A stretch of DNA of 64,000 bases, taken from positions 62,001 to 126,000 of the forward strand of contig NZ_JARGDO010000006.1 in assembly GCF_029211185.1 (NCBI RefSeq), read 5' to 3'. This document shows, in pieces, positions 1 to 64,000 of the stretch. Each line of letters opens with the position of its first letter. Position 1 is the first letter of the stretch. Made by a program: the position numbers and the translations under genes. A model generated the notes under the pieces. The model worked only from the letters and a program-made list of their open reading frames with translations. It ran no database searches and was not told where the DNA came from. This DNA comes from Tessaracoccus caeni. GTDB lineage: Bacteria > Actinomycetota > Actinomycetes > Propionibacteriales > Propionibacteriaceae.

Positions 1-1
1 G

Positions 2-424
2 TGCCTCACCCTCGGTCTTCCCGCCCAGCGCGCCGACGAGGTGCTCGACCTGGTCGGGCTCACCGCCGCCGAGGGGCGTCGTCGCGTGCGCGGCTACTCG
101 CTCGGGATGCGGCAGCGACTCGGCATCGCCCAGGCGCTACTCACCGACCCTCCGGTGCTGGTGCTCGACGAGCCGGCCAACGGCCTCGATCCCCAGGGCC
201 AGCGGTGGCTCGGCGACCTGCTGCGCTCACGGGCCGAGCGAGGCGGGGCGATTCTGCTGTCCAGCCATCAGCTCTCCGAGGTCGAACGCCTAGCCGACCG
301 GCTCGTCGTCATCGCCGATGGCCGGATCGTCGCCGACGACACCCTGGCGTCGCTGCGCGCTGAGCACGGCGACATCACCGAGTTCTACTTCTCCGCCACC
401 GCCCCGCACGACCGCGCCGCCTGA
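2..424 (+). CDS. ABC transporter ATP-binding protein, 3' part
   Basis: This is the C-terminal part of the ATPase of an ABC exporter; the gene starts upstream of the window, so the Walker A motif is not visible. Seen are an ABC signature of the form SLGMRQR (about visible residue 33), a Walker B plus D-loop reading LDEPANGLDP, and the switch histidine in LSSHQ. That wording is typical of BcrA/NatA-type ATPases that work with ABC-2 permeases. The stop is 34 bases before the ATG of a same-strand membrane protein, so the two probably form one exporter. The substrate cannot be read from the sequence; bacitracin/lantibiotic-type export is one family precedent. Confidence 0.9.
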   Translation, partial: CLTLGLPAQRADEVLDLVGLTAAEGRRRVRGYSLGMRQRLGIAQALLTDPPVLVLDEPANGLDPQGQRWLGDLLRSRAERGGAILLSSHQLSEVERLADRLVVIADGRIVADDTLASLRAEHGDITEFYFSATAPHDRAA

Positions 425-458
425 CCCACCACTGAAACCCTCAAGAAAGGAACTGATC

Positions 459-1244
459 ATGACCATCGCGCCCACCACCGGCACCCGGCGCAGCACCCCG
501 TCGGCCACCGTATCCGCCACCCATAGGGTCTCGACGGCACGACTCTGGGCCGTCGAGCTGCGCAAGCTCGTCGACACGCCCTCGGGTGTCGCCCTCGTCG
601 CCGCCGGCGCCCTGCTGGCGGGCATCTTCGGCGGCGGCGCGGTCCTCTTCATCGACGACGTGACCTACGGTGACGTCGCACGCCTCGCCGGCATCCCGCT
701 TCTCACGCTGCTGCCGGTGCTGGCCATCCTGCTCGCCACGTCGGCGCGCCATCACCGCACCGCCCTCGCCACCTACGCCCTCGTCCCTGCCCGCGGCCGG
801 ATTCTCACCGCGCAGGCGCTGGCGGTGATCACCCTCGGCCTGATCGCTGCGGCCCTGACGCTCGTCGCGGCCGCCATCATCACCCCGGTCGGTGGCCTGG
901 TGACCAGCCAACCCGTCCCCTGGACCATCGACGGGGGCAGCCACGGTGCGCTCACCGTCGGCATCGTCCTCGCGGCCCTGTCCGGCTACGCCATCGGCCT
1001 CGCCACCGGTCTGGCGCCGGTCGCGATCACCATCGTGCTCGCTTGGCCCCCCATCGCCCTGCTGCTGTCGATCATCCCCACCGCCGCCGACGTGCTGGCC
1101 TGGCTCGACGTCAACGCCGTCGCCGCTCTCTCCGACGGGGCCACGGGCGTCGAGGTGGCACGCGTGGCCACCGGCGTCGTCGCGTGGATCCTGGTGCCCG
1201 GCGTCGTCGGGGTCGTGCGGGAGCTACGGACGGAGGTGCGATGA
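459..1244 (+). CDS. ABC-2 type transporter permease
   Basis: A 261-residue membrane protein. I chose the ATG at 459 because AAGAAAGGA lies just upstream; the open frame continues further up but overlaps the ATPase gene. After a basic, Ser/Thr-rich N-terminus there are about six hydrophobic segments (for example VALVAAGALLAG, LLTLLPVLAILLA, and a long stretch around residues 165-215), as in ABC-2 permeases. It should be the membrane partner of the upstream ATPase. Its stop overlaps the start of the erythromycin-esterase-like gene (ATGATGA), so the three genes are translationally coupled, which is consistent with a resistance or cell-envelope role. Confidence 0.8.
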   Translation: MTIAPTTGTRRSTPSATVSATHRVSTARLWAVELRKLVDTPSGVALVAAGALLAGIFGGGAVLFIDDVTYGDVARLAGIPLLTLLPVLAILLATSARHHRTALATYALVPARGRILTAQALAVITLGLIAAALTLVAAAIITPVGGLVTSQPVPWTIDGGSHGALTVGIVLAALSGYAIGLATGLAPVAITIVLAWPPIALLLSIIPTAADVLAWLDVNAVAALSDGATGVEVARVATGVVAWILVPGVVGVVRELRTEVR

Positions 1245-2500
1245 TGACCGCCCACAGCCTTCCCACGCCGCCCGCCAAGACGCGGCGACGGGTGCTCACG
1301 ACGCTCCTCGTCGTCCTCGCGGCGATCGCCCTTCTCGCCGGCGGCGCCATCGGGTGGAGTCTCTTCTCGACACGCGCGCAAGGCACGCCTGACGCGACCG
1401 AGTTCGCCGAGGCCATCGTGTCGGATGAGATCGCCGTCGCCACCGTCCTCGCCCTGGGCGAGGCGACGCACGGCAACGCCGAGTTCCAGTTCCAGCGCCT
1501 CACCCTGGTGCAGAAGCTGCCTCAGTTCCGGGCGATCATGCTCGAAGAGGACTACGGCAACACCGCCCTGGTGGACGCGTTCATCCAGGGCGGCCCCGGC
1601 ACTGCGGAGGACGCGGCCAAGCGGTTCGGATTCCGCCTCAACCACACCGTCCAGATGGCCGAGCTGCTCCACTGGCTCCACGACCACAACGCCGGCGTGC
1701 CCGACGCCGAGCGCATCCGCATCGTCGGCGTCGACACCCAACGCGTGGACGCGTCGAAGGACATCGCCCTCTCCTGGCTCGCCCAGCACGACGAGGCCGC
1801 GGCCGAACAACTGCGCGCGCAGCTCGCCGGGTGGACCGATGACAGCGATGCCACGGACGCAGCGACTACGCGTCCCGTCGTCGACGAGCTCGTCGCCGCC
1901 GTCGAAGCCACGCCGGAGAGCGACGGACGTGCGCACGCCGTCAACGCCGCCACTGCGCTCAGCCAAGGTCTCGACCTCGCCTCCGCCAGCGACCTGGACT
2001 ACATCGCGGTGCGAGCTCAGATCATGGCCGCCAACGTCGGCCGCACCGTCGAGGAAGAGGCCGAGCGCGGAAACGAACATTCCTTCCTCTTCGCCCACAA
2101 CGGCCACGTCGACAAGGCCTCCGCCGCGTTCGCAGCCAAGGATCTCGGCGCTCTCCTCGTCGACGAGTACGGCGACGGCTACCGGGTGATCGGCACCGAG
2201 GTGCACCACAGCTCCTTCATCACCGGGCGTGGCGGGGAGCGTTGGGAGGTCTCGCTCACCAACCGCACCCCGCTGCGAGGGATGTTCGACGGCACCGCCG
2301 AGGGATACCTCGAGTTCGCCACCGCCGCACCGGAGAACCGGGAGCTGCTGAACAGGCCCGTGCGGATGGCCAGCGCCGGCGAAGGCATGCAGCAATGGCA
2401 GGCGTGGATACCGTGGTTCAACTCCGTCGAGATGACGCCGGAGACCAGCTACGACGCGCTGATCCTGGTCGAGAGCGCCACACCGGTGACGCCGCTGTGA
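1241..2500 (+). CDS. erythromycin esterase family protein, membrane-anchored
   Basis: A 419-residue protein with a single N-terminal hydrophobic segment (about residues 19-42) preceded by TRRR, so it is probably anchored and faces outward. The body carries the erythromycin esterase/succinoglycan-biosynthesis fold signature: GEATHG at about 73-78 followed by a conserved Glu (81), and a later FAHNGHV motif supplying a second histidine. Family members hydrolyse macrolide lactones, but many relatives have other or unknown substrates, so macrolide resistance is only a possibility. It overlaps the upstream ABC permease by four bases, forming a three-gene operon; an exporter plus a hydrolase suggests a defence or envelope function. 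Confidence 0.82.
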   Translation: MMTAHSLPTPPAKTRRRVLTTLLVVLAAIALLAGGAIGWSLFSTRAQGTPDATEFAEAIVSDEIAVATVLALGEATHGNAEFQFQRLTLVQKLPQFRAIMLEEDYGNTALVDAFIQGGPGTAEDAAKRFGFRLNHTVQMAELLHWLHDHNAGVPDAERIRIVGVDTQRVDASKDIALSWLAQHDEAAAEQLRAQLAGWTDDSDATDAATTRPVVDELVAAVEATPESDGRAHAVNAATALSQGLDLASASDLDYIAVRAQIMAANVGRTVEEEAERGNEHSFLFAHNGHVDKASAAFAAKDLGALLVDEYGDGYRVIGTEVHHSSFITGRGGERWEVSLTNRTPLRGMFDGTAEGYLEFATAAPENRELLNRPVRMASAGEGMQQWQAWIPWFNSVEMTPETSYDALILVESATPVTPL

Positions 2501-2527
2501 GCCCTCGACCGGATGGTCAGCCCGGAT

Positions 2528-3652
2528 CTACAGATCCATCACCACGACGCCGCGACCCTTCATCGAGCCGTCGGTCAGGCGCGCGTAGCCGTCGTTGACG
2601 TCGTCCAGGCTGAAGGTCTGGTTCACCACGCCGTCGACATCGATCTCGCCGTTGGCCGCCATGCCGATCACGGCAGGCAGGTCCACTCGGGTTCGGGCGC
2701 CGTAAGAGCCGATGATCGACTGGCCGCGTCGCACGGTGCGGTTGATCTCCACCTCGGCCTTCTGCACGCCGGAGCCCAGGCCGATCGGCACCATGCGGCC
2801 ACCGTCGGCCAGGATGTCGAGGGCGGTGGTCCAGGTCTGGGGACGCCCGAGGGCCTCGAAGGCGACGTTGACGCCCACCCCGCCCGTGAGCGCGAAGACC
2901 TTCTCCCGTGGGTTGTCGCGGGTGAGGTTGATCACGTCGGTGGCGCCGAGCTCACGAGCGGCCTCGAGCTTGGCATCGTCGACGTCGATCGCGATCACTT
3001 GACGGGCGCCCATCGTCTTGGCGAACTCGATGATCATCGAGCCCACACCACCGGTGGCGACGACGGCGGCGGTCTCGCCGTAGCGCAGATCGGCGCCGCG
3101 ACGCACGGCACCGTAGGCCGTCATGGCCGCGCAGCCGAGGATGGCGGCGTTGCGCACGTCGAGATTCTCGGGCACGACGGCGACGGAGGTGGCGGGCACC
3201 ACGCAGTACTCGGCGAGGCCGCCCATGGAGTACATCCAGATCGGGCTGCCGTCGAGATCGGCGAGGCGGGTCTCGCCGTCGTACAGCACGCCCTTCAGAC
3301 GATTGAGCTCGAAGAAGGGCGCGCACAGGTCGTCGCGGCCCTCCCGGCAGGCGCGGCACTGTCCGCAGGGCATGAGGAAGGCTCCTGCCACCTTCATTCC
3401 GACGTCCAGCCCCGGCAGCGTGGTTCCTTCGCCGATCTCGACGATGGTGCCCGCCACCTCGTGGCCGAGCACGCAGGGCGTCGGGAAGGCGATGTGTCCT
3501 CCGATGACGTGCAGGTCGGAGTGGCAGAGGCCGCAGGCGCTCACCTTCAGCAGGACTTCGTTGACGCGGGGACGGGGAGTGCGGATCGTTTCGATGCGCA
3601 GGGGCCCACCCGGGCTCCTCAGCACCGCTGCTCGCATGGTTTCCGGGATCAT
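2528..3652 (-). CDS. zinc-dependent alcohol dehydrogenase (MDR superfamily)
   Basis: A 374-residue medium-chain dehydrogenase. The start at 3652 has a strong ribosome site (GGAGGTGAC next to ATG); an in-frame start 13 codons upstream lacks one. Catalytic zinc ligands are visible as Cys43 and the GHE motif at 63-65. The structural zinc site is complete, with Cys at 96, 99, 102 and 110, and a Rossmann motif (ATGGVGS) follows in the second half. It should oxidise an alcohol or reduce an aldehyde with NAD(P); the substrate is unknown. It is divergent from the glycoside hydrolase at 3817, and the AT-rich gap between them (3653-3816) should hold both promoters. Confidence 0.88.
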   Translation of the reverse strand: MIPETMRAAVLRSPGGPLRIETIRTPRPRVNEVLLKVSACGLCHSDLHVIGGHIAFPTPCVLGHEVAGTIVEIGEGTTLPGLDVGMKVAGAFLMPCGQCRACREGRDDLCAPFFELNRLKGVLYDGETRLADLDGSPIWMYSMGGLAEYCVVPATSVAVVPENLDVRNAAILGCAAMTAYGAVRRGADLRYGETAAVVATGGVGSMIIEFAKTMGARQVIAIDVDDAKLEAARELGATDVINLTRDNPREKVFALTGGVGVNVAFEALGRPQTWTTALDILADGGRMVPIGLGSGVQKAEVEINRTVRRGQSIIGSYGARTRVDLPAVIGMAANGEIDVDGVVNQTFSLDDVNDGYARLTDGSMKGRGVVVMDL

Positions 3653-3718
3653 GTCACCTCCATAGTTTGTTATGACATTTATATTCTGCACTACTACGTG
3701 TTGTACGCCTAGACCTGG

Positions 3719-3729
3719 GTAGCGCTAAC
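3719..3729. promoter_or_regulatory. possible LacI-type operator half-palindrome
   Basis: GTAGCGCTAAC is a near palindrome around AGCGCT in the divergent gap between the alcohol dehydrogenase and the GH2 gene. LacI-family sugar regulators often bind sites with a central CG inside such a palindrome. No LacI gene is in view, so this is a weak suggestion. Confidence 0.2.
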
Positions 3730-3816
3730 TCTTTGATATTACGAATGGATATAGCGACGCGGTGCGCGCCCGAACAAACTCGGCCACAGCCACGCCCACC
3801 CATGAGAAGCTGGGGC

Positions 3817-6615
3817 ATGCTGACTGAATGGGGTGAGCGTCTCAACGTCGACGCCGTCTTGCCTGAGTACCCACGGCCTCAACTGGTGCGCGACTCCTAT
3901 CTCAACCTCAACGGCATCTGGGACCACGCGTTCACCGACGCCGACGCGCCGCGGCCGTCGGAGTGGGACGGCCCCATCGTCATCCCCTTCTCCCCCGAGG
4001 CAGCGCTGTCGGGAGTGAACCGCACCCTCCAACCCGACGAGGCGCTCTGGTATCGCGCCTTCTTCCACCTGCCCGACGACTTCATCCGCAACCGCGTCCT
4101 GCTGCACTTCGGGGCGGTCGATCAAGACTGCGAGGTGTGGGTCAACGGGGAGCCGGTCGGTGGCCACTCCGGCGGCTACCTGCCCTTCGCCTTGGACATC
4201 ACCGACGCGCTGTGGGCCGCCAAGCGCCACGGCCGCACGCACGAACTGACCGTCAAGGTGCGCGACGTCACCGACACCTCCTACCGCTCCCGAGGCAAGC
4301 AGACCCTCGACCCCGGCGGGATCTGGTACACCGCGCAGTCGGGCATCTGGCAGACGGTGTGGCTGGAGTCGGTGCCGGAGACCTGGATCAAGGACGTGGT
4401 GTTGACGCCGCACCTCGACGACGGCGAGCTGGAGGTCCGCGTCACCGCCGCCGGGGCACCGGCGGGAGACGCCACCGTGGCGGTGCTCGCCGGCGAGAGC
4501 ATCGTCGGCCTGACCGCGCTCACCCCGGGCAGCACCGCCCGGATCCCGATCGACGACGTGCACCCCTGGTCTCCGGAGGATCCGTATCTCTACGACGTCG
4601 AGGTGCGGCTGGCGGACGACCAGGTGCGCTCGTACGTCGGCATGCGGTCGTTCGGCCTCGGGCCCAATAAAGACGGCCGTACGCAATTGCTGCTGAACAG
4701 CGAGCCCTACCTGCACGCAGGGCTGCTCGACCAGGGCTACTGGCCCGACGGGCTGTACACGCCCCCGTCGGACGAGGCCATGGTGCACGACATCCAGACC
4801 GCCAAGGATCTGGGCTTCACCGTGCTGCGCAAGCACATCAAGATCGAGCCGCTGCGCTGGTATCACCATTGCGACCGGCTCGGGATGCTGGTGTGGCAAG
4901 ACCTGGTCAGCGGCGGGGAGACGCCGTCGCGCTTGGTGGTGAGCGCTCCCGCCGTGACGAGACTCCGACTCAACGACTCCCGCTACCGGCGCTTCGGTCG
5001 CGACGACCCCGCTGGCCGAGAGGAGTTCTACCGCGAGCTGGAGGGCACCGTCGCGCTGCTTCGTTCGGTGCCGAGCCTGGCTCTGTGGGTGCCGTTCAAC
5101 GAGGGCTGGGGCCAGTTCGACGCCAAGGAGGCGACGCGGAGGCTCCGTGCGCTCGACCCGACCCGCCCGATCGACCACGCGTCGGGGTGGCACGACCAAG
5201 GAGCCGGCGATCTCGCCAGCCGTCACGTCTACTTCCGGACCTACCGACTCTCCGACGCCGATGCCGACGATCCCCGCGCCGCGGCGCTCACCGAGTACGG
5301 TGGCTATTCGCTCCCCGTCGAGGGCCATACCTGGTCTGACAAGGAGTTCGGCTATCGCCGCTACACCGACCGCACGGCCTTGGAACTCGGCTTCCTGAGA
5401 CTGCAGCACGCCGAGATCGGGCCCGCCATCGATCGAGGCCTGGCGGCTTTCGTCTACACGCAGTTGGTGGACGTGGAGGAGGAGACGAACGGCCTGCTCA
5501 CCTACGACCGACGCATACTCAAGCTCGACCCCGAGCAGGTACGCACCTCCAACCGACGGCTGCGGCAGCGCCATGCTGCGGCGTGCGGTGCGGGGCTGGC
5601 GCCCCAGGAGGTGCTCGAGCGCGAGATCAGCGCTCCCGTCTCACTCACCCTCACCGACGGCCGGCTGAACCCGGAGGCGATCGGTTGGACGCGGACACCG
5701 TTGATCCGCACCGACGGCATCGGCCACGGACGACGAGGGCGAGGTCGCAACAAACGATGGGAGTACTGGGCCGTCACCACCCCAACGCACATCGTCGCCC
5801 TGGTGCTCTCCGACCTCGAATACGCGGCGGTGCATGGGCTGTGGGTGCTGGACAGGGCCACCGGCGAGGCCGTCTCGCACGACGCCATCAGCGCCTTGGG
5901 ACGCAGCATCTCCCTGCCAGGAACACTCGGCGAAGGCCCTTGTCGCGGCCGGACAAGACAGGTGAGCATCGCCATCGACGAGGTCGCCGGCGGCACCCGG
6001 ATCCGAGGCCGCGGCGCCCGGATCGTGTTCGACATCGTCGCCGAGCGGCCCGAGGGCCACGAGAGCCTCGGCGTCGTGGTGCCCTGGACCGACACGCTAT
6101 TCCAGTACACGGTCAAGGACGTGGCTCGGCCCGCACGCGGCACGATCTGGCTCGACGGCGTCGCCTACGACGTGCCCGCCGGCGAGTCCTTCGCGACGCT
6201 CGACCACGGTCGCGGCCGCTGGCGGTACTCGATGCACTGGAATTGGGGCGCCGGTTCCGGGGTCGTCGACGGGAGAGTGCTCGGCATCCAGCTGGGAGGC
6301 AAATGGACCGACGGCACAGGCAGCGTCGAGAACGCCCTCGTCGTCGACGGCCGGCTCAGCAAGATCTCGGAGGAGTTGGTCTGGGACTACGACCCCGAGA
6401 ACTGGCTCGCCCCCTGGACGGTGCGCGGCTCTACCGTCGATCTTGTGTTCACGCCGTTCCACCTGAAGCGCTCGGCGACCGACCTGAAGGTCTTCTCGTC
6501 ACACACCCACCAGTGCTTCGGCCACTGGTCGGGCGTCGTCGACGACGAGAACGGAACCCCTGTCCGCGTGGAAGGCCTCACCGGCTGGGCCGAAGACGTC
6601 CGCAACCGCTGGTAA
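3817..6615 (+). CDS. glycoside hydrolase family 2 protein fused to a DUF2804 domain
   Basis: A protein of about 932 residues; the ATG at 3817 is preferred over upstream in-frame starts, because the text before it has no GH2 character. The first ~590 residues follow GH2 architecture: sugar-binding jelly roll (LNGIWDHAF, VWVNGEPVGGHSGGY), immunoglobulin-like domain, and a TIM barrel with the acid/base Glu in VPFNEGWGQ and a probable nucleophile Glu in ALTEYGGY. No signal peptide is seen, so it is probably cytoplasmic. The last ~330 residues look like DUF2804 (WNWGAGSG, GIQLGGKWTDGTG, ENALVVDGRLSKI, a GWAE-containing end), normally a stand-alone protein of unknown function. No frameshift is apparent at the junction, so this is a real fusion. 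Substrate unknown; a beta-galactosidase or beta-glucuronidase-like activity is possible. Confidence 0.85.
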   Translation: MLTEWGERLNVDAVLPEYPRPQLVRDSYLNLNGIWDHAFTDADAPRPSEWDGPIVIPFSPEAALSGVNRTLQPDEALWYRAFFHLPDDFIRNRVLLHFGAVDQDCEVWVNGEPVGGHSGGYLPFALDITDALWAAKRHGRTHELTVKVRDVTDTSYRSRGKQTLDPGGIWYTAQSGIWQTVWLESVPETWIKDVVLTPHLDDGELEVRVTAAGAPAGDATVAVLAGESIVGLTALTPGSTARIPIDDVHPWSPEDPYLYDVEVRLADDQVRSYVGMRSFGLGPNKDGRTQLLLNSEPYLHAGLLDQGYWPDGLYTPPSDEAMVHDIQTAKDLGFTVLRKHIKIEPLRWYHHCDRLGMLVWQDLVSGGETPSRLVVSAPAVTRLRLNDSRYRRFGRDDPAGREEFYRELEGTVALLRSVPSLALWVPFNEGWGQFDAKEATRRLRALDPTRPIDHASGWHDQGAGDLASRHVYFRTYRLSDADADDPRAAALTEYGGYSLPVEGHTWSDKEFGYRRYTDRTALELGFLRLQHAEIGPAIDRGLAAFVYTQLVDVEEETNGLLTYDRRILKLDPEQVRTSNRRLRQRHAAACGAGLAPQEVLEREISAPVSLTLTDGRLNPEAIGWTRTPLIRTDGIGHGRRGRGRNKRWEYWAVTTPTHIVALVLSDLEYAAVHGLWVLDRATGEAVSHDAISALGRSISLPGTLGEGPCRGRTRQVSIAIDEVAGGTRIRGRGARIVFDIVAERPEGHESLGVVVPWTDTLFQYTVKDVARPARGTIWLDGVAYDVPAGESFATLDHGRGRWRYSMHWNWGAGSGVVDGRVLGIQLGGKWTDGTGSVENALVVDGRLSKISEELVWDYDPENWLAPWTVRGSTVDLVFTPFHLKRSATDLKVFSSHTHQCFGHWSGVVDDENGTPVRVEGLTGWAEDVRNRW

Positions 6616-6703
6616 CCCCATCCACCCGCTCTAAGACAGGGGATCAAGCCACCCTCTAAGACACCGAACCACCCGACCCTCCCCAACACACGGAACCCAC
6701 TCA

Positions 6704-7303
6704 CGCTCTTCGAGGTGCGAGGCCGCCTGCGGCCGAGCCTCGAGGAGAGCGACCGCCAGCCGAAGAGGCTGAGTCGTGTGGAGAGACCACGCTCTTCGAG
6801 GTGCGGAGCGCAGCGGAGCCTCGAGGAGAGCGACCGCCAGCCGAACGCTCAGCCCGACACCGTGATCGGGTTCCTGCGGACTCTCACGCTGGGTCTTTTC
6901 GAGGCTCGCTAGCGCTCGCACCTCAAAGACCGTGAAGTCACATCTCTCTCCTCGAAGAGCGACATCCCCCCTCACGCTCTTCGAGGTGCGGAGGCGCTGG
7001 GCGAGGAACGAGCCCCAAAAAGCCGTAGCCTCGAGGAGAGCCAGCTGGCAGCCGAAGAACCAAGTCGTGTGGAAGATGAGGTTCGCGAGTGGGTGTGGTG
7101 GGCGTAAAAGCCGTGAGCCCGCGCGAAGCGCCGTGAGGCGGCCGGCGGCGGGCACTTCGAGGCTCGCTTCGCTCGCACCTCAGCAACCGCGACCCCATCC
7201 GGAACACGACGAACCCCACCACAGTTCCCGACCACAAGCCCCTCAGACGCGGTCACGCTCTCCTCGAGGCTCGGCCGCAGGCGGCCTCGCACCTCGAAGA
7301 GCG
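6704..7303. repeat. cluster of six dispersed palindromic repeats
   Basis: Copies lie at about 6704-6750 (+), 6790-6831 (+), 6892-6931 (-), 6975-7041 (+), 7153-7191 (-) and 7256-7303 (-). Each full copy starts GCTCTTCGAGGTGCG and ends GAGCCTCGAGGAGAGC, so the ends are imperfect inverted repeats. The middle varies: GGCCGC-type, GAGCGCAGCG-type, a short GCTCGCTTCGCTCGC core, or a longer spacer. The family recurs at 9.5-10.3, 11.1-12.6, 17.4-18.0, 44.8, 54.1-54.6 and 57.4 kb, always between genes. Confidence 0.88.
7009..7303 (+). repeat. left arm of ~290-bp inverted duplication around parB-dnaA
   Basis: Read on the opposite strand, 17470-17762 repeats this segment over its whole length with scattered differences. 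Shared landmarks in order are AGCCGTAGCCTCGAGGAGAG, GGCAGCCGAAGAAC, GCGTAAAAGCCGTGAGCCCG, CTCAGCAACCGCGACCCC and CATCCGGAACACGACG. The end is a palindromic repeat copy in both. Confidence 0.85.
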
Positions 7304-7458
7304 TGGGTTGGAGCACCGCCGAGAGCACAGAGGCGAGGACCACCCGGAACACAGAGGCGAAGACACCACCGAGGGCGTGGACGCGATTCGCCTCGAAGAG
7401 CGTCAGATGGCTTTACCTATTTATCGACAAAACTACTTAACTCTTAACTGCTAAATAG

Positions 7459-8349
7459 CTATACGTCCACCGTTGTGCCGTCGAGGATGGCCATGATGCG
7501 GTCCAGATCCTCTCCGGTGGCGAACTCGATGGTGATGCGGCCCTTGTTGCGGCCGATATCCACCTTCACCCTGGTATCGAACTGATCGCTCAACTGACGT
7601 GAGAGCGTGCGCTCCTGATCGGACGGCTGCCGAGGGCCTCGAACGATCCGGGTCTTCTGGCCGCGCTGCGCCAGCGCCACTAGTTCTTCCGTGGTGCGCA
7701 CCGACAGACCCTCAGCGATGATGCGTTGCGCCAGCTCCTCCTGCTCCTTGGGGTCGCTCAAGCCGAGCAGCGCCCGTGCGTGCCCCGCGGAGATCACACC
7801 GGCGGCCAGGCGGAGCTGCACCTTCGGGGGCAGGTTCAGCAAGCGCAGGGTGTTGCTGATCTGGGGACGTGAGCGATGGATCCGCTTGGACAGTTCGTCT
7901 TGTGTGCAGGCGAAATCGTCGAGGAGCTGACGGTAGGCGTTGGCTTCCTCAATCGGGTTGAGGTCGGCCCGATGCAGGTTCTCAAGCAGTGCGTCGCGCA
8001 GGAGGGCGTCGTCGTCCGTGGTTCGGATGATCGCCGGGATAGCCTCCTTCCCGGCACGCTCGCTGGCGCGAAGCCGCCTCTCGCCCATGACGAGTTCATA
8101 GGCGCCGCGTCCCACCTCTCGCACAACGACGGGCTGCAGCACGCCGAACTCGCGGATCGACTCCGCGAGTTCCGCCAGATCGTCCTCGTCGAAGTTCGTG
8201 CGCGGTTGCTTGGGATTGGGCTGAATAGAGGAGAGCGGGATCTCCATGAAGCGGGCCCCAGCGATCTCGGGAACCTCCGGCACATCGTCGGTTCTGGCGA
8301 ACAGATCACCCAGACCCTTGCCCAGACCTCCTTGTCGTGCGGCTGCCAT
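7459..8349 (-). CDS. parB: chromosome partitioning protein ParB
   Basis: A 296-residue ParB (CTP-dependent DNA clamp). N-terminal ParB/Srx domain with SSIQPNPKQPRTNFDE, the arginine-rich CTP-binding motif GERRLRASE (about residue 91), a central helix-turn-helix region (QDELSKRIHRSRPQISNTLRLL) that reads parS, and a C-terminal dimerisation segment ending in TVDV. It loads at parS sites, spreads, and with ParA separates sister origins. The ATG at 8349 follows GGAGGAG; a GTG one codon earlier is too close to it. The start overlaps the parA stop by one base, so both come from one transcript. Length is normal for actinobacterial ParB. Confidence 0.97.
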   Translation of the reverse strand: MAAARQGGLGKGLGDLFARTDDVPEVPEIAGARFMEIPLSSIQPNPKQPRTNFDEDDLAELAESIREFGVLQPVVVREVGRGAYELVMGERRLRASERAGKEAIPAIIRTTDDDALLRDALLENLHRADLNPIEEANAYRQLLDDFACTQDELSKRIHRSRPQISNTLRLLNLPPKVQLRLAAGVISAGHARALLGLSDPKEQEELAQRIIAEGLSVRTTEELVALAQRGQKTRIVRGPRQPSDQERTLSRQLSDQFDTRVKVDIGRNKGRITIEFATGEDLDRIMAILDGTTVDV

Positions 8350-9374
8350 CACTCCTCCATCCTGTCGGCGCGGAACGCGATCTCGGTGGCGACCGCGATA
8401 TATGCGGAAGCGCCGTCTGACTTGGGTTGATACGTGACGACGCTCTGCGCGAAGCTCGGTGCCTCGGCGACGCGCACGCTGCGGGGAATCGACGTCTCCA
8501 ACGTCTCGCGCGGGAAGTGGGCCCGTACCTCAGCGGAGACCTCCTTCGCAAGGTTGGTCCTCCGGTCGAACATCGTGAGGAGGATCGTCGAGAGCTCAAG
8601 ATCGGTGTTGAGGTTGGCTTTCACGCGCCGGATCGTGTCCATGAGCGCGGTGACGCCCTCCAGGGCGTAGTACTCGCACTGGATCGGCACGATCAGCTCC
8701 GTCGCAGCAACGAGCGCGTTGAGCGTGAGTAGGCCGAGCGACGGCGGGCAGTCGATAAAGACGTAGTCGACGCCCGACTGCTCGATATACCGGTCGAGAG
8801 CATCCTTGAGTCGGTGTTCCCGGCCCGAGATATTGACCAGTTCCAGCTCCGCGGCAGCGAGATCGATGGTCGCCGGAAGAACATGCAGATTGGGGCTGTG
8901 GTTCGACCGCTGAGCGTGCGCAGCGATCTCGTCGCCGTCGATCAGCACTTCATAGGTGCCCTTTGTGCCCTGCGGGTGATCGACGCCCAACGCCGTCGAC
9001 GCGTTGGCTTGGGGATCGTTGTCGATGACCAGGACGTTGAGCCCACCCAGCGCCAGCGCCATGCCAACGTTGACCGCAGTCGTCGTCTTCCCTACGCCGC
9101 CCTTCTGGTTGGCGACGACGAAGACGCGGGTCTTCTTCGGGCGAGGCAGACGCTCGGCGTTAAGCGGAACGGTGGTCTCGCTGTATTCGTCGCCATAGTC
9201 CTGTAGTGGATCCCCGTGCTCGGGCACGTCATGTAGTGCTCGTTTCGGCCCTTGTGGCGTTCGAATCAGCGTTTCACGTGAAACGTTGCGGTGATCCTTC
9301 CAGAACTCCACGTCGTCGGCCGGCACGGTCGGTGTGTCCTGTGCAGGTTTGCGTCGGCGGAAGAACAGCGCCAT
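8349..9374 (-). CDS. parA: chromosome partitioning ATPase ParA
   Basis: A 341-residue ParA/Soj-type ATPase. The deviant Walker A is NQKGGVGKTTTAVN (about residue 88). Walker A' and B regions follow (VLVIDNDPQANAS; VDYVFIDCPPSLGLLTLNAL). About 80 residues precede the core, longer than minimal ParA, as is usual in actinobacteria; this tail includes NVSRETL, which is encoded by a parS site. The ATG at 9374 follows AAGGAGG; the TTG one codon upstream is less likely. It drives origin segregation together with the overlapping parB. Confidence 0.97.
   Translation of the reverse strand: MALFFRRRKPAQDTPTVPADDVEFWKDHRNVSRETLIRTPQGPKRALHDVPEHGDPLQDYGDEYSETTVPLNAERLPRPKKTRVFVVANQKGGVGKTTTAVNVGMALALGGLNVLVIDNDPQANASTALGVDHPQGTKGTYEVLIDGDEIAAHAQRSNHSPNLHVLPATIDLAAAELELVNISGREHRLKDALDRYIEQSGVDYVFIDCPPSLGLLTLNALVAATELIVPIQCEYYALEGVTALMDTIRRVKANLNTDLELSTILLTMFDRRTNLAKEVSAEVRAHFPRETLETSIPRSVRVAEAPSFAQSVVTYQPKSDGASAYIAVATEIAFRADRMEE
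9271..9284. promoter_or_regulatory. parS site inside the 5' part of parA
   Basis: GTTTCACGTGAAAC is a perfect 14-base palindrome matching the core of the universal parS consensus. The flanking bases are C and G rather than the preferred T and A. It lies within parA codons for NVSRETL, so ParB would nucleate inside its own operon. Confidence 0.93.
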
Positions 9375-9490
9375 CAAGCCTCCTTGTTAGGTCGCAGCGA
9401 AGCCACTCTACCGAAGTTCCGCACAACACCGGCGGGGCCCGACGGCGGGTCTCCGAGTTCGCACCACGACAGTCCCGGAGTCGGGCGGAT

Positions 9491-9504
9491 GTTTCACGTG
9501 AAAC
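9491..9504. promoter_or_regulatory. parS site upstream of parA
   Basis: GTTTCACGTGAAAC with flanking T and A gives the full 16-base parS consensus. It is 220 bases from the first site and about 115 bases upstream of the parA start, in the probable parAB promoter region. ParB binding here could both seed the partition complex and repress the operon. Confidence 0.95.
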
Positions 9505-9559
9505 ACTCCACCCCACGGGCGAGTCGCCTCTCGCTACGAAAGAACCCTGGATAACCATC

Positions 9560-9604
9560 CGCTCTCTTTGAGGTGCGGAGCGCAGCGGAGCCTCGAAAAG
9601 AGCC
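9560..9604 (+). repeat. dispersed palindromic repeat copy
   Basis: GCTCTCTTTGAGGTGCGGAG through GGAGCCTCGAAAAGAGCC: a member of the subfamily with GAGCGCAGCG in the middle. It lies 56 bases from a parS site. Confidence 0.8.
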
Positions 9605-9888
9605 GACACGCCTCTGGGTTGAGATCTATCCGCTAGTTGCCAGCTAGGTCGAACCTCACCGACCGTCAGGGAGTGGCCACGAAAGGCCCCGCTAACGAAA
9701 CCTCTTACCTTTTCTGGGACGACCATCCCGGAAAGCTCGAAAAGAGCCGGCGTGAGGTCAACCGGCTGCCGACTGAGTCGCTTCGAGGTAACTACGTCGC
9801 ACCTCGCGGACCGCCGAAGGGAGAAGATGTAAGGACGGCGCCTGTTACGAAACCACTTCGCTTTCTGCCTCCACCGCCCCTTGGGAAT

Positions 9889-10294
9889 CTCGAAAAGAGT
9901 CAGCGCAGGCTGTGGCGGGCACTTGTTCTTCGGCTGCCGGGTGGGTCGTTTCGAACCTCGGAAGCTCGCACCGGCGACTACGCTCTTTGAGGTGCGGAGC
10001 GCAGCGGAGCCTCGAAAAGAGCCAACGCGACCTTTTGGATGATTCTGTTGTTTGGCGTGCGAGTCTGTTGTGAAAACGCGATGGTGTCTAGGGGCCTCTT
10101 GTCGGGTTCTTGTGGATTCTCGGGCTTGGTCTCCTCGAGGCTCGGCCGCGGGCGGCCTCGCACCTCGAAGACCGTGAAGTGAGATCACGCTCTTTGAGGT
10201 GCGGAGCGCAGCGGAGCCTCGACAATTGGGACTAGGGCGGAGCACGAACGACGCTCTTTGAGGTGCGGAGCGCAGCGGAGCCTCGAAAAGAGCG
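9889..10294 (+). repeat. left arm of 400-bp inverted duplication around the GIY-YIG gene
   Basis: This arm is uninterrupted. Its reverse complement occurs on the other side of the GIY-YIG gene in two pieces, 12318-12521 and 11115-11321, split by an IS element. Shared landmarks are CTCGAAAAGAGTCAGCGCAG, ACTTGTTCTTCGGCTGC, CGCGATGGTGTCTAG, GGTTCTTGTGGATTCTCGGG and CGACAATTGGGACTAGGGCG. Four palindromic-repeat copies are embedded (9981-10023, 10128-10172, 10188-10222, 10252-10294). Confidence 0.9.
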
Positions 10295-10582
10295 AACCGC
10301 GGTCGGTGACCCCCGTTCAGGTATATGTCTGGCCCCCTGCGGGCACAGAGGCCACTCATGCTCAATCGACTCCGACGCTGAGGAGAATGCAAAACTCTAC
10401 GATCCACAAGGCGCTCTGTGGGCCCAACCGTGACGTTTCCCCTAGTGAGCGACGTTTCGCTAATGTGCGACGGGGAGGTCTCGAGAAGGCGCCGTTCACT
10501 CACGGGCGGAAACTCGTCATCTCAGTCGGCCGGTGCGGTGGTCGAGATCGGCTCTCCGTCATCGGCTCCTAACAGCCAGGCT

Positions 10583-10610
10583 ATCCACCTTCTCCACAGC
10601 CTTATCCACA
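10583..10610 (+). promoter_or_regulatory. DnaA-box cluster upstream of the GIY-YIG gene
   Basis: Three boxes in a row: CTATCCACC, TTCTCCACA and the perfect consensus TTATCCACA (10602-10610). They sit on the same strand with regular short spacing, about 50 bases before the GIY-YIG start. This could be a DnaA-binding reservoir, a regulatory site, or a remnant or second part of the origin. Confidence 0.6.
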
Positions 10611-10660
10611 ACCTAGGAACATCGTGACAAAAGAACGCCTGCCACAACTATCACGGGTGT

Positions 10661-11014
10661 ATGCCCTGGACTTACATGCTTGAATGCGCTGACGGCTCCT
10701 ACTACGTAGGTAGCACGTGGCACCTGGAACAACGAGTAGACGACCACAACTCCGGCAAGGGAGCCAAGTACACGTCCCGCCGGCTCCCCGTACGTTTGGT
10801 ATGGGCCGAGCACTTCGACAGCATGCTCGAGGCGTATGCGCTGGAACGCAAGCTGCACGGATGGGGGCGCACCAAACGTCAGGCTCTCATCGCCGGCCGA
10901 CTCGACCTGCTGGGCGTTCTCGGAAGCAGAGCAAGGCAGCGGTCAGCACTCAAGCAGGAGGCCTTAGATGCGCTGGCTGACCAGTTCCAGCAGCCGCCTC
11001 CGTCTGTGCTCTAG
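10661..11014 (+). CDS. GIY-YIG nuclease family protein (YhbQ/UPF0213-like)
   Basis: A 117-residue small GIY-YIG domain protein. The GIY and YIG positions are occupied by WTYMLECADGSYYVGST. Conserved downstream residues of the family are present (LEQRVDDHNSGKGAKYTSRRLPVRLVW, then AYALERKLHGW with the catalytic Glu). After about residue 90 there is a short non-conserved tail. Stand-alone proteins of this type are common and mostly uncharacterised; nuclease activity is inferred from the fold. It stands alone between the two arms of a 400-bp inverted duplication, just after a DnaA-box cluster, so the segment may be a separately acquired block. Confidence 0.85.
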   Translation: MPWTYMLECADGSYYVGSTWHLEQRVDDHNSGKGAKYTSRRLPVRLVWAEHFDSMLEAYALERKLHGWGRTKRQALIAGRLDLLGVLGSRARQRSALKQEALDALADQFQQPPPSVL

Positions 11015-11321
11015 GGGGCACAGTCTCATCCGGCTGCCTTGAGCTAGCGCCGGCCACCTAACACTTGGCGGCAAGGTGCGACACCTGTGGAAGGTTTCTG
11101 CCTTGTCTTGCGTTGGCTCTTGTCGAGGCTCCGCTGCGCTCCGCGCCTCACAGAGCGTCGTTCGCGCTCCGCCCTAGTCCCAATTGTCGAGGCTCCGCTG
11201 CGCTCCGCACCTCACAGAGCGTGATCTCACTTCACGGTCTTCGAGGTGCGAGGCCGCCCGCGGCCGAGCCTCGAGGAGACCCAGCCCGAGAATCCACAAG
11301 AACCCGACCACAAGCCGCTAG
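11015..11321. repeat. right arm of inverted duplication, part 1, with three palindromic repeats
   Basis: From about 11115 to 11321 this is the reverse complement of 10105-10290. Palindromic-repeat copies are at 11115-11158 (-), 11184-11222 (-) and 11236-11282 (+). No gene is present. The segment ends in CTAG (11318-11321), the target of the IS element that follows. Confidence 0.85.
11318..11321. repeat. CTAG target-site duplication, left
   Basis: CTAG occurs on both sides of the IS element (11318-11321 and 12318-12321). The uninterrupted inverted-duplication arm has a single CTAG at the corresponding point near 10089, which shows it is the duplicated target. Confidence 0.85.
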
Positions 11322-11369
11322 GTCGTGTTGCGTTAATCGGTGATGGTCGCGTGTCGCTGACCGGATAGG

Positions 11370-11429
11370 AAGGACTCCCGGGGTAGATCGGTTGGTGTCG
11401 AATCAACTCCTACTTCCCCGGGAGTCCTT
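11370..11429 (+). promoter_or_regulatory. stem-loop covering the transposase ribosome site
   Basis: AAGGACTCCCGGGG (11370-11383) pairs perfectly with CCCCGGGAGTCCTT (11416-11429), leaving a 32-base loop. The right arm contains GGAG and ends on the base before the GTG start, so in a read-through transcript the ribosome site would be hidden. IS10 and IS50 use such structures to prevent expression from outside promoters; that role here is inferred. Confidence 0.7.
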
Positions 11430-12311
11430 GTGTCCACGATAGACGCTGGCCGTCGCCATGACCTCACAGACCCGCAATGGAAGCTGCTCACCAGCCTGCT
11501 CCCACCTCCTCGACGAGGCCACCCCCGGATATGGGACCTGCGTGCCTTGATCAACGGCATCCGATACCGAACCAGAGTCGGCTGCCCCTGGCGTGATGTT
11601 CCCGATCGCTACGGCCCCTGGTGGCGGGTCTACCACCTGTTCTCCCACTGGCAAACCACCGGCACCTGGCAACACATCGTGGACACGCTCCGAGCCCACG
11701 CACAAGCCGCTGGCAAGGTGAAATGGCAAGTCTCAGTGGACTCCACCACCTGCAGAGGCCACATCCACGCCGCTGGCGCCCGCCACGACTCGATCCACCG
11801 TGTCACCGGGGAGCCTGCTGATCACGGGTTCGGGCGCTCTCGTGGCGGCTGGACCACGAAAACCCACCTGGCCTGCGATCAACACCGCGGGATCCTGGCC
11901 TTCCACATCACCGCCGGGCAACGGGCTGACAGCCCGGAGTTCACTACCGTGCTGGACCAGATCAAGATCAACAACATCCGTGGCGCGCCGCGACGCCGCC
12001 CGGACCGGGTCCTCGCGGACAAGGCCTACTCATCAAAAGCGAACCGTGCATGGCTGAGAACCCATCACATCAAGACCACGATCCCCAGCCCCGCCGACCA
12101 AATCCGTAACCGTAAACAACGAGGCCGCTGCGGTGGCCGACCACCAGCCTTCGACCCCACCATCTACAAGGACCGACACGCCGTCGAATGTGGCATCAAC
12201 AAGCTCAAACACTACCGAGCCTTCGCTACCCGCTACGACAAACTCGCGGTCCGCTACACCGCCACCATCCACATCACCATCATCGATCAATGGCTCAAAC
12301 GACTTACGTAA
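11430..12311 (+). CDS. IS5-family transposase
   Basis: A 293-residue DDE transposase in a single frame with no frameshift. The N-terminal DUF4096-like part ([37 protein letters not shown]) is typical of IS5 relatives. Catalytic residues can be assigned as Asp in [10 protein letters not shown], Asp in VLADKAYSS and Glu in [14 protein letters not shown], followed by the family signature FATRYDKLA. Translation begins at GTG 11430, directly after the inhibitory hairpin. The stop is six bases from the right end of the element. The intact triad suggests it can still move. Confidence 0.95.
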
Positions 12312-12604
12312 CACGACCTAGACACCATCGCGTCTTCATAACGGGTTCGCACGCCAAACAACAGAACCAGCCAAGAGGTCGCGTTGGCTCTTTTCGAGGC
12401 TCCGCTGCGCTCCGCACCTCAAAGAGCGTAGTCGCCGGCGCGAGCTTCCTAGGCTCGAAACGACCCAACCCGCAGCCGAAGAACAAGTGCCTCCCACAGC
12501 CTGCGCTGACTCTTTTCGAGGCTCGGCCGCGAGGCGGCCTCGCACCTCAGAGAGCGGGTAGTGTTTCATCGATAACTCGATATGTCGATAAAACTGTTTA
12601 TAGT
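12312..12604. repeat. right arm of inverted duplication, part 2, up to rsmG
   Basis: 12318-12521 is the reverse complement of 9889-10092. Palindromic-repeat copies lie at 12386-12428 (-) and 12508-12557 (-). The remaining ~45 bases before the rsmG stop are AT-rich. There is no gene. Confidence 0.85.
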
Positions 12605-13255
12605 TTAGTTTTCTGCGCGCCGGATGCGTACTGCTCGTGTGCCTTCAACACCTGCGCAGGCCTGGACCTCGAGCACCTCGGCCTCGAGGTTCTGCTTGCG
12701 CAAGTCCTTACGTGCCTTGAGGATCTCGGCCTCGGCCGACTGGCCCTTCAAGGCCAACAGCATGCCATGGGGGAGGAACAAGCCGCTGGTCCAGCCCAGG
12801 AGACGTCCCAGGGGAGCGACGGCTCGACACACGACGGCGTCGAAGGTCTGGTGCACGTCCTCGGCCCGATCACGACGCACAGCGACGCGGTCGCCAAGAC
12901 CCAGCTCATCCACCGCCAACTCCAGGAAGTTCGCTCGACGCAGCAACGGCTCGATCAGCGTCATCTGCAGATCGGGACGCGCGATGGCCAAGGGCAGCCC
13001 AGGCAGCCCCGCCCCGCTGCCGACATCGGCGACGTCGGAGCCCTCGGGGAGCAGATCGGCCAGCGCCAGCGAGTTCGAGATATGGCGGCCCCAGATCTTG
13101 TCGCCCTCCCGCGGGCCCATCAGGCCCCATTCGATGCCGCGTCCGGCAAGGATCTCCGCGTAGGCGCGCAGCGTCGGCTCCGCCTCGGGATAAAGCGCGA
13201 AGAGCGCGGCCGAAGCCGCGCTCTCCTCGATGGTGCTCATCGCAGCTGAGCTCAT
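12605..13255 (-). CDS. rsmG: 16S rRNA (guanine527-N7)-methyltransferase RsmG
   Basis: A 216-residue class I methyltransferase (GidB). The SAM-binding motif is [16 protein letters not shown] (about residue 76). Upstream is the conserved [20 protein letters not shown] region that contacts substrate, and downstream [13 protein letters not shown]. It methylates G527 of 16S rRNA; loss gives low-level streptomycin resistance in other bacteria. The ATG at 13255 overlaps the khpB stop (ATGA), placing it last in the rpmH-rnpA-yidD-yidC-khpB-rsmG run. Its 3' end opens onto repeat-filled DNA instead of leading into parA, as is usual elsewhere. Confidence 0.95.
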
Positions 13256-13719
13256 GCCGGCTGCACCACGACGCGGCGGTTCGGCGGTTCGCCCTCCGAC
13301 TCGCTGACCAGGCCGGCTGCCGCCACCACGTCGTGCACGATCTTGCGCTCGTAGGCGTTGAGCGGAACCAGCTTCACCGGATCGCCCGACTCCTGCACGT
13401 CGGCGATCGCATCCTTGGCCATCGCGACCAGTTCGGCGCGACGCTTCTCGCGGTATCCGGCGATGTCGACCATCACGCGCGAACGGTGACCGGTCTCCGT
13501 CATCACGACGAGACGCGCCAGTTCCTGCAGCGCGTCGAGCACCTCGCCGTTCTTGCCGACGAGCAGCTCGGAGTCGGTGTCGATCGCGATGAAGGCCCGT
13601 CCGTCGACCACCGAGTTCTCGATGTCGCCGTCGAGATCCGCGATGTCGAGGAGCTCCTCGAAGTAGTCGGCGACGAGGTCGCCCTCGGCCAGAAGGGCCG
13701 CGTCGTTTTCTTGTGCCAT
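13252..13719 (-). CDS. khpB: KH/R3H domain RNA-binding protein (Jag/KhpB)
   Basis: About 155 residues from the ATG at 13719 (AGGGAAGG upstream); a GTG at 13758 overlapping the yidC stop would add 13 residues. The acidic N-terminus ([16 protein letters not shown]) leads into a KH-like domain ([21 protein letters not shown]) and a C-terminal R3H domain ([24 protein letters not shown] followed by RRVVV). The protein binds RNA and influences cell envelope growth in Gram-positive bacteria. The position between yidC and rsmG is conserved. Confidence 0.93.
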
Positions 13720-13754
13720 GTCAGCTTCGCCTTCCCTTGGTCCCGACGTCGGGA

Positions 13755-14894
13755 TCACTTCTTCTTCCGCTGCGAGCGCGACTGCTGCTTGGGCTGCTGT
13801 CGCGAGACCACCTGCTTGCCGTCCTCCGTGCGACGCGTCGTCTGCCGGGTCACCTGCTGGCGCGACACCTTGGGTGCTTCCGTCGACGCACCAGACGTGT
13901 TCTCAGCATTCGTCGTGACGGCTGCAGCGGCCGTGGTGTTACGTCCCGCGGCGACGGTGCGGGTCTGGGTCTTGTTGGTCTTCACCTTGCGACGCTTCTC
14001 GCGACGCTCCTCCATGATCTTGACCGGATCCTTGCCCTTGCTGCGCATCCGCTCTTCCCAGTCGATGTAGGCAGGGGTGTTGGGCGCAGGGTTGTTGCGG
14101 ATGAGCAGGCCCTGCTGCGCCATCGTCCACGTGTTCGAGGTGAGCCAGTACAGCAGCACGCCGATCGGCAGCACGGTGGCAGAGAACGCGAAGATCACCG
14201 GGAAGGCGTACAGCATGATCTTCTGCTGCTGGGCCATCGGACCGGTGAGCGCCTCCGGCGGCATGTTCTTGCGCATCAGCTGCAGCTGGGTGATGAAGAG
14301 CACCGCCACCATCACGACCACCATGATGATGCCGACCACCTGCGTCGAGCCGAACGGCGTCAGCGGGAACACCCGGTCGGAGAGTCCGGCACCGAGGAAC
14401 GAGGCACCGTTCAGCGACGCCACCAGGTCGGGATTGTCCTTGAGCCACTTGCCTCGAATGCTGCCACTGGCCACACCTTCCAGCACCCGGAACAAGGCAA
14501 GGAAGATCGGCATCTGGATCAGCAGCGGGAAGCACGACGCCATCGGGTTGACGCCCTCCGACTGATACAGCTTCATGGTCTCTTGACCGAGCCGCTCGCG
14601 GTCGTGACCGTACTTCTTCTGTAGCGCTTGCGCCTGAGGCTGCAGCAGCTGCATGTTGCGCGACGAGTTGATCTGCTTGACGAACAGCGGGATCATCGCC
14701 GTGCGCACGACCACCGTCAGCGAGACGATCGCCAGAGTCCAGGCGGCGCCGGTGGGCAGAGCGAGAATCACTCCCCACAGGTGGTAGGCGGCAACGAGAA
14801 TGCCGGAGATGGCCCAATAGATGGGCTGCATCATCGTCGAGAGGGCACCCATGATGGAGTCCCAGATACCCAGGGGTACGAATAGATCGATCAC
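13755..14894 (-). CDS. yidC: membrane protein insertase YidC
   Basis: A 379-residue YidC/Oxa1 insertase. The core has about five membrane segments. The first lies near residues 25-45, and the next (WTLAIVSLTVVVRTAMIPLFVKQ) contains the conserved hydrophilic-groove arginine. A cytoplasmic loop follows (QALQKKYGHDRERLGQETMKLYQSEGVNP), then paired helices (FPLLIQMPIFLALFRVL) and a C-terminal group (YAFPVIFAFSATVLPIGVLLYWLTSN). The final ~100 residues are basic and Gln/Thr/Arg-rich, as in actinobacterial YidC, and probably touch the ribosome. It inserts membrane proteins with or without SecYEG. It lies between yidD and khpB. Confidence 0.96.
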   Translation of the reverse strand: MIDLFVPLGIWDSIMGALSTMMQPIYWAISGILVAAYHLWGVILALPTGAAWTLAIVSLTVVVRTAMIPLFVKQINSSRNMQLLQPQAQALQKKYGHDRERLGQETMKLYQSEGVNPMASCFPLLIQMPIFLALFRVLEGVASGSIRGKWLKDNPDLVASLNGASFLGAGLSDRVFPLTPFGSTQVVGIIMVVVMVAVLFITQLQLMRKNMPPEALTGPMAQQQKIMLYAFPVIFAFSATVLPIGVLLYWLTSNTWTMAQQGLLIRNNPAPNTPAYIDWEERMRSKGKDPVKIMEERREKRRKVKTNKTQTRTVAAGRNTTAAAAVTTNAENTSGASTEAPKVSRQQVTRQTTRRTEDGKQVVSRQQPKQQSRSQRKKK

Positions 14895-14898
14895 TTAG

Positions 14899-15183
14899 CT
14901 AACCTTCGTGGTCACTCGGGACGGCGTCCCGGAAGTCTGTTTCTTCGGCATAGGCCCTGGCGGCCGGGGTGCCGGGTACGTAGTCGAAGCCGCCCTTCGA
15001 CCAGGGGTTGCAGCGCACGATCCGCCTGACCGTCAGCCACGATCCCTTGAGCACACCATGGGTCTCAAGAGCTTCGAGCCCGTAGGCGGAGCAACTGGGG
15101 TAGTACTTGCAGACCTCGCCGTAGCTGGGGGAGATGTACTTCCGCCAGCCCTTCACGAACCAGATCAACGGGTACTTCAGCAC
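14899..15183 (-). CDS. yidD: membrane protein insertion efficiency factor YidD
   Basis: A 94-residue YidD with the family signature [24 protein letters not shown] and [17 protein letters not shown], including the conserved cysteines. It is a peripheral membrane protein with an N-terminal amphipathic helix that assists YidC. The GTG start at 15183 overlaps the rnpA stop by seven bases, and the stop is four bases before yidC, so the genes are co-translated. Confidence 0.95.
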
Positions 15184-15527
15184 GCCGCGAGCCTCTTCAT
15201 GGCCCGACGCCAGGCATCTCCGAGGTCATCGGCGAGACGCGACGGCTCCGTCGCCGAGGAGGGCAGCGCCCGCACCACAACGTCGCACGGCGCGGCCAGA
15301 TCGTAGTCGCGCGTGAGATGCCGCAGGCGCCTCTTGACGCGATTTCGGGTCACCGCGTTGCCGACTTTCTTGGACACGACAAAACCCACCCGGGTTGCTC
15401 CGGGTGGATCGTCGTTGTCTCGGCGGCGGACATGCACCACGACCGACGGTGTGGCCGCGCGCGTGCCTCGTCTTACTGCGACCGCGAAGTCACTCGCGGC
15501 CTTCAGTCGATGGGCGCGCGGCAGCAC
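15177..15527 (-). CDS. rnpA: ribonuclease P protein component
   Basis: A 116-residue RnpA. Visible are the N-terminal [20 protein letters not shown], the substrate-binding [24 protein letters not shown] motif region (split here for length: RNR core at about residue 61) and [10 protein letters not shown] near the end. It is the protein cofactor of RNase P, which trims tRNA 5' ends. The GTG start is seven bases from the rpmH stop in the conserved rpmH-rnpA pair. Confidence 0.95.
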
Positions 15528-15534
15528 GGTCGGT

Positions 15535-15672
15535 TCAGGCGGACAGCTTGGCGCGACCCTTGCGGCGGCGATCGGCCAGGATCGCGCGGCCGGCGCGGGT
15601 ACGCATGCGGGTGCGGAAACCGTGGGTGCGGCTGCGCCGGCGGTTGCTGGGCTGGAAAGTGCGCTTGCTCAT
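15535..15672 (-). CDS. rpmH: 50S ribosomal protein L34
   Basis: A 45-residue L34, starting [20 protein letters not shown] and ending in [10 protein letters not shown]; the match to the family is essentially complete. The ATG is at 15672 and TGA at 15535-15537. It is the first gene of the leftward ribosome/insertase operon and diverges from dnaA, the classic bacterial origin arrangement. Confidence 0.97.
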
Positions 15673-16064
15673 GGGACGGACTCCCTCATTCTTCGTCTGA
15701 CTCGGCTACCTGCCCGAGGGCAGGGGGAAGGTGCCTCGCGAAGGAGGCGACTTCCCAACGATACGTGCTCGTCGGCTGTTTGACCAAACCCAGGAGGACG
15801 TTCCCGAAGGTCAATCTAGCGGACAAGCAAATTGCATCCATGTAGTCCAGCCGACACGCCGTTCACCTTGTCGAATCAGCTTGCATCATCTTCTTTCGAC
15901 TACTAGGTTCATTGCTCACTCCGGCTTTCCGCCGGAGCTCTCGACACGTAGCGTCAGGTCGCGGCGGCGCAGCCACCGACCGTCTGGCAGAGTTATACCC
16001 GGGTGTGGAAAACTATGTGGAGATCTCTGCGGGGGTTGGAATCTCCAGGAAAGGGGGGCAGGTG
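15673..16064. promoter_or_regulatory. rpmH-dnaA divergent promoter region
   Basis: This 390-base gap must hold the promoters for rpmH and dnaA. TGTGGAAAA at 16004-16012 is a DnaA box on the minus strand (TTTTCCACA), followed at once by ATGTGGAGA (CTCCACAT on the other strand). This fits DnaA autoregulation just before its gene and argues against starting dnaA further upstream. I could not fix a -10/-35 pair with confidence. Confidence 0.55.
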
Positions 16065-17429
16065 GTGCCTGATTTCGGTATGCCCGATCTCGAGTCCCTA
16101 TGGGCCGAGACGCTCGCTCACACCGACAAGCCCTCGCGCGCCTGGTTGAACCGCTGCAAGCCTCTCGCGATGCACGCGTCGACGCTGATGCTGGCCGTCG
16201 CCGACGAGACCACCCGAGAACGCATCGAGACCCGACTGCGCGGACCCATCGAAGCCATCCTCACCAAGCACCTCGGCAAGCCGACGCACGTGGCCGTCAC
16301 CATCGATCCCACCATCGTGCTGCCCAGCGTCGTGGAACCCACCACCCCGCCGCCGGTCGTGGAATCTGATGAATCACACCTAGTCAGGTCTACTTTGAAC
16401 CACACGGAGGTGAAGCTCAATCCGCGCTACACCTTCGAGTCCTTCGTCGCAGGATCGTCGAACCGGTTCGCTCACGCCGCCGCTGCTGCCGTCGCCGAGA
16501 CGCCCGGCAAGTCGTACAACCCGCTGATGATCTACGGTCCCTCCGGGCTGGGCAAGACGCACCTGCTGCACGCCATCGGCCACTACGTCACCTCTTACTA
16601 CCAGCAGCTGCGCGTGAAGTACGTTTCCACAGAGGAACTCACCAACGACTTCATCAACGCGATCTCCTCGAACCGCACCGCAGAGTTCCGCAGTTCCTAC
16701 CGCGACATCGACGTCCTGCTTGTGGACGACATCCAGTTCCTGGAGTCGAAGATCCAGACGCAGGAGGAGTTTTTCCACACCTTCAACACCCTGCACAACG
16801 CGCAGAAGCAGATCGTGATGACCTCCGATCGCCCGCCGAAGCTGCTGGAAGCGCTCGAGCCTCGCCTGCGCTCGCGCTTCGAGTGGGGCCTGATGACCGA
16901 CATCCAGCCGCCCGACCTCGAGACCAGGATCGCGATCCTGCAGAAAAAGGTCTCCCAGCAGCGACTCTCCGCCAGCCCCCAGGTGCTGGAGCTGATCGCC
17001 TCGCGGATCACGACGAACATCCGCGAGCTCGAAGGCGCGCTGACCCGAGTCGCCGCACTGGCCAGCCTGAACCAGCAGGACATCACGCTGTCCTTGACCG
17101 AGGACGTGCTGCGCGACCTCAATCCCGAGGGAGAGGTGCAGGTCGACGCCGGCGCCATCATGGAGGCCACCGCTCAGTACTTCGCCATCTCACTGGCGGA
17201 TCTCACCGGTACCAGCCGCGTCGCGATGATCGCCTCGGCCCGTCAGATCGCCATGTACCTCTGCCGCGAGCTCACGGATCTCTCACTGCCGAAGATCGGA
17301 GCCAAGTTCGGTGGTCGCGACCACACGACGGTGCTGCATTCCGTGCGCAAGATCAACGAGAAGATGGGCGAGGATCGCGACCTGTACAACCAGGTCACCG
17401 AACTCACCAACCGCATCAAGCAGGCCTGA
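16065..17429 (+). CDS. dnaA: chromosomal replication initiator protein DnaA
   Basis: About 454 residues from GTG 16065, after GGAAAGGGGGG; GTG 16062 or ATG 16080 are alternatives. Domain I ([21 protein letters not shown]) is followed by a short variable linker (about 80-115). Domain III has Walker [10 protein letters not shown] (about 158-166), Walker [13 protein letters not shown] (about 218) and a sensor region. Domain IV ends with the DnaA-box-reading signature [15 protein letters not shown]. It opens oriC and loads the helicase. The protein is shorter than many actinobacterial DnaAs because domain II is short. It is followed by oriC-like DNA and not directly by dnaN. Confidence 0.97.
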
Positions 17430-17469
17430 CCCCACCCCCACTCCACGCTCCCGGACGTGTCCCCACCTA

Positions 17470-17762
17470 CGCTCTTCGAGGTGCGAGGCCGCCCGCGGCC
17501 GAGCCTCGAGGAGAGCGTGACCGTGCGTAGGGAGCGGTGGTCGGGTTCTGGTGGTTCCGTCCGTCGTGTTCCGGATGGGGTCGCGGTTGCTGAGGTGCGA
17601 GCGAAGCGAGCCTCGAAGTGCCCGCCGCCGGCCGTGTCCCGGCGCTTCGCGCGGGCTCACGGCTTTTACGCCCACCACACCCACTCGCAGACCCCATCCT
17701 CCACACGACTCAGTTCTTCGGCTGCCGGTCGCTCTCCTCGAGGCTACGGCTTCGGGGCTCGT
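17470..17762 (-). repeat. right arm of ~290-bp inverted duplication around parB-dnaA
   Basis: Reverse complement of 7009-7303 with scattered substitutions (see the left arm). The two arms enclose the 10.2-kb block parB to dnaA, and recombination between them would invert that block. Confidence 0.85.
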
Positions 17763-17992
17763 CCGGGTGCAGAGGAGCGAGGTACGAGCGTCTCGAAGTG
17801 CGCCCCAGCGCCTCCGCACCTCGAAGAGCGTGGGGGGGGACAAACGCTCTTCGAGGTGCGAGCGCCAGCGAGCCTCGAAAAGACCCATCGCGAGAATCCG
17901 CAGGAACCCGACCACAGTGGCAGGCTCAGCATCCAGCCGTCCGTCGCTCTCCTCGAGGCTCGGCCGCGGACGGCCTCGCACCTCGAAGAGCG
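17470..17992. repeat. cluster of dispersed palindromic repeats after dnaA
   Basis: Copies at 17470-17517 (+), about 17588-17620 (short GAGCGAAGCGAGC core), 17730-17830 (-, long middle), 17845-17885 (+) and 17945-17992 (-). The spacer motif GAGAATCCGCAGGAACCCGA at about 17892 also occurs beside copies near 6870, 10105 and 11288, so the repeated unit can extend beyond the palindrome. Confidence 0.85.
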
Positions 17993-18039
17993 TGAGTGTT
18001 CCTCGCCCCTTGGGGAGCGGGCGGCCGTGGGGAAACGCG

Positions 18040-18300
18040 CCGTGGACGGGGTGTGGAAAACTTTTGGCGGTGGATCCGTCCACAAATCCTCCCCGTGTGA
18101 TTTGCCAGTCACCCACAGACTGTCCACAGGCTCAAATCTCGGTGACTAGGGACGACGCCAGTTACCCACAGATTTCACAACAGTTATGACGACAACTGTT
18201 GTAACTACACGTCTCATCCCTTCAAAGCCTGGGGCGTGGATTGTGTGGATTCGCGGAGCCGTCGGCCTGGCTCAGGATCTGTAATTACAACACCCAGCAG
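18040..18300. other. candidate chromosomal origin, oriC
   Basis: DnaA-box-like sequences cluster here: TGTGGAAAA (18052-18060, minus-strand box), CCGTCCACA (18077-18085), TCACCCACA (about 18109-18117), CTGTCCACA (18120-18128), TTACCCACA (18162-18170) and TGTGGATTC (18244-18252, minus). A less GC-rich stretch with a palindrome (18177-18202) follows. Position just downstream of dnaA is the actinobacterial norm for oriC. Exact borders and the unwinding element are not determined. Confidence 0.65.
18177..18202. repeat. palindrome in candidate oriC
   Basis: ACAACAGTT and AACTGTTGT are perfect 9-base inverted repeats separated by eight bases (ATGACGAC). They lie at the edge of the DnaA-box cluster and could be a protein-binding site or part of the unwinding region. 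Confidence 0.6.
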
Positions 18301-18374
18301 GGTCCACCCAGTGGCTCGCATGAGGCTTCACCTCGTCGGGGAGGCCCGAATACCCGGCTGGTAGCGTTCGCAAC

Positions 18375-19226
18375 GTGACCATTGCAGCTCGGGCGATCGG
18401 CCTTACGAAGAAGTACGGCAGCGGGACCGCGCAGGTAACCGCGCTGGATGAGGTCGACTTCGAGGTGGTCGCCGGCGAGTTCACAGCCATCATGGGGCCC
18501 TCAGGTTCCGGCAAGTCCACGTTGATGCACATGCTGGCGGCGCTGGACACCCCCACGTCGGGAAAGGTGCTGCTGGGTGACACGGACGTCACTCGCCTCG
18601 CGGACACTCCCCTCACCGAGCTGCGACGGGAGCGCGTCGGTTTCATCTTCCAGGCGTTCAATCTGGTTCCGACGCTGACCGCCCGGGAGAACATCGTGCT
18701 TCCGCTGTCGATCGCGGGAAAGAAGGTCGACGAGGTGTGGTTCGACCAAGTGGTCGACGTGCTCGCGTTGCGAGATCGCCTCACTCACAAGCCGGCTGAG
18801 CTCTCGGGCGGCCAGCAGCAGCGCGTCGCCTGCGCCCGGGCCCTGATGAACCGTCCCGACATCGTCTTCGGGGACGAGCCCACCGGAAACCTGGACTCCA
18901 GCTCCGCTGCCGAGGTGTTGAGCTTTCTCCGACGCAGCGTCGACGAGTTCGGGCAGACCGTAGTGATCGTCACGCACGACGCGAACGCCGCGAGCTACGC
19001 CGACCGCGCCGTCTTCCTGTCCGACGGCAAAGTCATCGCGGAACAGCGGGGCGCCACCCAGGACGAGCTGTTGCGGTCGATGGCCGCGCTCTACCCTCGC
19101 CCGGGTGACGTGCCAGCGGCCGGCACGCAGTCCCTCGATCCCGACGAAGCCACCCAGGAGTACGGCGTACTCGTCGCCGACGATCAACCGACCGCGGTAC
19201 CCCGCCGAGCGAGGCTGGAGCCCTGA
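18375..19226 (+). CDS. ABC transporter ATP-binding protein (MacB/LolD-like)
   Basis: A 283-residue ATPase starting at GTG 18375. Walker A is GPSGSGKST (about residue 42), the signature LSGGQQQR, Walker B IVFGDEPTGNLDS, and the switch His in VTHDANAAS. The AYADRAVFLSDG-type ending and the RRERVGFIFQAFNL Q-loop are typical of the MacB/FtsE-like group that partners FtsX-type permeases. About 45 non-conserved residues follow the core. The downstream permease starts two bases after the stop. The pair sits between oriC and dnaN, an unusual place for a transporter. Confidence 0.93.
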   Translation: MTIAARAIGLTKKYGSGTAQVTALDEVDFEVVAGEFTAIMGPSGSGKSTLMHMLAALDTPTSGKVLLGDTDVTRLADTPLTELRRERVGFIFQAFNLVPTLTARENIVLPLSIAGKKVDEVWFDQVVDVLALRDRLTHKPAELSGGQQQRVACARALMNRPDIVFGDEPTGNLDSSSAAEVLSFLRRSVDEFGQTVVIVTHDANAASYADRAVFLSDGKVIAEQRGATQDELLRSMAALYPRPGDVPAAGTQSLDPDEATQEYGVLVADDQPTAVPRRARLEP

Positions 19227-19228
19227 CC

Positions 19229-21772
19229 GTGCTGCGCACCGCGTGGAGTTCGCTGTGGGCTCGCAAGTTCCGGTTGCTGATGAGCGCGCTGTCCATCGTG
19301 CTGGGCGTGGCGTTCGTCGCAGGCTCCCTGATGTTCACTCGATTGTTGTCGAGCGGGTTCGATGAGATCGTCAAGGGCGCGCTCGCCGACGTGAACGTCA
19401 CCGTCGAAGGCCAGAACATCGTCTCGACGCGGCCGCCCGACAGGGCCTATCTGCTGGAGCCGTCCGTGATCGACGATGTTGCCGCCCGCGACGACGTGGC
19501 GACCGCCGTCGGGCTGGTCACCAGCAATCAGGTGTTCGTGCTCGACGCCGACGAGCAGCTGGTGGCCTTTCCAGAGATGCCGGGCATGGCGTCCAACTGG
19601 CACGACGTGCCCGCCGCGGGTGGGCTGGAGGGAACCCGGATCGTCGACGGTCAGGCGCTCTCCTCAGACGACGAGGTGCTGATCGACCCCAGCACGGCAC
19701 GCCGGGCCGGCTACACCGTCGGCGATGAGGTGGCGATCTCGACGCCGTTCGACGGCGTCCAGCGCTACCGTCTCGCGGGCACCGCCGCCTATGGAGCAGG
19801 GGGCACCGCCGGTGCCGGCTACGTGTTCTTCACCACGAGGGAGGCGCAACGCCTGCTCACCGATGGCGCCGACGCGTTCCACGGGATCTGGGTTCAGGCG
19901 GCGCCGGGCGTTGAGCCCGATGCGCTCGCCGAGGCGATCTCGGCGTCGCTGCCCGAGCCCTTCGTCGCGAGAACCGGCGACGTGGTGGCGGAGGAGCTCG
20001 GGGATCTGCTCGACGTGGGGCTGGGCTTCGTCAACGCCTTCCTGCTGGTGTTCGCAGGCATCGCCGTGGTGGTGGCGATGCTGCTCATCCTCAACACGTT
20101 CTCGATCCTGGTCGCGCAGCGTGCCCGGGAGCTGGCGCTCTTGCGTGCGCTTGGCGCAAAACGCAGCCAGGTGCGCAGCGTGGTGTTGTTCGAGGCCGCG
20201 CTCGTCGGTGCGACGGGAGGCGTCGTCGGGCTTGCAGCCGGATACGGCCTGGTCTGGGCGATCCTCGCGCTGATGCGTCCGATCGGCATCGATCCAGGGC
20301 CGGTCGCTCCGCAGATCACCTGGCAGATCGTCGCGATCAGTCTTGGTCTCGGCGTCGTGATGACCGTGCTCGCCGCACTCCACCCGGCGCGTAAGGCCTC
20401 GGCCACCCGCCCGATCGAGGCGATGACCGCCGTCGCGGCCGGGAGTACGCAGAGGTTGGATGCGGCGGGAACCACCGGCCTCGTGCTGATCGAGCTGGGT
20501 GCCGCCCTATTGGTCTGCGGTGTCTTCCTCGACGTCGACGCGCCGTTGTGGTGGGTCGGCGCCGGGGGCGCGGCGCTGCTGGTCGGGCTGGTGCTGGCGG
20601 CGACGCTCGTCGGCGCACCCGTCCTGGGCCTGTTCGGCTGGCTGCTTCCCCGGCTGTTCGGCGAGCCCGGTCGGCTGGCCGGCGTGAACGCGAGGCGGCA
20701 GCCCCGTCGCACGGCGGCGACCGCAGCCACCCTGATGCTGGGCCTTTCCCTGGTCAGCGTGGTCGCGGTGCTGGCAGCCAGCACCACCACGTCGATCCGT
20801 GAGCAGCTCACCGCGGACCATCGCGGCGACTTCCTGATCTCCCCCGTCGGCTACCAACCGTTCGACTCCTCCGTGCTGGACAAGGCCAAGGCCGCCGACG
20901 GCGTGGCGGCCGTGCACGGATTCTTCGTCGGCACCGCGACCCTCGACGGGGATCCGGTCACGCTGGGCGGCCTCACTCCGGGGGCGCTGACCGAAGGAAC
21001 TGTCGTCGAGGGCCTCTCCGGAACGCTCGGACCCGAGCCCGATTCGGCGTTGATCAGCACCGGGGTCGCTCGGGAGCACGGCCTGTCCCTCGGCATGATG
21101 TTCGACCTCGCCTCGCCCCGTGGCGAGCAGCGGGTGCTGGTGACCGGCATCTATGCCGACGAGGACGCCTCACTCGGCGACGTGGTGCTCAACCGCGAGA
21201 CATTCGGGCAGCTTGCGGACGACGCCCTGGTGCAGCGACTCGTCGTCGACATCGCACCCGACGCCAGTCCGCAGCACGTGCGCGCACAACTCCGCGACGC
21301 CGTCGAAGGCCTTCCCACCGTGCTGGTCTCCGACGTGGAGGAGTACATCGCGGAGACCCTCGGTCAGTTCACCCAGGTCTTCGGGCTGCTGTACGCGCTG
21401 CTGGCGCTGGCGATCGTGATCTCGGTGCTCGGCATCGTCAACACGCTCGGGCTGTCGGTGATCGAGCGCACCCGCGAGATCGGGCTGTTGCGCGCCGTCG
21501 GCCTGACCCGGCCGCAGGTGCGCCGGATGGTCACGCTGGAGAGCGTCACGGTGGCGGTGCTGGGGTCGTTGTTGGGAGTGCTGCTCGGGGTGGTGTTCGG
21601 CGTCGCGGTGATCTCGCTGCTGCGCGACAGCGGCATTGACCGCCTGGTGATCCCCTGGATGCAGCTGGTCATCTTCATTGTGGTGGCGGCGTTCTTCGGC
21701 TGGCTCGCCGCGCTGTTGCCGGCCAGGCGCGCCGGCCGCCTCCCGGTGCTCGACGCGATCGCCGTCTCCTGA
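19229..21772 (+). CDS. ABC transporter permease, FtsX/MacB type
   Basis: An 847-residue permease with two FtsX domains. A first membrane segment near the N-terminus is followed by a large external (MacB-PCD-like) domain, three membrane segments with the ARELALLRALGAKRSQVRSVV coupling motif, and a middle pair of helices. A second external domain follows, then a second set of helices with RTREIGLLRAVGLTRPQVRRMV. This duplicated layout is common in actinobacterial exporters of unknown substrate. Functions in the family include lipoprotein or peptide release and antimicrobial resistance. It is translationally linked to the upstream ATPase. Confidence 0.92.
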   Translation: MLRTAWSSLWARKFRLLMSALSIVLGVAFVAGSLMFTRLLSSGFDEIVKGALADVNVTVEGQNIVSTRPPDRAYLLEPSVIDDVAARDDVATAVGLVTSNQVFVLDADEQLVAFPEMPGMASNWHDVPAAGGLEGTRIVDGQALSSDDEVLIDPSTARRAGYTVGDEVAISTPFDGVQRYRLAGTAAYGAGGTAGAGYVFFTTREAQRLLTDGADAFHGIWVQAAPGVEPDALAEAISASLPEPFVARTGDVVAEELGDLLDVGLGFVNAFLLVFAGIAVVVAMLLILNTFSILVAQRARELALLRALGAKRSQVRSVVLFEAALVGATGGVVGLAAGYGLVWAILALMRPIGIDPGPVAPQITWQIVAISLGLGVVMTVLAALHPARKASATRPIEAMTAVAAGSTQRLDAAGTTGLVLIELGAALLVCGVFLDVDAPLWWVGAGGAALLVGLVLAATLVGAPVLGLFGWLLPRLFGEPGRLAGVNARRQPRRTAATAATLMLGLSLVSVVAVLAASTTTSIREQLTADHRGDFLISPVGYQPFDSSVLDKAKAADGVAAVHGFFVGTATLDGDPVTLGGLTPGALTEGTVVEGLSGTLGPEPDSALISTGVAREHGLSLGMMFDLASPRGEQRVLVTGIYADEDASLGDVVLNRETFGQLADDALVQRLVVDIAPDASPQHVRAQLRDAVEGLPTVLVSDVEEYIAETLGQFTQVFGLLYALLALAIVISVLGIVNTLGLSVIERTREIGLLRAVGLTRPQVRRMVTLESVTVAVLGSLLGVLLGVVFGVAVISLLRDSGIDRLVIPWMQLVIFIVVAAFFGWLAALLPARRAGRLPVLDAIAVS

Positions 21773-21845
21773 TGACGGGGGTGGGTGCGGGCCCTGGCAG
21801 CCTCGCTATGATGAACGCACTCACCGGACGTTCAAAGGGGACCTC

Positions 21846-23006
21846 ATGAAGATTCGCGTGGAGCGGGATGCTCTGGCCGATGCTGTCGCTTGGGTTGCTC
21901 GGAGCCTGCCGAATCGGCCGGCCGCCCCGATCCTGTCCGGCCTGCAGCTGATCGCCGAAGGCGACGAGGTGACCCTCTCCGCGTTCGACTCCACCACCTC
22001 GGCCAAGGCCACGCTGCCGGCAGAGGTCACCGACGAAGGCACCGTGCTCGTATCGGGCCGCCTGCTCTCCGACATCGCGCGGTCCCTTCCGAACAAGCCG
22101 GTGGACATGCTGGCCGACCACTCGAAGGTCGACCTCACCTGCGGTTCCGCGCGGTTCACCCTCCAGACGCTGCCCGTCGAGGAGTACCCGTCGCTGCCCG
22201 AGATTCCCGCCCAGACCGGCAACGTCGCCTCCGATGTCTTCGAGCGTGCGGTCGCGCAGGTGTTCGTCGCCGCCGGCCGCGACGAGCTGCTGAGCGTCTT
22301 CACCGGCGTGCGCGTCGAGATCGACGGCGACCGGTTGTCGCTGCTGGCCACCGACCGCTACCGGATGGCGCTCAAGGAGCTCACCTGGAACCCGTCGTCG
22401 CCCGACCTCGAGGGCGCGGTGCTGGTGCCCGGCAAGGTGCTGGCCGACACCGCCAAGTCGATGACCTTCGGCGACACCGTGACCGTCTCGCTGTCCACCA
22501 CGGAGTCCGAGGGTGAAGGCCTGGTGGGCTTCGTCGGCGAGGGCGCGAAGGGTCGCCGCGAGGCCACCACCCGCCTGCTCAGCCAGTCGTTCCCGCGGGT
22601 GCGGCACCTGATGGACGTGGCCGCCACCGTGAGCGTGCGCGTCAACACCGCGGATCTGCTGGCGGCCACCCGCCGCGTCGCGCTGGTGGCCGAGCGCAAC
22701 ACCCCCATCCGGATGAACATCCTCGACGATCACATCACCCTGGAGGCAGGCACCGGCGACCAGGCCCAGGCCACCGAGGCGCTGTCGGCGGAGATCGGCG
22801 TGGTGGGCGACGAACCGTCGATCACCGCGGCCGGCTTCAACCCGCAGTACCTGTTGGACGCGTTGAGCGTGCTCGACGCTCCGTTCGCGCACTTCTCGTT
22901 CACCATGCCCGGCAAGCCCTGCCTGATCACGGGGCTGGCGAGCATCGACGGCGAGCAGCTGTTCGACTACCGCCACGTCATCATGCTGATGCGCCTGCCC
23001 ATCTGA
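21846..23006 (+). CDS. dnaN: DNA polymerase III subunit beta (sliding clamp)
   Basis: A 386-residue clamp; the ATG at 21846 follows AAAGGGGACC and gives the standard start MKIRVERDALADAVAWVARSL. Three clamp domains are recognisable, with LSAFDSTTSA and LPVEEYPSLPEIP in the first, FTGVRVEIDGDRLSLLATDRYRMA in the second, and the conserved C-terminus HVIMLMRLPI that forms part of the partner-binding pocket. It tethers DNA polymerase III and binds many repair factors. recF follows after 19 bases. It is displaced about 4.4 kb from dnaA by an ABC transporter pair. Confidence 0.97.
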   Translation: MKIRVERDALADAVAWVARSLPNRPAAPILSGLQLIAEGDEVTLSAFDSTTSAKATLPAEVTDEGTVLVSGRLLSDIARSLPNKPVDMLADHSKVDLTCGSARFTLQTLPVEEYPSLPEIPAQTGNVASDVFERAVAQVFVAAGRDELLSVFTGVRVEIDGDRLSLLATDRYRMALKELTWNPSSPDLEGAVLVPGKVLADTAKSMTFGDTVTVSLSTTESEGEGLVGFVGEGAKGRREATTRLLSQSFPRVRHLMDVAATVSVRVNTADLLAATRRVALVAERNTPIRMNILDDHITLEAGTGDQAQATEALSAEIGVVGDEPSITAAGFNPQYLLDALSVLDAPFAHFSFTMPGKPCLITGLASIDGEQLFDYRHVIMLMRLPI

Positions 23007-23025
23007 ACCCACCTGACAGGTCTGA

Positions 23026-24189
23026 GTGTTCGTCACCGAGCTGCGGCTGACCGACTTCCGTAATTACGCCGAAGCCCGGCTCAGCCTGGGCTCCGGCGTG
23101 ACGGTGTTCGTCGGCCCGAACGGCCAGGGCAAGACCAACCTGGTGGAGGCGGTGGAGTTTCTCTCCACCATGTCGTCGCATCGTGTGTCCGGCACCGTGC
23201 CGCTGGTGCGCGCCGGCTGCGACTCGGCCATCCTCGGAGCGACGGTGCAGGCCGGCCACGACGATGACCGCCGGATCGCCGTCGAACTCGAGCTCGCGCC
23301 GGGTCGGAGCAGTCAAGCCCGCCTCAATCGCGCGCCGGTGCCGCGGCCGCGGGACATTATCGGAGCGCTGCGCACCGTCGTGTTCTCGCCCGTCGACCTC
23401 GCGATCGTGCGCGGCGAGCCCTCCGATCGACGTGCCTGGCTGGACTCGCTGGTGGTGACCCGCTGGCCGCGGATGGCCGGGGTGCGATCCGATCTCGACA
23501 AGGTGCTCAAGCAGCGAAACGCGCTGCTCAAGGGCATGGCCGGGCGGTCCTTCGTGCCGACCGGTGGCGACGAGGAGAACACGCTGGCGATCTGGAACGA
23601 GCGGTTCGCCGTGATCGGCGCCGAGCTGCTGCACGCGCGGCTGGACACGCTGGCAGATGTGGTCCCGCACGCCCAGGACGCCTACGCGACCATCGCGCCC
23701 GTGAACAACGCGGTGCGCGCCGGATACAAGTCGACGCTGGATCTGAGCGGCGTGCAGGACGCCGGGAACGTGCGCGAGGAACTGGAGCGTCGGCTGCTCG
23801 CGGCTATGGAGGCAGCGCGCTCAGATGAGGTGCGCCGGGGCGTCACCTTGGTGGGGCCGCAGCGCGACGACGTCGAACTGTTCATCGGCGACCTGCCGGC
23901 CAAGGGGTACGCGTCGCATGGGGAGTCGTGGTCGCTGGCCCTGTCGTTACGACTAGGCGGTTTCGCGCTGGTCTGCGCGGAGGGAACCGAGCCCGTGCTG
24001 GTGCTCGACGACGTCTTCGCGGAACTGGACGCCACCCGTCGCGATCGGCTGGCGGGCCTCGTCGCGGACGCCGAGCAGGTGCTGATCACGTCGGCCGTCG
24101 GTTCCGACGTGCCCGACTTCCCGGCCGAGCGTCGGTTCCGGGTACACGCCGGCACCGTCGCCCCCCTGGACGACGGAGGTCCGTCGTGA
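23026..24189 (+). CDS. recF: DNA replication and repair protein RecF
   Basis: A 387-residue SMC-like ATPase from GTG 23026. The start region is ELRLTDFRNYAEA, with Walker A GPNGQGKTN (about residue 28), the family motif FSPVDLAIVRGEPSDRRAWLD, signature region SHGESWSLALSLRL and Walker B PVLVLDDVFAELD. With RecO/RecR it loads RecA at gaps. Length and gene position (after dnaN) are standard. Confidence 0.96.
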   Translation: MFVTELRLTDFRNYAEARLSLGSGVTVFVGPNGQGKTNLVEAVEFLSTMSSHRVSGTVPLVRAGCDSAILGATVQAGHDDDRRIAVELELAPGRSSQARLNRAPVPRPRDIIGALRTVVFSPVDLAIVRGEPSDRRAWLDSLVVTRWPRMAGVRSDLDKVLKQRNALLKGMAGRSFVPTGGDEENTLAIWNERFAVIGAELLHARLDTLADVVPHAQDAYATIAPVNNAVRAGYKSTLDLSGVQDAGNVREELERRLLAAMEAARSDEVRRGVTLVGPQRDDVELFIGDLPAKGYASHGESWSLALSLRLGGFALVCAEGTEPVLVLDDVFAELDATRRDRLAGLVADAEQVLITSAVGSDVPDFPAERRFRVHAGTVAPLDDGGPS

Positions 24190-24232
24190 TGCTCGACGCG
24201 ACCCCGGTTCCACGGATTCCTCCCGTTGTTGT

Positions 24233-24299
24233 CATAACGCTGCCTATATGGTGCGGCGTGTACCTCTTGCACACGGCGCGCCGGATAGCCAGCGTTATG
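24233..24299. repeat. long hairpin with nine-base loop, copy 1
   Basis: Arms 24233-24261 and 24271-24299 pair at 24 of 29 positions, starting CATAACGCTG. The loop is ACCTCTTGC, closed by TGT/ACA; on the minus strand the loop reads GCAAGAGGT. It lies between recF and dciA. Hairpins at 47528-47598 and 51349-51411 share the loop and its closing triplets. The inner stem (GGCTAT..GGCGCG..GTGT) also resembles the one at 51349. Confidence 0.8.
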
Positions 24300-24330
24300 C
24301 GCGCCATGTCACCGCGCGAGGAGGTGGGGG

Positions 24331-24861
24331 ATGACGGAGACGCCTGAGCACGACCCGACGGGGCTGGACCTGGCGTCCGAGATCGCACGCGCCACCGCGG
24401 AGTCGTCGCCGTTCCTGCCGCCGCCGACGAACGCGCCGCCCAAGCTGCCGAAGCGCAGGCCCCGGATCTTCGACGAGCAGCGCTCGGGCGCTCATCCCGA
24501 CGACCGAGACCCGCAACCCATCGGCAAGCTGTTCGAGTCAGTGGCCAAGAGGCGAGGCTGGCAGCGTCGCATCTCGCTGTCCACCGTGCTGCAGGACTGG
24601 GCGGGCCTCGTCGGCGAGGCGAATGCCGAACACTCGAAGCCCACCGACTTCGCCGACGGTGTGCTCACCATCCAGTGCGACTCCACCGCTTGGGCCACCG
24701 CCATGCGCTACAACGCGTCGCCGCTGGTGAAGCGCCTCAATGACAAGCTGGGCGAGCAGACGGTCCGTCGTGTGAGGATCCTGGCGCCCGCGCAGAAGAG
24801 CTGGAAGAAGGGTCCGCGCTCGGTGCGGGACGGCCGCGGGCCGCGCGACACCTACGGATAG
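24331..24861 (+). CDS. dciA: DciA/DUF721 family protein, replicative helicase operator
   Basis: A 176-residue DUF721 protein. The N-terminal ~55 residues are low in order (Pro-rich, PPPTNAPPKLPKRRPR). The DUF721 domain follows: LFESVAKRRGWQRRISLSTV, DWAGLVGEANAEHSKP, and DGVLTIQCDSTAWATAMRYNA. The C-terminus is basic. DciA is the ancestral loader or operator of the DnaB helicase in bacteria without DnaC/DnaI, and in actinobacteria it lies between recF and gyrB. Here gyrB does not follow. A large hairpin separates it from recF, so it may also have its own promoter. Confidence 0.9.
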   Translation: MTETPEHDPTGLDLASEIARATAESSPFLPPPTNAPPKLPKRRPRIFDEQRSGAHPDDRDPQPIGKLFESVAKRRGWQRRISLSTVLQDWAGLVGEANAEHSKPTDFADGVLTIQCDSTAWATAMRYNASPLVKRLNDKLGEQTVRRVRILAPAQKSWKKGPRSVRDGRGPRDTYG

Positions 24862-25033
24862 CACCTCTCGCCCTGAGCGAAGACGGGCCCTACATACTCG
24901 TCAAGATATGGGTGGCGTAGGTCGCCCGATCTGGCGCGCCGCAGCGCGAACATGATCATTCAGCGACCTCCTGGACTGCTCCGATCTTTTGGACCCGCTA
25001 CCTTTCCGCGCGGATCTGTGTTGAAATGGTCGG

Positions 25034-26281
25034 GTGCGCCGAGGCCCTGCGGGCGTAGCCCCCCTGATACGTAAACTTCTCGCCGTGGCGACGGTTGCAG
25101 CCGTCAGCACGGCGGTTGGGGTGCTCACTTGGCCCGACGACGACTCCGATCTCGTGGCCGTGCCCGCGCCTCCGTCGGAGAGCCCGTCGCCGAAGCCCGA
25201 GCCCAGCATGGATGCCGGCATCATCGCCGCCCTCACGCACGACAACTTCGAGTACAGCTCGCTCCTGCCGGTCGGCCGGGGCGCCAATCAGGTGCGAGTG
25301 GGCCTGCCGACGGCGCCTGAGGTCAACGATGAGGACACCAACAAGCTGAACAAGCCGTCCACCATCGCCACCGCGTCGGTGGCCCCTGTGGATGCGACCA
25401 AGGGAACCTTGCTGTCGATGCCGCTCAACGGCAGGCAGACGTCGCAGTTCGGCATGCGCTTCCACCCGGTGCTGAAGGTATGGAAGCTGCACACCGGCCT
25501 CGACTTCGCGGCCCCTTGCGGCACGGCCGTCGGCGCCGTCGCTCCTGGCGAGGTGATCAGGACGGGATGGGCCGGCGGCAACGGCATCCAGGTGAAGGTC
25601 GATCACGGCAAGATCGCCGATCATCACGTGATCACCACCTACAACCACCTCTCCAGCGTCGGCGTGTCCGTCGGCCAGAAGGTGGACACGCATCAAGGCC
25701 TCGGCGAGGTGGGTTCCACCGGATACTCCACCGGCTGCCATCTGCACCTCGAGCTCATCGTCGACGGCGACTTCACCGACCCGCTGCCCTGGTTGAACGG
25801 TGATCCGGTGGTGGTGGACATCAACGCCATCACTCGTCGGACGCCGTCGCCGCGCCCGTCCGCGTCCCCCAGCTCGTCGGCGTCCCCCTCGCCCAGCCCG
25901 TCGCCGTCGCGCTCTGCATCCGCGTCACCGTCGCCTTCGCTGTCTCCCTCGGCTTCGGCCTCGAAGACGCCCAAGCCGTCGAAGACCCCCTCGCCGAAGC
26001 CCGGCACTCCGGAACCCTCGGGGACGCCGTCCCAGACGGTGTCTCCGTCGCCCAGCCCCGAGCCGTCGGAGTCCCCGAGCCCGTCGTCCGAGCCGAGCGA
26101 GAGCCCATCGGTCAGCGCGTCTGAGACGCCCTCCTCGGAGCCGACGGCCACCGAGACCGAGCCGGAGACGGAGTCCCCGAGCGAGTCCGAGCCCGAGAAC
26201 GATGAGCCGGCGCCGACCCTGTCGTCCGACGAGACCCTGAGCGTCCCCGAACCGACCGGCTCGTCCGAGGAAACCGACTAG
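25034..26281 (+). CDS. M23-family metallopeptidase with long Ser/Pro-rich tail
   Basis: A 415-residue protein from GTG 25034. A basic start and one hydrophobic segment (LLAVATVAAVSTAVGVL) suggest export or anchoring. The LytM/M23 domain spans about residues 130-255 and keeps the zinc ligands: His in FGMRFHPVL, Asp in HTGLDFAAP, and the HLHLE motif (about residue 238). It should cut peptidoglycan cross-links or regulate amidases. Residues ~270-415 are almost only Ser, Pro, Glu, Thr and Ala (SPSPSPSPSRSASASPSPS-like), probably an extended linker through the wall. No LPXTG motif is seen at the end. It occupies the position where gyrB would be expected. Confidence 0.88.
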   Translation: MRRGPAGVAPLIRKLLAVATVAAVSTAVGVLTWPDDDSDLVAVPAPPSESPSPKPEPSMDAGIIAALTHDNFEYSSLLPVGRGANQVRVGLPTAPEVNDEDTNKLNKPSTIATASVAPVDATKGTLLSMPLNGRQTSQFGMRFHPVLKVWKLHTGLDFAAPCGTAVGAVAPGEVIRTGWAGGNGIQVKVDHGKIADHHVITTYNHLSSVGVSVGQKVDTHQGLGEVGSTGYSTGCHLHLELIVDGDFTDPLPWLNGDPVVVDINAITRRTPSPRPSASPSSSASPSPSPSPSRSASASPSPSLSPSASASKTPKPSKTPSPKPGTPEPSGTPSQTVSPSPSPEPSESPSPSSEPSESPSVSASETPSSEPTATETEPETESPSESEPENDEPAPTLSSDETLSVPEPTGSSEETD

Positions 26282-26326
26282 TACTCTCTTCGTATCCGCC
26301 TGTCCCTGATCTCTTAGGTTGGATGC

Positions 26327-27880
26327 ATGTCGCAGCAGTTGATCCTGAGCCGTAGACGAGGCTGGATGGCCACCTGGGGCCGGATGGGTGCGGTGGCGGT
26401 GGCCATCGTCGCCCAGCTGGGCCTATATGTGTGGATCGTCCTGGCGTTGGCCGACTCCTCGCCGTGGGTGTACGCCTTCAGCCTGCTGTTGAGCGTCGTC
26501 GCGGTGTTGTGGATCGTCGCGACGCCGATGCCGCCGGAGTACAAGCTGGCCTGGGTGATCCCGATCTTGCTGGTGCCCGTGCTCGGCGGGGCGTTCTACC
26601 TGCTGTACGGCGCGCGTCGCTTCCGCGGAAAGGACCGCCAGCGCTTGGCCATCGCTCAGGCCGAGGCCACCAAGGCGCTCACGGCCGGACCGGCCCTACA
26701 GATCGCTGGTGGTCGGCTTCCGACCGACATGGCCAGGCAGACCCGCTACCTGACGACGGCCGGGTCGTTCCCGGTGTGCGACGCCACCAAAATGGAGTAC
26801 TTCGCGCTCGGAGATCACGCCTTTCCGCGCATGCTCGCCGACATGGAGAAGGCCGAGCGTTACATCCTCTTCGAGTACTTCATCGTCGCCGCCGGCGAGA
26901 TGTGGGACCAGATGTTCGACGTCATGCGGCGCAAAGCCGCCCAGGGCGTCGACGTGCGGGTGCTCTACGACGACCTCGGCTCCCACTTCGTGCTGCCTCG
27001 CGATTTCCACAAGAAGCTGCACGAGGCCGGCATCAAGGTGCAGGCCGTCAACCCGCTGGGCGTTCGGCTGCGGCTGCGCTACAACAACCGCAACCACCGC
27101 AAGATCCTGGTGATCGACGGCGTCGTCTCCTATACGGGCGGCATCAACATCGCCGACGAGTACATCAATGCCATCGTGAAGTTCGGGCACTGGAAGGACA
27201 CGGTGGTCCGGTTGGAGGGCCCGGCGACGTGGAGCTTCGTCGCCATGTTCCTGAGCGTGTGGAGCTTCGTCGACGAGACGGCCGACTACACCGACTTTAT
27301 GCCCGTCGGCGACACCCGGCAGGACGGCGATTGGGGCGTCGTGCAGCCCTTCGACGACTCGCCGTTCGACAACATCCCGGTGGGCGAGGAGGCCTACCTG
27401 GGCATGATCAACCGGGCGCGGCAGTACGTCGACATCTTCACGCCGTACCTGATCATCGACGCGCGGATGTTGGAGGGTCTGAAGCACGCCGCGATGTCGG
27501 GGATCCGGGTGCGCATCGTCACCCCGCACATCCCGGACAAGAAGCTCGTCTTCGAGGTGACCCGGGCCTACTACCATCCGCTCGTCGAGGCGGGCGTCGA
27601 GATCTACGAGTACACGCCGGGCTTCATGCACGCCAAGCAGATCGTCGTCGACGGCCGCTCCGGCATCATCGGCACGATCAACTTCGACTACCGCAGCTTC
27701 TTCCTGCACCAGGAGTGCGCGGTGTGGCTGTACGAGTCGCCGGTGCTGAAGGACATGCAGGACGACTTCGACGCCACCATCGCCGTGTCGCAGCGCGTCA
27801 CGCTGGAGGACTGCCTGGCGGTCCCGTGGTGGCGACACCTGGCGCGCGCGATCCTCAGCACCTTCGCGCCCTTGATGTAG
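26327..27880 (+). CDS. cls: cardiolipin synthase
   Basis: A 517-residue bacterial Cls of the two-HKD type. Two N-terminal membrane helices (about residues 20-42 and 48-66) and a third (76-95) are followed by two phospholipase D domains. The first HKD motif is HRKILVIDG (His257), the second HAKQIVVDG in the last quarter, each followed by a GG/GT and Asn as expected. It joins two phosphatidylglycerol molecules, or PG with PE, to form cardiolipin at the membrane. It stands alone; the sigma factor gene starts 84 bases downstream. Confidence 0.93.
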   Translation: MSQQLILSRRRGWMATWGRMGAVAVAIVAQLGLYVWIVLALADSSPWVYAFSLLLSVVAVLWIVATPMPPEYKLAWVIPILLVPVLGGAFYLLYGARRFRGKDRQRLAIAQAEATKALTAGPALQIAGGRLPTDMARQTRYLTTAGSFPVCDATKMEYFALGDHAFPRMLADMEKAERYILFEYFIVAAGEMWDQMFDVMRRKAAQGVDVRVLYDDLGSHFVLPRDFHKKLHEAGIKVQAVNPLGVRLRLRYNNRNHRKILVIDGVVSYTGGINIADEYINAIVKFGHWKDTVVRLEGPATWSFVAMFLSVWSFVDETADYTDFMPVGDTRQDGDWGVVQPFDDSPFDNIPVGEEAYLGMINRARQYVDIFTPYLIIDARMLEGLKHAAMSGIRVRIVTPHIPDKKLVFEVTRAYYHPLVEAGVEIYEYTPGFMHAKQIVVDGRSGIIGTINFDYRSFFLHQECAVWLYESPVLKDMQDDFDATIAVSQRVTLEDCLAVPWWRHLARAILSTFAPLM

Positions 27881-27964
27881 CGCGCATCGAGACCGGCGAG
27901 ACCGATCCGGTTCCGCTGGCAACCCGTCGGCGGGGTCGTGGCGTGTACCGGTCAGGAGGTGACC

Positions 27965-28489
27965 ATGAGCGAACAGCAGGCCGAGCGGGCGCGAGGCTTC
28001 GACGCCTTCCTGAGGGCGCGTGCCGGACGGCTCTGGCGGACGGCCTGGCTGCTCACCGGCGACTCGCAGCACGCCGAGGATCTGGTGCAGACCGCGCTCA
28101 TCAAGACCTACGGGCGCTATGGCGCCATGAACGACGACGATCACTACGAGGCCTACGTCCGTAAGACCATTCACCGGACCTTCGTGTCGTGGTGGCGCAA
28201 GCGGAGCTGGCGGTCGGAGGCGCCGTCCCCCGACACGATGAAGGAGACCGAGGCGACGTCGGCGAGGATCGGGAGTCCCGACCTCAGCCTCGACGTGGCC
28301 CGCGCCCTCGCCGAGCTGCCGCGAATGCAGCGCAGCGTCATGGTGCTGAGGTTCTACGAGGACCGTTCGGTGGCTGAGGTGGCCGAGCTGCTCGGCATCT
28401 CCCAGGGCACCGTCAAGTCGTACTCCCACCGCGCCTGTGAGTCGCTGCGCGGATCGCTGCATCTCGTTCCCCAGGAGGTGGAATCATGA
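27965..28489 (+). CDS. ECF sigma factor, SigE family
   Basis: A 174-residue sigma factor. The ATG at 27965 has an excellent ribosome site (AGGAGGTGACC). Region 2 reads FDAFLRARAGRLWRTAWLLTGDSQHAEDLVQTALIKTY, and region 4 has MQRSVMVLRFYEDRSVAEVAELLGISQGTVKSYSHRA. This is the 'SigE family' (SIG-like group common in actinomycetes), which directs RNA polymerase to a small regulon. The next gene overlaps it by four bases and encodes a membrane protein, the usual arrangement of a sigma factor with a regulatory partner, although no classic zinc anti-sigma motif is visible there. Confidence 0.92.
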   Translation: MSEQQAERARGFDAFLRARAGRLWRTAWLLTGDSQHAEDLVQTALIKTYGRYGAMNDDDHYEAYVRKTIHRTFVSWWRKRSWRSEAPSPDTMKETEATSARIGSPDLSLDVARALAELPRMQRSVMVLRFYEDRSVAEVAELLGISQGTVKSYSHRACESLRGSLHLVPQEVES

Positions 28490-29580
28490 CCGAGAAGGAC
28501 ATCTCGACGATCCTCGAGCACGCCGTCCCCGTGGAACCAGGCCTGACTGGTCTCGGCGATCGGGTTCGCGACGGCCACCGCCGGCGTCGGATGGTGCGCG
28601 CCGGGGTGGTGGTCGTCGGCGCGCTCGCGCTGGGCGTTCCCGTGGCGCTGAACCTGGTTCCGGGACTGGGCGGCCCCACCGTGTTCGCCACGCCGTCGGC
28701 CACCGACGTTCCCTCGGGCGTGCCGTCGGCCGATGTCGATCTCTCCACCGACCGTGTCGTCAGCGAGGTGTGTGAGCAGTACTCCGGCACCGTGAGCGGG
28801 TTCCCCGACGCGAGGATCCCGGACGGCGTGACGAGAATCTACCTCTGCGGGCGTCCGGACGACTTCCTCATCGATGGTCCCCTGATCTACGGAGCGCCGG
28901 AGCCGATCGTCGGCGACCTCTCCGGGCTGGTGGACCTGGTCAACGATCAGCCGGCTCGCGAGCCGATGGATCCCCTCCCCTCCGGATGCCCGTCGGGGGG
29001 CGAGACCGTGTCCAATCTTCCGTACACGGCGGTCTTCGAGTACCCGGACGGGACGCGGCTCGCGGCCAGTTCGACCAGCGGACCGTGCAGCGAGCTGATC
29101 ACCGACCGCAAAACTCTCACCAGAGGCGACGGAGGGGCCTTCTTCCTCGCCGCGCTCGAGGCACTCCACGTGCAGCGTCAGGACGGCGACTACGGCTACG
29201 TCGGCGACGATGATCTGTGCATGGAGGCGTCGTCGATCGTGTCGCGCTCGATGTACGACGTGGTGCGCGGCGCCGCCTGCACGACCGAGTCCGACGACTC
29301 CTCCCCGGCCCACCGCCGGGTGGTGCTGCCGGACGCCTTGGTGGCGCGGATCCGCGACGAGGCCGTGGCCACCGCGGACCTTCCTCCGAACGACGGGCGT
29401 GGCTTCCCGCTGGCGACGCAGACCCTGGTGCTGCAGAGCGCGCACGGGGATCCGATGACGATGTATCGCTGGCCCGACGGCAGCTTCTCCTACTGGGAGG
29501 ACGATTCCCTGCTGGTCTGGACGCCGTCCGCTCAGCTGGCAGCCGAGATCGCCGACGTGTTCGAGGGCCTGGGAGGCTGA
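28486..29580 (+). CDS. membrane-anchored extracytoplasmic protein coupled to SigE
   Basis: A 364-residue protein of unknown function. About 35 cytoplasmic residues with an arginine cluster (RDGHRRRRMVRAG) precede one hydrophobic segment (VVVVGALALGVPVALNLV, about 40-58); the remaining ~300 residues should be outside. The outer part has pairs of cysteines (VCEQYSG, YLCGRPDD, SGCPSGG, GPCSE, DLCMEAS, AACTTE), suggesting disulfides. The ATGA overlap with the sigma gene implies balanced production. Similar proteins accompany SigE-family factors and may act as anti-sigma or sensor, which is inference. Confidence 0.75.
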   Translation: MTEKDISTILEHAVPVEPGLTGLGDRVRDGHRRRRMVRAGVVVVGALALGVPVALNLVPGLGGPTVFATPSATDVPSGVPSADVDLSTDRVVSEVCEQYSGTVSGFPDARIPDGVTRIYLCGRPDDFLIDGPLIYGAPEPIVGDLSGLVDLVNDQPAREPMDPLPSGCPSGGETVSNLPYTAVFEYPDGTRLAASSTSGPCSELITDRKTLTRGDGGAFFLAALEALHVQRQDGDYGYVGDDDLCMEASSIVSRSMYDVVRGAACTTESDDSSPAHRRVVLPDALVARIRDEAVATADLPPNDGRGFPLATQTLVLQSAHGDPMTMYRWPDGSFSYWEDDSLLVWTPSAQLAAEIADVFEGLGG

Positions 29581-29594
29581 CGAACGGACCGGCC

Positions 29595-30260
29595 TCAGAG
29601 GTGCAGTCGTTTGGCCAGCTCGTGGCGCATCTCTGCGCCGCGCGTGGCCAGGAGGAGCGCCAAGGAGAGCACGCTGAGGACGGCGCAGATCGTCGACGGG
29701 AGGGCCACAGTCACCCAGTCGAGGAGCAGGAAGACGATGGGAACCAGGCCGAGCAGCACCGCCAGGCCGGTGTAGAGGACGTGCTCGCCCACCTCGATGC
29801 GCATCGCCCACACCGCGATCTGCAAGGCGACGATGGAGGAGGCGCAGACGATCGGCACCGCAAAGGTCACCGACCAGCCGTGCCACCCCGTCAGGTAGTC
29901 CCAGTACAGGCACACCAGGCCGACGAGCACCACCAGGTACACCGTCGACTTCGCGATGTTGCGGCGTTTGCGGATCGCCATCAACGCCACCAGCCACATG
30001 GAGCTGACGCCCAGCCAGACCGATCGGGCCACCCCGATCCCGCCGAGCCCACGAGCGAACAGCAGCTGCGCCACGAAGGATCCGACGATCACCACGATCG
30101 ACGCGATGAACAGCAGCCTCAGCACACGGCGTCGCGAGAACCGGAGGGGCACCGTCGGGAGCGGACTGGGCGATGGCGTGCCCGAGACCTCGACGCCGCA
30201 CAGCGGACATCGCTTCCAGTCGCCTTCGATGTCGACGAGGCAATCCGTGCAGCGCCTCAT
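29595..30260 (-). CDS. DUF6320-like zinc-ribbon membrane protein
   Basis: A 221-residue protein. An N-terminal zinc ribbon (CTDCLVDIEGDWKRCPLCG: two CxxC pairs) is followed by a Pro/Ser linker and six to seven hydrophobic segments from about residue 48 onward. From memory this is the DUF6320 type, whose genes often travel with an alpha/beta hydrolase and a condensation-domain acyltransferase. Exactly those two genes lie upstream with overlapping starts and stops. The function is unknown; a membrane partner in an acyl-transfer system is a reasonable guess. Confidence 0.7.
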   Translation of the reverse strand: MRRCTDCLVDIEGDWKRCPLCGVEVSGTPSPSPLPTVPLRFSRRRVLRLLFIASIVVIVGSFVAQLLFARGLGGIGVARSVWLGVSSMWLVALMAIRKRRNIAKSTVYLVVLVGLVCLYWDYLTGWHGWSVTFAVPIVCASSIVALQIAVWAMRIEVGEHVLYTGLAVLLGLVPIVFLLLDWVTVALPSTICAVLSVLSLALLLATRGAEMRHELAKRLHL

Positions 30261-31678
30261 GGCGTGGCCCCCGCGAGTTCCTCCTCGGTCACCCGCGTGG
30301 CGGCGACCGACACCTCGACCCCCTGGGTGGTGAGGATCCGCGCGAACTCCTTGATGTGGGCGGTGTCCGTGAACGGCGACGTGAAACTGATGGTGAGCAG
30401 GCCGGCGTGGGAGATGGCGCAGAACTGCGGGCGCACGGCCGAGACGTGGAACAGCATCCGGCCCACGTGGGACTCGGCCGGCTCGGGCAGGCGCACGACG
30501 CCGAGGTTGGAGATCGCGACGGTCAGTCCCCGGTTGGTGCCCCAGTTCACCGTCGCGAGGATGGCGTCCTTGAACGGCCGCGGCAGGATGCGCAGCGCCG
30601 GCATCCTCTCGAGTCGGATGAAACGCCGCAGCTTCTTCTCCAGCGCGTCAGGGGTGACCTTTTCGCGGAGCTGGGTCTCCAGTTCGCGGCAGATGGAGCC
30701 GAAGTCGTCGGCGCCCGTGCCGTAGGTGTGTTCCACCCGAACGGTGGCGAAGAAGTTGCGCGCCGAGGTCGACGGGAAGAACTGGCGCAGGTTCACCGGC
30801 ACGGATGCCGTGAATGTGCGCCGGTCGCCGAGATCGCCCGAGGAACGGCGCACGGACTCGAAGAACACCGCGAGCAAATACATCGTCAGCGAGACGCCCT
30901 CTGCCTTGGCCAGGGCGAGCACCTCCTTCGCCGGCAGCGTGAACTCGACCATCCGCGGCCGGTTGTCCGGCGTTCGTGTACCGGTCACCCGGAACACCTT
31001 GCGCGGGCTCTGGTGGTACTCGTGGAGAGGGACGTCGTCGTCCGCTGTCGAGGTGTTTCCTGGGTCGATCCGGAGCGCCGGGGCGACGGCCGCGCCGCTG
31101 AAGACGGAATGCTCGGCGCTGGTGTCGGCATGGCGACGGCTGAGTTCTCGTCGGCGCCGCCGGAAGTAGTGGCCGAAGCTGTCGTCGGTCAGGCCGTGGG
31201 TGGGCTTGGCATCGGCGTCCGTGCGGGCGGGCGTCTGAGGGGTGGTCGACGTCGAACCGTCGAGTCGCCGGGTGACGTATTCCTCGACCAGATCGGTGAG
31301 GAACCACAGCGCTCCCGTTCCGTCTGACAAGGCATGAAACACCTCGAGCACGATCCGCCGCCGGTGGTACACGACCCGAAACAGCAGCTCCACCCGATCC
31401 GGATGGTAGATCGGGGCGCTGGTGTACTGGTCCTCGGGGCCGACGACGGGGCGTAGGTCGCTGTCCTGCAGGTAGTGCCAGAACACGCCGCGGCGCAGCA
31501 CCGCGTGATAGAGCGGGTAACGCGCGTAGGTGGTGTCGAGGGCGTCTTGAAGGACGATCGGGTCGACGTCGTGATCGAGCTCGGCGGTCAGCCGGAACAC
31601 CTTGGGGTCGGCGTCGGTGCGCGCGGCCAGGAAGATGTTCGACGCGTTGTCGAGTCGCACCCAGGCGCGGCGGGTCAC
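30257..31678 (-). CDS. condensation-domain-like acyltransferase
   Basis: A 473-residue protein of the chloramphenicol-acetyltransferase-like/condensation superfamily. The active-site HxxxDG variant is seen in FHALSDGTGALWFL (about residue 114), and the second half has a conserved-looking MTIS/SNLG region (VAISNLGVVRLPE) and an SFTSPFTDT end. Relatives are annotated as alcohol acetyltransferases or PapA-like enzymes that move acyl groups onto hydroxyls. The GTG start overlaps the hydrolase stop and its own stop overlaps the DUF6320 gene, giving a tightly coupled three-gene operon. Substrate unknown. Confidence 0.75.
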   Translation of the reverse strand: MTRRAWVRLDNASNIFLAARTDADPKVFRLTAELDHDVDPIVLQDALDTTYARYPLYHAVLRRGVFWHYLQDSDLRPVVGPEDQYTSAPIYHPDRVELLFRVVYHRRRIVLEVFHALSDGTGALWFLTDLVEEYVTRRLDGSTSTTPQTPARTDADAKPTHGLTDDSFGHYFRRRRRELSRRHADTSAEHSVFSGAAVAPALRIDPGNTSTADDDVPLHEYHQSPRKVFRVTGTRTPDNRPRMVEFTLPAKEVLALAKAEGVSLTMYLLAVFFESVRRSSGDLGDRRTFTASVPVNLRQFFPSTSARNFFATVRVEHTYGTGADDFGSICRELETQLREKVTPDALEKKLRRFIRLERMPALRILPRPFKDAILATVNWGTNRGLTVAISNLGVVRLPEPAESHVGRMLFHVSAVRPQFCAISHAGLLTISFTSPFTDTAHIKEFARILTTQGVEVSVAATRVTEEELAGATP

Positions 31679-32622
31679 GTCGGCTCCTCGGTGGCAGGGG
31701 CTCCGTCGAGGAAGGCGTTGATCACCTCATAAGCCTCGCGAAGGGGGCGGGCGAACCGCGGGAGGGTGATGAAACCGTGCAGCGCGCCGTCCACGCGGTG
31801 GATGCGCACGTCGTTGCCGGCGTCGGTGAGGGCCTGTCCGTAGGCCTCGCCCTCGTCGCGCAGCAGGTCCAGTTCTGCGGTGATCACCAGGGTGCTCGGC
31901 TGGTTCGAAAGATCGGTGGCCACCAGGGGCGCGACGAGACGGTCGCGGCGCTGCCCGGGGTCGGGCACGTAGAGGTCCATGTAGTCCTGGACCTCGGTGT
32001 TGGTGAGTCGGTAGTCGTCGCCGAGGCTGCGCACTGAGGCGAACGGCGAGGTTTCCGGATCGTGGTCCCAATGCGTCACCGGATACAGCAGGATCTGGCG
32101 GCTCGGCACGCGGTGACCCCGCTCGTGAAGGTGAAGGGAGACCGCAGCTGCGAGGTTTCCACCGGCGGAGTCACCCACCAAGACGATCTTGTCCGCGTCG
32201 ACGACGCCCGCTCGCCGGGGATTCTCAAGCAGGAGCCGGGTGGCGCGGTAGCAGTCCTCGAAGCCGGCCGGGAACGGGTGCTCCGGCGCCAGGCGGTAGT
32301 CGACGGAGATCACAGCGCGCCCGGTGAGCTCCGCCATGGCGATGCAGGCCGGCGTGTAGCTCTCGATGTCGCCGGTCACCCAGCCGCCGCCGTGGAAGAA
32401 CACGAGCACGTCGTCACTGCGGCGCTCTTTGGGGCCGAAGACGCGCACCGGGATCTCGTGGTCGCCGTCGTCGGACATGATCTTCCAGTCCAGCGCCTGG
32501 TAGCGGGGCGTGGGAAGGCTGGCCAGCTGACGCTGCAGGCGCCGGACCTTCTCGTAGTCCTCCCGCATGTTCACCCGGGGTGCGGCGAACAGGCGCAGCA
32601 CTGCCCGGAACAGCCGGTTCAT
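31675..32622 (-). CDS. alpha/beta hydrolase, hormone-sensitive-lipase family
   Basis: About 315 residues from ATG 32622. The oxyanion motif is FFHGGGWVTGD, the nucleophile elbow VLVGDSAGGNLAAA, with the acid in TAELDLLRDEG and the His in VDGALHGFITLPR, so the catalytic triad is complete. This family hydrolyses short-chain esters. It is the first gene of an operon with a condensation-type acyltransferase and a DUF6320 membrane protein; hydrolase and transferase may act on the same ester. Upstream DNA (32623-32852) is shared with the divergent LD-carboxypeptidase and contains a 12-bp hairpin. Confidence 0.88.
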   Translation of the reverse strand: MNRLFRAVLRLFAAPRVNMREDYEKVRRLQRQLASLPTPRYQALDWKIMSDDGDHEIPVRVFGPKERRSDDVLVFFHGGGWVTGDIESYTPACIAMAELTGRAVISVDYRLAPEHPFPAGFEDCYRATRLLLENPRRAGVVDADKIVLVGDSAGGNLAAAVSLHLHERGHRVPSRQILLYPVTHWDHDPETSPFASVRSLGDDYRLTNTEVQDYMDLYVPDPGQRRDRLVAPLVATDLSNQPSTLVITAELDLLRDEGEAYGQALTDAGNDVRIHRVDGALHGFITLPRFARPLREAYEVINAFLDGAPATEEPT

Positions 32623-32751
32623 CGGCCGGCCGACGTGTCGAGGGACGGGTTCATTTCCCCAGCCTAAAGGCTTGCTGGCTCTGATAGTCGGATGACGTGG
32701 TTGATGACGAGAATCCGTGGCGCCCCCCACTACGGGGCTCATCTCAAACCA

Positions 32752-32778
32752 GGAAAATCGGCCAATGGCCGATTTTCC
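32752..32778. promoter_or_regulatory. perfect inverted repeat in divergent promoter region
   Basis: GGAAAATCGGCC and GGCCGATTTTCC are perfect 12-base arms around AAT. A further half-copy (AATCGGCCA) occurs at about 32795. It lies between divergent genes, so it is more likely an operator than a terminator. A related stretch (CGATTTTCGGCCAT) occurs at about 62682. Confidence 0.45.
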
Positions 32779-32852
32779 GGTGTCTATTGCCGAGAATCGG
32801 CCACTGTTTCGGGTAGCGGTCCTGAGCCGATGGCTGCCGATAGTGTTTCGTC

Positions 32853-33875
32853 ATGGAACTGCGCTTCCCTCAGCCGCTCACGGAAGGCTCGCTCGTCGGC
32901 GTGACCAGCCCGTCCTCAGGGGTGTCCGGGGCTCTTCAGCCGCGACTCGACGTGGCTGTCAGCGCCGTGGAGGACCGTGGATTCGCCGTCACGGTGGGCG
33001 AGTGCATGAACGGCGACCGGCATGTCAGCGGTCCGGCTGCCCAGCGTGCCGCCGAGTTCCAGAACATGCTTCTTGATCCCGAGATCAGAGCGGTCATCCC
33101 TCCGTGGGGTGGCGAGACCTGCATCGACCTGATGCCGCTGCTCGATTGGGATGCTATCGCTGGGGCCGAGCCGACCTGGGTGATCGGCTACTCCGACATC
33201 TCCACCCTGCTCGCGCCCCTGACCTTGCGTGCGGGATGGGCAACGATCCATGGCAACAACCTCATGGACACGCCCTACCGGACCCCGTCCGGCCTCGTCG
33301 ACTGGCTGGACATCGCCTCTCTGCCCGTGGGGTCTTCGTTCGCGCAGACCTCCCCGGGTGCGCATCGGCGCGGCTTCGTCGACTACGTCGAATACCCCGA
33401 CGTCAACGCCTACGAACTGGAGACGCCATCCCGGTGGCATCGTCTCGACGCGCCGGGGGAGGAACTCATCGCGACGGGACGCCTGATCGGCGGCTGCATC
33501 GACACGATCGCCTACCTCGCCGGGACGCCGTTCCTTGATACGGCCGTGCTTCGCGGCGGGGGCGATGATCTGCTCGTCTACGTCGAGGCCGCCAGTGAGA
33601 ACGCGGGGTGCATCGCACGCTCACTTCATGGAATGCGACTGAGCGGTTTCTTCGACGGCGCTGCCGCGGTCCTCGTCGGTCGCACCTATGCCCCCGATCT
33701 GAACGACCTCACCCAGCAGGAGGCCGTGCTCGATGCGTTGTTGCCGCTGGGGGTCCCGATCCTGGCCGGCGTGGACTGCGGGCACTGGGCGCCGTACATG
33801 CCGCTCGTCAACGGTGCGTTGGCGACCGTCGAACACAACGCGCGGTCCAGCGTCATCACCCAGACCCTCGCCTGA
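32853..33875 (+). CDS. LD-carboxypeptidase family protein (S66, MccF-like)
   Basis: A 340-residue S66 serine peptidase. The N-terminal GVTSPSSGVSG starts the first subdomain, WGGETCIDLMPLLDW and VIGYSDISTLLAPL (nucleophile Ser in GYSD) mark the core, IGGCIDTIAYLAGTPF the middle, and the catalytic Glu/His pair is likely in LLVYVEAASEN and DCGHWAPYMPL. The extended middle loop resembles MccF, which inactivates microcin C-type peptides, rather than cytoplasmic LdcA. No signal peptide. It could recycle tetrapeptides or give self-immunity; which is not decidable here. Confidence 0.85.
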   Translation: MELRFPQPLTEGSLVGVTSPSSGVSGALQPRLDVAVSAVEDRGFAVTVGECMNGDRHVSGPAAQRAAEFQNMLLDPEIRAVIPPWGGETCIDLMPLLDWDAIAGAEPTWVIGYSDISTLLAPLTLRAGWATIHGNNLMDTPYRTPSGLVDWLDIASLPVGSSFAQTSPGAHRRGFVDYVEYPDVNAYELETPSRWHRLDAPGEELIATGRLIGGCIDTIAYLAGTPFLDTAVLRGGGDDLLVYVEAASENAGCIARSLHGMRLSGFFDGAAAVLVGRTYAPDLNDLTQQEAVLDALLPLGVPILAGVDCGHWAPYMPLVNGALATVEHNARSSVITQTLA

Positions 33876-34099
33876 CGCACCGTCAGGCGTTGTCGGATCC
33901 GTCACGGAGTCGCCAGAACGGTCCAGTCAGGACAATGTGTGGTCACGGTGCCAAGTCTCGCCGGCCGCTCGCCAGCGGTCCAGTGACCTCGCCGACCTCT
34001 CCATTCGTCACAGTCGACACCTCAATCCACGACAGGCGAGCGCCGGCAGACCGTTGCACGACGGGAGCACGGCGAGAGCGCAACGGCGAGTTGAAGGGA

Positions 34100-35203
34100 C
34101 TAGGAAGCTTGTTTGACGAGGTGCGCGAGTTCTCGCAGGCCGCGCTCCGCATCTGCTGCGCTGGCGTGGCTGAAGTTCAGTCGCATGGTGCCGAGGTCGA
34201 GCCCGTCGGGCGAGAACTCCTCCCCCGGCATGAACGCCACATTCTGCTCGATGGCCTTGCTGAGCAGCGGTCGGGTATCGACCGACTCCTTCAGCCGGAG
34301 CCAGTAGAACAGCCCACCCTTCGGTGTCTCCCAGATAGCGAGGTTGTGGAAGTGCTCGCGAAGCGCCGCCTCGAAGGTGTCGCGGCGCACGCGGTAGAAG
34401 CTGGCGAGAGCGCCCAGGCGTTCCGGCCAGTCCGGCGAGGTGATCGCGCGATAGACGATGTGTTGCGAGAGCCGGGAGCTATGCAGGTCGGTCGCTTGTT
34501 TGATGATGACGAGTTTACTGAAGAGGTCTTCTGACGCCGCGATATATCCGAGGCGCAGGCCCGGTGCGAAGGTCTTGGAGAAGGATCCCTGGTAGATCCA
34601 AGATCCGCCCGTCATGCGCGCTGCGACTGGTGTGCGGTCACACGGGTCGTAGACGAGGTCTCGGTAGGGGTCGTCTTCGAACAGCACGGTTCCTGCGCTT
34701 AGGCAGCGCGAGGCAACCCGATCGCGCTCGGCCTGCGTGGCGCAGATCCCCGTGGGATTGGCGAAGGTGGGCACGATGTACGCGAGGTGGGCTTGGCTGG
34801 CGGCATCGGTCGCGAGGTTGACGAACTGTGCGCCGTAAAAGCGGAACACTTGAAGCGCCGCGAGATAGGTTGGGTACTCGAGCGCGACGGGCGTCGCGGG
34901 GTCGACGACGAGCTTGGCGACGAGATCAATGCCCTGTTGGCTGCCGCTCAGGACCATCACCCGCTCCGGTGGGGCATCGACCCCCAGGGCACCGAGCTGC
35001 TCGGACACCACGGCGCGCAGTTCGGGATCGCCCTCCGTCGGCCCATATTGCAGCACCGCGGGCGGCACCACACCCTCCCACTGGGGCAGCACCTCACTCG
35101 CGGGCAGGTCCCCGGCGAAGGAGATCATGCCCGGGCGATCAATCACGTTCAGGATCGATCGGATGGGCGACGGGCGAAGCCCCTGGATACGCTGGGAGAA
35201 CAC
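34100..35203 (-). CDS. PLP-dependent aminotransferase (2-aminoadipate/LysN-like)
   Basis: A 367-residue fold-type I aminotransferase from GTG 35203 with AAGGA upstream. Visible are LQYGPTEGDPELRAVV, VMVLSGSQQGIDLVAKLV (cofactor phosphate region), YIVPTFANPTGICA, FEDDPYRDLVYD (PLP pyridine Asp) and YQGSFSKTFAPGLRLGY with the Schiff-base lysine. This is the MocR-like/LysN group without an HTH domain, acting on aminoadipate or aromatic and branched-chain keto acids. It diverges from a MarR-type gene 66 bases away, over two matching operators, so the regulator probably controls it. Confidence 0.87.
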   Translation of the reverse strand: MFSQRIQGLRPSPIRSILNVIDRPGMISFAGDLPASEVLPQWEGVVPPAVLQYGPTEGDPELRAVVSEQLGALGVDAPPERVMVLSGSQQGIDLVAKLVVDPATPVALEYPTYLAALQVFRFYGAQFVNLATDAASQAHLAYIVPTFANPTGICATQAERDRVASRCLSAGTVLFEDDPYRDLVYDPCDRTPVAARMTGGSWIYQGSFSKTFAPGLRLGYIAASEDLFSKLVIIKQATDLHSSRLSQHIVYRAITSPDWPERLGALASFYRVRRDTFEAALREHFHNLAIWETPKGGLFYWLRLKESVDTRPLLSKAIEQNVAFMPGEEFSPDGLDLGTMRLNFSHASAADAERGLRELAHLVKQAS

Positions 35204-35220
35204 GACACATCCTTGGAATA

Positions 35221-35237
35221 GGTCAACAAGCTTGACC
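35221..35237. promoter_or_regulatory. MarR-type operator 1
   Basis: GGTCAACAAGCTTGACC has 6-base inverted arms GGTCAA/TTGACC with a 5-base centre. It repeats at 35263-35279 with the same arms and spacing, both preceded by ATA, in the 66-base gap between the aminotransferase and MarR genes. Confidence 0.7.
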
Positions 35238-35262
35238 CGAGTATGGTGTGGAAAGCAGAATA

Positions 35263-35279
35263 GGTCAAGATGATTGACT
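35263..35279. promoter_or_regulatory. MarR-type operator 2, overlapping the marR start
   Basis: GGTCAAGATGATTGACT: same 6-5-6 pattern with one change in the last base. Centre-to-centre distance from operator 1 is 42 bases, four helical turns. The marR ATG (35270) lies inside it, so binding would block the gene's own expression. Confidence 0.7.
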
Positions 35280-35773
35280 CAAAACGGTCACTGGAACTCC
35301 GCGAAGACATTGAGGCGCTGTACTTCGGGTACCGAGCTTTCACGTCCATTCCCGACCGCATCCTCGCCGACCGAGGGCTTGGTCGAGCTCACCACCGCAT
35401 CCTCTATTTCGTCCAGCGAGAGCCGGGGGTCTCGATGGGGGATCTGCTGACCGTCTTGAAGGTCACCAAGCAGGCGATCCACCGACCAGTCAAAGAACTC
35501 GAATCGCTCGGTCTCATCACCGTGACACCCGATGCGCACGACAAACGTATGCGTCGTGTGGCGGCGACCGAGGCGGGCAAGCAGCTCGAAGCACAGCTCA
35601 CCGGCGAGCAGATGGGCCTGCTCGAGAGCGTGTTCCGAACTCTCGACCCCGAGGCTGAGAGGCACTGGAGAACCGCTCTGCTCCGGCTTGCGCAGGCGGG
35701 CGAAGGACAATTCGATCTGCTCGCTTCCCGAGAACGCGGAAGTAGTTCCCGCGAACGCGGAAGCAACCCGTGA
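35270..35773 (+). CDS. MarR-family transcriptional regulator
   Basis: A 167-residue winged-helix regulator. The HTH core is MGDLLTVLKVTKQAIHRPVKELESLGLITVTPD, followed by the wing HDKRMRRVAATEAG and a C-terminal dimer helix region. The last residues (SRERGSSSRERGSNP) are a short tandem repeat created by a duplicated GAACGCGGAAG motif. Two identical operators in the upstream gap, one over its own start codon, indicate autorepression and control of the divergent aminotransferase. Confidence 0.88.
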   Translation: MIDSKRSLELREDIEALYFGYRAFTSIPDRILADRGLGRAHHRILYFVQREPGVSMGDLLTVLKVTKQAIHRPVKELESLGLITVTPDAHDKRMRRVAATEAGKQLEAQLTGEQMGLLESVFRTLDPEAERHWRTALLRLAQAGEGQFDLLASRERGSSSRERGSNP

Positions 35774-35802
35774 GAATCGCAAACACTCCGCCGGCCGGCC
35801 CC

Positions 35803-37164
35803 TCAGCAGAGGAGGGGGTGTCGGATTGGTGCTCTTGTTCTTGCCGGGTTCTGAAGTAGTTGGGGTTGGGGGAGAAGGCCGACCTTGACAGGCTGAGGTC
35901 TGCTGACGATCGGTTTGCGAGTCTTGGCGTCGAAGGTGATCTGCCAGCGAGGGTTCACCAGGTCGTTTCCGGGGGGTTCGATCAGGGCGTGGTGGTGCGG
36001 GCAGGCGAGGACGAGGTTTCCCAGTGATGTGGGGCCGCCGTGTTTCCAGGGGATCACGTGGTGCGCGTCGCATTCCGCGTCCGTTGCCGTGCACCCCGGG
36101 AAGACGCACTCGCCGTCTCTCACCGATAGGGCTCTGCGGATGGCGGGGGTGACGAACCGGTGCGCGACGCCGACGTCCAGGATCTCGGAATCACCACCGA
36201 GCACGATGGGCAGAATCTCCGCGTCGCACAGCATTCGGCGGAGTTCGCCAGCCGGGATCTTGTTGCCGGAGGACAGGATGCCTGCGGTACGGGCCTTGGT
36301 GTGGAGGTCTTCTTCTTTGATGGTGACGATCACCGTCGCCGGTGTCCGACGACGGCCACTCCGGGTGGTGGGCTGTGCGGCGAGCTGGGTGAGGGCGTCG
36401 GCGTAGCGCCGCTCCCGGGTGATCTCTTTTCGTGCCGCGTCCACGGGCTTGTCGCGTTCGGCTCGTTTCTGTGCGGCGACGAGGTGGTGCAGCGTGTTGA
36501 TCAAGGGCTCGGCTTCGAGGTGTGGGAGACAGCCACGAAACCAGGTAGAGCCTTCGCCGTCGTCGCCGAAGGTGAAGGAGCGTCGTCTCAGCGCTATGCG
36601 ACGTTGTTCTGCGAGCACACGGTCTTCATCGTCGGGCGAGGGAACCAGCTCTGGAGCCACTCGCTGGAGCGCTTCCTTTGCCTTGGCTGATAGTTCGGTG
36701 GGCGTGGAGGTGGTCGCGTCGTTCACCAGCAGCCGGGTGATCTTCTCGGCTTGGGTACGGGTGAGATCCAGGGGTAACTCTTTCATCGCTCTGACCACAC
36801 CTCGGGCGTGCTCGGTGGAGATGACCCCTTCCAGCACAGCTGTCGCGATGGCAGGGTTCCGGGTGAGGTCTCGGCCTTGGAAGATAGCCCGGTTGGCGTC
36901 TTTGCCGTCGCGGTGCTCGGTCTGCGCGATCAGCGTGTTCAGCGGTGTGCGGGTGACCAGGATCGCGGCATTCCTGCGTTCGACGGTGGCGGTGAGCACG
37001 GCCGCGACGCCGGCCATCCGGTCGGCGGTCTTGCGGGCCTGCCACATCAGGTCGAGGAGTTCCGGTTCGGGCAGGTGCTCCCACTCGGCGGGGTCGATAT
37101 GCGCGACCCACCCCGAGAGGGCCTTGAGGGCCTCCCTGGTGCTGGTTCGCGCTATGTTCTTCAT
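35803..37164 (-). CDS. DUF222 / HNH endonuclease domain protein (13E12 family)
   Basis: About 453 residues from ATG 37164; the frame stays open up to 37314, so an upstream start is possible. The N-terminal two thirds are DUF222 (helical, with ALSGWVAHIDPAEWEHLPEPELLDLM). The C-terminal HNH domain is complete: CVFPGCTATDAECDAHHVIPWKHGG, then LVLACPHHHALIEP, with metal-binding Cys/His residues. These '13E12 repeat' genes are abundant and variable in actinobacteria and behave like mobile or selfish elements; the activity is uncharacterised. Four 21-bp-spaced direct repeats lie just upstream (37215-37288). Confidence 0.85.
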   Translation of the reverse strand: MKNIARTSTREALKALSGWVAHIDPAEWEHLPEPELLDLMWQARKTADRMAGVAAVLTATVERRNAAILVTRTPLNTLIAQTEHRDGKDANRAIFQGRDLTRNPAIATAVLEGVISTEHARGVVRAMKELPLDLTRTQAEKITRLLVNDATTSTPTELSAKAKEALQRVAPELVPSPDDEDRVLAEQRRIALRRRSFTFGDDGEGSTWFRGCLPHLEAEPLINTLHHLVAAQKRAERDKPVDAARKEITRERRYADALTQLAAQPTTRSGRRRTPATVIVTIKEEDLHTKARTAGILSSGNKIPAGELRRMLCDAEILPIVLGGDSEILDVGVAHRFVTPAIRRALSVRDGECVFPGCTATDAECDAHHVIPWKHGGPTSLGNLVLACPHHHALIEPPGNDLVNPRWQITFDAKTRKPIVSRPQPVKVGLLPQPQLLQNPARTRAPIRHPLLC

Positions 37165-37214
37165 ACCGGAAACGCTACGCCAACCGACCGACAAAACCGA
37201 TCGTGTGAACGATT

Positions 37215-37288
37215 CGGGCAACACCATCGCGGGTACGGGCAACACCTGGCCCCATCCGGGCAACACTTCCAGGTACCCGGGCGACACC
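37215..37288. repeat. four 21-bp-spaced direct repeats upstream of the HNH gene
   Basis: CGGGCAACACC begins at 37215, 37236 and 37257, and CGGGCGACACC at 37278, an exact 21-base period. Only the 11-base motif is conserved; the other ten bases vary. The period is two DNA turns and also seven codons. Confidence 0.85.
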
Positions 37289-37381
37289 GAGGGGTCGGCC
37301 GGCGGTAGTCCCATCTGACGGGCGGACTTCCGGATTCGATCTGAATCCTCGTTGACAAGGCTCTTTACCCATAGACGACGA

Positions 37382-37424
37382 CGCGTCGAGGCGAAGGCGC
37401 GACGTGCGTCCTCGCCTCGACGCG
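37382..37424 (-). terminator. hairpin after the merR-type gene
   Basis: CGCGTCGAGGCGA (37382-37394) and TCGCCTCGACGCG (37412-37424) are perfect 13-base inverted repeats. The structure begins six bases beyond the merR stop, so it could end that transcript, though no T-run follows. Confidence 0.5.
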
Positions 37425-37430
37425 AGCTGC

Positions 37431-38258
37431 TCAGGCGAGAGGGAGGCAGATGTCGGTGACCAGTTCGTCCTCGCTGACCTGATCGGGCGTGGTCAGGTAG
37501 AGGTTGAACGCCCGGCCGCCGATCGTGTCGCCGCTCGCGAGACTCAGGTTGTCAGCCGCGAGGCGGGCGCCGAGGTGGGCGTGCGCGTCGCCGATCTGGG
37601 CGAACGAACCCAGCACCCTTGCAACGAGGCAATCGCGCTCGGGCAACTCCAAGATCTCCAGTGGCGCCTCCGCGCGGGTGCCAGGGGCGACGGGCAGGAA
37701 GATCGAGAGGTCGACGTCGTGCTCCGTGTACTGGTCGTCGTGTTCGATGACGCCACATGGTCCGATGGGCGTGATGCCTTGAGCAGCGAGGAGCGGCATC
37801 ATCTGCGCCCAGAGCTGACCTTCGTCGGAGTAGGTGGGGACGGTCCCTCGCAGGGTGACGACGGTCATCGCGGGGATGGTGGTGCGGCTGATGGTGATCG
37901 ACATGGTGGGTTCTCCTTCGTCGAGCAGGCGGTTGATGAGAGACAGCCGTGTCTGGGCCGCGCGCAGGTCGTCGGCCAGGCTCTCGCGCTGCAACCGCAG
38001 GGCGTGGGGCCAGGCCGGGGTGCCGCGGGCGGCGAGGAGGGCGCCGATGGCGGAGACGCCGAACCCGACGTCGCGCAGATTCCGGATGTCCGTCGCGTCG
38101 GCCAGTTGGTGTGGCGCGTAGCGGCGGTATCCGGTCCACGCGTCGACGTGTGCGGGCACCAGGACGCCGTGGGCGTCGTAGTGGCGCAGCATCCGCACCG
38201 ACAGTCGGCTCCGTGAGCTGAACTGACCAATCGTCAGAAGGTTCGTGGTTTCGGCCAT
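37431..38258 (-). CDS. MerR-family regulator with GyrI-like effector domain
   Basis: A 275-residue regulator. The MerR DNA-binding domain is at the N-terminus (LLTIGQFSSRSRLSVRMLRHYDAHGVLVPAHVD, YRRYAPHQLADATDIRNLRDVGFGV), followed by a coiled-coil dimerisation helix (about 85-115) and a C-terminal GyrI/AraC effector-binding-like domain (about 120-275, VVTLRGTVPTYSDEGQLWAQM). This is BmrR-like architecture for sensing hydrophobic or drug-like molecules. No cysteine metal site is present. No obvious target gene is adjacent; the long non-coding stretch upstream may hold its promoter. Confidence 0.87.
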   Translation of the reverse strand: MAETTNLLTIGQFSSRSRLSVRMLRHYDAHGVLVPAHVDAWTGYRRYAPHQLADATDIRNLRDVGFGVSAIGALLAARGTPAWPHALRLQRESLADDLRAAQTRLSLINRLLDEGEPTMSITISRTTIPAMTVVTLRGTVPTYSDEGQLWAQMMPLLAAQGITPIGPCGVIEHDDQYTEHDVDLSIFLPVAPGTRAEAPLEILELPERDCLVARVLGSFAQIGDAHAHLGARLAADNLSLASGDTIGGRAFNLYLTTPDQVSEDELVTDICLPLA

Positions 38259-38922
38259 GAGTCCAGCATGCCGCCTGACATCGTGTGAGGGTCAACCCCG
38301 ACCCTTCGACGACGACGTCGATACGCGCATCCAGGCGTCCTCGGGCGCGTCGTCCGCCCCTCCGTTTGCAGCCGTCCGAGCCCTCGATGGCAGCCGCAGA
38401 AAATTTCTCGAACTTTTTTCCGGATTCGCGTCATAACGCGTCGACTTTCGTGTCTTTACGTATAGCGACGTCGGGCATGGGGGTGCCCGATAGGCCAACG
38501 GCAGCTGGATGGGGGTCCAGTTCGGAGATGGGGATCTCTGGCCGGAAGGTCACGCTGACTAGCCCTTCGGGGCTGGTGACGTGCCGGTCGATTTCGGGAA
38601 CCTGCTGGGGGGCAGGTTTCCCGAGACCGGAGCGCACTCTTGGGGCGAAGGATGAGGGAGACGAAGGACGGCCGCGGATTGTGTGCCGTACCGGAGTCCT
38701 CGCACTTCGGCGGACGTGTCGGAAGACGACGTTCAGCGAAGCGTGAGCCATGGGGATGGGCCCGCGAGGTCCTTCGAAGCTCCTGACGGGCGCGGTGTCG
38801 ATGATCAATAGTCGGCACCGCGCCCCTTTCAGTTCCAGGGCGCAGCCGCTTTCATGGCACGACCTTCCTGCCGCGCCGTCGTTCCCAGGTTGGGCCATCA
38901 GGCCCAAAGGCGCAGGTGTTTG
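38259..38922. other. 660-base stretch with no gene assigned
   Basis: Open frames exist on both strands (for example 38431-38907 minus, 38285-38746 plus), but none shows a recognisable domain. A short AT-rich block (GAAAATTTCTCGAACTTTTTT, about 38399-38419) stands out in GC-rich surroundings, followed by CGTCATAACGCG. It may hold the merR promoter, a decayed gene or a small RNA. I see nothing firm. Confidence 0.4.
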
Positions 38923-39789
38923 TCAGGGGACGTTGAGTTCAGGATCCTCTTCGTGCAGATGACGCCTCGCGTCGTTGACATAGGCGTAGTAGACCCCGAT
39001 CAAGAGTCCGCCGCCGACGAAGTTGCCTATGAGCGCGATCGCCACGTTGCCGATGGCCAGGCCGACGTCGATGCCGTCGCGCAGCCCGACGATCAGGAAC
39101 AGCACCGTGTTGGCGACGGAGTGCTCCAGTCCGAGGAAGGCGAAGATGAACACCGCGGCGAGCATCGCGCACATCTTGGCGAAGTCGGCCTTCACGTAGC
39201 CGTTGTAGACCAGCAGCATGGCCACGTTGATCATGAAGTTACAGAGGATGGCGCGCACGAACAGGTCGCCCCAGCCCATCGGACCGGCGCTGACATACGC
39301 CAGCTTCGTGTCGACGGAGTGCACCATCTGGTCGAGCACGGCGCCGGAGGCGAGCGTCGAGAACCGGAGGAACGCCGCCAGCAGCAAGCCGCCCAGCGCA
39401 TTGCCCAGGTAACACAGCCCCATGATCCCGAACGCCCTCGGCCAGGTCACGCCGTGGTAGTAGCGGCCGATAGTGACCACCATCATGTTCGACGTCAGCA
39501 GCTCGGACTTCGTGTAATAGATGAAGATCAGCGCCCAACCGAACACCAGCGAGCCGATCACCTTGCCGAGGCCGGTGAGCGACGTCTCCCCTAGCTGGAG
39601 CCCCGCGAAGACGGACACCGTCGTGTAGTAGGCGGCGTAGAAGACGCCGATCAGGATGCCGGCCATGGCGGCCCGCTGGATATAAGGGATGGTCGCGGAG
39701 CGCGACATGTCGTCCTTGACGTGGAGTGCGTCCAGGGTGGCTTGGATGAACTCGCGTCCGGGGAAGATGTGCCCCATGTCTTTGGCCAT
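38923..39789 (-). CDS. formate/nitrite transporter family channel
   Basis: A 288-residue FNT protein with six membrane segments. Features include AGILIGVFYAAYYTTVS near the first helix, SELLTSNMMV (the omega-loop region lining the pore), LCNFMINVAMLL and LGLEHSVANTVLF containing the conserved central His that couples protons, and GNFVGGGLLIG in the last helix. It is a pentameric channel for formate, nitrite or related small anions. Which anion is not decidable; no pyruvate-formate lyase or nitrite reductase gene is nearby. Confidence 0.92.
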   Translation of the reverse strand: MAKDMGHIFPGREFIQATLDALHVKDDMSRSATIPYIQRAAMAGILIGVFYAAYYTTVSVFAGLQLGETSLTGLGKVIGSLVFGWALIFIYYTKSELLTSNMMVVTIGRYYHGVTWPRAFGIMGLCYLGNALGGLLLAAFLRFSTLASGAVLDQMVHSVDTKLAYVSAGPMGWGDLFVRAILCNFMINVAMLLVYNGYVKADFAKMCAMLAAVFIFAFLGLEHSVANTVLFLIVGLRDGIDVGLAIGNVAIALIGNFVGGGLLIGVYYAYVNDARRHLHEEDPELNVP

Positions 39790-39886
39790 GAGGTAATGCT
39801 TCCATGAACCATTCCGGCAGAGATAGGGGACCCATGGTTAAGGCCTGGCAGTACCATCTGTCTGCGGGACCGCTTACTCTGGTGGG

Positions 39887-40849
39887 GTGAGTAGAGAGAC
39901 CATCCCCGATGTCGGCGGGTGGTTCCGTACCGCGCGCGACGGATCCGTCACCCTTCCTGCCTGGTCGCCGGGCATCACCGGGTTTGGGCGGTCGTCGTCC
40001 GACGCCGACGTGGAGAAGGCGCTGCAGACATTCCGCGACCGGCCCACCCTGGTGCTCACCGGGGCCGGCATGTCGACCGGATCCGGTCTCCCCGACTATC
40101 GCGGCCGGCATGCGGTGCCGCGCAGCCCCATGACCTACCAGGAGTTCATCGGCGAGGAACTGTCTCGTCGTCGCTATTGGGCGCGCAGTTTCGTCGGGTG
40201 GCAGGCGTTCTGCCGGGCGAAGCCCAACACCGCCCACCTCGCGCTGGCACGCCTGGGTGCGCTCACGCCGATCACCGCGGTGGTCACCCAGAACGTCGAC
40301 GAGCTGCATCAGGCCGCCGGCTCGCGGCCGGTGGTCGACCTGCATGGTCGGCTCTCGTTGGTGGTGTGCCTCGGCTGCACGCGAGTGATCCGTCGCGCCG
40401 ACCTGCAGGACGAGCTGGTTCAGCTGAACCCGGAGTTCGCCGCCCGTCTTGACCATCTCGCCCGCGACGCGGCGACGGCGCCCGACGGTGATGCCGAGGT
40501 CGACCGCACCGAAGACTTCCGCTATCCCGACTGCGCGTCGTGCGGCGGAATGCTCAAACCCGAGGTGGTCTTCTTCGGTGAGAATGCCCGACGCGAGGTG
40601 CTGTCCCGCGCGATGGCGGCCGCCGAGGTGGCGAAGGCCGTGGTGGTGCTCGGCTCCAGCCTGACGGTGATGAGCGGCCTGCGGTTCGCGCGGGCCGCCG
40701 CGCGCGACGGCAAGCCCGTGGTGATCGTCAATGACGGCGCCACTCGGGGAGACGATCTGGCCACCGCTCGTGTGCACGGCCGCCTCGACCGGGTGCTGAG
40801 CCGGTGGGTGCAGCTCGCGGCCACGCGCTCGTCGGCCGGTCGGGCATGA
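39887..40849 (+). CDS. Sir2-family NAD-dependent protein deacylase
   Basis: A 320-residue sirtuin from GTG 39887. NAD-binding motifs are LVLTGAGMSTGSGLPDYRG and VVTQNVDELHQAAG, with the catalytic His in DLHGRLSLVVC. The zinc site has four cysteines: CLGC and CASCG about 55 residues apart. EVVFFGENAR and VLGSSLTVMSG follow. It removes acyl groups from lysines using NAD. The insertion between the two Cys pairs is long. Its stop overlaps the start of a fructosamine-kinase-like gene (ATGA), so the two are co-translated. Confidence 0.93.
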   Translation: MSRETIPDVGGWFRTARDGSVTLPAWSPGITGFGRSSSDADVEKALQTFRDRPTLVLTGAGMSTGSGLPDYRGRHAVPRSPMTYQEFIGEELSRRRYWARSFVGWQAFCRAKPNTAHLALARLGALTPITAVVTQNVDELHQAAGSRPVVDLHGRLSLVVCLGCTRVIRRADLQDELVQLNPEFAARLDHLARDAATAPDGDAEVDRTEDFRYPDCASCGGMLKPEVVFFGENARREVLSRAMAAAEVAKAVVVLGSSLTVMSGLRFARAAARDGKPVVIVNDGATRGDDLATARVHGRLDRVLSRWVQLAATRSSAGRA

Positions 40850-41637
40850 CCCGCGGATACCGCAAGACGGGCAGCGCCCAGGCTGTTGCCAGTGAAGTGG
40901 CCAGCTTGGCGTGGCTGGCCCAGGCCGCGGACGAGTGCGGTGGCGCGCCGGTGGTCGAGGTGCTCGGCACCGGGCCCACCTGGATCGAGACGCGCTACGT
41001 CTCGGAAGCTGCGCCCACGCTCCAGGCGGCCGAGGAGTTCGGACGATGCCTGGCCCGCACCCACGCTGCCGGCGCCGACTGGTGGGGTCAGCCGCCGCCG
41101 GGCCTGGCACCCGAGGCGCTGCGCACCACCAACCTGGCCAAGCCCGCGTCGTCGCGCCCGGTGTGGGGAAGCTGGGGCGAGTTCTTCGCCGAGGCCAGGA
41201 TCCTGCCCTACGTGGATCAGCTCAGGCTGAGCCCCGACGACGACCGCCTCCTCCGGCGGGCCGCCGACGTGATCGCGTCGGGAGCCTGGGACGCGCCGCA
41301 GCCCGGGCTGTGCGGGGAGGTGGCTCGCATCCACGGCGATCTGTGGGGCGGCAATGTGCTCTGGACCGCGGGCGGTGGTGTGCTCATCGACGCCTGCGCC
41401 TACGGCAGCCACGCCGAGGCCGATCTCGCCGATCTGGCCCTCTTCGGCTCGCCGCATCTCGACCGCACCGTCGCGGCCTACGACGAGGTCAGCCCGTTGG
41501 CCGACGGCTGGCGCGACCGCGTCGTCGTACATCAGCTGCACATGCTGCTGATCCACGTCGTGCTGTTCGGCGGCTCCTACCTGGGCTCGACGCTGCGGGC
41601 CGCCAAGAAAGCTGCCGAGCCCGGTTATCGCGGTTGA
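40846..41637 (+). CDS. fructosamine kinase family protein
   Basis: A 263-residue kinase of the fructosamine/ketosamine-3-kinase group (aminoglycoside phosphotransferase fold). The ATG at 40846 overlaps the sirtuin stop. The catalytic loop is RIHGDLWGGNVLW with the Asp and Asn in place, the metal Asp is in GVLIDACAYGSHAEADLADLALFG, and the N-terminal nucleotide region is somewhat short. Family enzymes phosphorylate sugar adducts on lysines or small amines so they fall off. Coupling to a lysine deacylase suggests a shared role in clearing lysine modifications; this is inference. Confidence 0.87.
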   Translation: MTRGYRKTGSAQAVASEVASLAWLAQAADECGGAPVVEVLGTGPTWIETRYVSEAAPTLQAAEEFGRCLARTHAAGADWWGQPPPGLAPEALRTTNLAKPASSRPVWGSWGEFFAEARILPYVDQLRLSPDDDRLLRRAADVIASGAWDAPQPGLCGEVARIHGDLWGGNVLWTAGGGVLIDACAYGSHAEADLADLALFGSPHLDRTVAAYDEVSPLADGWRDRVVVHQLHMLLIHVVLFGGSYLGSTLRAAKKAAEPGYRG

Positions 41638-41841
41638 TTCCGTACGGCTCCGACGATTATCGGGGCTGAATCTGTCAGGTGTCGGGCCGATCAGGCATCA
41701 GCGGGGTTCTGAAAATCAGCATGCTGATATCCGCAACCCCGATAACGGCAGTTCGCCGGGGGACTGAACGAAATCAGCCTCGATAGTCCACGCGGTCCTC
41801 ACCCCGCATCCGCGTGCTCAGGACGTGCCTAGACTGGCCGC
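41638..41841. repeat. intergenic stretch with nested inverted repeats
   Basis: GATTATCGGGGCTGA (about 41655) can pair with TCAGCCTCGATAGTC (about 41774), enclosing further pairs: AGCGGGGTT with AACCCCG, and the perfect 14-base palindrome ATCAGCATGCTGAT. TTATCG-GG-TG occurs three times, once in the last codons of the kinase gene. It could fold into a branched RNA or terminator. Confidence 0.5.
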
Positions 41842-42444
41842 ATGACGACGACTGTTGATTTCTGGTTCGATCCCACCTGCCCCTTCGCCTGGATGACGTC
41901 CCGCTGGATGCTCGAGGTGGAGAAGGTGCGCGACGTGAAGACCGTCTTCCACGTGATGAGCCTTTCCGTGCTCAACGAGGGCCGCGACCTGCCCGAGGAC
42001 TACCGCGCCCACATGGACGCCGCGTGGGTTCCCGCGCGCGCCTCCCTGTTGGTTGAGCAGCGTCACGGCTCGGAGAAGCTGGCCGAGTTCTACACCGCCC
42101 TCGGTACCCGCTTCCACCCGCGCGACGAGGAACGCAGCCTGGAGACCATCGCGGCAGCGCTCGCCGAGGTGGGGGCCGACGCCGACATTCTGGAGATCGC
42201 GCAAACCGATGCCATAGACGACGACCTGCGCCGCTCGCACAACGAGGGCATGGAGCCGGTCGGCCAGGACGTCGGCACCCCCGTCGTCCGGATCAACGGC
42301 ATGAGCCTGTTCGGGCCCGTCATCTCGCCTGCCCCGAAGGGTGAAGAGGCCGGTCAGCTGTTCGACGGCGTCGAGAAGGTCACGGCCTACCCCGGCTTCT
42401 TCGAGTTGAAGCGCAGCCGCACCGTCGGCCCGATCTTCGACTGA
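41842..42444 (+). CDS. DsbA-like protein, mycothiol-dependent nitroreductase (Rv2466c) relative
   Basis: A 200-residue thioredoxin-fold protein with a helical insertion. It matches the Rv2466c pattern along its length ([22 protein letters not shown] split here; [39 protein letters not shown]). Rv2466c of Mycobacterium tuberculosis uses mycothiol and a CPWC active site. Here the motif is CPFA, leaving one cysteine (about residue 14), so it should work as a monothiol enzyme or transferase. It lies upstream of a flavodoxin-like gene, same strand. Confidence 0.85.
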
Positions 42445-42516
42445 TACCACCTGGTGACGCTTCGCTAACCCCACCCCGACGAAAGGCCGGAGAGCCCGCT
42501 GACTAGGGTGGAACCC

Positions 42517-43020
42517 ATGGTCAAGGTGCTGGTGGGATACGCGAGCGACAGCGGAACGGCTCGCGACATCGCGGGTCTGATCGGGGACGCGCTGAGGGCG
42601 ACCTCGTGCGTCGTCGATGTCGTCGACCTCATGGTCGAGCGGCCGTCTCCGCTGGGCTACGACCTGGTGGTCGTCGGCTCCGGCATCCACGCGGGCTCCT
42701 GGTATGCGGCCGCGACCGACTACCTGATCGCGCACAAGGACGCCTTGGGCGAGGTCTCTGTCGCGCTGTTCAACACCTGCCTGAACGCGGCGCGCGACGA
42801 CATGCAGGAGGTGTCGCTCGGTTACAACGCGAGCGTTGAGGCGATCGTGGCGCCGGTGGCCTCCGCGTCGTTCGCGGGCCGATTCGTGCCCGAGGAGGTG
42901 GGCTTCTTCAAGCGCATCTTCCTTCGCACGCTGCAGCAGCGACCCAAAGATCACGTGAATCCCGACGCCATCCGGGCCTGGGCGCAGGGCCTGGTGGCCA
43001 CCGTCGATACCGCCTCCTGA
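42517..43020 (+). CDS. flavodoxin-domain protein (HemG-like)
   Basis: About 167 residues from ATG 42517, after GGGTGGAACCC. The flavodoxin phosphate loop is GYASDSGTARDIA (about residues 6-18), with GYDLVVVGSGIHAGSW and ALFNTCLNA forming the later FMN contacts. Size and pattern resemble menaquinone-dependent protoporphyrinogen oxidase HemG and related flavodoxin-domain proteins. The exact electron partner is unknown. It is preceded by the DsbA-like thiol protein, so a redox role is likely. Confidence 0.8.
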   Translation: MVKVLVGYASDSGTARDIAGLIGDALRATSCVVDVVDLMVERPSPLGYDLVVVGSGIHAGSWYAAATDYLIAHKDALGEVSVALFNTCLNAARDDMQEVSLGYNASVEAIVAPVASASFAGRFVPEEVGFFKRIFLRTLQQRPKDHVNPDAIRAWAQGLVATVDTAS

Positions 43021-43095
43021 CCGTCTGCATCGCTCTCCCGGGAGCCGGAGTGCAATGATGGATGCTGTCTGTCTATCGGAGGAGAACCGCGAGCG

Positions 43096-43884
43096 ATGTC
43101 GACGACGAGCCGTGTGCCGGCGTGGGTGCGCTATCTGCTGATCGGCATGGGCGCCGGCCTGTTGTCGGGGCTGTTCGGTGTCGGCGGCGGCACCGTGATC
43201 GTTCCGCTGCTGGTGCTGCTCTGCCGCTTCGATCAGCGACTGGCGTCGGGCACCTCGCTCGGCGCGATCGTGCCGACGGCCATCGTCGGCGTGGCGTCGT
43301 ATGCGTGGAACGGCTCGGTGTCGTGGATCGCCGCTCTGCTCCTGGCCGGCGGGGCGGTGGGCGGCGCGCAGATCGGCACCTGGCTGCTTGGCCGTCTGCC
43401 CATGCGGGCGTTGCGATGGGGCTTCGTCGTGTTCCTGGTCGCGGTGATGGTGAACCTGTTCCTCGTGGTTCCCTCCCGCGACGCCGACCTGGTGCTGACC
43501 TGGCTGTCGGGCTTGGCCTTGCTCGGGGTGGGCCTGGTCACCGGCGTGCTGTCCGGGTTGTTCGGCGTGGGTGGCGGCATCGTCGTCGTGCCCGCGTTGA
43601 TCCTGCTGTTCGGCGCCAGCGACCTGGTCGCCAAGGGCACCTCGCTGCTCATGATGATCCCGACGGCGATCTCCGGCACGCTCGGCAACCACCGGCGCAA
43701 GAACATCGACATGAAGGCGGCGATCGGCGTCGGCGTTGGCGCCTGCTTGACCACCGTCGTCGGCGCCCATGTCGCCGCATGGCTGGACCCCCGGGTCGCG
43801 ACGCCGCTGTTCGCGGTGTTCATCGCCGTCATCACGATCCAGCTGGCCATCAAGGCGTGGCGGGCGGATCACCCGAAGAAGTAG
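43096..43884 (+). CDS. TauE/SafE family membrane exporter
   Basis: A 262-residue membrane protein with two homologous halves, each containing the family motif GLLSGLFGVGGG (about residue 22) and GVLSGLFGVGGG (about residue 152), with roughly eight helices in all. TauE/SafE proteins move sulfite, sulfoacetate or related anions outward. The next gene on the same strand is cysE (98 bases away), which supports a sulfur-metabolism role. Confidence 0.9.
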   Translation: MSTTSRVPAWVRYLLIGMGAGLLSGLFGVGGGTVIVPLLVLLCRFDQRLASGTSLGAIVPTAIVGVASYAWNGSVSWIAALLLAGGAVGGAQIGTWLLGRLPMRALRWGFVVFLVAVMVNLFLVVPSRDADLVLTWLSGLALLGVGLVTGVLSGLFGVGGGIVVVPALILLFGASDLVAKGTSLLMMIPTAISGTLGNHRRKNIDMKAAIGVGVGACLTTVVGAHVAAWLDPRVATPLFAVFIAVITIQLAIKAWRADHPKK

Positions 43885-43982
43885 TCGCCACCTACCTGCG
43901 GAACCTCTTAGCTGATCGCGAACACTCGGGTATGGGCGCCCGGGATGGTCGGTAGCCTGGCGGCAACCGTCAAAGGAGAACC

Positions 43983-44801
43983 ATGGATCCCTCCCGCATC
44001 GTGCCCGACGATCAGATCTGGGCCGCTATCAAGGCCGAGTGCGCTGCGGCTGCGGCGGAAGAGCCCTTGTTGGCAGGATTCCTGCACGCCACGGTGCTGG
44101 CCCAGCCCGACATCGAGGAGTCGCTGAGTTACATCCTGGCCAGCAAGCTCGACAACTCGACGCTGCCGGCGCTCGGCCTTCGCGACATCTTCTACGACGT
44201 GCTCAAAGACGAGGAGTGCATCCAGCGCTCCATCATCGCCGACCTGCAGGCCGTCGTCAGCCGCGACCCCGCCTGCCCCGGGTACGCCAACCCGCTGCTG
44301 TATTTCAAAGGGTTCCAGTCGATCCAGGCCTACCGCGTCGCTCACCACTACTGGACGCAGGGCCGCAAGCCGCTCGCCTGGTATCTGCAGAGCCGCATCT
44401 CGGAGGTGTTCGCCGTCGACATCCATCCGGGGGCGCGGATCGGCAAGGGCATCATGTTCGACCACGCCACCAGCGTCGTCGTCGGTGAGACGGCAGTGGT
44501 GGAGGACGACTTCTCGATGCTGCACGAGGTGACCCTCGGTGGCTCCGGCAAGGAGGGCGGCGACCGTCACCCCAAGATCGGCCGTGGCGTGATGATCGGC
44601 GCCGGCGCGAAGGTGCTGGGCAACATCAAGATCGGGGAAGGCGCCAAGATCGGAGCCGGCTCCGTCGTGCTGAAGGACGTCGCCCCGCACACCACCGTCG
44701 CCGGGGTGCCGGCCAAGGTGGTCAACGTGCCGGCCTCGTCGCTGCCCGCCTTCGACATGATCCAGACCCTCGACGAGGATCCTTTCGACCCCTGCATCTA
44801 G
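43983..44801 (+). CDS. cysE: serine O-acetyltransferase
   Basis: A 272-residue enzyme of the long, E. coli-like CysE type with an N-terminal helical domain (about 1-140) and a C-terminal left-handed beta helix. Key motifs are ADLQAVVSRDPAC, DIHPGARIGKGIMFDHATSVVVGETA with the catalytic His, HEVTLGGSGK, and hexapeptide repeats to GVPAKVV. It makes O-acetylserine from serine and acetyl-CoA, the first step of cysteine synthesis. The start follows AAAGGAGAACC. The C-terminal tail could interact with cysteine synthase. A palindromic-repeat copy begins nine bases after the stop. Confidence 0.95.
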   Translation: MDPSRIVPDDQIWAAIKAECAAAAAEEPLLAGFLHATVLAQPDIEESLSYILASKLDNSTLPALGLRDIFYDVLKDEECIQRSIIADLQAVVSRDPACPGYANPLLYFKGFQSIQAYRVAHHYWTQGRKPLAWYLQSRISEVFAVDIHPGARIGKGIMFDHATSVVVGETAVVEDDFSMLHEVTLGGSGKEGGDRHPKIGRGVMIGAGAKVLGNIKIGEGAKIGAGSVVLKDVAPHTTVAGVPAKVVNVPASSLPAFDMIQTLDEDPFDPCI

Positions 44802-44809
44802 GCCCCGTA

Positions 44810-44857
44810 CGCTCTTCGAGGTGCGAGGCCGCCTGCGGCCGAGCCTCGAGGAGAGCG
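44810..44857 (+). repeat. dispersed palindromic repeat between cysE and an extensin-like gene
   Basis: A full copy of the GGCCGCCTGCGGCC-centred form: GCTCTTCGAGGTGCG to GAGCCTCGAGGAGAGC. It lies in the 67 bases between two convergent gene ends, where it could form a two-way terminator hairpin. Confidence 0.85.
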
Positions 44858-44868
44858 TCGATGTCGAA

Positions 44869-45675
44869 CTAGGCGGACGCCGTGGCGCGGAGGAACTCGC
44901 GCCAGCCGTCGGCCTTCGCCAAGGGGCGGGAGATGCCGTTGGACTTCTGCACCGAGCGCACCGCGTCTTTGGTCTGGTCGTCGTAGCTGTCGGTGAGGTC
45001 GATGTCCTTGCCGAAGACGTAACGGCAGGCGTTCTGCACCATCTGCACCTGGACGCGCGAACCGGGGTCGAAGGCAGAGCGATCCCAACCCGATACCCCG
45101 TTGTCGACGTGGATGTGGTTGCGGTGTGCCTCGTTGTAGCGGCAGGTCAGCGTGTAGGCGAAGTGCTCGTGCAGCGACGCTGCGAGCCGCCAGTAGGAGC
45201 GCATCCGACCGCCGTCCTCGCCCCACTTGTCCTGTCGGCAGGAGACCTTGCCACCCTCGTGCTCCAGTTCCGCGAAGTCGAACGCGCGCCCGGCCTGGTG
45301 CCAGGAGGAGCACTTGTCGACGTAGGCTCCGTAGCTCCACACCTTGGTCAGTGCGCCGAGTCCGCTGAGTTTCACCCAGTCCTCCGCCCACTCCTCGAGC
45401 AACTCGATGAAGCGCGGATCGGCCTTATAGGTGGCCTTGGTGCGATCGATCTCGTAGCCGAGCCTTGCGCCGCCCAGCGTCTTGAAGCTCTCGAGCGACT
45501 CCGGCGTGCGGCACTCTCCTTGGCCTTCGACGGAGAAGTCTTCGTCGTTCGGGTTGAGCAGTCCCTGGCCCTCGTCGAGAAGCGGAATGCCGTCGTCGAG
45601 GATCCCGCTCCGGAGAACCCCGTAGCCTGCCAGCGCTGTCACGCCGGCCAGTGCCAAGAATCCTCGTCGCCTCAT
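44869..45675 (-). CDS. extensin-like secreted protein with peptidoglycan-binding-like C-terminus
   Basis: A 268-residue protein. The N-terminus (MRRRGFLALAGVTALAGYG) resembles a twin-arginine signal. The middle (about 55-205) matches the extensin-like C-terminal domain family, related to D,D-peptidases of the M15 fold: SSWHQAGRAFDFAEL and NEAHRNHIHVDNG give the metal-ligand pattern His-x6-Asp and HxH. The last ~60 residues (QNACRYVFGKDIDLTDSYDDQTKDAVRSVQ split) resemble a peptidoglycan-binding type 1 repeat. It probably trims or binds the cell wall. It converges on cysE with a repeat between. Confidence 0.75.
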   Translation of the reverse strand: MRRRGFLALAGVTALAGYGVLRSGILDDGIPLLDEGQGLLNPNDEDFSVEGQGECRTPESLESFKTLGGARLGYEIDRTKATYKADPRFIELLEEWAEDWVKLSGLGALTKVWSYGAYVDKCSSWHQAGRAFDFAELEHEGGKVSCRQDKWGEDGGRMRSYWRLAASLHEHFAYTLTCRYNEAHRNHIHVDNGVSGWDRSAFDPGSRVQVQMVQNACRYVFGKDIDLTDSYDDQTKDAVRSVQKSNGISRPLAKADGWREFLRATASA

Positions 45676-45722
45676 ACCCGGAAGCTATCTGCAGCAGGAG
45701 CGCCGGAGCATCCGCCCTGGGG

Positions 45723-47393
45723 CTAGATGTGGCCGGCGAGGGCCTCGCGGAGGACGCTGAGGGGGACGGAGCCGAGCTCGAGGGCGTGACGGTGGAAGGC
45801 GGACAGGTCGAAGGCCGGGCCTTGGCGCCGTTCCGCGTCGCGGCGCAAGCCCTCCCAGATGCGCTGGCCCACCTTGTACGACGGGGCCTCGCCCGGCCAG
45901 CCAAGGTAGCGGTCGAGTTCGAACTGGCGGAAACCGTCGGACAGCGTCGAGTTGCTGGTGAGGAAATCTCTCGCGTTGTCGGCGTTCCAGGTGCCCCCCA
46001 GTGGATGCTCTTTGCCGAGGTGCAGCCCGATGTCGAGCACTACCCGGGCGGCGCGGAGGCGCTGGCTGTCGAGCAGGCCCATCCGATCTCCCGGGTCGTC
46101 GAGGAAGCCCAGCTCCTGCATGAGGCGCTCGGCGTAGAGGGCCCAGCCCTCGCCGTGACCGCTGACCCAGCAGGCGAGTCGCCGCCACATGTTGAGCGTG
46201 CGCGACTGGTGAATGGTGGTGCTGAGCTGCAGGTGATGCCCGGGCGCGCCCTCGTGGTAGACGGTGGTGCGCACCCGCCAGGTGCCGAAGGTGTCAACGT
46301 CGGGCGGCACCGACCACCAGAGCCGTCCCGGGCGGGAGAAGTCGTCGCTGGGGCTGTGGTAGTAGACCCCGCCGGAGTGGGTGGGGAACACGACGCACTC
46401 GAGGGTGCGGGCGGGCTCGGGGATGTCGATGTAGCTGCTCAGCGCCTGGACGGCCTCGTCGGCCGTGGCCTGGATCCACTGCTGGAGAGCGTCCGTGCCC
46501 AGCAGTTGACGGGCGGGATCCTCGTCGAGCAGTTCCATGGCCTCTTCGACGCCCGTGCCGGGACCGAAGAGCTCGCCGGCCAGCGCCTGCTGTTCGTCGA
46601 CGATGCGCGCGAGATCCTGGATGCCCCACTCGTAGGTCTCGTCAAGGTCGATGGTGTCGCCGAGGAAGCGCCGCGAGAGCAGTTGGTACCGCTCTCGTCC
46701 GACGGCGTCCTCGACGGGAGCCTTGCTCGCGTGACCACGCAGCGCCTTCGAGAGCCGGGCGTAAGCGGCTCGGGCGCCGCCGGCGGCCGTCTCCAGATCG
46801 GCGACGAGAGCCGGGGGCACCGGGCCGTCGTCGGTGTAGGCCGACTCGATCAGCGCCTGCCAGAAGGAGTTGTCGCTGGCCATCTCTGCGGCCTCGGCGA
46901 TGCCGAGTTCCACCTGACGGCGCGCCGGCGCCGGCCCCGTCCGAAACGCCTCGCCGAGGCTGGCCACGTACCCGTCGATGGCCTCGCCGACCCCGCTCAT
47001 CCGAGTGGCGATGCCCTCCCAATCTTCGACGGTGGAGGTGGGCATGAGCTCGAACACGTCGCGGATCGACTGCAGAGGCGAGGCCACCACGTTCAGGTCT
47101 GCCAGATGCTCGCCCGCCTCGACGAGCTCGATCTCCAGACCCAGGCGCTCGCGCATGGCGAGCTGGGTGATCCGGTCGACCTCGTCGACGATGGGGGCGG
47201 CCTCGACGGCGGCGAGCGTTCGGCGTGCTAACTCCGTACGTGCGGCGTGTCCGTCGGGCGAGAAATCGTCGAGCCGATGATCATGACCGGGGATGCCCAT
47301 GTCCGTTGCCTGGATAGGGCTGAGCCTCGCCAGCTCCTCGGTATAGGAGTCGGCGATGGCGTCGAGCGCGGTGGCAGGACGGGCGTCGGTCAT
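45723..47393 (-). CDS. DUF885 family protein (putative metallopeptidase)
   Basis: A 556-residue, largely helical protein of the DUF885 family. The metal-binding motif is YHEGAPGHHLQLS (HExxxxHH form) in the second half, followed by HGEGWALYAERLMQELG supplying a further Glu, and conserved QLRALRVVLDIGLH-like text (here RLRAARVVLDIGLH). The fold is related to M32 carboxypeptidases, but the substrates are unknown. No signal peptide is seen. It starts at ATG 47393 with a long hairpin 135 bases upstream. Confidence 0.9.
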   Translation of the reverse strand: MTDARPATALDAIADSYTEELARLSPIQATDMGIPGHDHRLDDFSPDGHAARTELARRTLAAVEAAPIVDEVDRITQLAMRERLGLEIELVEAGEHLADLNVVASPLQSIRDVFELMPTSTVEDWEGIATRMSGVGEAIDGYVASLGEAFRTGPAPARRQVELGIAEAAEMASDNSFWQALIESAYTDDGPVPPALVADLETAAGGARAAYARLSKALRGHASKAPVEDAVGRERYQLLSRRFLGDTIDLDETYEWGIQDLARIVDEQQALAGELFGPGTGVEEAMELLDEDPARQLLGTDALQQWIQATADEAVQALSSYIDIPEPARTLECVVFPTHSGGVYYHSPSDDFSRPGRLWWSVPPDVDTFGTWRVRTTVYHEGAPGHHLQLSTTIHQSRTLNMWRRLACWVSGHGEGWALYAERLMQELGFLDDPGDRMGLLDSQRLRAARVVLDIGLHLGKEHPLGGTWNADNARDFLTSNSTLSDGFRQFELDRYLGWPGEAPSYKVGQRIWEGLRRDAERRQGPAFDLSAFHRHALELGSVPLSVLREALAGHI

Positions 47394-47527
47394 GGCTTTG
47401 ACCCTATACCGACCCTCTGACGGTGAGCCCGACCAGCCTGTGGGCGGACTACCAAGTGCGAGGATGACCTTCCGCCATCACGCCCGTTCTACCGACGCCG
47501 GTTCGGCGCACTACGTCTGGGTGCAGC

Positions 47528-47598
47528 GAATAAAAGTGGCTGATCGGGGGTGATCTGTGCAATACGTACAGATCCCCCCCGCTCAGCCATCTTTATTC
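47528..47598. repeat. long hairpin with nine-base loop, copy 2
   Basis: Arms 47528-47558 and 47568-47598 pair at 27 of 31 positions, beginning GAATAAA. The loop is GCAATACGT, closed by TGT/ACA. The same loop pattern (G-C/A-AA-T/G-A-C/G-GT) is found in the hairpins at 24233-24299 and 51349-51411. It lies between the DUF885 gene and the SMR pair, both leftward. Confidence 0.85.
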
Positions 47599-47622
47599 AG
47601 ACGCATCGGGTATTCAGACGGG

Positions 47623-47988
47623 TCAGGCGTCGGTGGCCTTGGTGGTCTTCCCGTCGAGTTGCTTCAACCCGACGACGCAGGCCACGATCCCTGCCAGGAA
47701 CAGGGCCTTCAGCCAAGACATCGACTCCGCGCCGATCGCGACGGAGTAGCTGACGGTGAGCACGGTGCCGACGCTGGTCCACACGGCGTAGGCGGTGCCC
47801 GTCGGGATGACGCGCATGGCCTGGCCGAGGCCGACCACCGACGCGATAGTGGCAACCAGGAACACCACGGTGGGCACCAGATGTGTGAAGCCCTCGCTGG
47901 CGGACAGGGCATTCGCCCAGACGGCCTCCAGCACCGCACTGACCAGCAGGATGGCCCAAGCGGCCCCGGGGGTGATCGAGCGCGTCAT
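47623..47988 (-). CDS. SMR-family transporter, second subunit (probable guanidinium exporter)
   Basis: A 121-residue small multidrug resistance protein with four helices. The binding Glu lies in the first helix (LLVSAVLEAVWANAL, about residue 21). IPTGTAYAVWTSVGTVLTV is the SugE/Gdx-type helix 3 signature, with GIVACVVGLK in helix 4. The ATG overlaps the stop of the upstream SMR gene, so the two probably form a heterodimer, as in other paired SMR exporters. The upstream guanidine-III riboswitch marks them as guanidinium exporters rather than general drug pumps. A short charged C-terminal tail (QLDGKTTKATDA) follows. Confidence 0.9.
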   Translation of the reverse strand: MTRSITPGAAWAILLVSAVLEAVWANALSASEGFTHLVPTVVFLVATIASVVGLGQAMRVIPTGTAYAVWTSVGTVLTVSYSVAIGAESMSWLKALFLAGIVACVVGLKQLDGKTTKATDA

Positions 47989-48299
47989 GCCAGCACCTTC
48001 AATCCGACGACGCAGGCGACGATCCCCACCAGCAGCAGGATCTTGGCCAGCGAGGCGGGCTCGACGCCGCGGATCATCGCCCAGGTGACAGTGAGCGACG
48101 CGCCGGTGGCGGTCCAGACGGCGTAGGCGGTGCCCGTCGGCAGGCTCTCGAGCGCAAGACCCAGCCCGCCGAGGCTGAGGATGGAGGCCACCACGAAGAC
48201 GATCGAGGGGCGGAGGCGTGTGAGGCCGTTGGAGGCGGCGAGCGCGGAGGCCCACACGGCCTCGAGCACGCCGGAGGCGATGAGGATGATCCAGGCCAC
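47985..48299 (-). CDS. SMR-family transporter, first subunit (probable guanidinium exporter)
   Basis: A 104-residue four-helix SMR protein from GTG 48299 after AAAGGAACC. The helix 1 Glu is in LIASGVLEAVWASAL (about residue 13), with LPTGTAYAVWTATGASLTV in helix 3. It is about 50% identical by eye to its partner, so the pair arose by duplication. The guanidine-III riboswitch 31 bases upstream should expose the ribosome site when guanidine is bound. Export would protect against this toxic nitrogen compound. Confidence 0.92.
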   Translation of the reverse strand: MAWIILIASGVLEAVWASALAASNGLTRLRPSIVFVVASILSLGGLGLALESLPTGTAYAVWTATGASLTVTWAMIRGVEPASLAKILLLVGIVACVVGLKVLA

Positions 48300-48329
48300 G
48301 ATTGGTTCCTTTCAGTCGTTTGCACGTCT

Positions 48330-48385
48330 GCCAGTCTTTTCGTGACCGGGTACTGGTCTCGATTCTCGATCGAGCCCTCGTCCGG
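48330..48385 (-). promoter_or_regulatory. guanidine-III riboswitch (ykkC-III)
   Basis: On the minus strand the leader begins CCGGACGAGG and later reads GTACCCGGTCACGAAAAGAC followed by TGGC. This matches the conserved pseudoknot core of guanidine-III (CCGGACGAGG ... GUACCCGGUCA.GA.AAGAC) as I recall it from Thermobifida fusca. The variable hairpin between the halves is GCTCGATC-GAGAATCGAG. It lies 31 bases before the SMR start, with AAAGGAACC between, fitting translational control. A perfect palindrome (GGCGCCATGGCGCC, 48386-48399) precedes it. Confidence 0.88.
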
Positions 48386-48500
48386 GGCGCCATGGCGCCG
48401 GAGCCGATTCTAGCAAGCTCGTAGGGGACGGAGAAGCTGGCTCGAATGGCCCCTGACAAGGCAAGATCGGGCTTAAGGCACCCCGACGTCTGGTAGTAGA

Positions 48501-48519
48501 TAAGGCGAGACTAGCCTCA
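48501..48519. promoter_or_regulatory. DtxR/IdeR-type iron box before feoA
   Basis: TAAGGCGAGACTAGCCTCA agrees with the 19-base DtxR/IdeR consensus (TTAGGTTAGGCTAACCTAA) at about 13 positions, including the outer AGG and CCT. It ends five bases before the feoA ATG. Iron-loaded repressor here would shut off ferrous iron uptake. Confidence 0.6.
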
Positions 48520-48524
48520 GTTCC

Positions 48525-48824
48525 ATGACCGCGTTCATGGACAAGCTGACCACGCGTCGCTGCGCCACGGCACAGTCGCTCGAGGGTGTCGGCCTCGACT
48601 GCCGGACCCTGGATTCGCTGCCCGTCGGACACGCGTCCACCATCCTCGGCTTCGACGGCGACGACGCCGTCAGCCGACGGCTGTTCAACCTGGGCTTCGC
48701 GCCAGGCCTGGAGGTCGCGCTGCTGCGACGCGCCCCGTTGCGCGACCCGCTGATGTTCCGAGTCGACGGCTGCGAGATCGTGCTGCGCCGTCGCGAGGCC
48801 CGTCGGATCCTGGTGGCGTCATGA
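48525..48824 (+). CDS. feoA: ferrous iron transport protein FeoA
   Basis: A 99-residue SH3-like FeoA: TLDSLPVGHASTILGFDGDD, VSRRLFNLGFAPGLEVALLRRAPLRDPLMFRVDGCEIVLRRREARRI (split) matches the family core. The ~25 extra N-terminal residues are not conserved, and an internal ATG at 48537 is an alternative start. It supports the FeoB transporter. It overlaps feoB by four bases. An iron box lies directly upstream. Confidence 0.93.
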   Translation: MTAFMDKLTTRRCATAQSLEGVGLDCRTLDSLPVGHASTILGFDGDDAVSRRLFNLGFAPGLEVALLRRAPLRDPLMFRVDGCEIVLRRREARRILVAS

Positions 48825-50767
48825 CTCACGAACACCACCACGGCGGGGGAGGCGCCACCGTCAAAGAAGGGCTGCCGCGGATCGCCATCGTCGGTAGCCC
48901 CAACGCCGGCAAGACCACCCTGTTCAACGGCTTGACCGGCCTGCGCGCCAAGACGGGCAACTATCCGGGCGTCACGGTCTCGCGCTACGAGGGCGAACTC
49001 GAAACCCCGGCCGGACCGGTGGCCGTCGAGGACCTGCCCGGCGCCTACTCACTCGACCCCATCAGCCCCGACGAGCAGATCGTCGCCGACATGCTCGAGC
49101 AGGCCCAGGACCACTGCGACCCCATCGAGGCGCTCATCGTCGTGATCGACGCCACCAACCTGCGTCGCGGCCTCGGCCTGCTTGCCCAGGTGCAGCAAGC
49201 CGGCCTGCCGACCATGGTGGTGCTGAGCTTCGTCGACGAGCTGGTGCGGCGGGGTGGCAACGTCGACCACCAGGCCCTCGGCAGGGCCATCGGGGCCTGC
49301 GTGCTGCCCATCGTCGCCGGTGAGAAGCGAGGAGTGAAGGCACTGGCTGACGCCGTCGCCGAGCGCGCTTCCTGGCCGTCCCCGCCCGTCGCTCCGCCGC
49401 ATGAGCCCGACGAGGTGACCGCCTGGGCGTCGTCGGTGCTGGTCTCCGCGAACTATCGCCCCGCCGATCCGGACTCACGCACCGGAAAGATCGACCGCAT
49501 CCTGCTGCATCCCCTGTGGGGCACCGTCATCTTCTTCGCCGCGATGCTGCTGTTCTTCCAGATCATCTTCACCGTGGCGGCGCCGCTTCAGGGCTGGATC
49601 GAGGAGCTCTTCGGCTGGCTGAGCGAGGCCTCGCGCGCCGCCATCCCGATCGGCTGGCTGAGCTCGTTCGTCGCCGATGCGCTGATCGGCGGAGTGGGCG
49701 GCGTGCTGGTGTTCCTGCCGCAGATCGGGCTGCTGTTCGTGATGATCTCGCTGCTCGAGGGAACCGGGTACCTGTCGCGCGCCGCCTATCTGATGGACCG
49801 CGTGATGGCCTCCGCCGGCCTCGAGGGCCGGGCCTTCGTCGCGTTGCTGTCGTCGGTAGCCTGCGCCATCCCCGGCATCATGGCGACGCGTACCCTGCCG
49901 TCGGCCAGGGACCGCCTGGCGACGATGATGGCCGCCCCGCTGATGACCTGCTCCGCCCGACTGCCCGTCTACGTCCTGCTGATCGGCATGTTGGTGCCCA
50001 ACGACGTGCGCGTGGGCCCGCTGGGTTTGCAGGGCCTGATCATGTTCGGCCTGTACCTGCTGGGAGCGGCCTCCGCGATGGCCGCCGCGTGGGTGGTGAA
50101 GACGTTCATCGGGCGCAAGGCCATGTCGCTGCCGTTCTATCTGGAGATGCCGAGCTACCGGATGCCGCAGCTGCGCACCGTCGTCATCGCCGTGTGGGAC
50201 GCCTGCAAGGCCTTCCTGAAGAAGGTCACCTCGATCATCATGCTCACCACCATCATCCTGTGGGGGCTGCTCAACCTGCCGCTGCGCTCCGACGCCGAGC
50301 TGACGCAGGCCGGGGTGGATCCCACCGACGAAGTGGCTGTGCAGACCTACGTGATCGACAACTCCGCGGCCGCCGCCGTGGGCCGCGCGGTGTCGCCGAT
50401 CTTCGAGCCGCTCGGCTTCGACTGGCGGGTCAACGTCGGCGTGATGTCGTCGCTGGCCGCCCGCGAGGTGTTCGTCTCGACGATGGGTCAGATCGCCTCC
50501 GCCACCGATCCCGAGGATCCGGCAGAAGCGTTGGCGACGATGACTCACGAGTCGGGTCCGCACCAGGGCGAGCCGGTGTTCACGCCGCCGACGATGATCG
50601 CTCTGCTGGTGTTCTTCGTCTATGCGATGCAGTGCATGGCGACGCTGGGGGCCATGCGGCGCGAGACCGGTGGCTGGAAGTGGCCGGCGATCGCCTTCGG
50701 CTACATGAGCGTGCTGGCGTGGGTGATGGCCTTTGCGGCGCGGTCGGTGGCTAGCATCTGGCTATGA
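48821..50767 (+). CDS. feoB: ferrous iron transporter FeoB
   Basis: A 648-residue FeoB. After a His-rich start (THEHHHGGGG) comes the G domain: G1 GSPNAGKTTLFN (about residue 26), G2 region TGNYPGVTVSRYEG, and G3 VEDLPGAYSLDP. G4 is not a clean NxxD (VLSFVDE), which is unusual. The membrane part has two Gate motifs, including SSVACAIPGIMATRTL with the conserved Cys, and APLMTCSARLPVYVLLIG. It moves Fe(II) inward using nucleotide hydrolysis. The stop overlaps the next gene, a NifU-like protein, forming feoA-feoB-nifU-like. Confidence 0.94.
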   Translation: MTHEHHHGGGGATVKEGLPRIAIVGSPNAGKTTLFNGLTGLRAKTGNYPGVTVSRYEGELETPAGPVAVEDLPGAYSLDPISPDEQIVADMLEQAQDHCDPIEALIVVIDATNLRRGLGLLAQVQQAGLPTMVVLSFVDELVRRGGNVDHQALGRAIGACVLPIVAGEKRGVKALADAVAERASWPSPPVAPPHEPDEVTAWASSVLVSANYRPADPDSRTGKIDRILLHPLWGTVIFFAAMLLFFQIIFTVAAPLQGWIEELFGWLSEASRAAIPIGWLSSFVADALIGGVGGVLVFLPQIGLLFVMISLLEGTGYLSRAAYLMDRVMASAGLEGRAFVALLSSVACAIPGIMATRTLPSARDRLATMMAAPLMTCSARLPVYVLLIGMLVPNDVRVGPLGLQGLIMFGLYLLGAASAMAAAWVVKTFIGRKAMSLPFYLEMPSYRMPQLRTVVIAVWDACKAFLKKVTSIIMLTTIILWGLLNLPLRSDAELTQAGVDPTDEVAVQTYVIDNSAAAAVGRAVSPIFEPLGFDWRVNVGVMSSLAAREVFVSTMGQIASATDPEDPAEALATMTHESGPHQGEPVFTPPTMIALLVFFVYAMQCMATLGAMRRETGGWKWPAIAFGYMSVLAWVMAFAARSVASIWL

Positions 50768-51333
50768 CGATCCGCCGGAGCAAGCGCATCCTTCATCCCG
50801 AGGCCGTCCCCGGCGAGCCGCAGGCGGTGCGCTGGGTGACCGACATCGACCTGCCCGTGGGGCGGGTGAGGCGGGCGCCCGGCACCGTCGGTCCGCTGCT
50901 GGAGTACGGCGTGGTGACGAAGATGCTCATCGAGCGCGGCGGGGTATGGATGTGGCTCGCCGATGGCCACGCCTGGATCGATCAGGGGCCGCGCATCCGC
51001 ACGGCGCTGGCCGCTGCCCTTGACGTGGACGACTGGGAGATCGAGGAGGGCTCGGCCGAGCTCCTCGGTCTGGTGGCCCAGCACGTGTTGGACGGTGAGC
51101 TGAAGGACTACGTCGCCTCGCACGGCGGGAGGATCACCGTCGCCGACGTCACCCCGGAGACCGTGGTGCTCGACTTCGGCGGCGCCTGCGAGGACTGCCC
51201 CGCGGCCGGCTCGACGCTGCACGAACGCATCGAAGCTGCCGTTGTGCGTCGCTACCCAGCCACCGTCACCACGTCGAGCCCGGTCCACGAGCAGAAGCGC
51301 GGCCTCTTGGGACTCTCCCGGCATCGTCGCTGA
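50764..51333 (+). CDS. NifU/NfuA-domain protein in the feo operon
   Basis: A 189-residue protein. The first ~90 residues resemble an Nfu N-terminal domain (VRWVTDIDLPVGRVRRAPGTVGPLLEYGVVTKMLIERGGVWMWL split). The C-terminal NifU domain has the Fe-S site GGACEDCPAAGSTLHERIEAAV (CxxCP, about residue 145). NfuA-type proteins carry and deliver Fe-S clusters. Overlap with feoB by four bases means incoming iron and cluster assembly or sensing are produced together, and it may replace FeoC. Confidence 0.85.
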   Translation: MTIRRSKRILHPEAVPGEPQAVRWVTDIDLPVGRVRRAPGTVGPLLEYGVVTKMLIERGGVWMWLADGHAWIDQGPRIRTALAAALDVDDWEIEEGSAELLGLVAQHVLDGELKDYVASHGGRITVADVTPETVVLDFGGACEDCPAAGSTLHERIEAAVVRRYPATVTTSSPVHEQKRGLLGLSRHRR

Positions 51334-51348
51334 TAGGGGTGCCGACCT

Positions 51349-51411
51349 TTCGGCTGGCTATATGGCGCGGCGTGTGAAATAGGTACAGGCCGCGCCATAT
51401 AGCCAGCCGAA
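51349..51411. repeat. long hairpin with nine-base loop, copy 3
   Basis: Arms 51349-51371 and 51389-51411 are a perfect 23-base inverted repeat starting TTCGGCTGGCTATATGG. Beyond one mismatch the stem continues for TGT/ACA and closes the loop GAAATAGGT (51376-51384). The loop matches those at 24233 and 47528. Here it lies between two convergent genes and could also terminate both. Confidence 0.88.
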
Positions 51412-51485
51412 GAGGAGCCATAGACGAAGAGACCGGTCCCTGCCCGGAGGCGAGGACCGGCCCGATCGTCGTTGTGAACAGCAGA

Positions 51486-52550
51486 TCAGCGGACGAACTC
51501 GACGGTCTGGAGCTTGTTGGCGCCGTTGTTCGGGTTCTTCTTGATCACGGTGTACTTCTGCTGCTGGCGCACGCCATCCTTGACGACGGCGAAGGAGTAT
51601 TCGCCGGGCAGCATCTGGACGCCCTCGGCGCCGATCGCACGCCAACTCCCGGCGTAGTAGGACGACGACACCTCGCTCGGGTCGACGACCTCCCCATCGG
51701 CGATCAGCGAGGTGGTCACGAGCGCGGCATGGAAGTAGACGGTTTTCGCGCTCTCGCCGACCACCACGGAGTTCAGCTGATCGCGCGTGCCGTTCCAGGT
51801 CACCGCGAAGCTGTAGGTGCCGGGCAGCATCTCGGCCTGGACGATACGTCCGTTGTTCACGTTCTTGCCGGTGATCGCACGCCATCCGTTCGCGTAGTAG
51901 GACGCCGAGCCCTCGCGCAGATCAAGCGCCCCGTTGGTGTGACCCTGCAGCATGACGTTGACCAGCGAGGTCTTGAAGTCGACCGTTTGGATCTTGTTCG
52001 CCCCGTTGTTCGCGTTCTTCGCGACAACGGTGAACGACTTCTGCTGGCGCGTGCCGTTGTAGACCGCGACGAAGCTGTAGGTGCCGGGCTGCAACTCGAC
52101 GCCGGCCTCGGGGTCGAACGTGCGCCATCCGTTGGCATAGTACGAGGCGCCGGTCGCGTCGACGGACAGCGGCTTGCCCTTCGAGTCCCGTAGGTCGAGC
52201 TTCACGAGCGCGCTGCCGAAGTACACGGTCTGCGTCTCGCTCCCGACCGTCACCTGCTTCTGAGCCCGCGTGCCGTTGTACTCGACGGCGATGGAGTAGG
52301 TGCCGGGTGCCAGTTCCACTTGGGCCAGGTTCCGGTTGTTCGGGTTGGTGCCCGTCACCTGCTGCCAGCTGCCGTCCTTGTATACGGAGACGGTGCCCTC
52401 GCGCAGGTTGAGGTCGTCGTTGTCGTGGCCCTGCAACATGATGCGGACCTTGGTGGTCTCGGTGTCGGCGGAAGCCGTGGTCGGTGCGGCGACCAATCCG
52501 GTCAGTGCGAGCGCGGCCGACGCGACGGCGGCGATGATCTTGCGTTTCAC
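51486..52550 (-). CDS. secreted protein with two alternating repeat modules
   Basis: A 354-residue protein of unknown function from GTG 52550 (GGGGGGACAC upstream). The signal peptide is MKRKIIAAVASAALALTGL... with cleavage near ASADT (residue 29). The rest is four ~80-residue repeats in an A-B-A-B order. A repeats (about 33-110 and 193-272) contain LQGH, LREG, YxNGW or SW, NNxN, LPGTYSxAV, NGTR, TVYF. B repeats (about 113-190 and 274-354) contain SYYANGW or YYAGSW, VxLQPGTYSF or MLPGEYSF, and end NNGANKxQTVxF. Predominantly beta, like carboxypeptidase-regulatory or Ig-like wall proteins. No sorting signal at the C-terminus. Confidence 0.85.
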   Translation of the reverse strand: MKRKIIAAVASAALALTGLVAAPTTASADTETTKVRIMLQGHDNDDLNLREGTVSVYKDGSWQQVTGTNPNNRNLAQVELAPGTYSIAVEYNGTRAQKQVTVGSETQTVYFGSALVKLDLRDSKGKPLSVDATGASYYANGWRTFDPEAGVELQPGTYSFVAVYNGTRQQKSFTVVAKNANNGANKIQTVDFKTSLVNVMLQGHTNGALDLREGSASYYANGWRAITGKNVNNGRIVQAEMLPGTYSFAVTWNGTRDQLNSVVVGESAKTVYFHAALVTTSLIADGEVVDPSEVSSSYYAGSWRAIGAEGVQMLPGEYSFAVVKDGVRQQQKYTVIKKNPNNGANKLQTVEFVR

Positions 52551-52810
52551 GTGTCCCCCCAGGGTGTTGTGGTGATCCTCTTCGACCTTTGAAGAGGGAT
52601 GGGTTCTCCTTTTGTTTCCCCCACCCCTACAAATAGTAATGGTTGGGTACTTCTTGGATTCGACCTACGTCCACTAAGCGTCCAAGGCAAGATCGAGCCC
52701 GGAAGCTGGTGCCCTCCCGATGACGTGTAACAAGGTGGGTCGAGAACCGTAACCAGGTGGAATCGGCTGGGAAACTGCGCGGTGACACAAGCCCCATAGC
52801 CTTCCGGTGC

Positions 52811-53998
52811 ATGAAGATCATCATCATCGGTGCAGGCATCGGCGGCACGAGCGCAGGTATCGCGCTGCAGAAACTGGGACACGACGTCGTCATCTACGAC
52901 CAGATGCAAGAGAACAAACCGGTCGGCGCGGCCCTGTCGCTGTGGTCCAACGGTGTCAAGGTGCTGAACTGGCTCGGGCTGTCCGACGAGGTCGCCGCCC
53001 TGGGTGGCTCCATGGACGACATGGCCTACGTCGACGGACTCACGGGCGAGACGATGTGCCAGTTCTCGCTGGCCCCCGTCACCGAGCAGACCGGCCAGAA
53101 GCCCTACCCGGTGGCGCGCGCCGACCTCCAGGCGCTGCTGATGGAGCGCTTCGGCCTGGACAAGGTGCGCCTCGGCATGCGGATGGAGGCGATCGAGGAC
53201 GACGGCACGACGGTCACCGCCACCTTCGCGGACGGCTCCACCGACACCGCCGACATGCTGATCGGAGCCGACGGGGCACGCTCGATCACCCGCGAATACG
53301 TCACTCCTGACGGCGTCGCGGCGCCGGAGCGCGAGTACTCCGGCTACACCAACTTCAACGGCCTGATCCCCGTCGACGAGACCATCGGCCCCAAGAACCA
53401 GTGGACCAGCTATGTCGCCGACGGCAAGCGCGCCTGCGTGATGCCGGTGGCCGGCGACCGGTTCTACTTCTGGTTCGACGTGGTGCAGCCGTCGGGGCTG
53501 CCCTATGACCGTTCCGAGGGCAAGGCCCCGCTGGAGGCGGCCTTCGCCGGCTGGGCGCCCGGTGTGCAGGCCTTGATCGAGGCCATCGACGCGGAGAAGT
53601 CGCTGAACCGCGTCGAGATCTGGGACATCACGCCCTTCGACACCTGGGTGAAGGGCCGCGTCGCCATCCTCGGCGACGCCGCGCACAACACCTCGCCCGA
53701 CATCGGCCAGGGTGCCTGTTCCGCGCTGGAGGACTCCTTCGCACTGGCCATCGCCGTCGCCACCAACACGATCAGCGTGGAAGACACCCTGCTGCGCTAC
53801 CAGAAGATCCGTGCCGAACGTGCCGGCGACCTGGTGCTGCGAGCCCGCAAGCGCGGCGAGGAGACCCACGCCTACGACGAGGCCGCCACCGCCGCCTGGT
53901 ACGACAGCCTGTGGGGAACCGATGGCACCGGCATCATCAAGGGCATCGTCGGCAACATCGAAGGCAGTCCCGTCAACCTCGGCGCCGGGGTGCTGTAA
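52811..53998 (+). CDS. hpxO: FAD-dependent urate hydroxylase, HpxO type
   Basis: A 395-residue flavoprotein monooxygenase; ATG 52811 puts the FAD motif IGAGIGGTSAGIALQK at the N-terminus. Matches to Klebsiella HpxO run through the protein: KPVGAALSLWSNGVKVL, MCQFSLAPVTEQTGQKPYPV, MLIGADGARS, GYTNFNGLIPVDE, LGDAAHNTSPDIGQGACSALED. HpxO turns urate into 5-hydroxyisourate with NADH and oxygen. The later pathway genes follow downstream at 54.6-62.7 kb, which supports the call. It is monocistronic, with a 260-base leader region upstream (52551-52810) in which I see no clear site. Confidence 0.9.
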   Translation: MKIIIIGAGIGGTSAGIALQKLGHDVVIYDQMQENKPVGAALSLWSNGVKVLNWLGLSDEVAALGGSMDDMAYVDGLTGETMCQFSLAPVTEQTGQKPYPVARADLQALLMERFGLDKVRLGMRMEAIEDDGTTVTATFADGSTDTADMLIGADGARSITREYVTPDGVAAPEREYSGYTNFNGLIPVDETIGPKNQWTSYVADGKRACVMPVAGDRFYFWFDVVQPSGLPYDRSEGKAPLEAAFAGWAPGVQALIEAIDAEKSLNRVEIWDITPFDTWVKGRVAILGDAAHNTSPDIGQGACSALEDSFALAIAVATNTISVEDTLLRYQKIRAERAGDLVLRARKRGEETHAYDEAATAAWYDSLWGTDGTGIIKGIVGNIEGSPVNLGAGVL

Positions 53999-54576
53999 GA
54001 GCCGCCGTTTCCGCTCTCCGGAGCAGCGAAACGCAGTAGTTCCCTCAGCGCTGCCTGGAGATGTGGGGCGGCATCACAGAGGCCCACGACGTCGCACACC
54101 TGTCGACGTCGTGGGCCTTTGATGTCCCCACCCATACGCTCGTCGAGGTTCCCTCCATCACGCTCTTCGAGGTGCACCAACACCACGCTCTTCGAGGTGC
54201 GAGGCCGCCTGCGGCCGAGCCTCGAGGAGAGCCAGCGTGAGAATCGGCAGGAAGTCGGCGATGGTGGTCGGGCTGGGTGGTTGGCTGCGGATCGCTCTTT
54301 TCGAGGCTCGGCTTTGGGGCTCGTTCCTCGCCCAGCGCCTTCGCACCTCAAAGAGCGTCGTTAGTGCTTCGCGCTCGCCCTGATTGTCGAGGCTCGGCTT
54401 GGGGCTCGTTCCTCGCCCGAGCCTTCGCACCTCAAAGAGCGTCATCGGTGCTCCGCGCTCGTCCTGATTGTCGAGGCTCGGCTTTGGGGCTCGTTGCAGG
54501 TGCTGAGGAGCGAGGCACGAGCGTCTCGAAGTGCGCCCCTGAGCCTTCGCACCTCAAAGAGCGTGGGTGGTGGTGG
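53999..54576. repeat. intergenic cluster of dispersed palindromic repeats
   Basis: Truncated copies start at about 54138 and 54160 (GCTCTTCGAGGTGCACC). A full copy is at 54186-54232 (+), followed by minus-strand copies of the long-middle type at about 54293-54358, 54386-54440 and 54468-54563 (TCGAGGCTCGGC-TTGGGGCTCG ... TTCGCACCTCAAAGAGCG). The inner copies are direct duplications of one another. 54067-54120 contains GGCCCACGACGTCG/CGACGTCGTGGGCC, a 14-base inverted repeat that may terminate hpxO. There is no gene. Confidence 0.8.
54080..54117. terminator. terminator hairpin after hpxO
   Basis: GGCCCACGACGTCG pairs perfectly with CGACGTCGTGGGCC and is followed by TTTGATG. It lies about 80 bases after the hpxO stop, a good factor-independent terminator. 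Confidence 0.7.
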
Positions 54577-55890
54577 CTACTCGGCGGCGAGGTGGAGGAT
54601 GGCTTCGGTGAAGGCCTGGATGCCGACGGCGACATCGCCGACGGTGACCGCCTCGTCGGGGTGGTGGCTGATGCCGCCGGGGTTGCGCAGGAACAGCATG
54701 CCGACATCGGCGACCTCGGCCATGGCCATGCCGTCGTGGCCGGCCCGGCTGAAGATGGTGGCGGGATCATCCGCTCCGACCGGGAGCGTGCTGAGGATGC
54801 CCTCGCGCACCACGTCCTGCAGCAGCGGCGCGCAGAAGACGGCGGGGGCACTGTGGATCTCGCGGGCGCGCCAGCGCAGCCCGCGGCGGCCCATGATGGC
54901 GTCGAACTCGCGTGAGATGGCTCCCCACACGCGATCGCGGGTGCCGTCGAACTCGCCGCGCAGATCCAGGCTGAGCCGAGCCTCGCCGGGCACGACGTTC
55001 ACCGCTCCCGGGTAGGTCTCCAGCTGGCCGACGGTACCGATGATGTGGTGCTCGGCCCGGCAGATGCGTTCCACCGCCAACGCAGCCTCGCTCGCGCCCA
55101 GCAGAGCGTCGCGACGCATGTCATAGGGGGTGCCGCCGGCGTGCCGGGCCTCGCCCTCGACGGTGATCTGGAAGCGTTTGGCGCTGGCGATCGAGGACAC
55201 GACGGCCAGCGCCTCACCGCGCTCGTCGAGTTCGGGGCCTTGCTCGATGTGGGCCTCCAGATAGCCGATCAGCTGGCCGGGCCGATAGGCAGCCTCCCCG
55301 ACGCGCCCAGGGTCCAGGCCGAAGTCGAGGTAGGCCTCGCGCAGCGTCACGCCGGTGGCATCGGTGAGGCCCCACCAGTCGTCGCGCCAGGCTCCGGCGG
55401 CGGCCGCCGAACCCAACAAGGCCTTGCCGAAGCGGGTGCCCTCCTCGTCGGAGAAGGCGATCACCTCCAGCGCGAACGGCAGGCTCGTGCGGGGCCGACC
55501 ATCGCCCGGTGCGCGCAGCAGGCGCACCACCTCCAGCGCCATCAGCACGCCGGCGATGCCGTCGAAGCGGCCGGCGTCGAGCACGGTGTCCAAGTGGGAG
55601 CCGAGCAGCAGCGCGGGGGCTTCGGGGTCGCCGTCGGCGGGCGGAATCCGGCCCACCTGGTTGCCGGCGGCGTCCTGACGCGTGGTCATGCCGATCTCGC
55701 GCATCCACTCGGCGGCCAGCCGGTTGACGCGCGCATGCTCAGGGGACAGGTAGACGCGCTCGATGCCCTGACCGGGCGTCGCCGTGACGCGGGCCAGCTC
55801 GTCGCAGCGCGCCATCACCCGGCGGGCCGCGGCCAGGAACCTGTCGGGGCCGGGGGGTGTCGGGAGAAGCTGATGCCTACTGCGGCGCAT
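54577..55890 (-). CDS. allC: allantoate amidohydrolase
   Basis: A 437-residue M20-family amidohydrolase (AllC/beta-ureidopropionase group). Metal-binding motifs are LLGSHLDTVLDAGRFDG (His, Asp), FSDEEGTRFG (Glu-Glu), and His in EGEARHAGGTPYDMRRDAL, with IFSRAGHDGMAMAEV and a C-terminal HHPDEAV histidine. It converts allantoate to ureidoglycine, ammonia and CO2. The neighbours are the aminotransferase that uses ureidoglycine and other purine catabolic genes, which favours allantoate over other ureido substrates. Confidence 0.9.
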   Translation of the reverse strand: MRRSRHQLLPTPPGPDRFLAAARRVMARCDELARVTATPGQGIERVYLSPEHARVNRLAAEWMREIGMTTRQDAAGNQVGRIPPADGDPEAPALLLGSHLDTVLDAGRFDGIAGVLMALEVVRLLRAPGDGRPRTSLPFALEVIAFSDEEGTRFGKALLGSAAAAGAWRDDWWGLTDATGVTLREAYLDFGLDPGRVGEAAYRPGQLIGYLEAHIEQGPELDERGEALAVVSSIASAKRFQITVEGEARHAGGTPYDMRRDALLGASEAALAVERICRAEHHIIGTVGQLETYPGAVNVVPGEARLSLDLRGEFDGTRDRVWGAISREFDAIMGRRGLRWRAREIHSAPAVFCAPLLQDVVREGILSTLPVGADDPATIFSRAGHDGMAMAEVADVGMLFLRNPGGISHHPDEAVTVGDVAVGIQAFTEAILHLAAE

Positions 55891-56144
55891 GGCGGCTTAG
55901 CCTGGATCCATCGGTGGCCGCCGTGAGCTAAGCGGCACCAGACGGGTGGGCTGGCAAGACGTTATCGCGAAGGCATACCGGTGCGTCTGTTGAGCGGGAA
56001 CGACGAAGCCAGGGTGCCCGGATGGGGTCGCGTAGTAGGTGGCAATCGGTGGATCCAGGCTTTGAGTCTCTCGCGCCCTGGTGTCCGCGTGGCTTGTCGG
56101 CAGCGCTCGCTGCCACCGGCCCGCAGAATCTCTCACGCGCACGC

Positions 56145-57368
56145 TCAGTCCTCCCGGAACACGTCGGCGGCCGCCTCGACGCCGCCCCCGGTCGGCACCG
56201 CGACGCCGTAGCGACGCAGCACCGCCTCGAGCGCGGCCAGCGTGGCCAGCACCGCGTCGCGGCGGGCGTTGTAACCCATGGTGCCGATCCGCCAGACGCG
56301 CCCGTGCAGCGGACCGAAGGAGGTGCCGATCTCGATGCCGAAGTCGTCCAGTAGGGCGGCACGGGCCGCGTCACCGGGGACGCCGTCGGGGATCTCGACG
56401 GCCACTACGTTGTTCATCTTGTGTGCCAGGTCGCCGAAGACACCGAGGCCGAGCGCTTGGACACCGGCCAGCATCGCGGCGCCGGCCGCGCGGTGGCGGG
56501 CGATGACGGCGTCGCGGCCCTCCAGGAGCAGCAGCCGCGCGCACTCGCGGGCCGCGTACAGCATGGAGGTGGCCTCGGTGTGGTGGTTCAGTCGGCGCGG
56601 ACCCCAGTAGTCGAGGATCATGCCCAGATCGAAGTAGTTGGAGCGGATGAAGTGACTCGACGACGCGTCGCCGTCCTCCCTGATGCCCGCCTCCACGCGG
56701 CCGCGCGAGCGGATCACCTCGACGGCGCGCTCCGACAGCGTGATCGGGGATGAGCCCGATGGTCCGCCCAGGCATTTCTGCAGGCCGGCGGTGGCGGCGT
56801 CGAGTCTCCAGGCGTCGGCCTCGAACTCGTTGCCGCCCAGAGAGGCGGTGGCGTCGGTGTAGAACAGCACGCCGTGGCGCTCGCAGATCGCGCCGACCTC
56901 GTCGAGCGGCTGGTTCATGGTGGTGGACGTGTCGCCCTGCACCAGCGCCAGCACCGCCGGCTTCACCCGGACGATGGCCTCCTCGATGACGGAGACGGGG
57001 AACACCTGGCCCCAGTCGGTCTCGATGGTGTGCACCTCGGCCATGGCGCGTTCGGCGATCTCGGCCAGCAGGTGACCGAAACGGCCGAAGACGGGCACCA
57101 GGACGCGGTCGCCGGGGCGCAGAAGAGAGACCAAGGCAGCCTCGATGCCGGCGCGCGACGTGCCGTCGATCAGCAGCGTCGCCTCGTTGGTGGTGGACCA
57201 GACGCCGCGGTACAGCTCCTGGGTCTCGGCCATGGCGGTGGTCATGAACGGGTCGTACTGGCCGACGAGGGGAGCCGACATCGCGCGCAACACCCCGGGA
57301 TAGGCCGAGATCGGCCCCGGCCCCATCAGCAGACGATGCGGCGGATCAATGGGTCCGGGAATGGTCAT
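56145..57368 (-). CDS. pucG: (S)-ureidoglycine--glyoxylate aminotransferase, PucG-like
   Basis: A 407-residue class V PLP aminotransferase from ATG 57368 (AAAGGAACCGGAC upstream). Motifs are LLMGPGPISAYPGVLRAM, VQGDTSTTMNQPLDEV, the PLP Asp in FYTDATASLGGN, and the lysine in AGLQKCLGGPSG; the C-terminal WRIGTMGYNAR is also typical. PucG transfers the amino group of ureidoglycine to glyoxylate, giving oxalurate and glycine. The sequence is of the alanine/serine-glyoxylate aminotransferase group, so the substrate is set mainly by context: it sits between allC and the oxalurate-type amidase. Confidence 0.88.
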   Translation of the reverse strand: MTIPGPIDPPHRLLMGPGPISAYPGVLRAMSAPLVGQYDPFMTTAMAETQELYRGVWSTTNEATLLIDGTSRAGIEAALVSLLRPGDRVLVPVFGRFGHLLAEIAERAMAEVHTIETDWGQVFPVSVIEEAIVRVKPAVLALVQGDTSTTMNQPLDEVGAICERHGVLFYTDATASLGGNEFEADAWRLDAATAGLQKCLGGPSGSSPITLSERAVEVIRSRGRVEAGIREDGDASSSHFIRSNYFDLGMILDYWGPRRLNHHTEATSMLYAARECARLLLLEGRDAVIARHRAAGAAMLAGVQALGLGVFGDLAHKMNNVVAVEIPDGVPGDAARAALLDDFGIEIGTSFGPLHGRVWRIGTMGYNARRDAVLATLAALEAVLRRYGVAVPTGGGVEAAADVFRED

Positions 57369-57453
57369 GTCCGGTTCCTTTCGTGATGTGACGCTCGTTG
57401 GGGCGCGAGCGAAGTGTTGGGTTGGCCGCAGTAGCTCCCTGCGCGGAGTTGCG

Positions 57454-57531
57454 ACCTTTCGAGGCTCGGCCGCGGGCGGCCTCGCACCTCAAGGATCGCG
57501 GCGGGGGCGGCCTCGCACGATCCAAGGAGCG
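57454..57531 (-). repeat. dispersed palindromic repeat plus fragment
   Basis: 57454-57497 is a GGCCGCGGGCGGCC-centred copy with altered ends. 57506-57531 holds a partial copy (GCGGCCTCGCACGATCCAAGG). They lie between the leftward pucG and amidase genes, inside the catabolic gene run. Confidence 0.7.
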
Positions 57532-57534
57532 TTG

Positions 57535-59148
57535 TCATGTAAGGGCCTGCTCAAGGCGGCGGGCGGCCCGGACCAGGGCGATGTCGGTGCCTTCGGCCGA
57601 CGTCAGGCAGACGCCGACGGGGGCGGGGCCGAGCTGTGAGTCCACCGTCAGCAGCGGTGCGGAGAGCGACGGGAGGCCACCGATCGCGGCGGGCGTCGTC
57701 ATCCGGAGCGTGGCGGCGCGCACCGCGTTGACGTATTTGCCGGTGCGGGTGCGCATGGGCGCCGGGCCGGGCACGGTGGGCATCAGCAGCACGGCGTCGC
57801 GGACGTGGGTCAGCAGACCGGCCTTCAGGCGCGCCAGCTCGGCCCTGGCCGCCGACTCCTCCTCGGGTGTGATCGCTGCGGCGGCGAGGAAACGCTCGGC
57901 CACCGCAGGCCCCGTCGAACCGGGGTGCTCGCGCAGCCATTCGCCGTTGTTGCGCCAGGCCTCGGCGCCCTGCACGACGCGGAAGGGCTCGTAATAGCCC
58001 TCCAGGTCGCCGATGCTCACGGTGTCGATCTCCGGTGCGTCGGGCGAAGCCGCCAGCTGCTCCACCAGCGCCTCGAAGGCGGCTCGGGTGTCCGGCTCGG
58101 TCGACTCCACCGCCTCCCTCACCACCAGGAAGTGCCAGGGGAGATCGTCGCTGGAGGGGCCGTAGACGCTCTCCGTCGACTCGGAGCCCTCGTAGCCCAG
58201 GCACCAGTCGGCGACGCGCTGCAGGGTGGCCGAGTCGCGGGTGAGCCAGCCGATGGTGTCGAACGACTGCGCCAGCGGCAGCAGGCCCTGGCGCGGCACC
58301 AGGCCGTGCGTCGTACGCAGTCCCCACAATCCCTGATACGACGCCGGCACCCGGATCGAGCCCGCGGTGTCGGTGGCAAGGCCCACCTCGGCCTGACCCG
58401 TCGCGACGGCGGATGCCGGGCCGTTCGACGACCCACCCGGCAGCGCGCCGGGCAGGGCGCCGTTGGGCGGCGTGCCGTAGTGCGGGTTGTTGCCGGCGAT
58501 GCTGTAGGCGAACTCGTCGGTGCGGGCGATGCCGCGCAGCGACGCGCCCCCGTTCAGCAGATCCGCGACGGCCGGGGCTGTTGTCTTCTCCGGCTTGGCC
58601 TCCGCCAGATAGGTGGGATTTCCGGCACCGATCCGGCGGCCCTTGATGGCGAACAGATCCTTGACCGCGACGGTGAGCCCACGCAGCGGCCCGTCGGCCT
58701 GCGCGTGCCAGAACGGGTCGCCGACGTTGCGCCAGACCGAGCGATCCAGCGACTGCGCGCGCGGCGTGACATGCGCGACGGTGATCAGCCAGCGACCGTC
58801 GATCCGCTGCCAGAGCTGGGTCTGCAACCCGGTGCCCCCCGACGCGTAGCGCGAGACGGAAACCAGCAGCGCCGCATCGTCTGACAAGGGGCGATACTCG
58901 ATCCGCTCGATGCGGCGCATCGGCACCCCGCCCCGCACACCACGGAAGGCCGAGATGGCGTCGTGGCCCACCAGCAGCCCCGATCCGTCGCCGCGCATCG
59001 TGGTGGGCGCGTCGGCGAAGTAGTCGTCGAGCACGTCGAGGTCGTCATCGAGGATCGCCTGCTCGTAGTGCCAGAAGGCGCTCAGCAGATCATCGGGTAC
59101 CTCCGAGGATCCCCACACGTCGCGTCGGGGCTGGGTTGAATCAGTCAC
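57535..59148 (-). CDS. AtzH/HpxZ domain fused to an amidase (HpxY/AtzE-like), predicted oxalurate hydrolase
   Basis: A 537-residue two-domain protein. Residues ~10-135 form an NTF2-like AtzH/HpxZ (DUF3225) domain: LLSAFWHYEQAILDDDLDVLDDYF, TTMRGDGSGLLVG, RGGVPMRRIERIEYR, LWQRIDGRWLITVAHVTPR. Residues ~150-537 are an amidase-signature enzyme with the Ser-cisSer-Lys triad: TVAVKDLF (Lys), PGGSSNGPASAVATGQ (cis-Ser), DTAGSIRVPAS (Ser). In Klebsiella, hpxY and hpxZ are separate genes for oxalurate breakdown; here they are one polypeptide. With PucG upstream in the pathway, oxalurate to oxamate is the best prediction. GTG 59148 overlaps the preceding stop. Confidence 0.82.
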   Translation of the reverse strand: MTDSTQPRRDVWGSSEVPDDLLSAFWHYEQAILDDDLDVLDDYFADAPTTMRGDGSGLLVGHDAISAFRGVRGGVPMRRIERIEYRPLSDDAALLVSVSRYASGGTGLQTQLWQRIDGRWLITVAHVTPRAQSLDRSVWRNVGDPFWHAQADGPLRGLTVAVKDLFAIKGRRIGAGNPTYLAEAKPEKTTAPAVADLLNGGASLRGIARTDEFAYSIAGNNPHYGTPPNGALPGALPGGSSNGPASAVATGQAEVGLATDTAGSIRVPASYQGLWGLRTTHGLVPRQGLLPLAQSFDTIGWLTRDSATLQRVADWCLGYEGSESTESVYGPSSDDLPWHFLVVREAVESTEPDTRAAFEALVEQLAASPDAPEIDTVSIGDLEGYYEPFRVVQGAEAWRNNGEWLREHPGSTGPAVAERFLAAAAITPEEESAARAELARLKAGLLTHVRDAVLLMPTVPGPAPMRTRTGKYVNAVRAATLRMTTPAAIGGLPSLSAPLLTVDSQLGPAPVGVCLTSAEGTDIALVRAARRLEQALT

Positions 59149-60232
59149 GGTTCACCGCCTTGAAGTCGGACTCGCGGATGCGGGCGTGCACGCCGCAGAC
59201 GACGTCGACCACCTGGGAGATGTCGAAGTCGGTGGCGGCACTCAGATAGGCGTAGGCCAGGTGCTCCTCGAGCCCCCAGCGGGCCTGAATCAGCGAGAGG
59301 GCCGCGCGCACGCAGGCGCGCATCGCCTTGTTCAGGTCGGGGTCGAGGCCGGTGGGCACCAGGTACCCGTCGGCGCGCACCAGCGGACCGGTGATCTCCC
59401 CGAACTCCGCCAGCGCCTCGTCCCGAGGAACGACGTCGAAGCGCAGCGTGGCGCGCAGCGACGCCTCCAACGCGGTGAGCGCCACCTCGCCGTCGCCCTG
59501 GGCGAAGTGCGGGTCGCCGACGTAGGCCAGCGCGCCCGGCACCTGCACCGGAAGGTAGAGCACGGTGCCTTCAACCAGCAGATTGATGTCGATGTTGCCG
59601 CCGTGCGCGCCCGGCGGCACCGAATGCGGGCGCTCGTCGGAGTCGACGGCCACCCCCATCGTGCCGAGGAACGGGGCCAGCGGGAACTCCACGACGCGCT
59701 CGCCGCCGTCGACGACCGGAAGCGTGCCGAACAGGCCGCCCTCTCGCTCGGCTACGGGGCAGAACACGCTCACGGTCGCACCCCCGCGCGGGAGTTCGCC
59801 GGGCAGTGCCCCCCGCCCGTGTCGGTTGGAGATCACCCCGTACGGCACCCGCGGCAGCAGGCTCTCGACGGTGACCTTCAGAAGATCGCCCGGCCGCGCG
59901 CCGTCGACGAAGATCGGCCCGGTCACCACATGGGGACCGTCGACGGCGGGATCGTGGGAGACGGTGGCCGCGATCTCGACGGCGTCGCCGAGCACCGCGT
60001 CGGCCGGCACCCCGTGGCCGGTGAAGTAGGCCAGCGGATCGCGTCCCTGGTCCTCCAGCAGACCCTCGTGGCTGACGGTGTCGACGGTCACCGATGTGCC
60101 CGGGGCGATCGTGAGCACCGGGGCGTCCGCGCGGCAGGGCAGTCGTCCCCACAACACGTTCTGCGGCGAGGCGGGCAGGTAGACGTCGCTCGCGAGCGGT
60201 CCCTCCGCGCGCTGAAGGATGGTGTTGCTCAT
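59141..60232 (-). CDS. acetamidase/formamidase family protein
   Basis: A 363-residue FmdA/AmdA-family enzyme. The frame is open far upstream through allantoinase, but ATG 60232 overlapping the allB stop (ATGA) is the natural start and gives the right length. Motifs include YFTGHGVPADAVLG, TGPIFVDGARPGDLLKV, GAHGGNIDINLLVEGTVLYLPV (metal-site region) and GDPHFAQGDGEV with the conserved His/Asp/Glu. Family members split small amides. In this operon the obvious small amide is oxamate, so oxamate to oxalate plus ammonia is possible; formamide or another amide cannot be excluded. No recognised oxamate enzyme (HpxW type) is present nearby. Confidence 0.85.
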   Translation of the reverse strand: MSNTILQRAEGPLASDVYLPASPQNVLWGRLPCRADAPVLTIAPGTSVTVDTVSHEGLLEDQGRDPLAYFTGHGVPADAVLGDAVEIAATVSHDPAVDGPHVVTGPIFVDGARPGDLLKVTVESLLPRVPYGVISNRHGRGALPGELPRGGATVSVFCPVAEREGGLFGTLPVVDGGERVVEFPLAPFLGTMGVAVDSDERPHSVPPGAHGGNIDINLLVEGTVLYLPVQVPGALAYVGDPHFAQGDGEVALTALEASLRATLRFDVVPRDEALAEFGEITGPLVRADGYLVPTGLDPDLNKAMRACVRAALSLIQARWGLEEHLAYAYLSAATDFDISQVVDVVCGVHARIRESDFKAVNRD

Positions 60233-61635
60233 GCGCGCACCGTAGCCCGCGAGCGGATGAGTTGTCCGCTCGGCGGCCTTCTCAGATGCGGTGCCTCGCC
60301 CGCACCGCCGGCAGACGCGTCGAAGACCACCTCGCCGCGCAGCCAGGTCTTGTGCACCCGGCCGGCGAAGGCGCGCCCGTCGTAGGCGCTGATCGGGTTT
60401 CGGTGGTGCAGCTCGTGAGCGTCGACCACCATCGGATCCTCGGGCACGAACAGCGTGAGGTGGGCCGGGCTGCCCACCGCGATGGTGCCCACGCCGTCGA
60501 GCCCGGCGATGTGGGCGGGTCCGGTGGTGAACAGCGGCAGGACGGCGGCCAGCGGCAGGCCGCGACGACGGGCCTCGGTCCACACCGCGGACAGCCCGAG
60601 TTGCAGCCCCGAGATGCCGCCCCAGGCCAGCCCGAAGTCGCCGTCGCCGGCTCGCTTCATGTCGACGGTGCTGGGGGAGTGGTCGCTGACGATGGCGTCG
60701 ATCGTGCCGTTCAGCACGCCGTCCCACAGCAGGTCGCGGTTCCTGGCCTCGCGGATCGGCGGGCAGCACTTGAACTCGCTGGCGCCGTCGGGGATCTCCT
60801 CGGAGACGATGGTCAGGTAGTGGGGGCAGGTCTCCACCGTCAACGGCAGGCCGGCCGCCTTCGCGGCGCGGATCGCCGGCAGCGCGCGGGCGTCGCTCAG
60901 ATGGAGGATGTGGGTGCGGCAGCCGGTGCGACGCACACCGTCGATGACGGCGTCGATCGCGGCTCGCTCGCTGGCGGGAGGACGGGAGCGCAGGAAGCCG
61001 TCGTAGCCCACCCCCAGCGGGCCGGCGTCGCCGAGCAGATGAGGATCCTCCGCGTGCACGATCAGGCGGGAGTCCAGGGCCGCGACCTCCTCCATCGCGC
61101 TCAGCAGCTGGCCGTGATCGAGGTGCGGGAACTCCTCGACGCCCGACGGCGACAGGAAGCACTTGAAGCCGAATACCCCGGCCTCGTGCAGGGGCGCCAG
61201 CGCGCCGAGACTGGAGGGGATCGCGCCGCCCCAGAAGCCGATGTCGACGAAGGCCGAGGGTTCGGCGGCCTCGCGCTTGATGCACAGCGCCTCGGCCGTG
61301 GTGGTCGGCGGGATGGAGTTGAGCGGCATGTCGACGATGGTGGTGACGCCACCGGCCGCTGCGGCGAGGGTGGCGGAGTGGAACCCCTCCCACTCCGTGC
61401 GGCCCGGCTCGTTGACGTGCACGTGGGAGTCGACCAGGCCTGGAAGCAGCACCGCACCGTCGGGGATCCGAATGGCCCCGCCGGTGAGTTCATCGGGCGT
61501 GCGGCAGCTGTCGTGGTCGCACGGGAGCACCGTGATGCCGGTGACCAGCGACCCCGCGACGTCGACGCGCGCGGGCTGGAACCTGCCGTCGAGCCATACC
61601 TTCGACGCGACGAGCGCGAACCCCGGTTCCGTCAT
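60229..61635 (-). CDS. allB: allantoinase
   Basis: A 468-residue cyclic amidohydrolase from ATG 61635 with a strong ribosome site (AAGGAGGTGTGAG). Binuclear metal site motifs are LVDSHVHVNEPGRTEWEGF (HxH), GFKCFLSPSG (carboxylated Lys), VHAEDPHLL, HILHLSDARALPAI, and the Asp in IVSDHSPST. The NEPGRTEWEGF wording is the allantoinase form, distinct from dihydroorotase or hydantoinase. It opens allantoin to allantoate. It leads a coupled run allB-fmdA-like-amidase and diverges from uraD. Confidence 0.94.
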   Translation of the reverse strand: MTEPGFALVASKVWLDGRFQPARVDVAGSLVTGITVLPCDHDSCRTPDELTGGAIRIPDGAVLLPGLVDSHVHVNEPGRTEWEGFHSATLAAAAGGVTTIVDMPLNSIPPTTTAEALCIKREAAEPSAFVDIGFWGGAIPSSLGALAPLHEAGVFGFKCFLSPSGVEEFPHLDHGQLLSAMEEVAALDSRLIVHAEDPHLLGDAGPLGVGYDGFLRSRPPASERAAIDAVIDGVRRTGCRTHILHLSDARALPAIRAAKAAGLPLTVETCPHYLTIVSEEIPDGASEFKCCPPIREARNRDLLWDGVLNGTIDAIVSDHSPSTVDMKRAGDGDFGLAWGGISGLQLGLSAVWTEARRRGLPLAAVLPLFTTGPAHIAGLDGVGTIAVGSPAHLTLFVPEDPMVVDAHELHHRNPISAYDGRAFAGRVHKTWLRGEVVFDASAGGAGEAPHLRRPPSGQLIRSRATVRA

Positions 61636-61812
61636 CTCACACCTCCTTGAGTCCCCCGTCGAAAATGATTCCTCGACGCTAACCGGCCTCTATTTCGAGA
61701 ATGTTTCGATGGCTTTTCCATCGTCTTCCTGAATTCGCGATAATTGTTTCAAGAGGGTTTCGGCTGCTGACGCGAAAGCCCGCAACGCGATTTGGGCACT
61801 ACCATCGGCGTC
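61636..61812. promoter_or_regulatory. divergent promoter region allB/uraD
   Basis: A 177-base gap feeding both halves of the purine cluster. It is AT-richer than its surroundings (TTTCGAGAATGTTTCGATGG, GATAATTGTTTC). CGATGGCTTTTCCATCG (about 61708-61724) is a 6-base inverted repeat with a 5-base centre, a possible operator. No regulator gene for the cluster is inside the window. Confidence 0.45.
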
Positions 61813-62328
61813 ATGTCCCTCGATGAGTTCAATCGCGCCGATCATGAGCGCGCCGTGGCCGAGGCCCTGGTCTGGGCCGCGGTGCCCGACTGGGCTGAGG
61901 CCGTCGCCTCCGGTCGCCCCTACGCCTCCGTCGACGACGCCGCGCGTCATGCCGAGCAGGCCTCTGCCGGGTGGGGTCTCGACGACCTCGACGCCGCCCT
62001 CGCGCACCACCCCAGGATCGGCCAGCGCCCCACCGGAACGGGGGCAGAGGCCGCCGCGTCGCGTCGGGAGCAGGCCGCGATGGGAGGCGCATCGACGGAG
62101 ACCGCCGAGGCCATGGCGCGGGCCAACGCCGCATACGAGGAGCGCTTCGGCCGGGTCTTCCTGATCCGGGCAGCCGGGCGCTCGCCCGAGGAGATGCTGG
62201 CGGAGGCACGTCGTCGACTGGCCAACGACAAGGACTCCGAGGTGATCGAAGCGTTGGCGCAGCTGCGCCAGATCGCGATCCTGAGGCTCCGCCAGAGCCT
62301 CGACACACCCCTGCCGGAGCAGCAATGA
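61813..62328 (+). CDS. uraD: 2-oxo-4-hydroxy-4-carboxy-5-ureidoimidazoline decarboxylase
   Basis: A 171-residue OHCU decarboxylase. Key parts are MSLDEFNRADHERAVAEAL, WAEAVASGRPYASVDD, ALAHHPRIGQRPT with the catalytic His, MARANAAYEERFGRVFLIRAAGRSPEEML (Glu and FLIRAAGR substrate loop) and a C-terminal ALAQLRQIAILRL. It converts the HIU-hydrolase product stereospecifically to S-allantoin. Its end overlaps or nearly touches the uraH gene, and in some bacteria the two are fused. Confidence 0.94.
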   Translation: MSLDEFNRADHERAVAEALVWAAVPDWAEAVASGRPYASVDDAARHAEQASAGWGLDDLDAALAHHPRIGQRPTGTGAEAAASRREQAAMGGASTETAEAMARANAAYEERFGRVFLIRAAGRSPEEMLAEARRRLANDKDSEVIEALAQLRQIAILRLRQSLDTPLPEQQ

Positions 62329-62351
62329 CAGCGCGAACGAGAGGAACCATC

Positions 62352-62675
62352 GTGCCCAGCCATCTCACCACCCACATCCTGGATGCCACCTCCGGCACCC
62401 CCGCCACCGGCGTCTCGGTGACGCTGACAGACGCCGCCGGGGCCGAGGTGGCCCGTGGACTCACCGACGACGACGGCCGGCTCGGGCTGGGCCCGGACGT
62501 GCTTGCACCCGGCGACTATGCGCTCACCTTCGCCACCGGCCCTTACTTCTCCACGAGGGGCGTCGAGGCCTTCTATCCGACGGTGACCGTCGCCTTCACC
62601 GTCGCCGACCGGCCGCACTACCACGTGCCCCTGATGCTGAGTCCGTTTGCCTATACGACATATCGTGGTAGTTGA
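62352..62675 (+). CDS. uraH: 5-hydroxyisourate hydrolase (transthyretin-like)
   Basis: A 107-residue HIU hydrolase. GTG 62352 follows AGAGGA and gives the usual MPSHLTTHILDATSGTPATG start; an ATG at 62325 overlapping the uraD stop would add nine residues. Signature residues are His near the N-terminus (SHLTTHILD), Arg/His in the middle (FYPTVTVAFTVADRPHYHVPLMLSPF, split) and the C-terminal YRGS that distinguishes the enzyme from transthyretin. It hydrolyses the urate hydroxylase product. Confidence 0.95.
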   Translation: MPSHLTTHILDATSGTPATGVSVTLTDAAGAEVARGLTDDDGRLGLGPDVLAPGDYALTFATGPYFSTRGVEAFYPTVTVAFTVADRPHYHVPLMLSPFAYTTYRGS

Positions 62676-62822
62676 TTTTCCCGATTTTCGGCCATTTCTC
62701 GGGTTTTGAAACAAAGCCTTAACAGGCTGGCAACCCCGTGTCGATTTCCAACGAATAGCTTACCGATCAAGCGAAAGCGCAGAGTATCTCAGGATCTCTA
62801 GATGATCGATTGGAGATCGACC
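62676..62822. other. gap between uraH and the permease gene
   Basis: CCCGA (62680-62684) and TCGGG (62699-62703) followed by TTTT could form a weak terminator hairpin for uraD-uraH. GATCGATTGGAGATCGACC directly before the permease ATG contains its ribosome site (GGAGATCGACC). Confidence 0.4.
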
Positions 62823-64000
62823 ATGTCCCAGACCATCACCCCCGCCGAGGCGCGCCCTCTCGGCACCTCGACTCGCCCAGAAGACGAACGCATCGGGCTC
62901 GGCCGCACGTTCGGCTACGGCGTCCAGCACATCCTCGCGATGTTCGGTGGCGTCATCGCAGTGCCGCTCATCGTGGGCGGTGCCGCGGGGCTCGAGCCGT
63001 CCGTGACCGCGCTGCTCGTCGCCTGCGGCCTGTTCGTCAGCGGCGCCGCGACCCTGCTGCAGACCCTCGGCGTCCCGTTCTTCGGTGCGCAGCTGCCGCT
63101 GGTGCAGGGCACCTCCTTCGCGGCGGTTTCCACGATGCTCGCCATCATCGGCGACCGCGGCGAGGAGGGCCTCCGGCACGTGTTCGGCGCGATCATCGTC
63201 GCCGCCATCTTCGGCCTGGTCGTCACGCCCTTCTTCGCGCGGGTGGTGAAGTTCTTCCCCGCCGTGGTGACCGGCTCGATCATCACCATCATCGGGTTGT
63301 CCCTGATGCCGGTGGCCGCGCGCTGGATCACCGGCAACGCCACGATCGTGGTCGAAGGTGAGACCGTCGCCAACCCTGACTTCGCCTCGTTCGGGAGCAT
63401 CGGGCTCGCCATGTTCACCTTCGCGGTGGTGATCGTGCTCAGCAAGATCGAGGTGCTCTCGCGGCTCGCGGTCCTCCTCGGTCTGGCGATCGGCACGGTG
63501 TTCGCGCTGATCATCGGCATGGCCGACGCCTCTGTCGTGACCCAGGCGCAGCTGTTCGCCTTCCCGCAGCCCTTCGCGTTCGGCATGCCGCTGTTCTCCG
63601 TCGGTGCCAGCATCTCGATGATCATCGTGATCCTCGTCATCATGGTGGAGACCACCGCCGACCTGCTCGCCGTCGGTGAGGTCATCGGCACCAAGGTCGA
63701 CGCCAAGCGCGTCGGCGACGGGCTGCGCGCCGACATGATCTCGACGCTCGTCGCGCCGGCCTTCAACGCCTTCCCCGCTTCGGCCTTCGCGCAGAACGTG
63801 GGCCTGGTGGCCCTCACCGGCATCAAGAGCCGCTTCGCGGTGGCCGCCGGCGGCGCGATCCTGGTGGTGCTCGGCCTGTCTCCGATGGCGGCCGCGGTGT
63901 TCAGCCTCATCCCCACCCCCGTGCTCGGCGGCGCCGGCGTGGTGCTGTTCGGAACCGTGGCGGCCAGCGGCGTGCGCACCCTGGCCAAGGTGGACTACAA
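62823..64000 (+). CDS. NCS2-family purine/xanthine/urate permease, 5' part
   Basis: The first 392 codons of a nucleobase:cation symporter-2; the gene runs off the window. Start at ATG 62823. Features: FGYGVQHILAMFGGVIAVPLIVGGA in helix 1, GVPFFGAQLPLVQGTSFAAVSTML, VVTGSIITIIGLSLMPVAARWITG, the substrate region IVILVIMVETTADLLAVGEVIG with the conserved Glu, and FPASAFAQNVGLVALTGIKSR, the nucleobase-binding motif of the xanthine/urate branch (Q-N-x-G). Location in the urate cluster makes urate or xanthine the likely cargo. Confidence 0.93.
   Translation, partial: MSQTITPAEARPLGTSTRPEDERIGLGRTFGYGVQHILAMFGGVIAVPLIVGGAAGLEPSVTALLVACGLFVSGAATLLQTLGVPFFGAQLPLVQGTSFAAVSTMLAIIGDRGEEGLRHVFGAIIVAAIFGLVVTPFFARVVKFFPAVVTGSIITIIGLSLMPVAARWITGNATIVVEGETVANPDFASFGSIGLAMFTFAVVIVLSKIEVLSRLAVLLGLAIGTVFALIIGMADASVVTQAQLFAFPQPFAFGMPLFSVGASISMIIVILVIMVETTADLLAVGEVIGTKVDAKRVGDGLRADMISTLVAPAFNAFPASAFAQNVGLVALTGIKSRFAVAAGGAILVVLGLSPMAAAVFSLIPTPVLGGAGVVLFGTVAASGVRTLAKVDY

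Follow-up and report, generated by a model that had tools for sequence, protein, structure and literature searches.

The window, a stretch of 64,000 nucleotides of the Tessaracoccus caeni genome, contains three long hairpins, which lie among the following features.

23026 to 24189, plus strand: recF, with a RecF/RecN/SMC N-terminal domain (Pfam PF02463, E 1.9e-19), upstream of copy 1
24233 to 24299, minus strand: hairpin copy 1, between recF and dciA, with its tip (TGTGCAAGAGGTACA) at 24259–24273
24331 to 24861, plus strand: dciA (Pfam PF05258), downstream of copy 1
45723 to 47393, minus strand: DUF885 protein (Pfam PF05960), downstream neighbour of copy 2
47528 to 47598, plus strand: hairpin copy 2, of the A subfamily, with its tip (TGTGCAATACGTACA) at 47556–47570, flanked by two minus-strand genes and 26 nt beyond the stop codon of the upstream gene
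47623 to 47988, minus strand: small multidrug resistance family protein, upstream neighbour of copy 2 (bounds from a crude gene caller; Pfam PF00893 on the longer ORF 47623–48459)
50764 to 51333, plus strand: NifU-domain protein (Pfam PF01106), left neighbour of copy 3
51346 to 51414, plus strand: hairpin copy 3, with its tip (TGTGAAATAGGTACA) at 51373–51387, between convergent genes and 13 nt beyond the stop codon of the NifU-domain gene
51486 to 52550, minus strand: right neighbour of copy 3, with only sub-threshold domain matches

We named recF from its domain, the neighbouring dciA and its tblastn relatives; the named relatives of this RecF include Microlunatus, Cutibacterium and Propioniciclava, at 52–59% identity, so that on this evidence alone the genome would very probably belong to the Propionibacteriaceae. 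The arms of copy 1 (24233–24261 and 24271–24299) are 29 nt long and 83% complementary, and those of copy 3 (51349–51375 and 51385–51411) are 27 nt long and 96% complementary, with 9 nt between the arms in both cases. A long-inverted-repeat scan gave copy 2 arms of 31 nt with 27 matches around a 9-nt loop. When compared with 200 shuffles, the fold z-scores were −5.4 for the hairpin at 24233 (minus strand), −10.1 for that at 47528 and −10.9 for that at 51349, and for none of the three did any of the 200 shuffles fold as well as the real hairpin. The arms and the folds confirm the three long hairpins with nine-base loops that a first-pass annotation had placed here. A search of the window for the 15-mer TGTGMAANANGTACA that tolerated two mismatches gave exactly three sites, all exact and all in the hairpins; the chance expectation was a mean of 0.39 sites, and three were reached in 1 of 100 shuffles. 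None of 4227 Rfam families matched the window at or above the gathering score.

A multi-copy hairpin family with covarying stems

We searched the 4.16 Mb assembly for TGTGMAANANGTACA and found 34 sites, 19 of them forward and 15 reverse; a reversed-pattern control gave no site. The flanks form a long in-register inverted repeat at 33 of these sites; the exception (L027) has 3 extra bases in its left arm and was left out when we built a covariance model, R1, and computed the covariation statistics. The model recovered all 34 sites plus 21 further whole copies with altered tips (weakest E 0.02), which brings the family in this genome to 55 whole copies of ~67–74 bp each. One more copy apparently lies in two parts at the very starts of contigs C44 and C4, which are reverse complements of each other. 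The identity of the tip in the 34 copies was selected by the search pattern; among all 55, the nine-base tip is GCAATACGT in 20 and GAAATAGGT in 9. As an unbiased check, we scanned 853.6 kb of the genome for any long inverted repeat, irrespective of the pattern. Of the 35 that we found, 13 belong to the family (the model places 18 copies in the same sequence), and 480 kb of Markov control sequence contained none. As for possible vehicles, the tip-and-stem pattern had no match in viral contigs and the sequence of copy 2 (47528–47598) had none in plasmids or phages; the pattern was likewise without a match in named species genomes, a set from which records near T. caeni may have been excluded.

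The compensating changes that the first-pass annotation had supposed in the arms are present. In 33 copies, 91.8% of the cells are paired compared with 68.7% after shuffling, 25 of 30 pairs have changed on both sides compared with 19.6, and the covariation score is 0.557 compared with 0.159, a value of 0.557 being attained in none of 500 shuffles. Shifting the partner column by 1–3 positions drops pairing to 32–45% of cells. Chance likeness among ordinary terminators, which would have gone with a lack of further copies or of covariation, is rejected as an account of the similarity of the hairpins by the 34 genomic sites and the covarying stems. In the A subfamily, whose 16 copies are closely similar, we counted 30 cells with paired double changes, 22 of them of the transversion type, compared with 25 cells for wobbles and mismatches combined; all of these are counts of cells and not of events. 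A pair change of the transversion type has no route via a G-U wobble. Since the double changes outnumber the wobbles and mismatches and are mostly of this type, they suggest that, in addition to whatever selection for pairing there is, the arms are rewritten jointly, through conversion or hairpin-templated copying.

Species-specific expansion and placement at gene 3' ends

Next, we searched relatives of T. caeni. The exact tip was present in 2 of 60 genomes, namely its own and one genome of the same order with a single site, and in none of 35 genomes of the same genus. At E 0.001, model R1 had matches in 7 of the 39 genomes of the genus. At E 1e-4 it had matches in 6 of the 198 genomes of the family, and every one of the six belongs to this genus. 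From copies in the genus genomes G018 and G030 we built a second covariance model, which matched 11 of the 39 genus genomes. G030 has 25 places and G018 has 16, all of which we inspected, and G021 has 15, of which we inspected 13. These three multi-copy sets are related to the T. caeni family; each has stems of its own, and the tip is common to all. At the family level the second model matched 10 of 198 genomes in 3 of 29 genera, and the matches examined outside the genus were without the tip or were not long hairpins. We did not count as family members the G015 match and one of the two G060 matches, which form hairpins of poor quality (pairing at 12 and 14 of 28), the matches in genus g8 (unrelated tip) or the G163 match (no long hairpin). 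In agreement with the models, a scan for any long hairpin found 4 in 400 kb of G030, 3 of them with ATAT in the loop, and 1 in G028, which has no model matches; at a looser threshold it found 16 in G021, of which 5 contain GTGC-ATAT-GCAC. The expansion of the family is strong and takes place within single species of one genus of actinobacteria.

Conservation peaks near the tip and is low at the outermost stem positions. The eight positions nearest the tip are 59–76% alike between species, compared with 34–59% for the outer stem, in all six species pairs (shuffled control, 27%), although part of this apparent conservation was chosen by the search because the copies of the relatives were mostly found with a model. 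This comparison covered 52 of the 55 T. caeni copies, with the A-subfamily copies one base out of register, which was corrected for the species-weighted half-site, CTnnCTnnGnnGCnnnnTCTGTGCA. The earlier picture of a conserved loop on a variable stem therefore holds for the tip, which is the best conserved part, but not fully for the stems, which do not vary freely, since certain of their positions are found again from species to species. A ~10-bp spacing of the conserved stem positions gave a permutation fraction of 0.039, too weak to use.

To describe the placement of the copies we relied on gene calls from a crude codon-usage caller. All 55 copies are intergenic, 52 of them face at least one gene 3' end and the nearest stop codon lies at a median of 17.5 nt. 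With one copy at a locus edge, 31 of 54 lie between convergent genes, compared with 26% of intergenic bases in a background of about 854 kb of the same genome that was called at a slightly stricter threshold than the copies (p ~1e-6). Against a terminator role, 3 of the 54 lie between divergent genes, a setting in which a terminator would have little use. The copies of the other species are less biased in placement: the classified copies between convergent, tandem and divergent genes number 5, 8 and 3 in G018, 10, 9 and 4 in G030 (plus 2 at edges) and 9, 1 and 3 in G021, with divergent placement in 7 of 39 for G030 and G018 taken together. No replication-strand bias was evident in a hand count on contigs C11 and C22, where the tip is on the G-rich strand in 9 of 15 copies.

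The copies face 71 gene 3' ends at a distance of up to 150 nt. A T-rich tail (at least 5 T in an 8-nt window) is present at 36 of these and the other 35 fall below the cut, compared with a background rate of 3.9% in 17,216 windows; since the tails lie inside the element's own arms, they do not amount to 71 independent observations. A program scan for terminators in the 44000–55000 part of the window, with a loop limit of 8, reported neither of the two copies there. Because of the placement at gene 3' ends and the T-rich tails, a role as terminators is likely.

These features would also be expected if the hairpins were plain intrinsic terminators, selected as long hairpins at gene ends, homogenised by gene conversion and immobile. 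The end of the NifU-domain gene speaks for this account: among 12 relatives we saw by eye strong hairpins of unrelated sequence in 3, and a fourth (G011) has a weak second-model match (E 6e-4), which fits a terminator role filled by differing sequences in differing species. The recF-dciA locus speaks against it. Here the two genes are separated by a 141-bp gap that contains copy 1. We found dciA in 36 of the 39 genus genomes and took 30 loci, 29 of them from relatives; in the 25 where both genes were located, a possible dciA start overlaps recF or lies no more than 4 nt from its stop codon in 15, the gap is 22–55 nt in 4 and it exceeds 200 nt in 6. Copy 1 thus sits inside a gene pair that overlaps or abuts in 15 of those 25 relatives, and a hairpin scan found no long hairpin at any of the 29 loci. 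Moreover, terminators do not need a conserved tip, and tip and stem families are common to unrelated gene ends in T. caeni, yet the exact tip is absent from the genus genomes searched. Taken together, we consider plain immobile terminators unlikely.

Candidate movers and alternative readings

We then considered the hairpins as an RNA element, that is, a 3'-end structure of the mRNA read at its tip by an RNA-binding protein or an RNase and spread by selection. Nearly all copies follow a gene end, fold strongly as RNA and retain the tip. However, the orientation of the tip appears independent of the upstream gene, with which it agrees in 12 and disagrees in 8 of 20 tandem copies (hand count), and the neighbouring genes are mixed, no family being common to more than 4 of 107 neighbours among the 25 commonest of 137 families. 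We therefore regard this account as improbable. The first-pass annotation had offered a structured recognition site, with a mobile hairpin, a regulatory RNA or a protein-bound cruciform as examples; one family with a species-specific scatter is what a mobile hairpin predicts, but we found nothing that shows either of the other two and no protein that reads the tip.

Another account likens the copies to the attC sites of integrons: a site-specific recombinase would act on the folded single strand, and an arm swap would be a crossover at the tip. A threshold rule without a computed null flagged 12 of the 55 copies as chimeric, each arm being closer to another copy than to its partner arm. The arms come from different subfamilies and the ancestry changes over at the tip. 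Copy 1 is flagged only marginally (its own arms agree at 22 of 27 positions and the best other copy at 24). This pattern speaks for a recombinase; against it, the copies are scattered singly among mixed genes and do not form cassette arrays. We regard the account as very improbable.

Searches for a Y1 transposase and for transposases beside the copies gave no candidate. The Y1 transposase domain PF01797 had no match in the T. caeni genome or in any of the 39 genus genomes (E 0.001), and the same search found it in 5 of 14 control genomes; this led us to reject a Y1 or RAYT transposase as the mover. No transposase was present among the 25 commonest neighbour families, and inspection by eye of the ORF lists of two loci with close pairs of copies (L003 and L082) revealed no recognisable transposase, so an autonomous element between such pairs was set aside as well. 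The length and inverted-repeat form would also match a miniature inverted-repeat transposon, with the arms as its terminal repeats and a DDE transposase as its mover, but we consider this very improbable. A DDE transposase has to read the outer ends, and here these rank with the least conserved positions and differ between subfamilies (AATAAAAG, CATAACG, TTTATAG and CCTTCGG, with CTGCA in G018 and G030), and by eye we noticed no target duplication among 34 copies.

A probable non-autonomous REP-like palindrome

The dispersed palindromes best known from bacteria are the GTAG REPs and the REPINs, whose presumed movers are RAYT transposases that read the conserved ends. By eye, we saw neither a GTAG nor a CGTC end tag in 34 copies of our family. 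As described in the available text of PMC3733652, REPs are, like the T. caeni hairpins, species-specific multi-copy intergenic palindromes that lie mostly between convergent or unidirectional genes, and those between convergent genes lie within 20 bp of both 3' ends (section 15). The same text divides REPs into GTAG and CGTC super-families, the latter without a known transposase, as in our family; REPs measure 20–40 bp, whereas the hairpins measure about 67–74 bp and have the conserved tip as a feature of their own. REPINs, according to the parts of PMC3116915 on which we draw, are also hairpin-forming dispersed units with compensatory changes that spread within one genome, but they keep two ends and vary the middle, the opposite of the hairpin family, and they accompany RAYTs, which were not detected in the genus of the hairpins. 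The bacterial stem-loop families treated in the available sections of PMC2267715 and PMC1590033 are likewise repeated between genes, with a concentration at the 3' ends, and for some of them a role as bidirectional terminators has been proposed. None of the families described in these sections combines a conserved tip with stems that vary from one sister species to another. A search of openly licensed PMC papers gave no description of this hairpin family. Being a multi-copy intergenic palindrome near gene 3' ends, the family is REP-like in behaviour, but it is not a REP or a REPIN, because the genus has no detected Y1 transposase and because the tip, and not the ends, is conserved.

We thus favour, with some confidence, a non-autonomous REP-like dispersed palindrome that multiplies within species and persists past stop codons as an intrinsic terminator or mRNA 3' end. 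The unit would be a long inverted repeat in which the tip is conserved and the stem, apart from a few positions that recur, is interchangeable and co-varying; the ancestral form of the tip was perhaps TGTGCATATGCACA, and in T. caeni it is mostly TGTGCAATACGTACA. Copies would multiply within single species, persist just 3' of gene stop codons and serve there as one- or two-way terminators or mRNA 3' ends. Some activity may mobilise them via the tip or the folded strand, and hairpin-templated copying may keep part of the complementarity of the arms. That the copies move is our inference from where they occur and what surrounds them, and that they terminate transcription is our inference from their position and their tails; the nearest relatives, only ~74% identical, are too diverged to offer an empty site at base resolution. 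A bolder version, which we hold only tentatively, is that the hairpins form a clade of palindromic mobile elements common to sister species of one genus, with the hairpin tip as the recognition site and a mover other than a Y1 transposase, in which arms would be exchanged at the tip and re-paired by hairpin-templated copying, giving one tip and ever new stems.

A family conserved at its tip in a genus without a detected RAYT calls for another mover or for a replication-based spread, and the separate expansions in four species make the question of the mover testable. Finally, the family suggests how a genome can gain terminators ready-made.

A second hairpin family and the copy number of the main one

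Besides the main family of dispersed hairpins with a conserved nine-base tip, the Tessaracoccus caeni draft genome (G000) holds a second hairpin family, marked by the tip CCACCGAAGTCGGTGG. Genome-wide, this tip occurred at 17 exact and 9 one-mismatch sites, versus 3 for the reversed control, and the outer stem is less constant than the inner stem, as in the main family. Hairpins with this tip lie on other contigs as well as at:

C22:9967-10028
C22:11639-11688
C22:60062-60119
C22:77682-77743
C22:82199-82252

As for the main family, contigs C44 and C4 both start within the same 35-nt hairpin core (L093, L094), so the draft assembly seems to be broken at one of its copies; the main-family copy numbers in this genome are lower bounds.

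Other repeated hairpins

A search for any long inverted repeat in 853.6 kb of the genome returned three further sets:

Long hairpin with core GCACCTCGAAGAGCGT, on two contigs: window 17810-17865, inside a wide intergenic stretch; C22:119054-119107
AAAATCGGCCaATGGCCGATTTT palindromes in pairs, 12-14 bases apart with a GGTGTCT-like spacer: C11:454482-454557; C22:47252-47323; C22:132747-132832
Two similar hairpins, CTCCAGTGGGAGA...TCTCCCACTG, flanked by convergent genes according to gene calls: C11:378806-378857; C22:21302-21351

Another type, with CTGCGTATACG or similar arms, is common to T. caeni and two congeneric genomes, G011 and G007; both classified T. caeni copies sit between divergent genes (n=2).

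T. caeni: L326 (C66:128684-128756); L349 (C6:71683-71755); C22:264450-264514
G011: L315; L322
G007: L317

Long hairpins near recF in other Propionibacteriaceae

A long-hairpin scan of loci from other Propionibacteriaceae records found unrelated long hairpins downstream of recF:

L120: 4764-4840; 6431-6511
L117: 4768-4833
L123: 4692-4773

In the UBA6238 record, two hairpin copies downstream of recF resemble each other.
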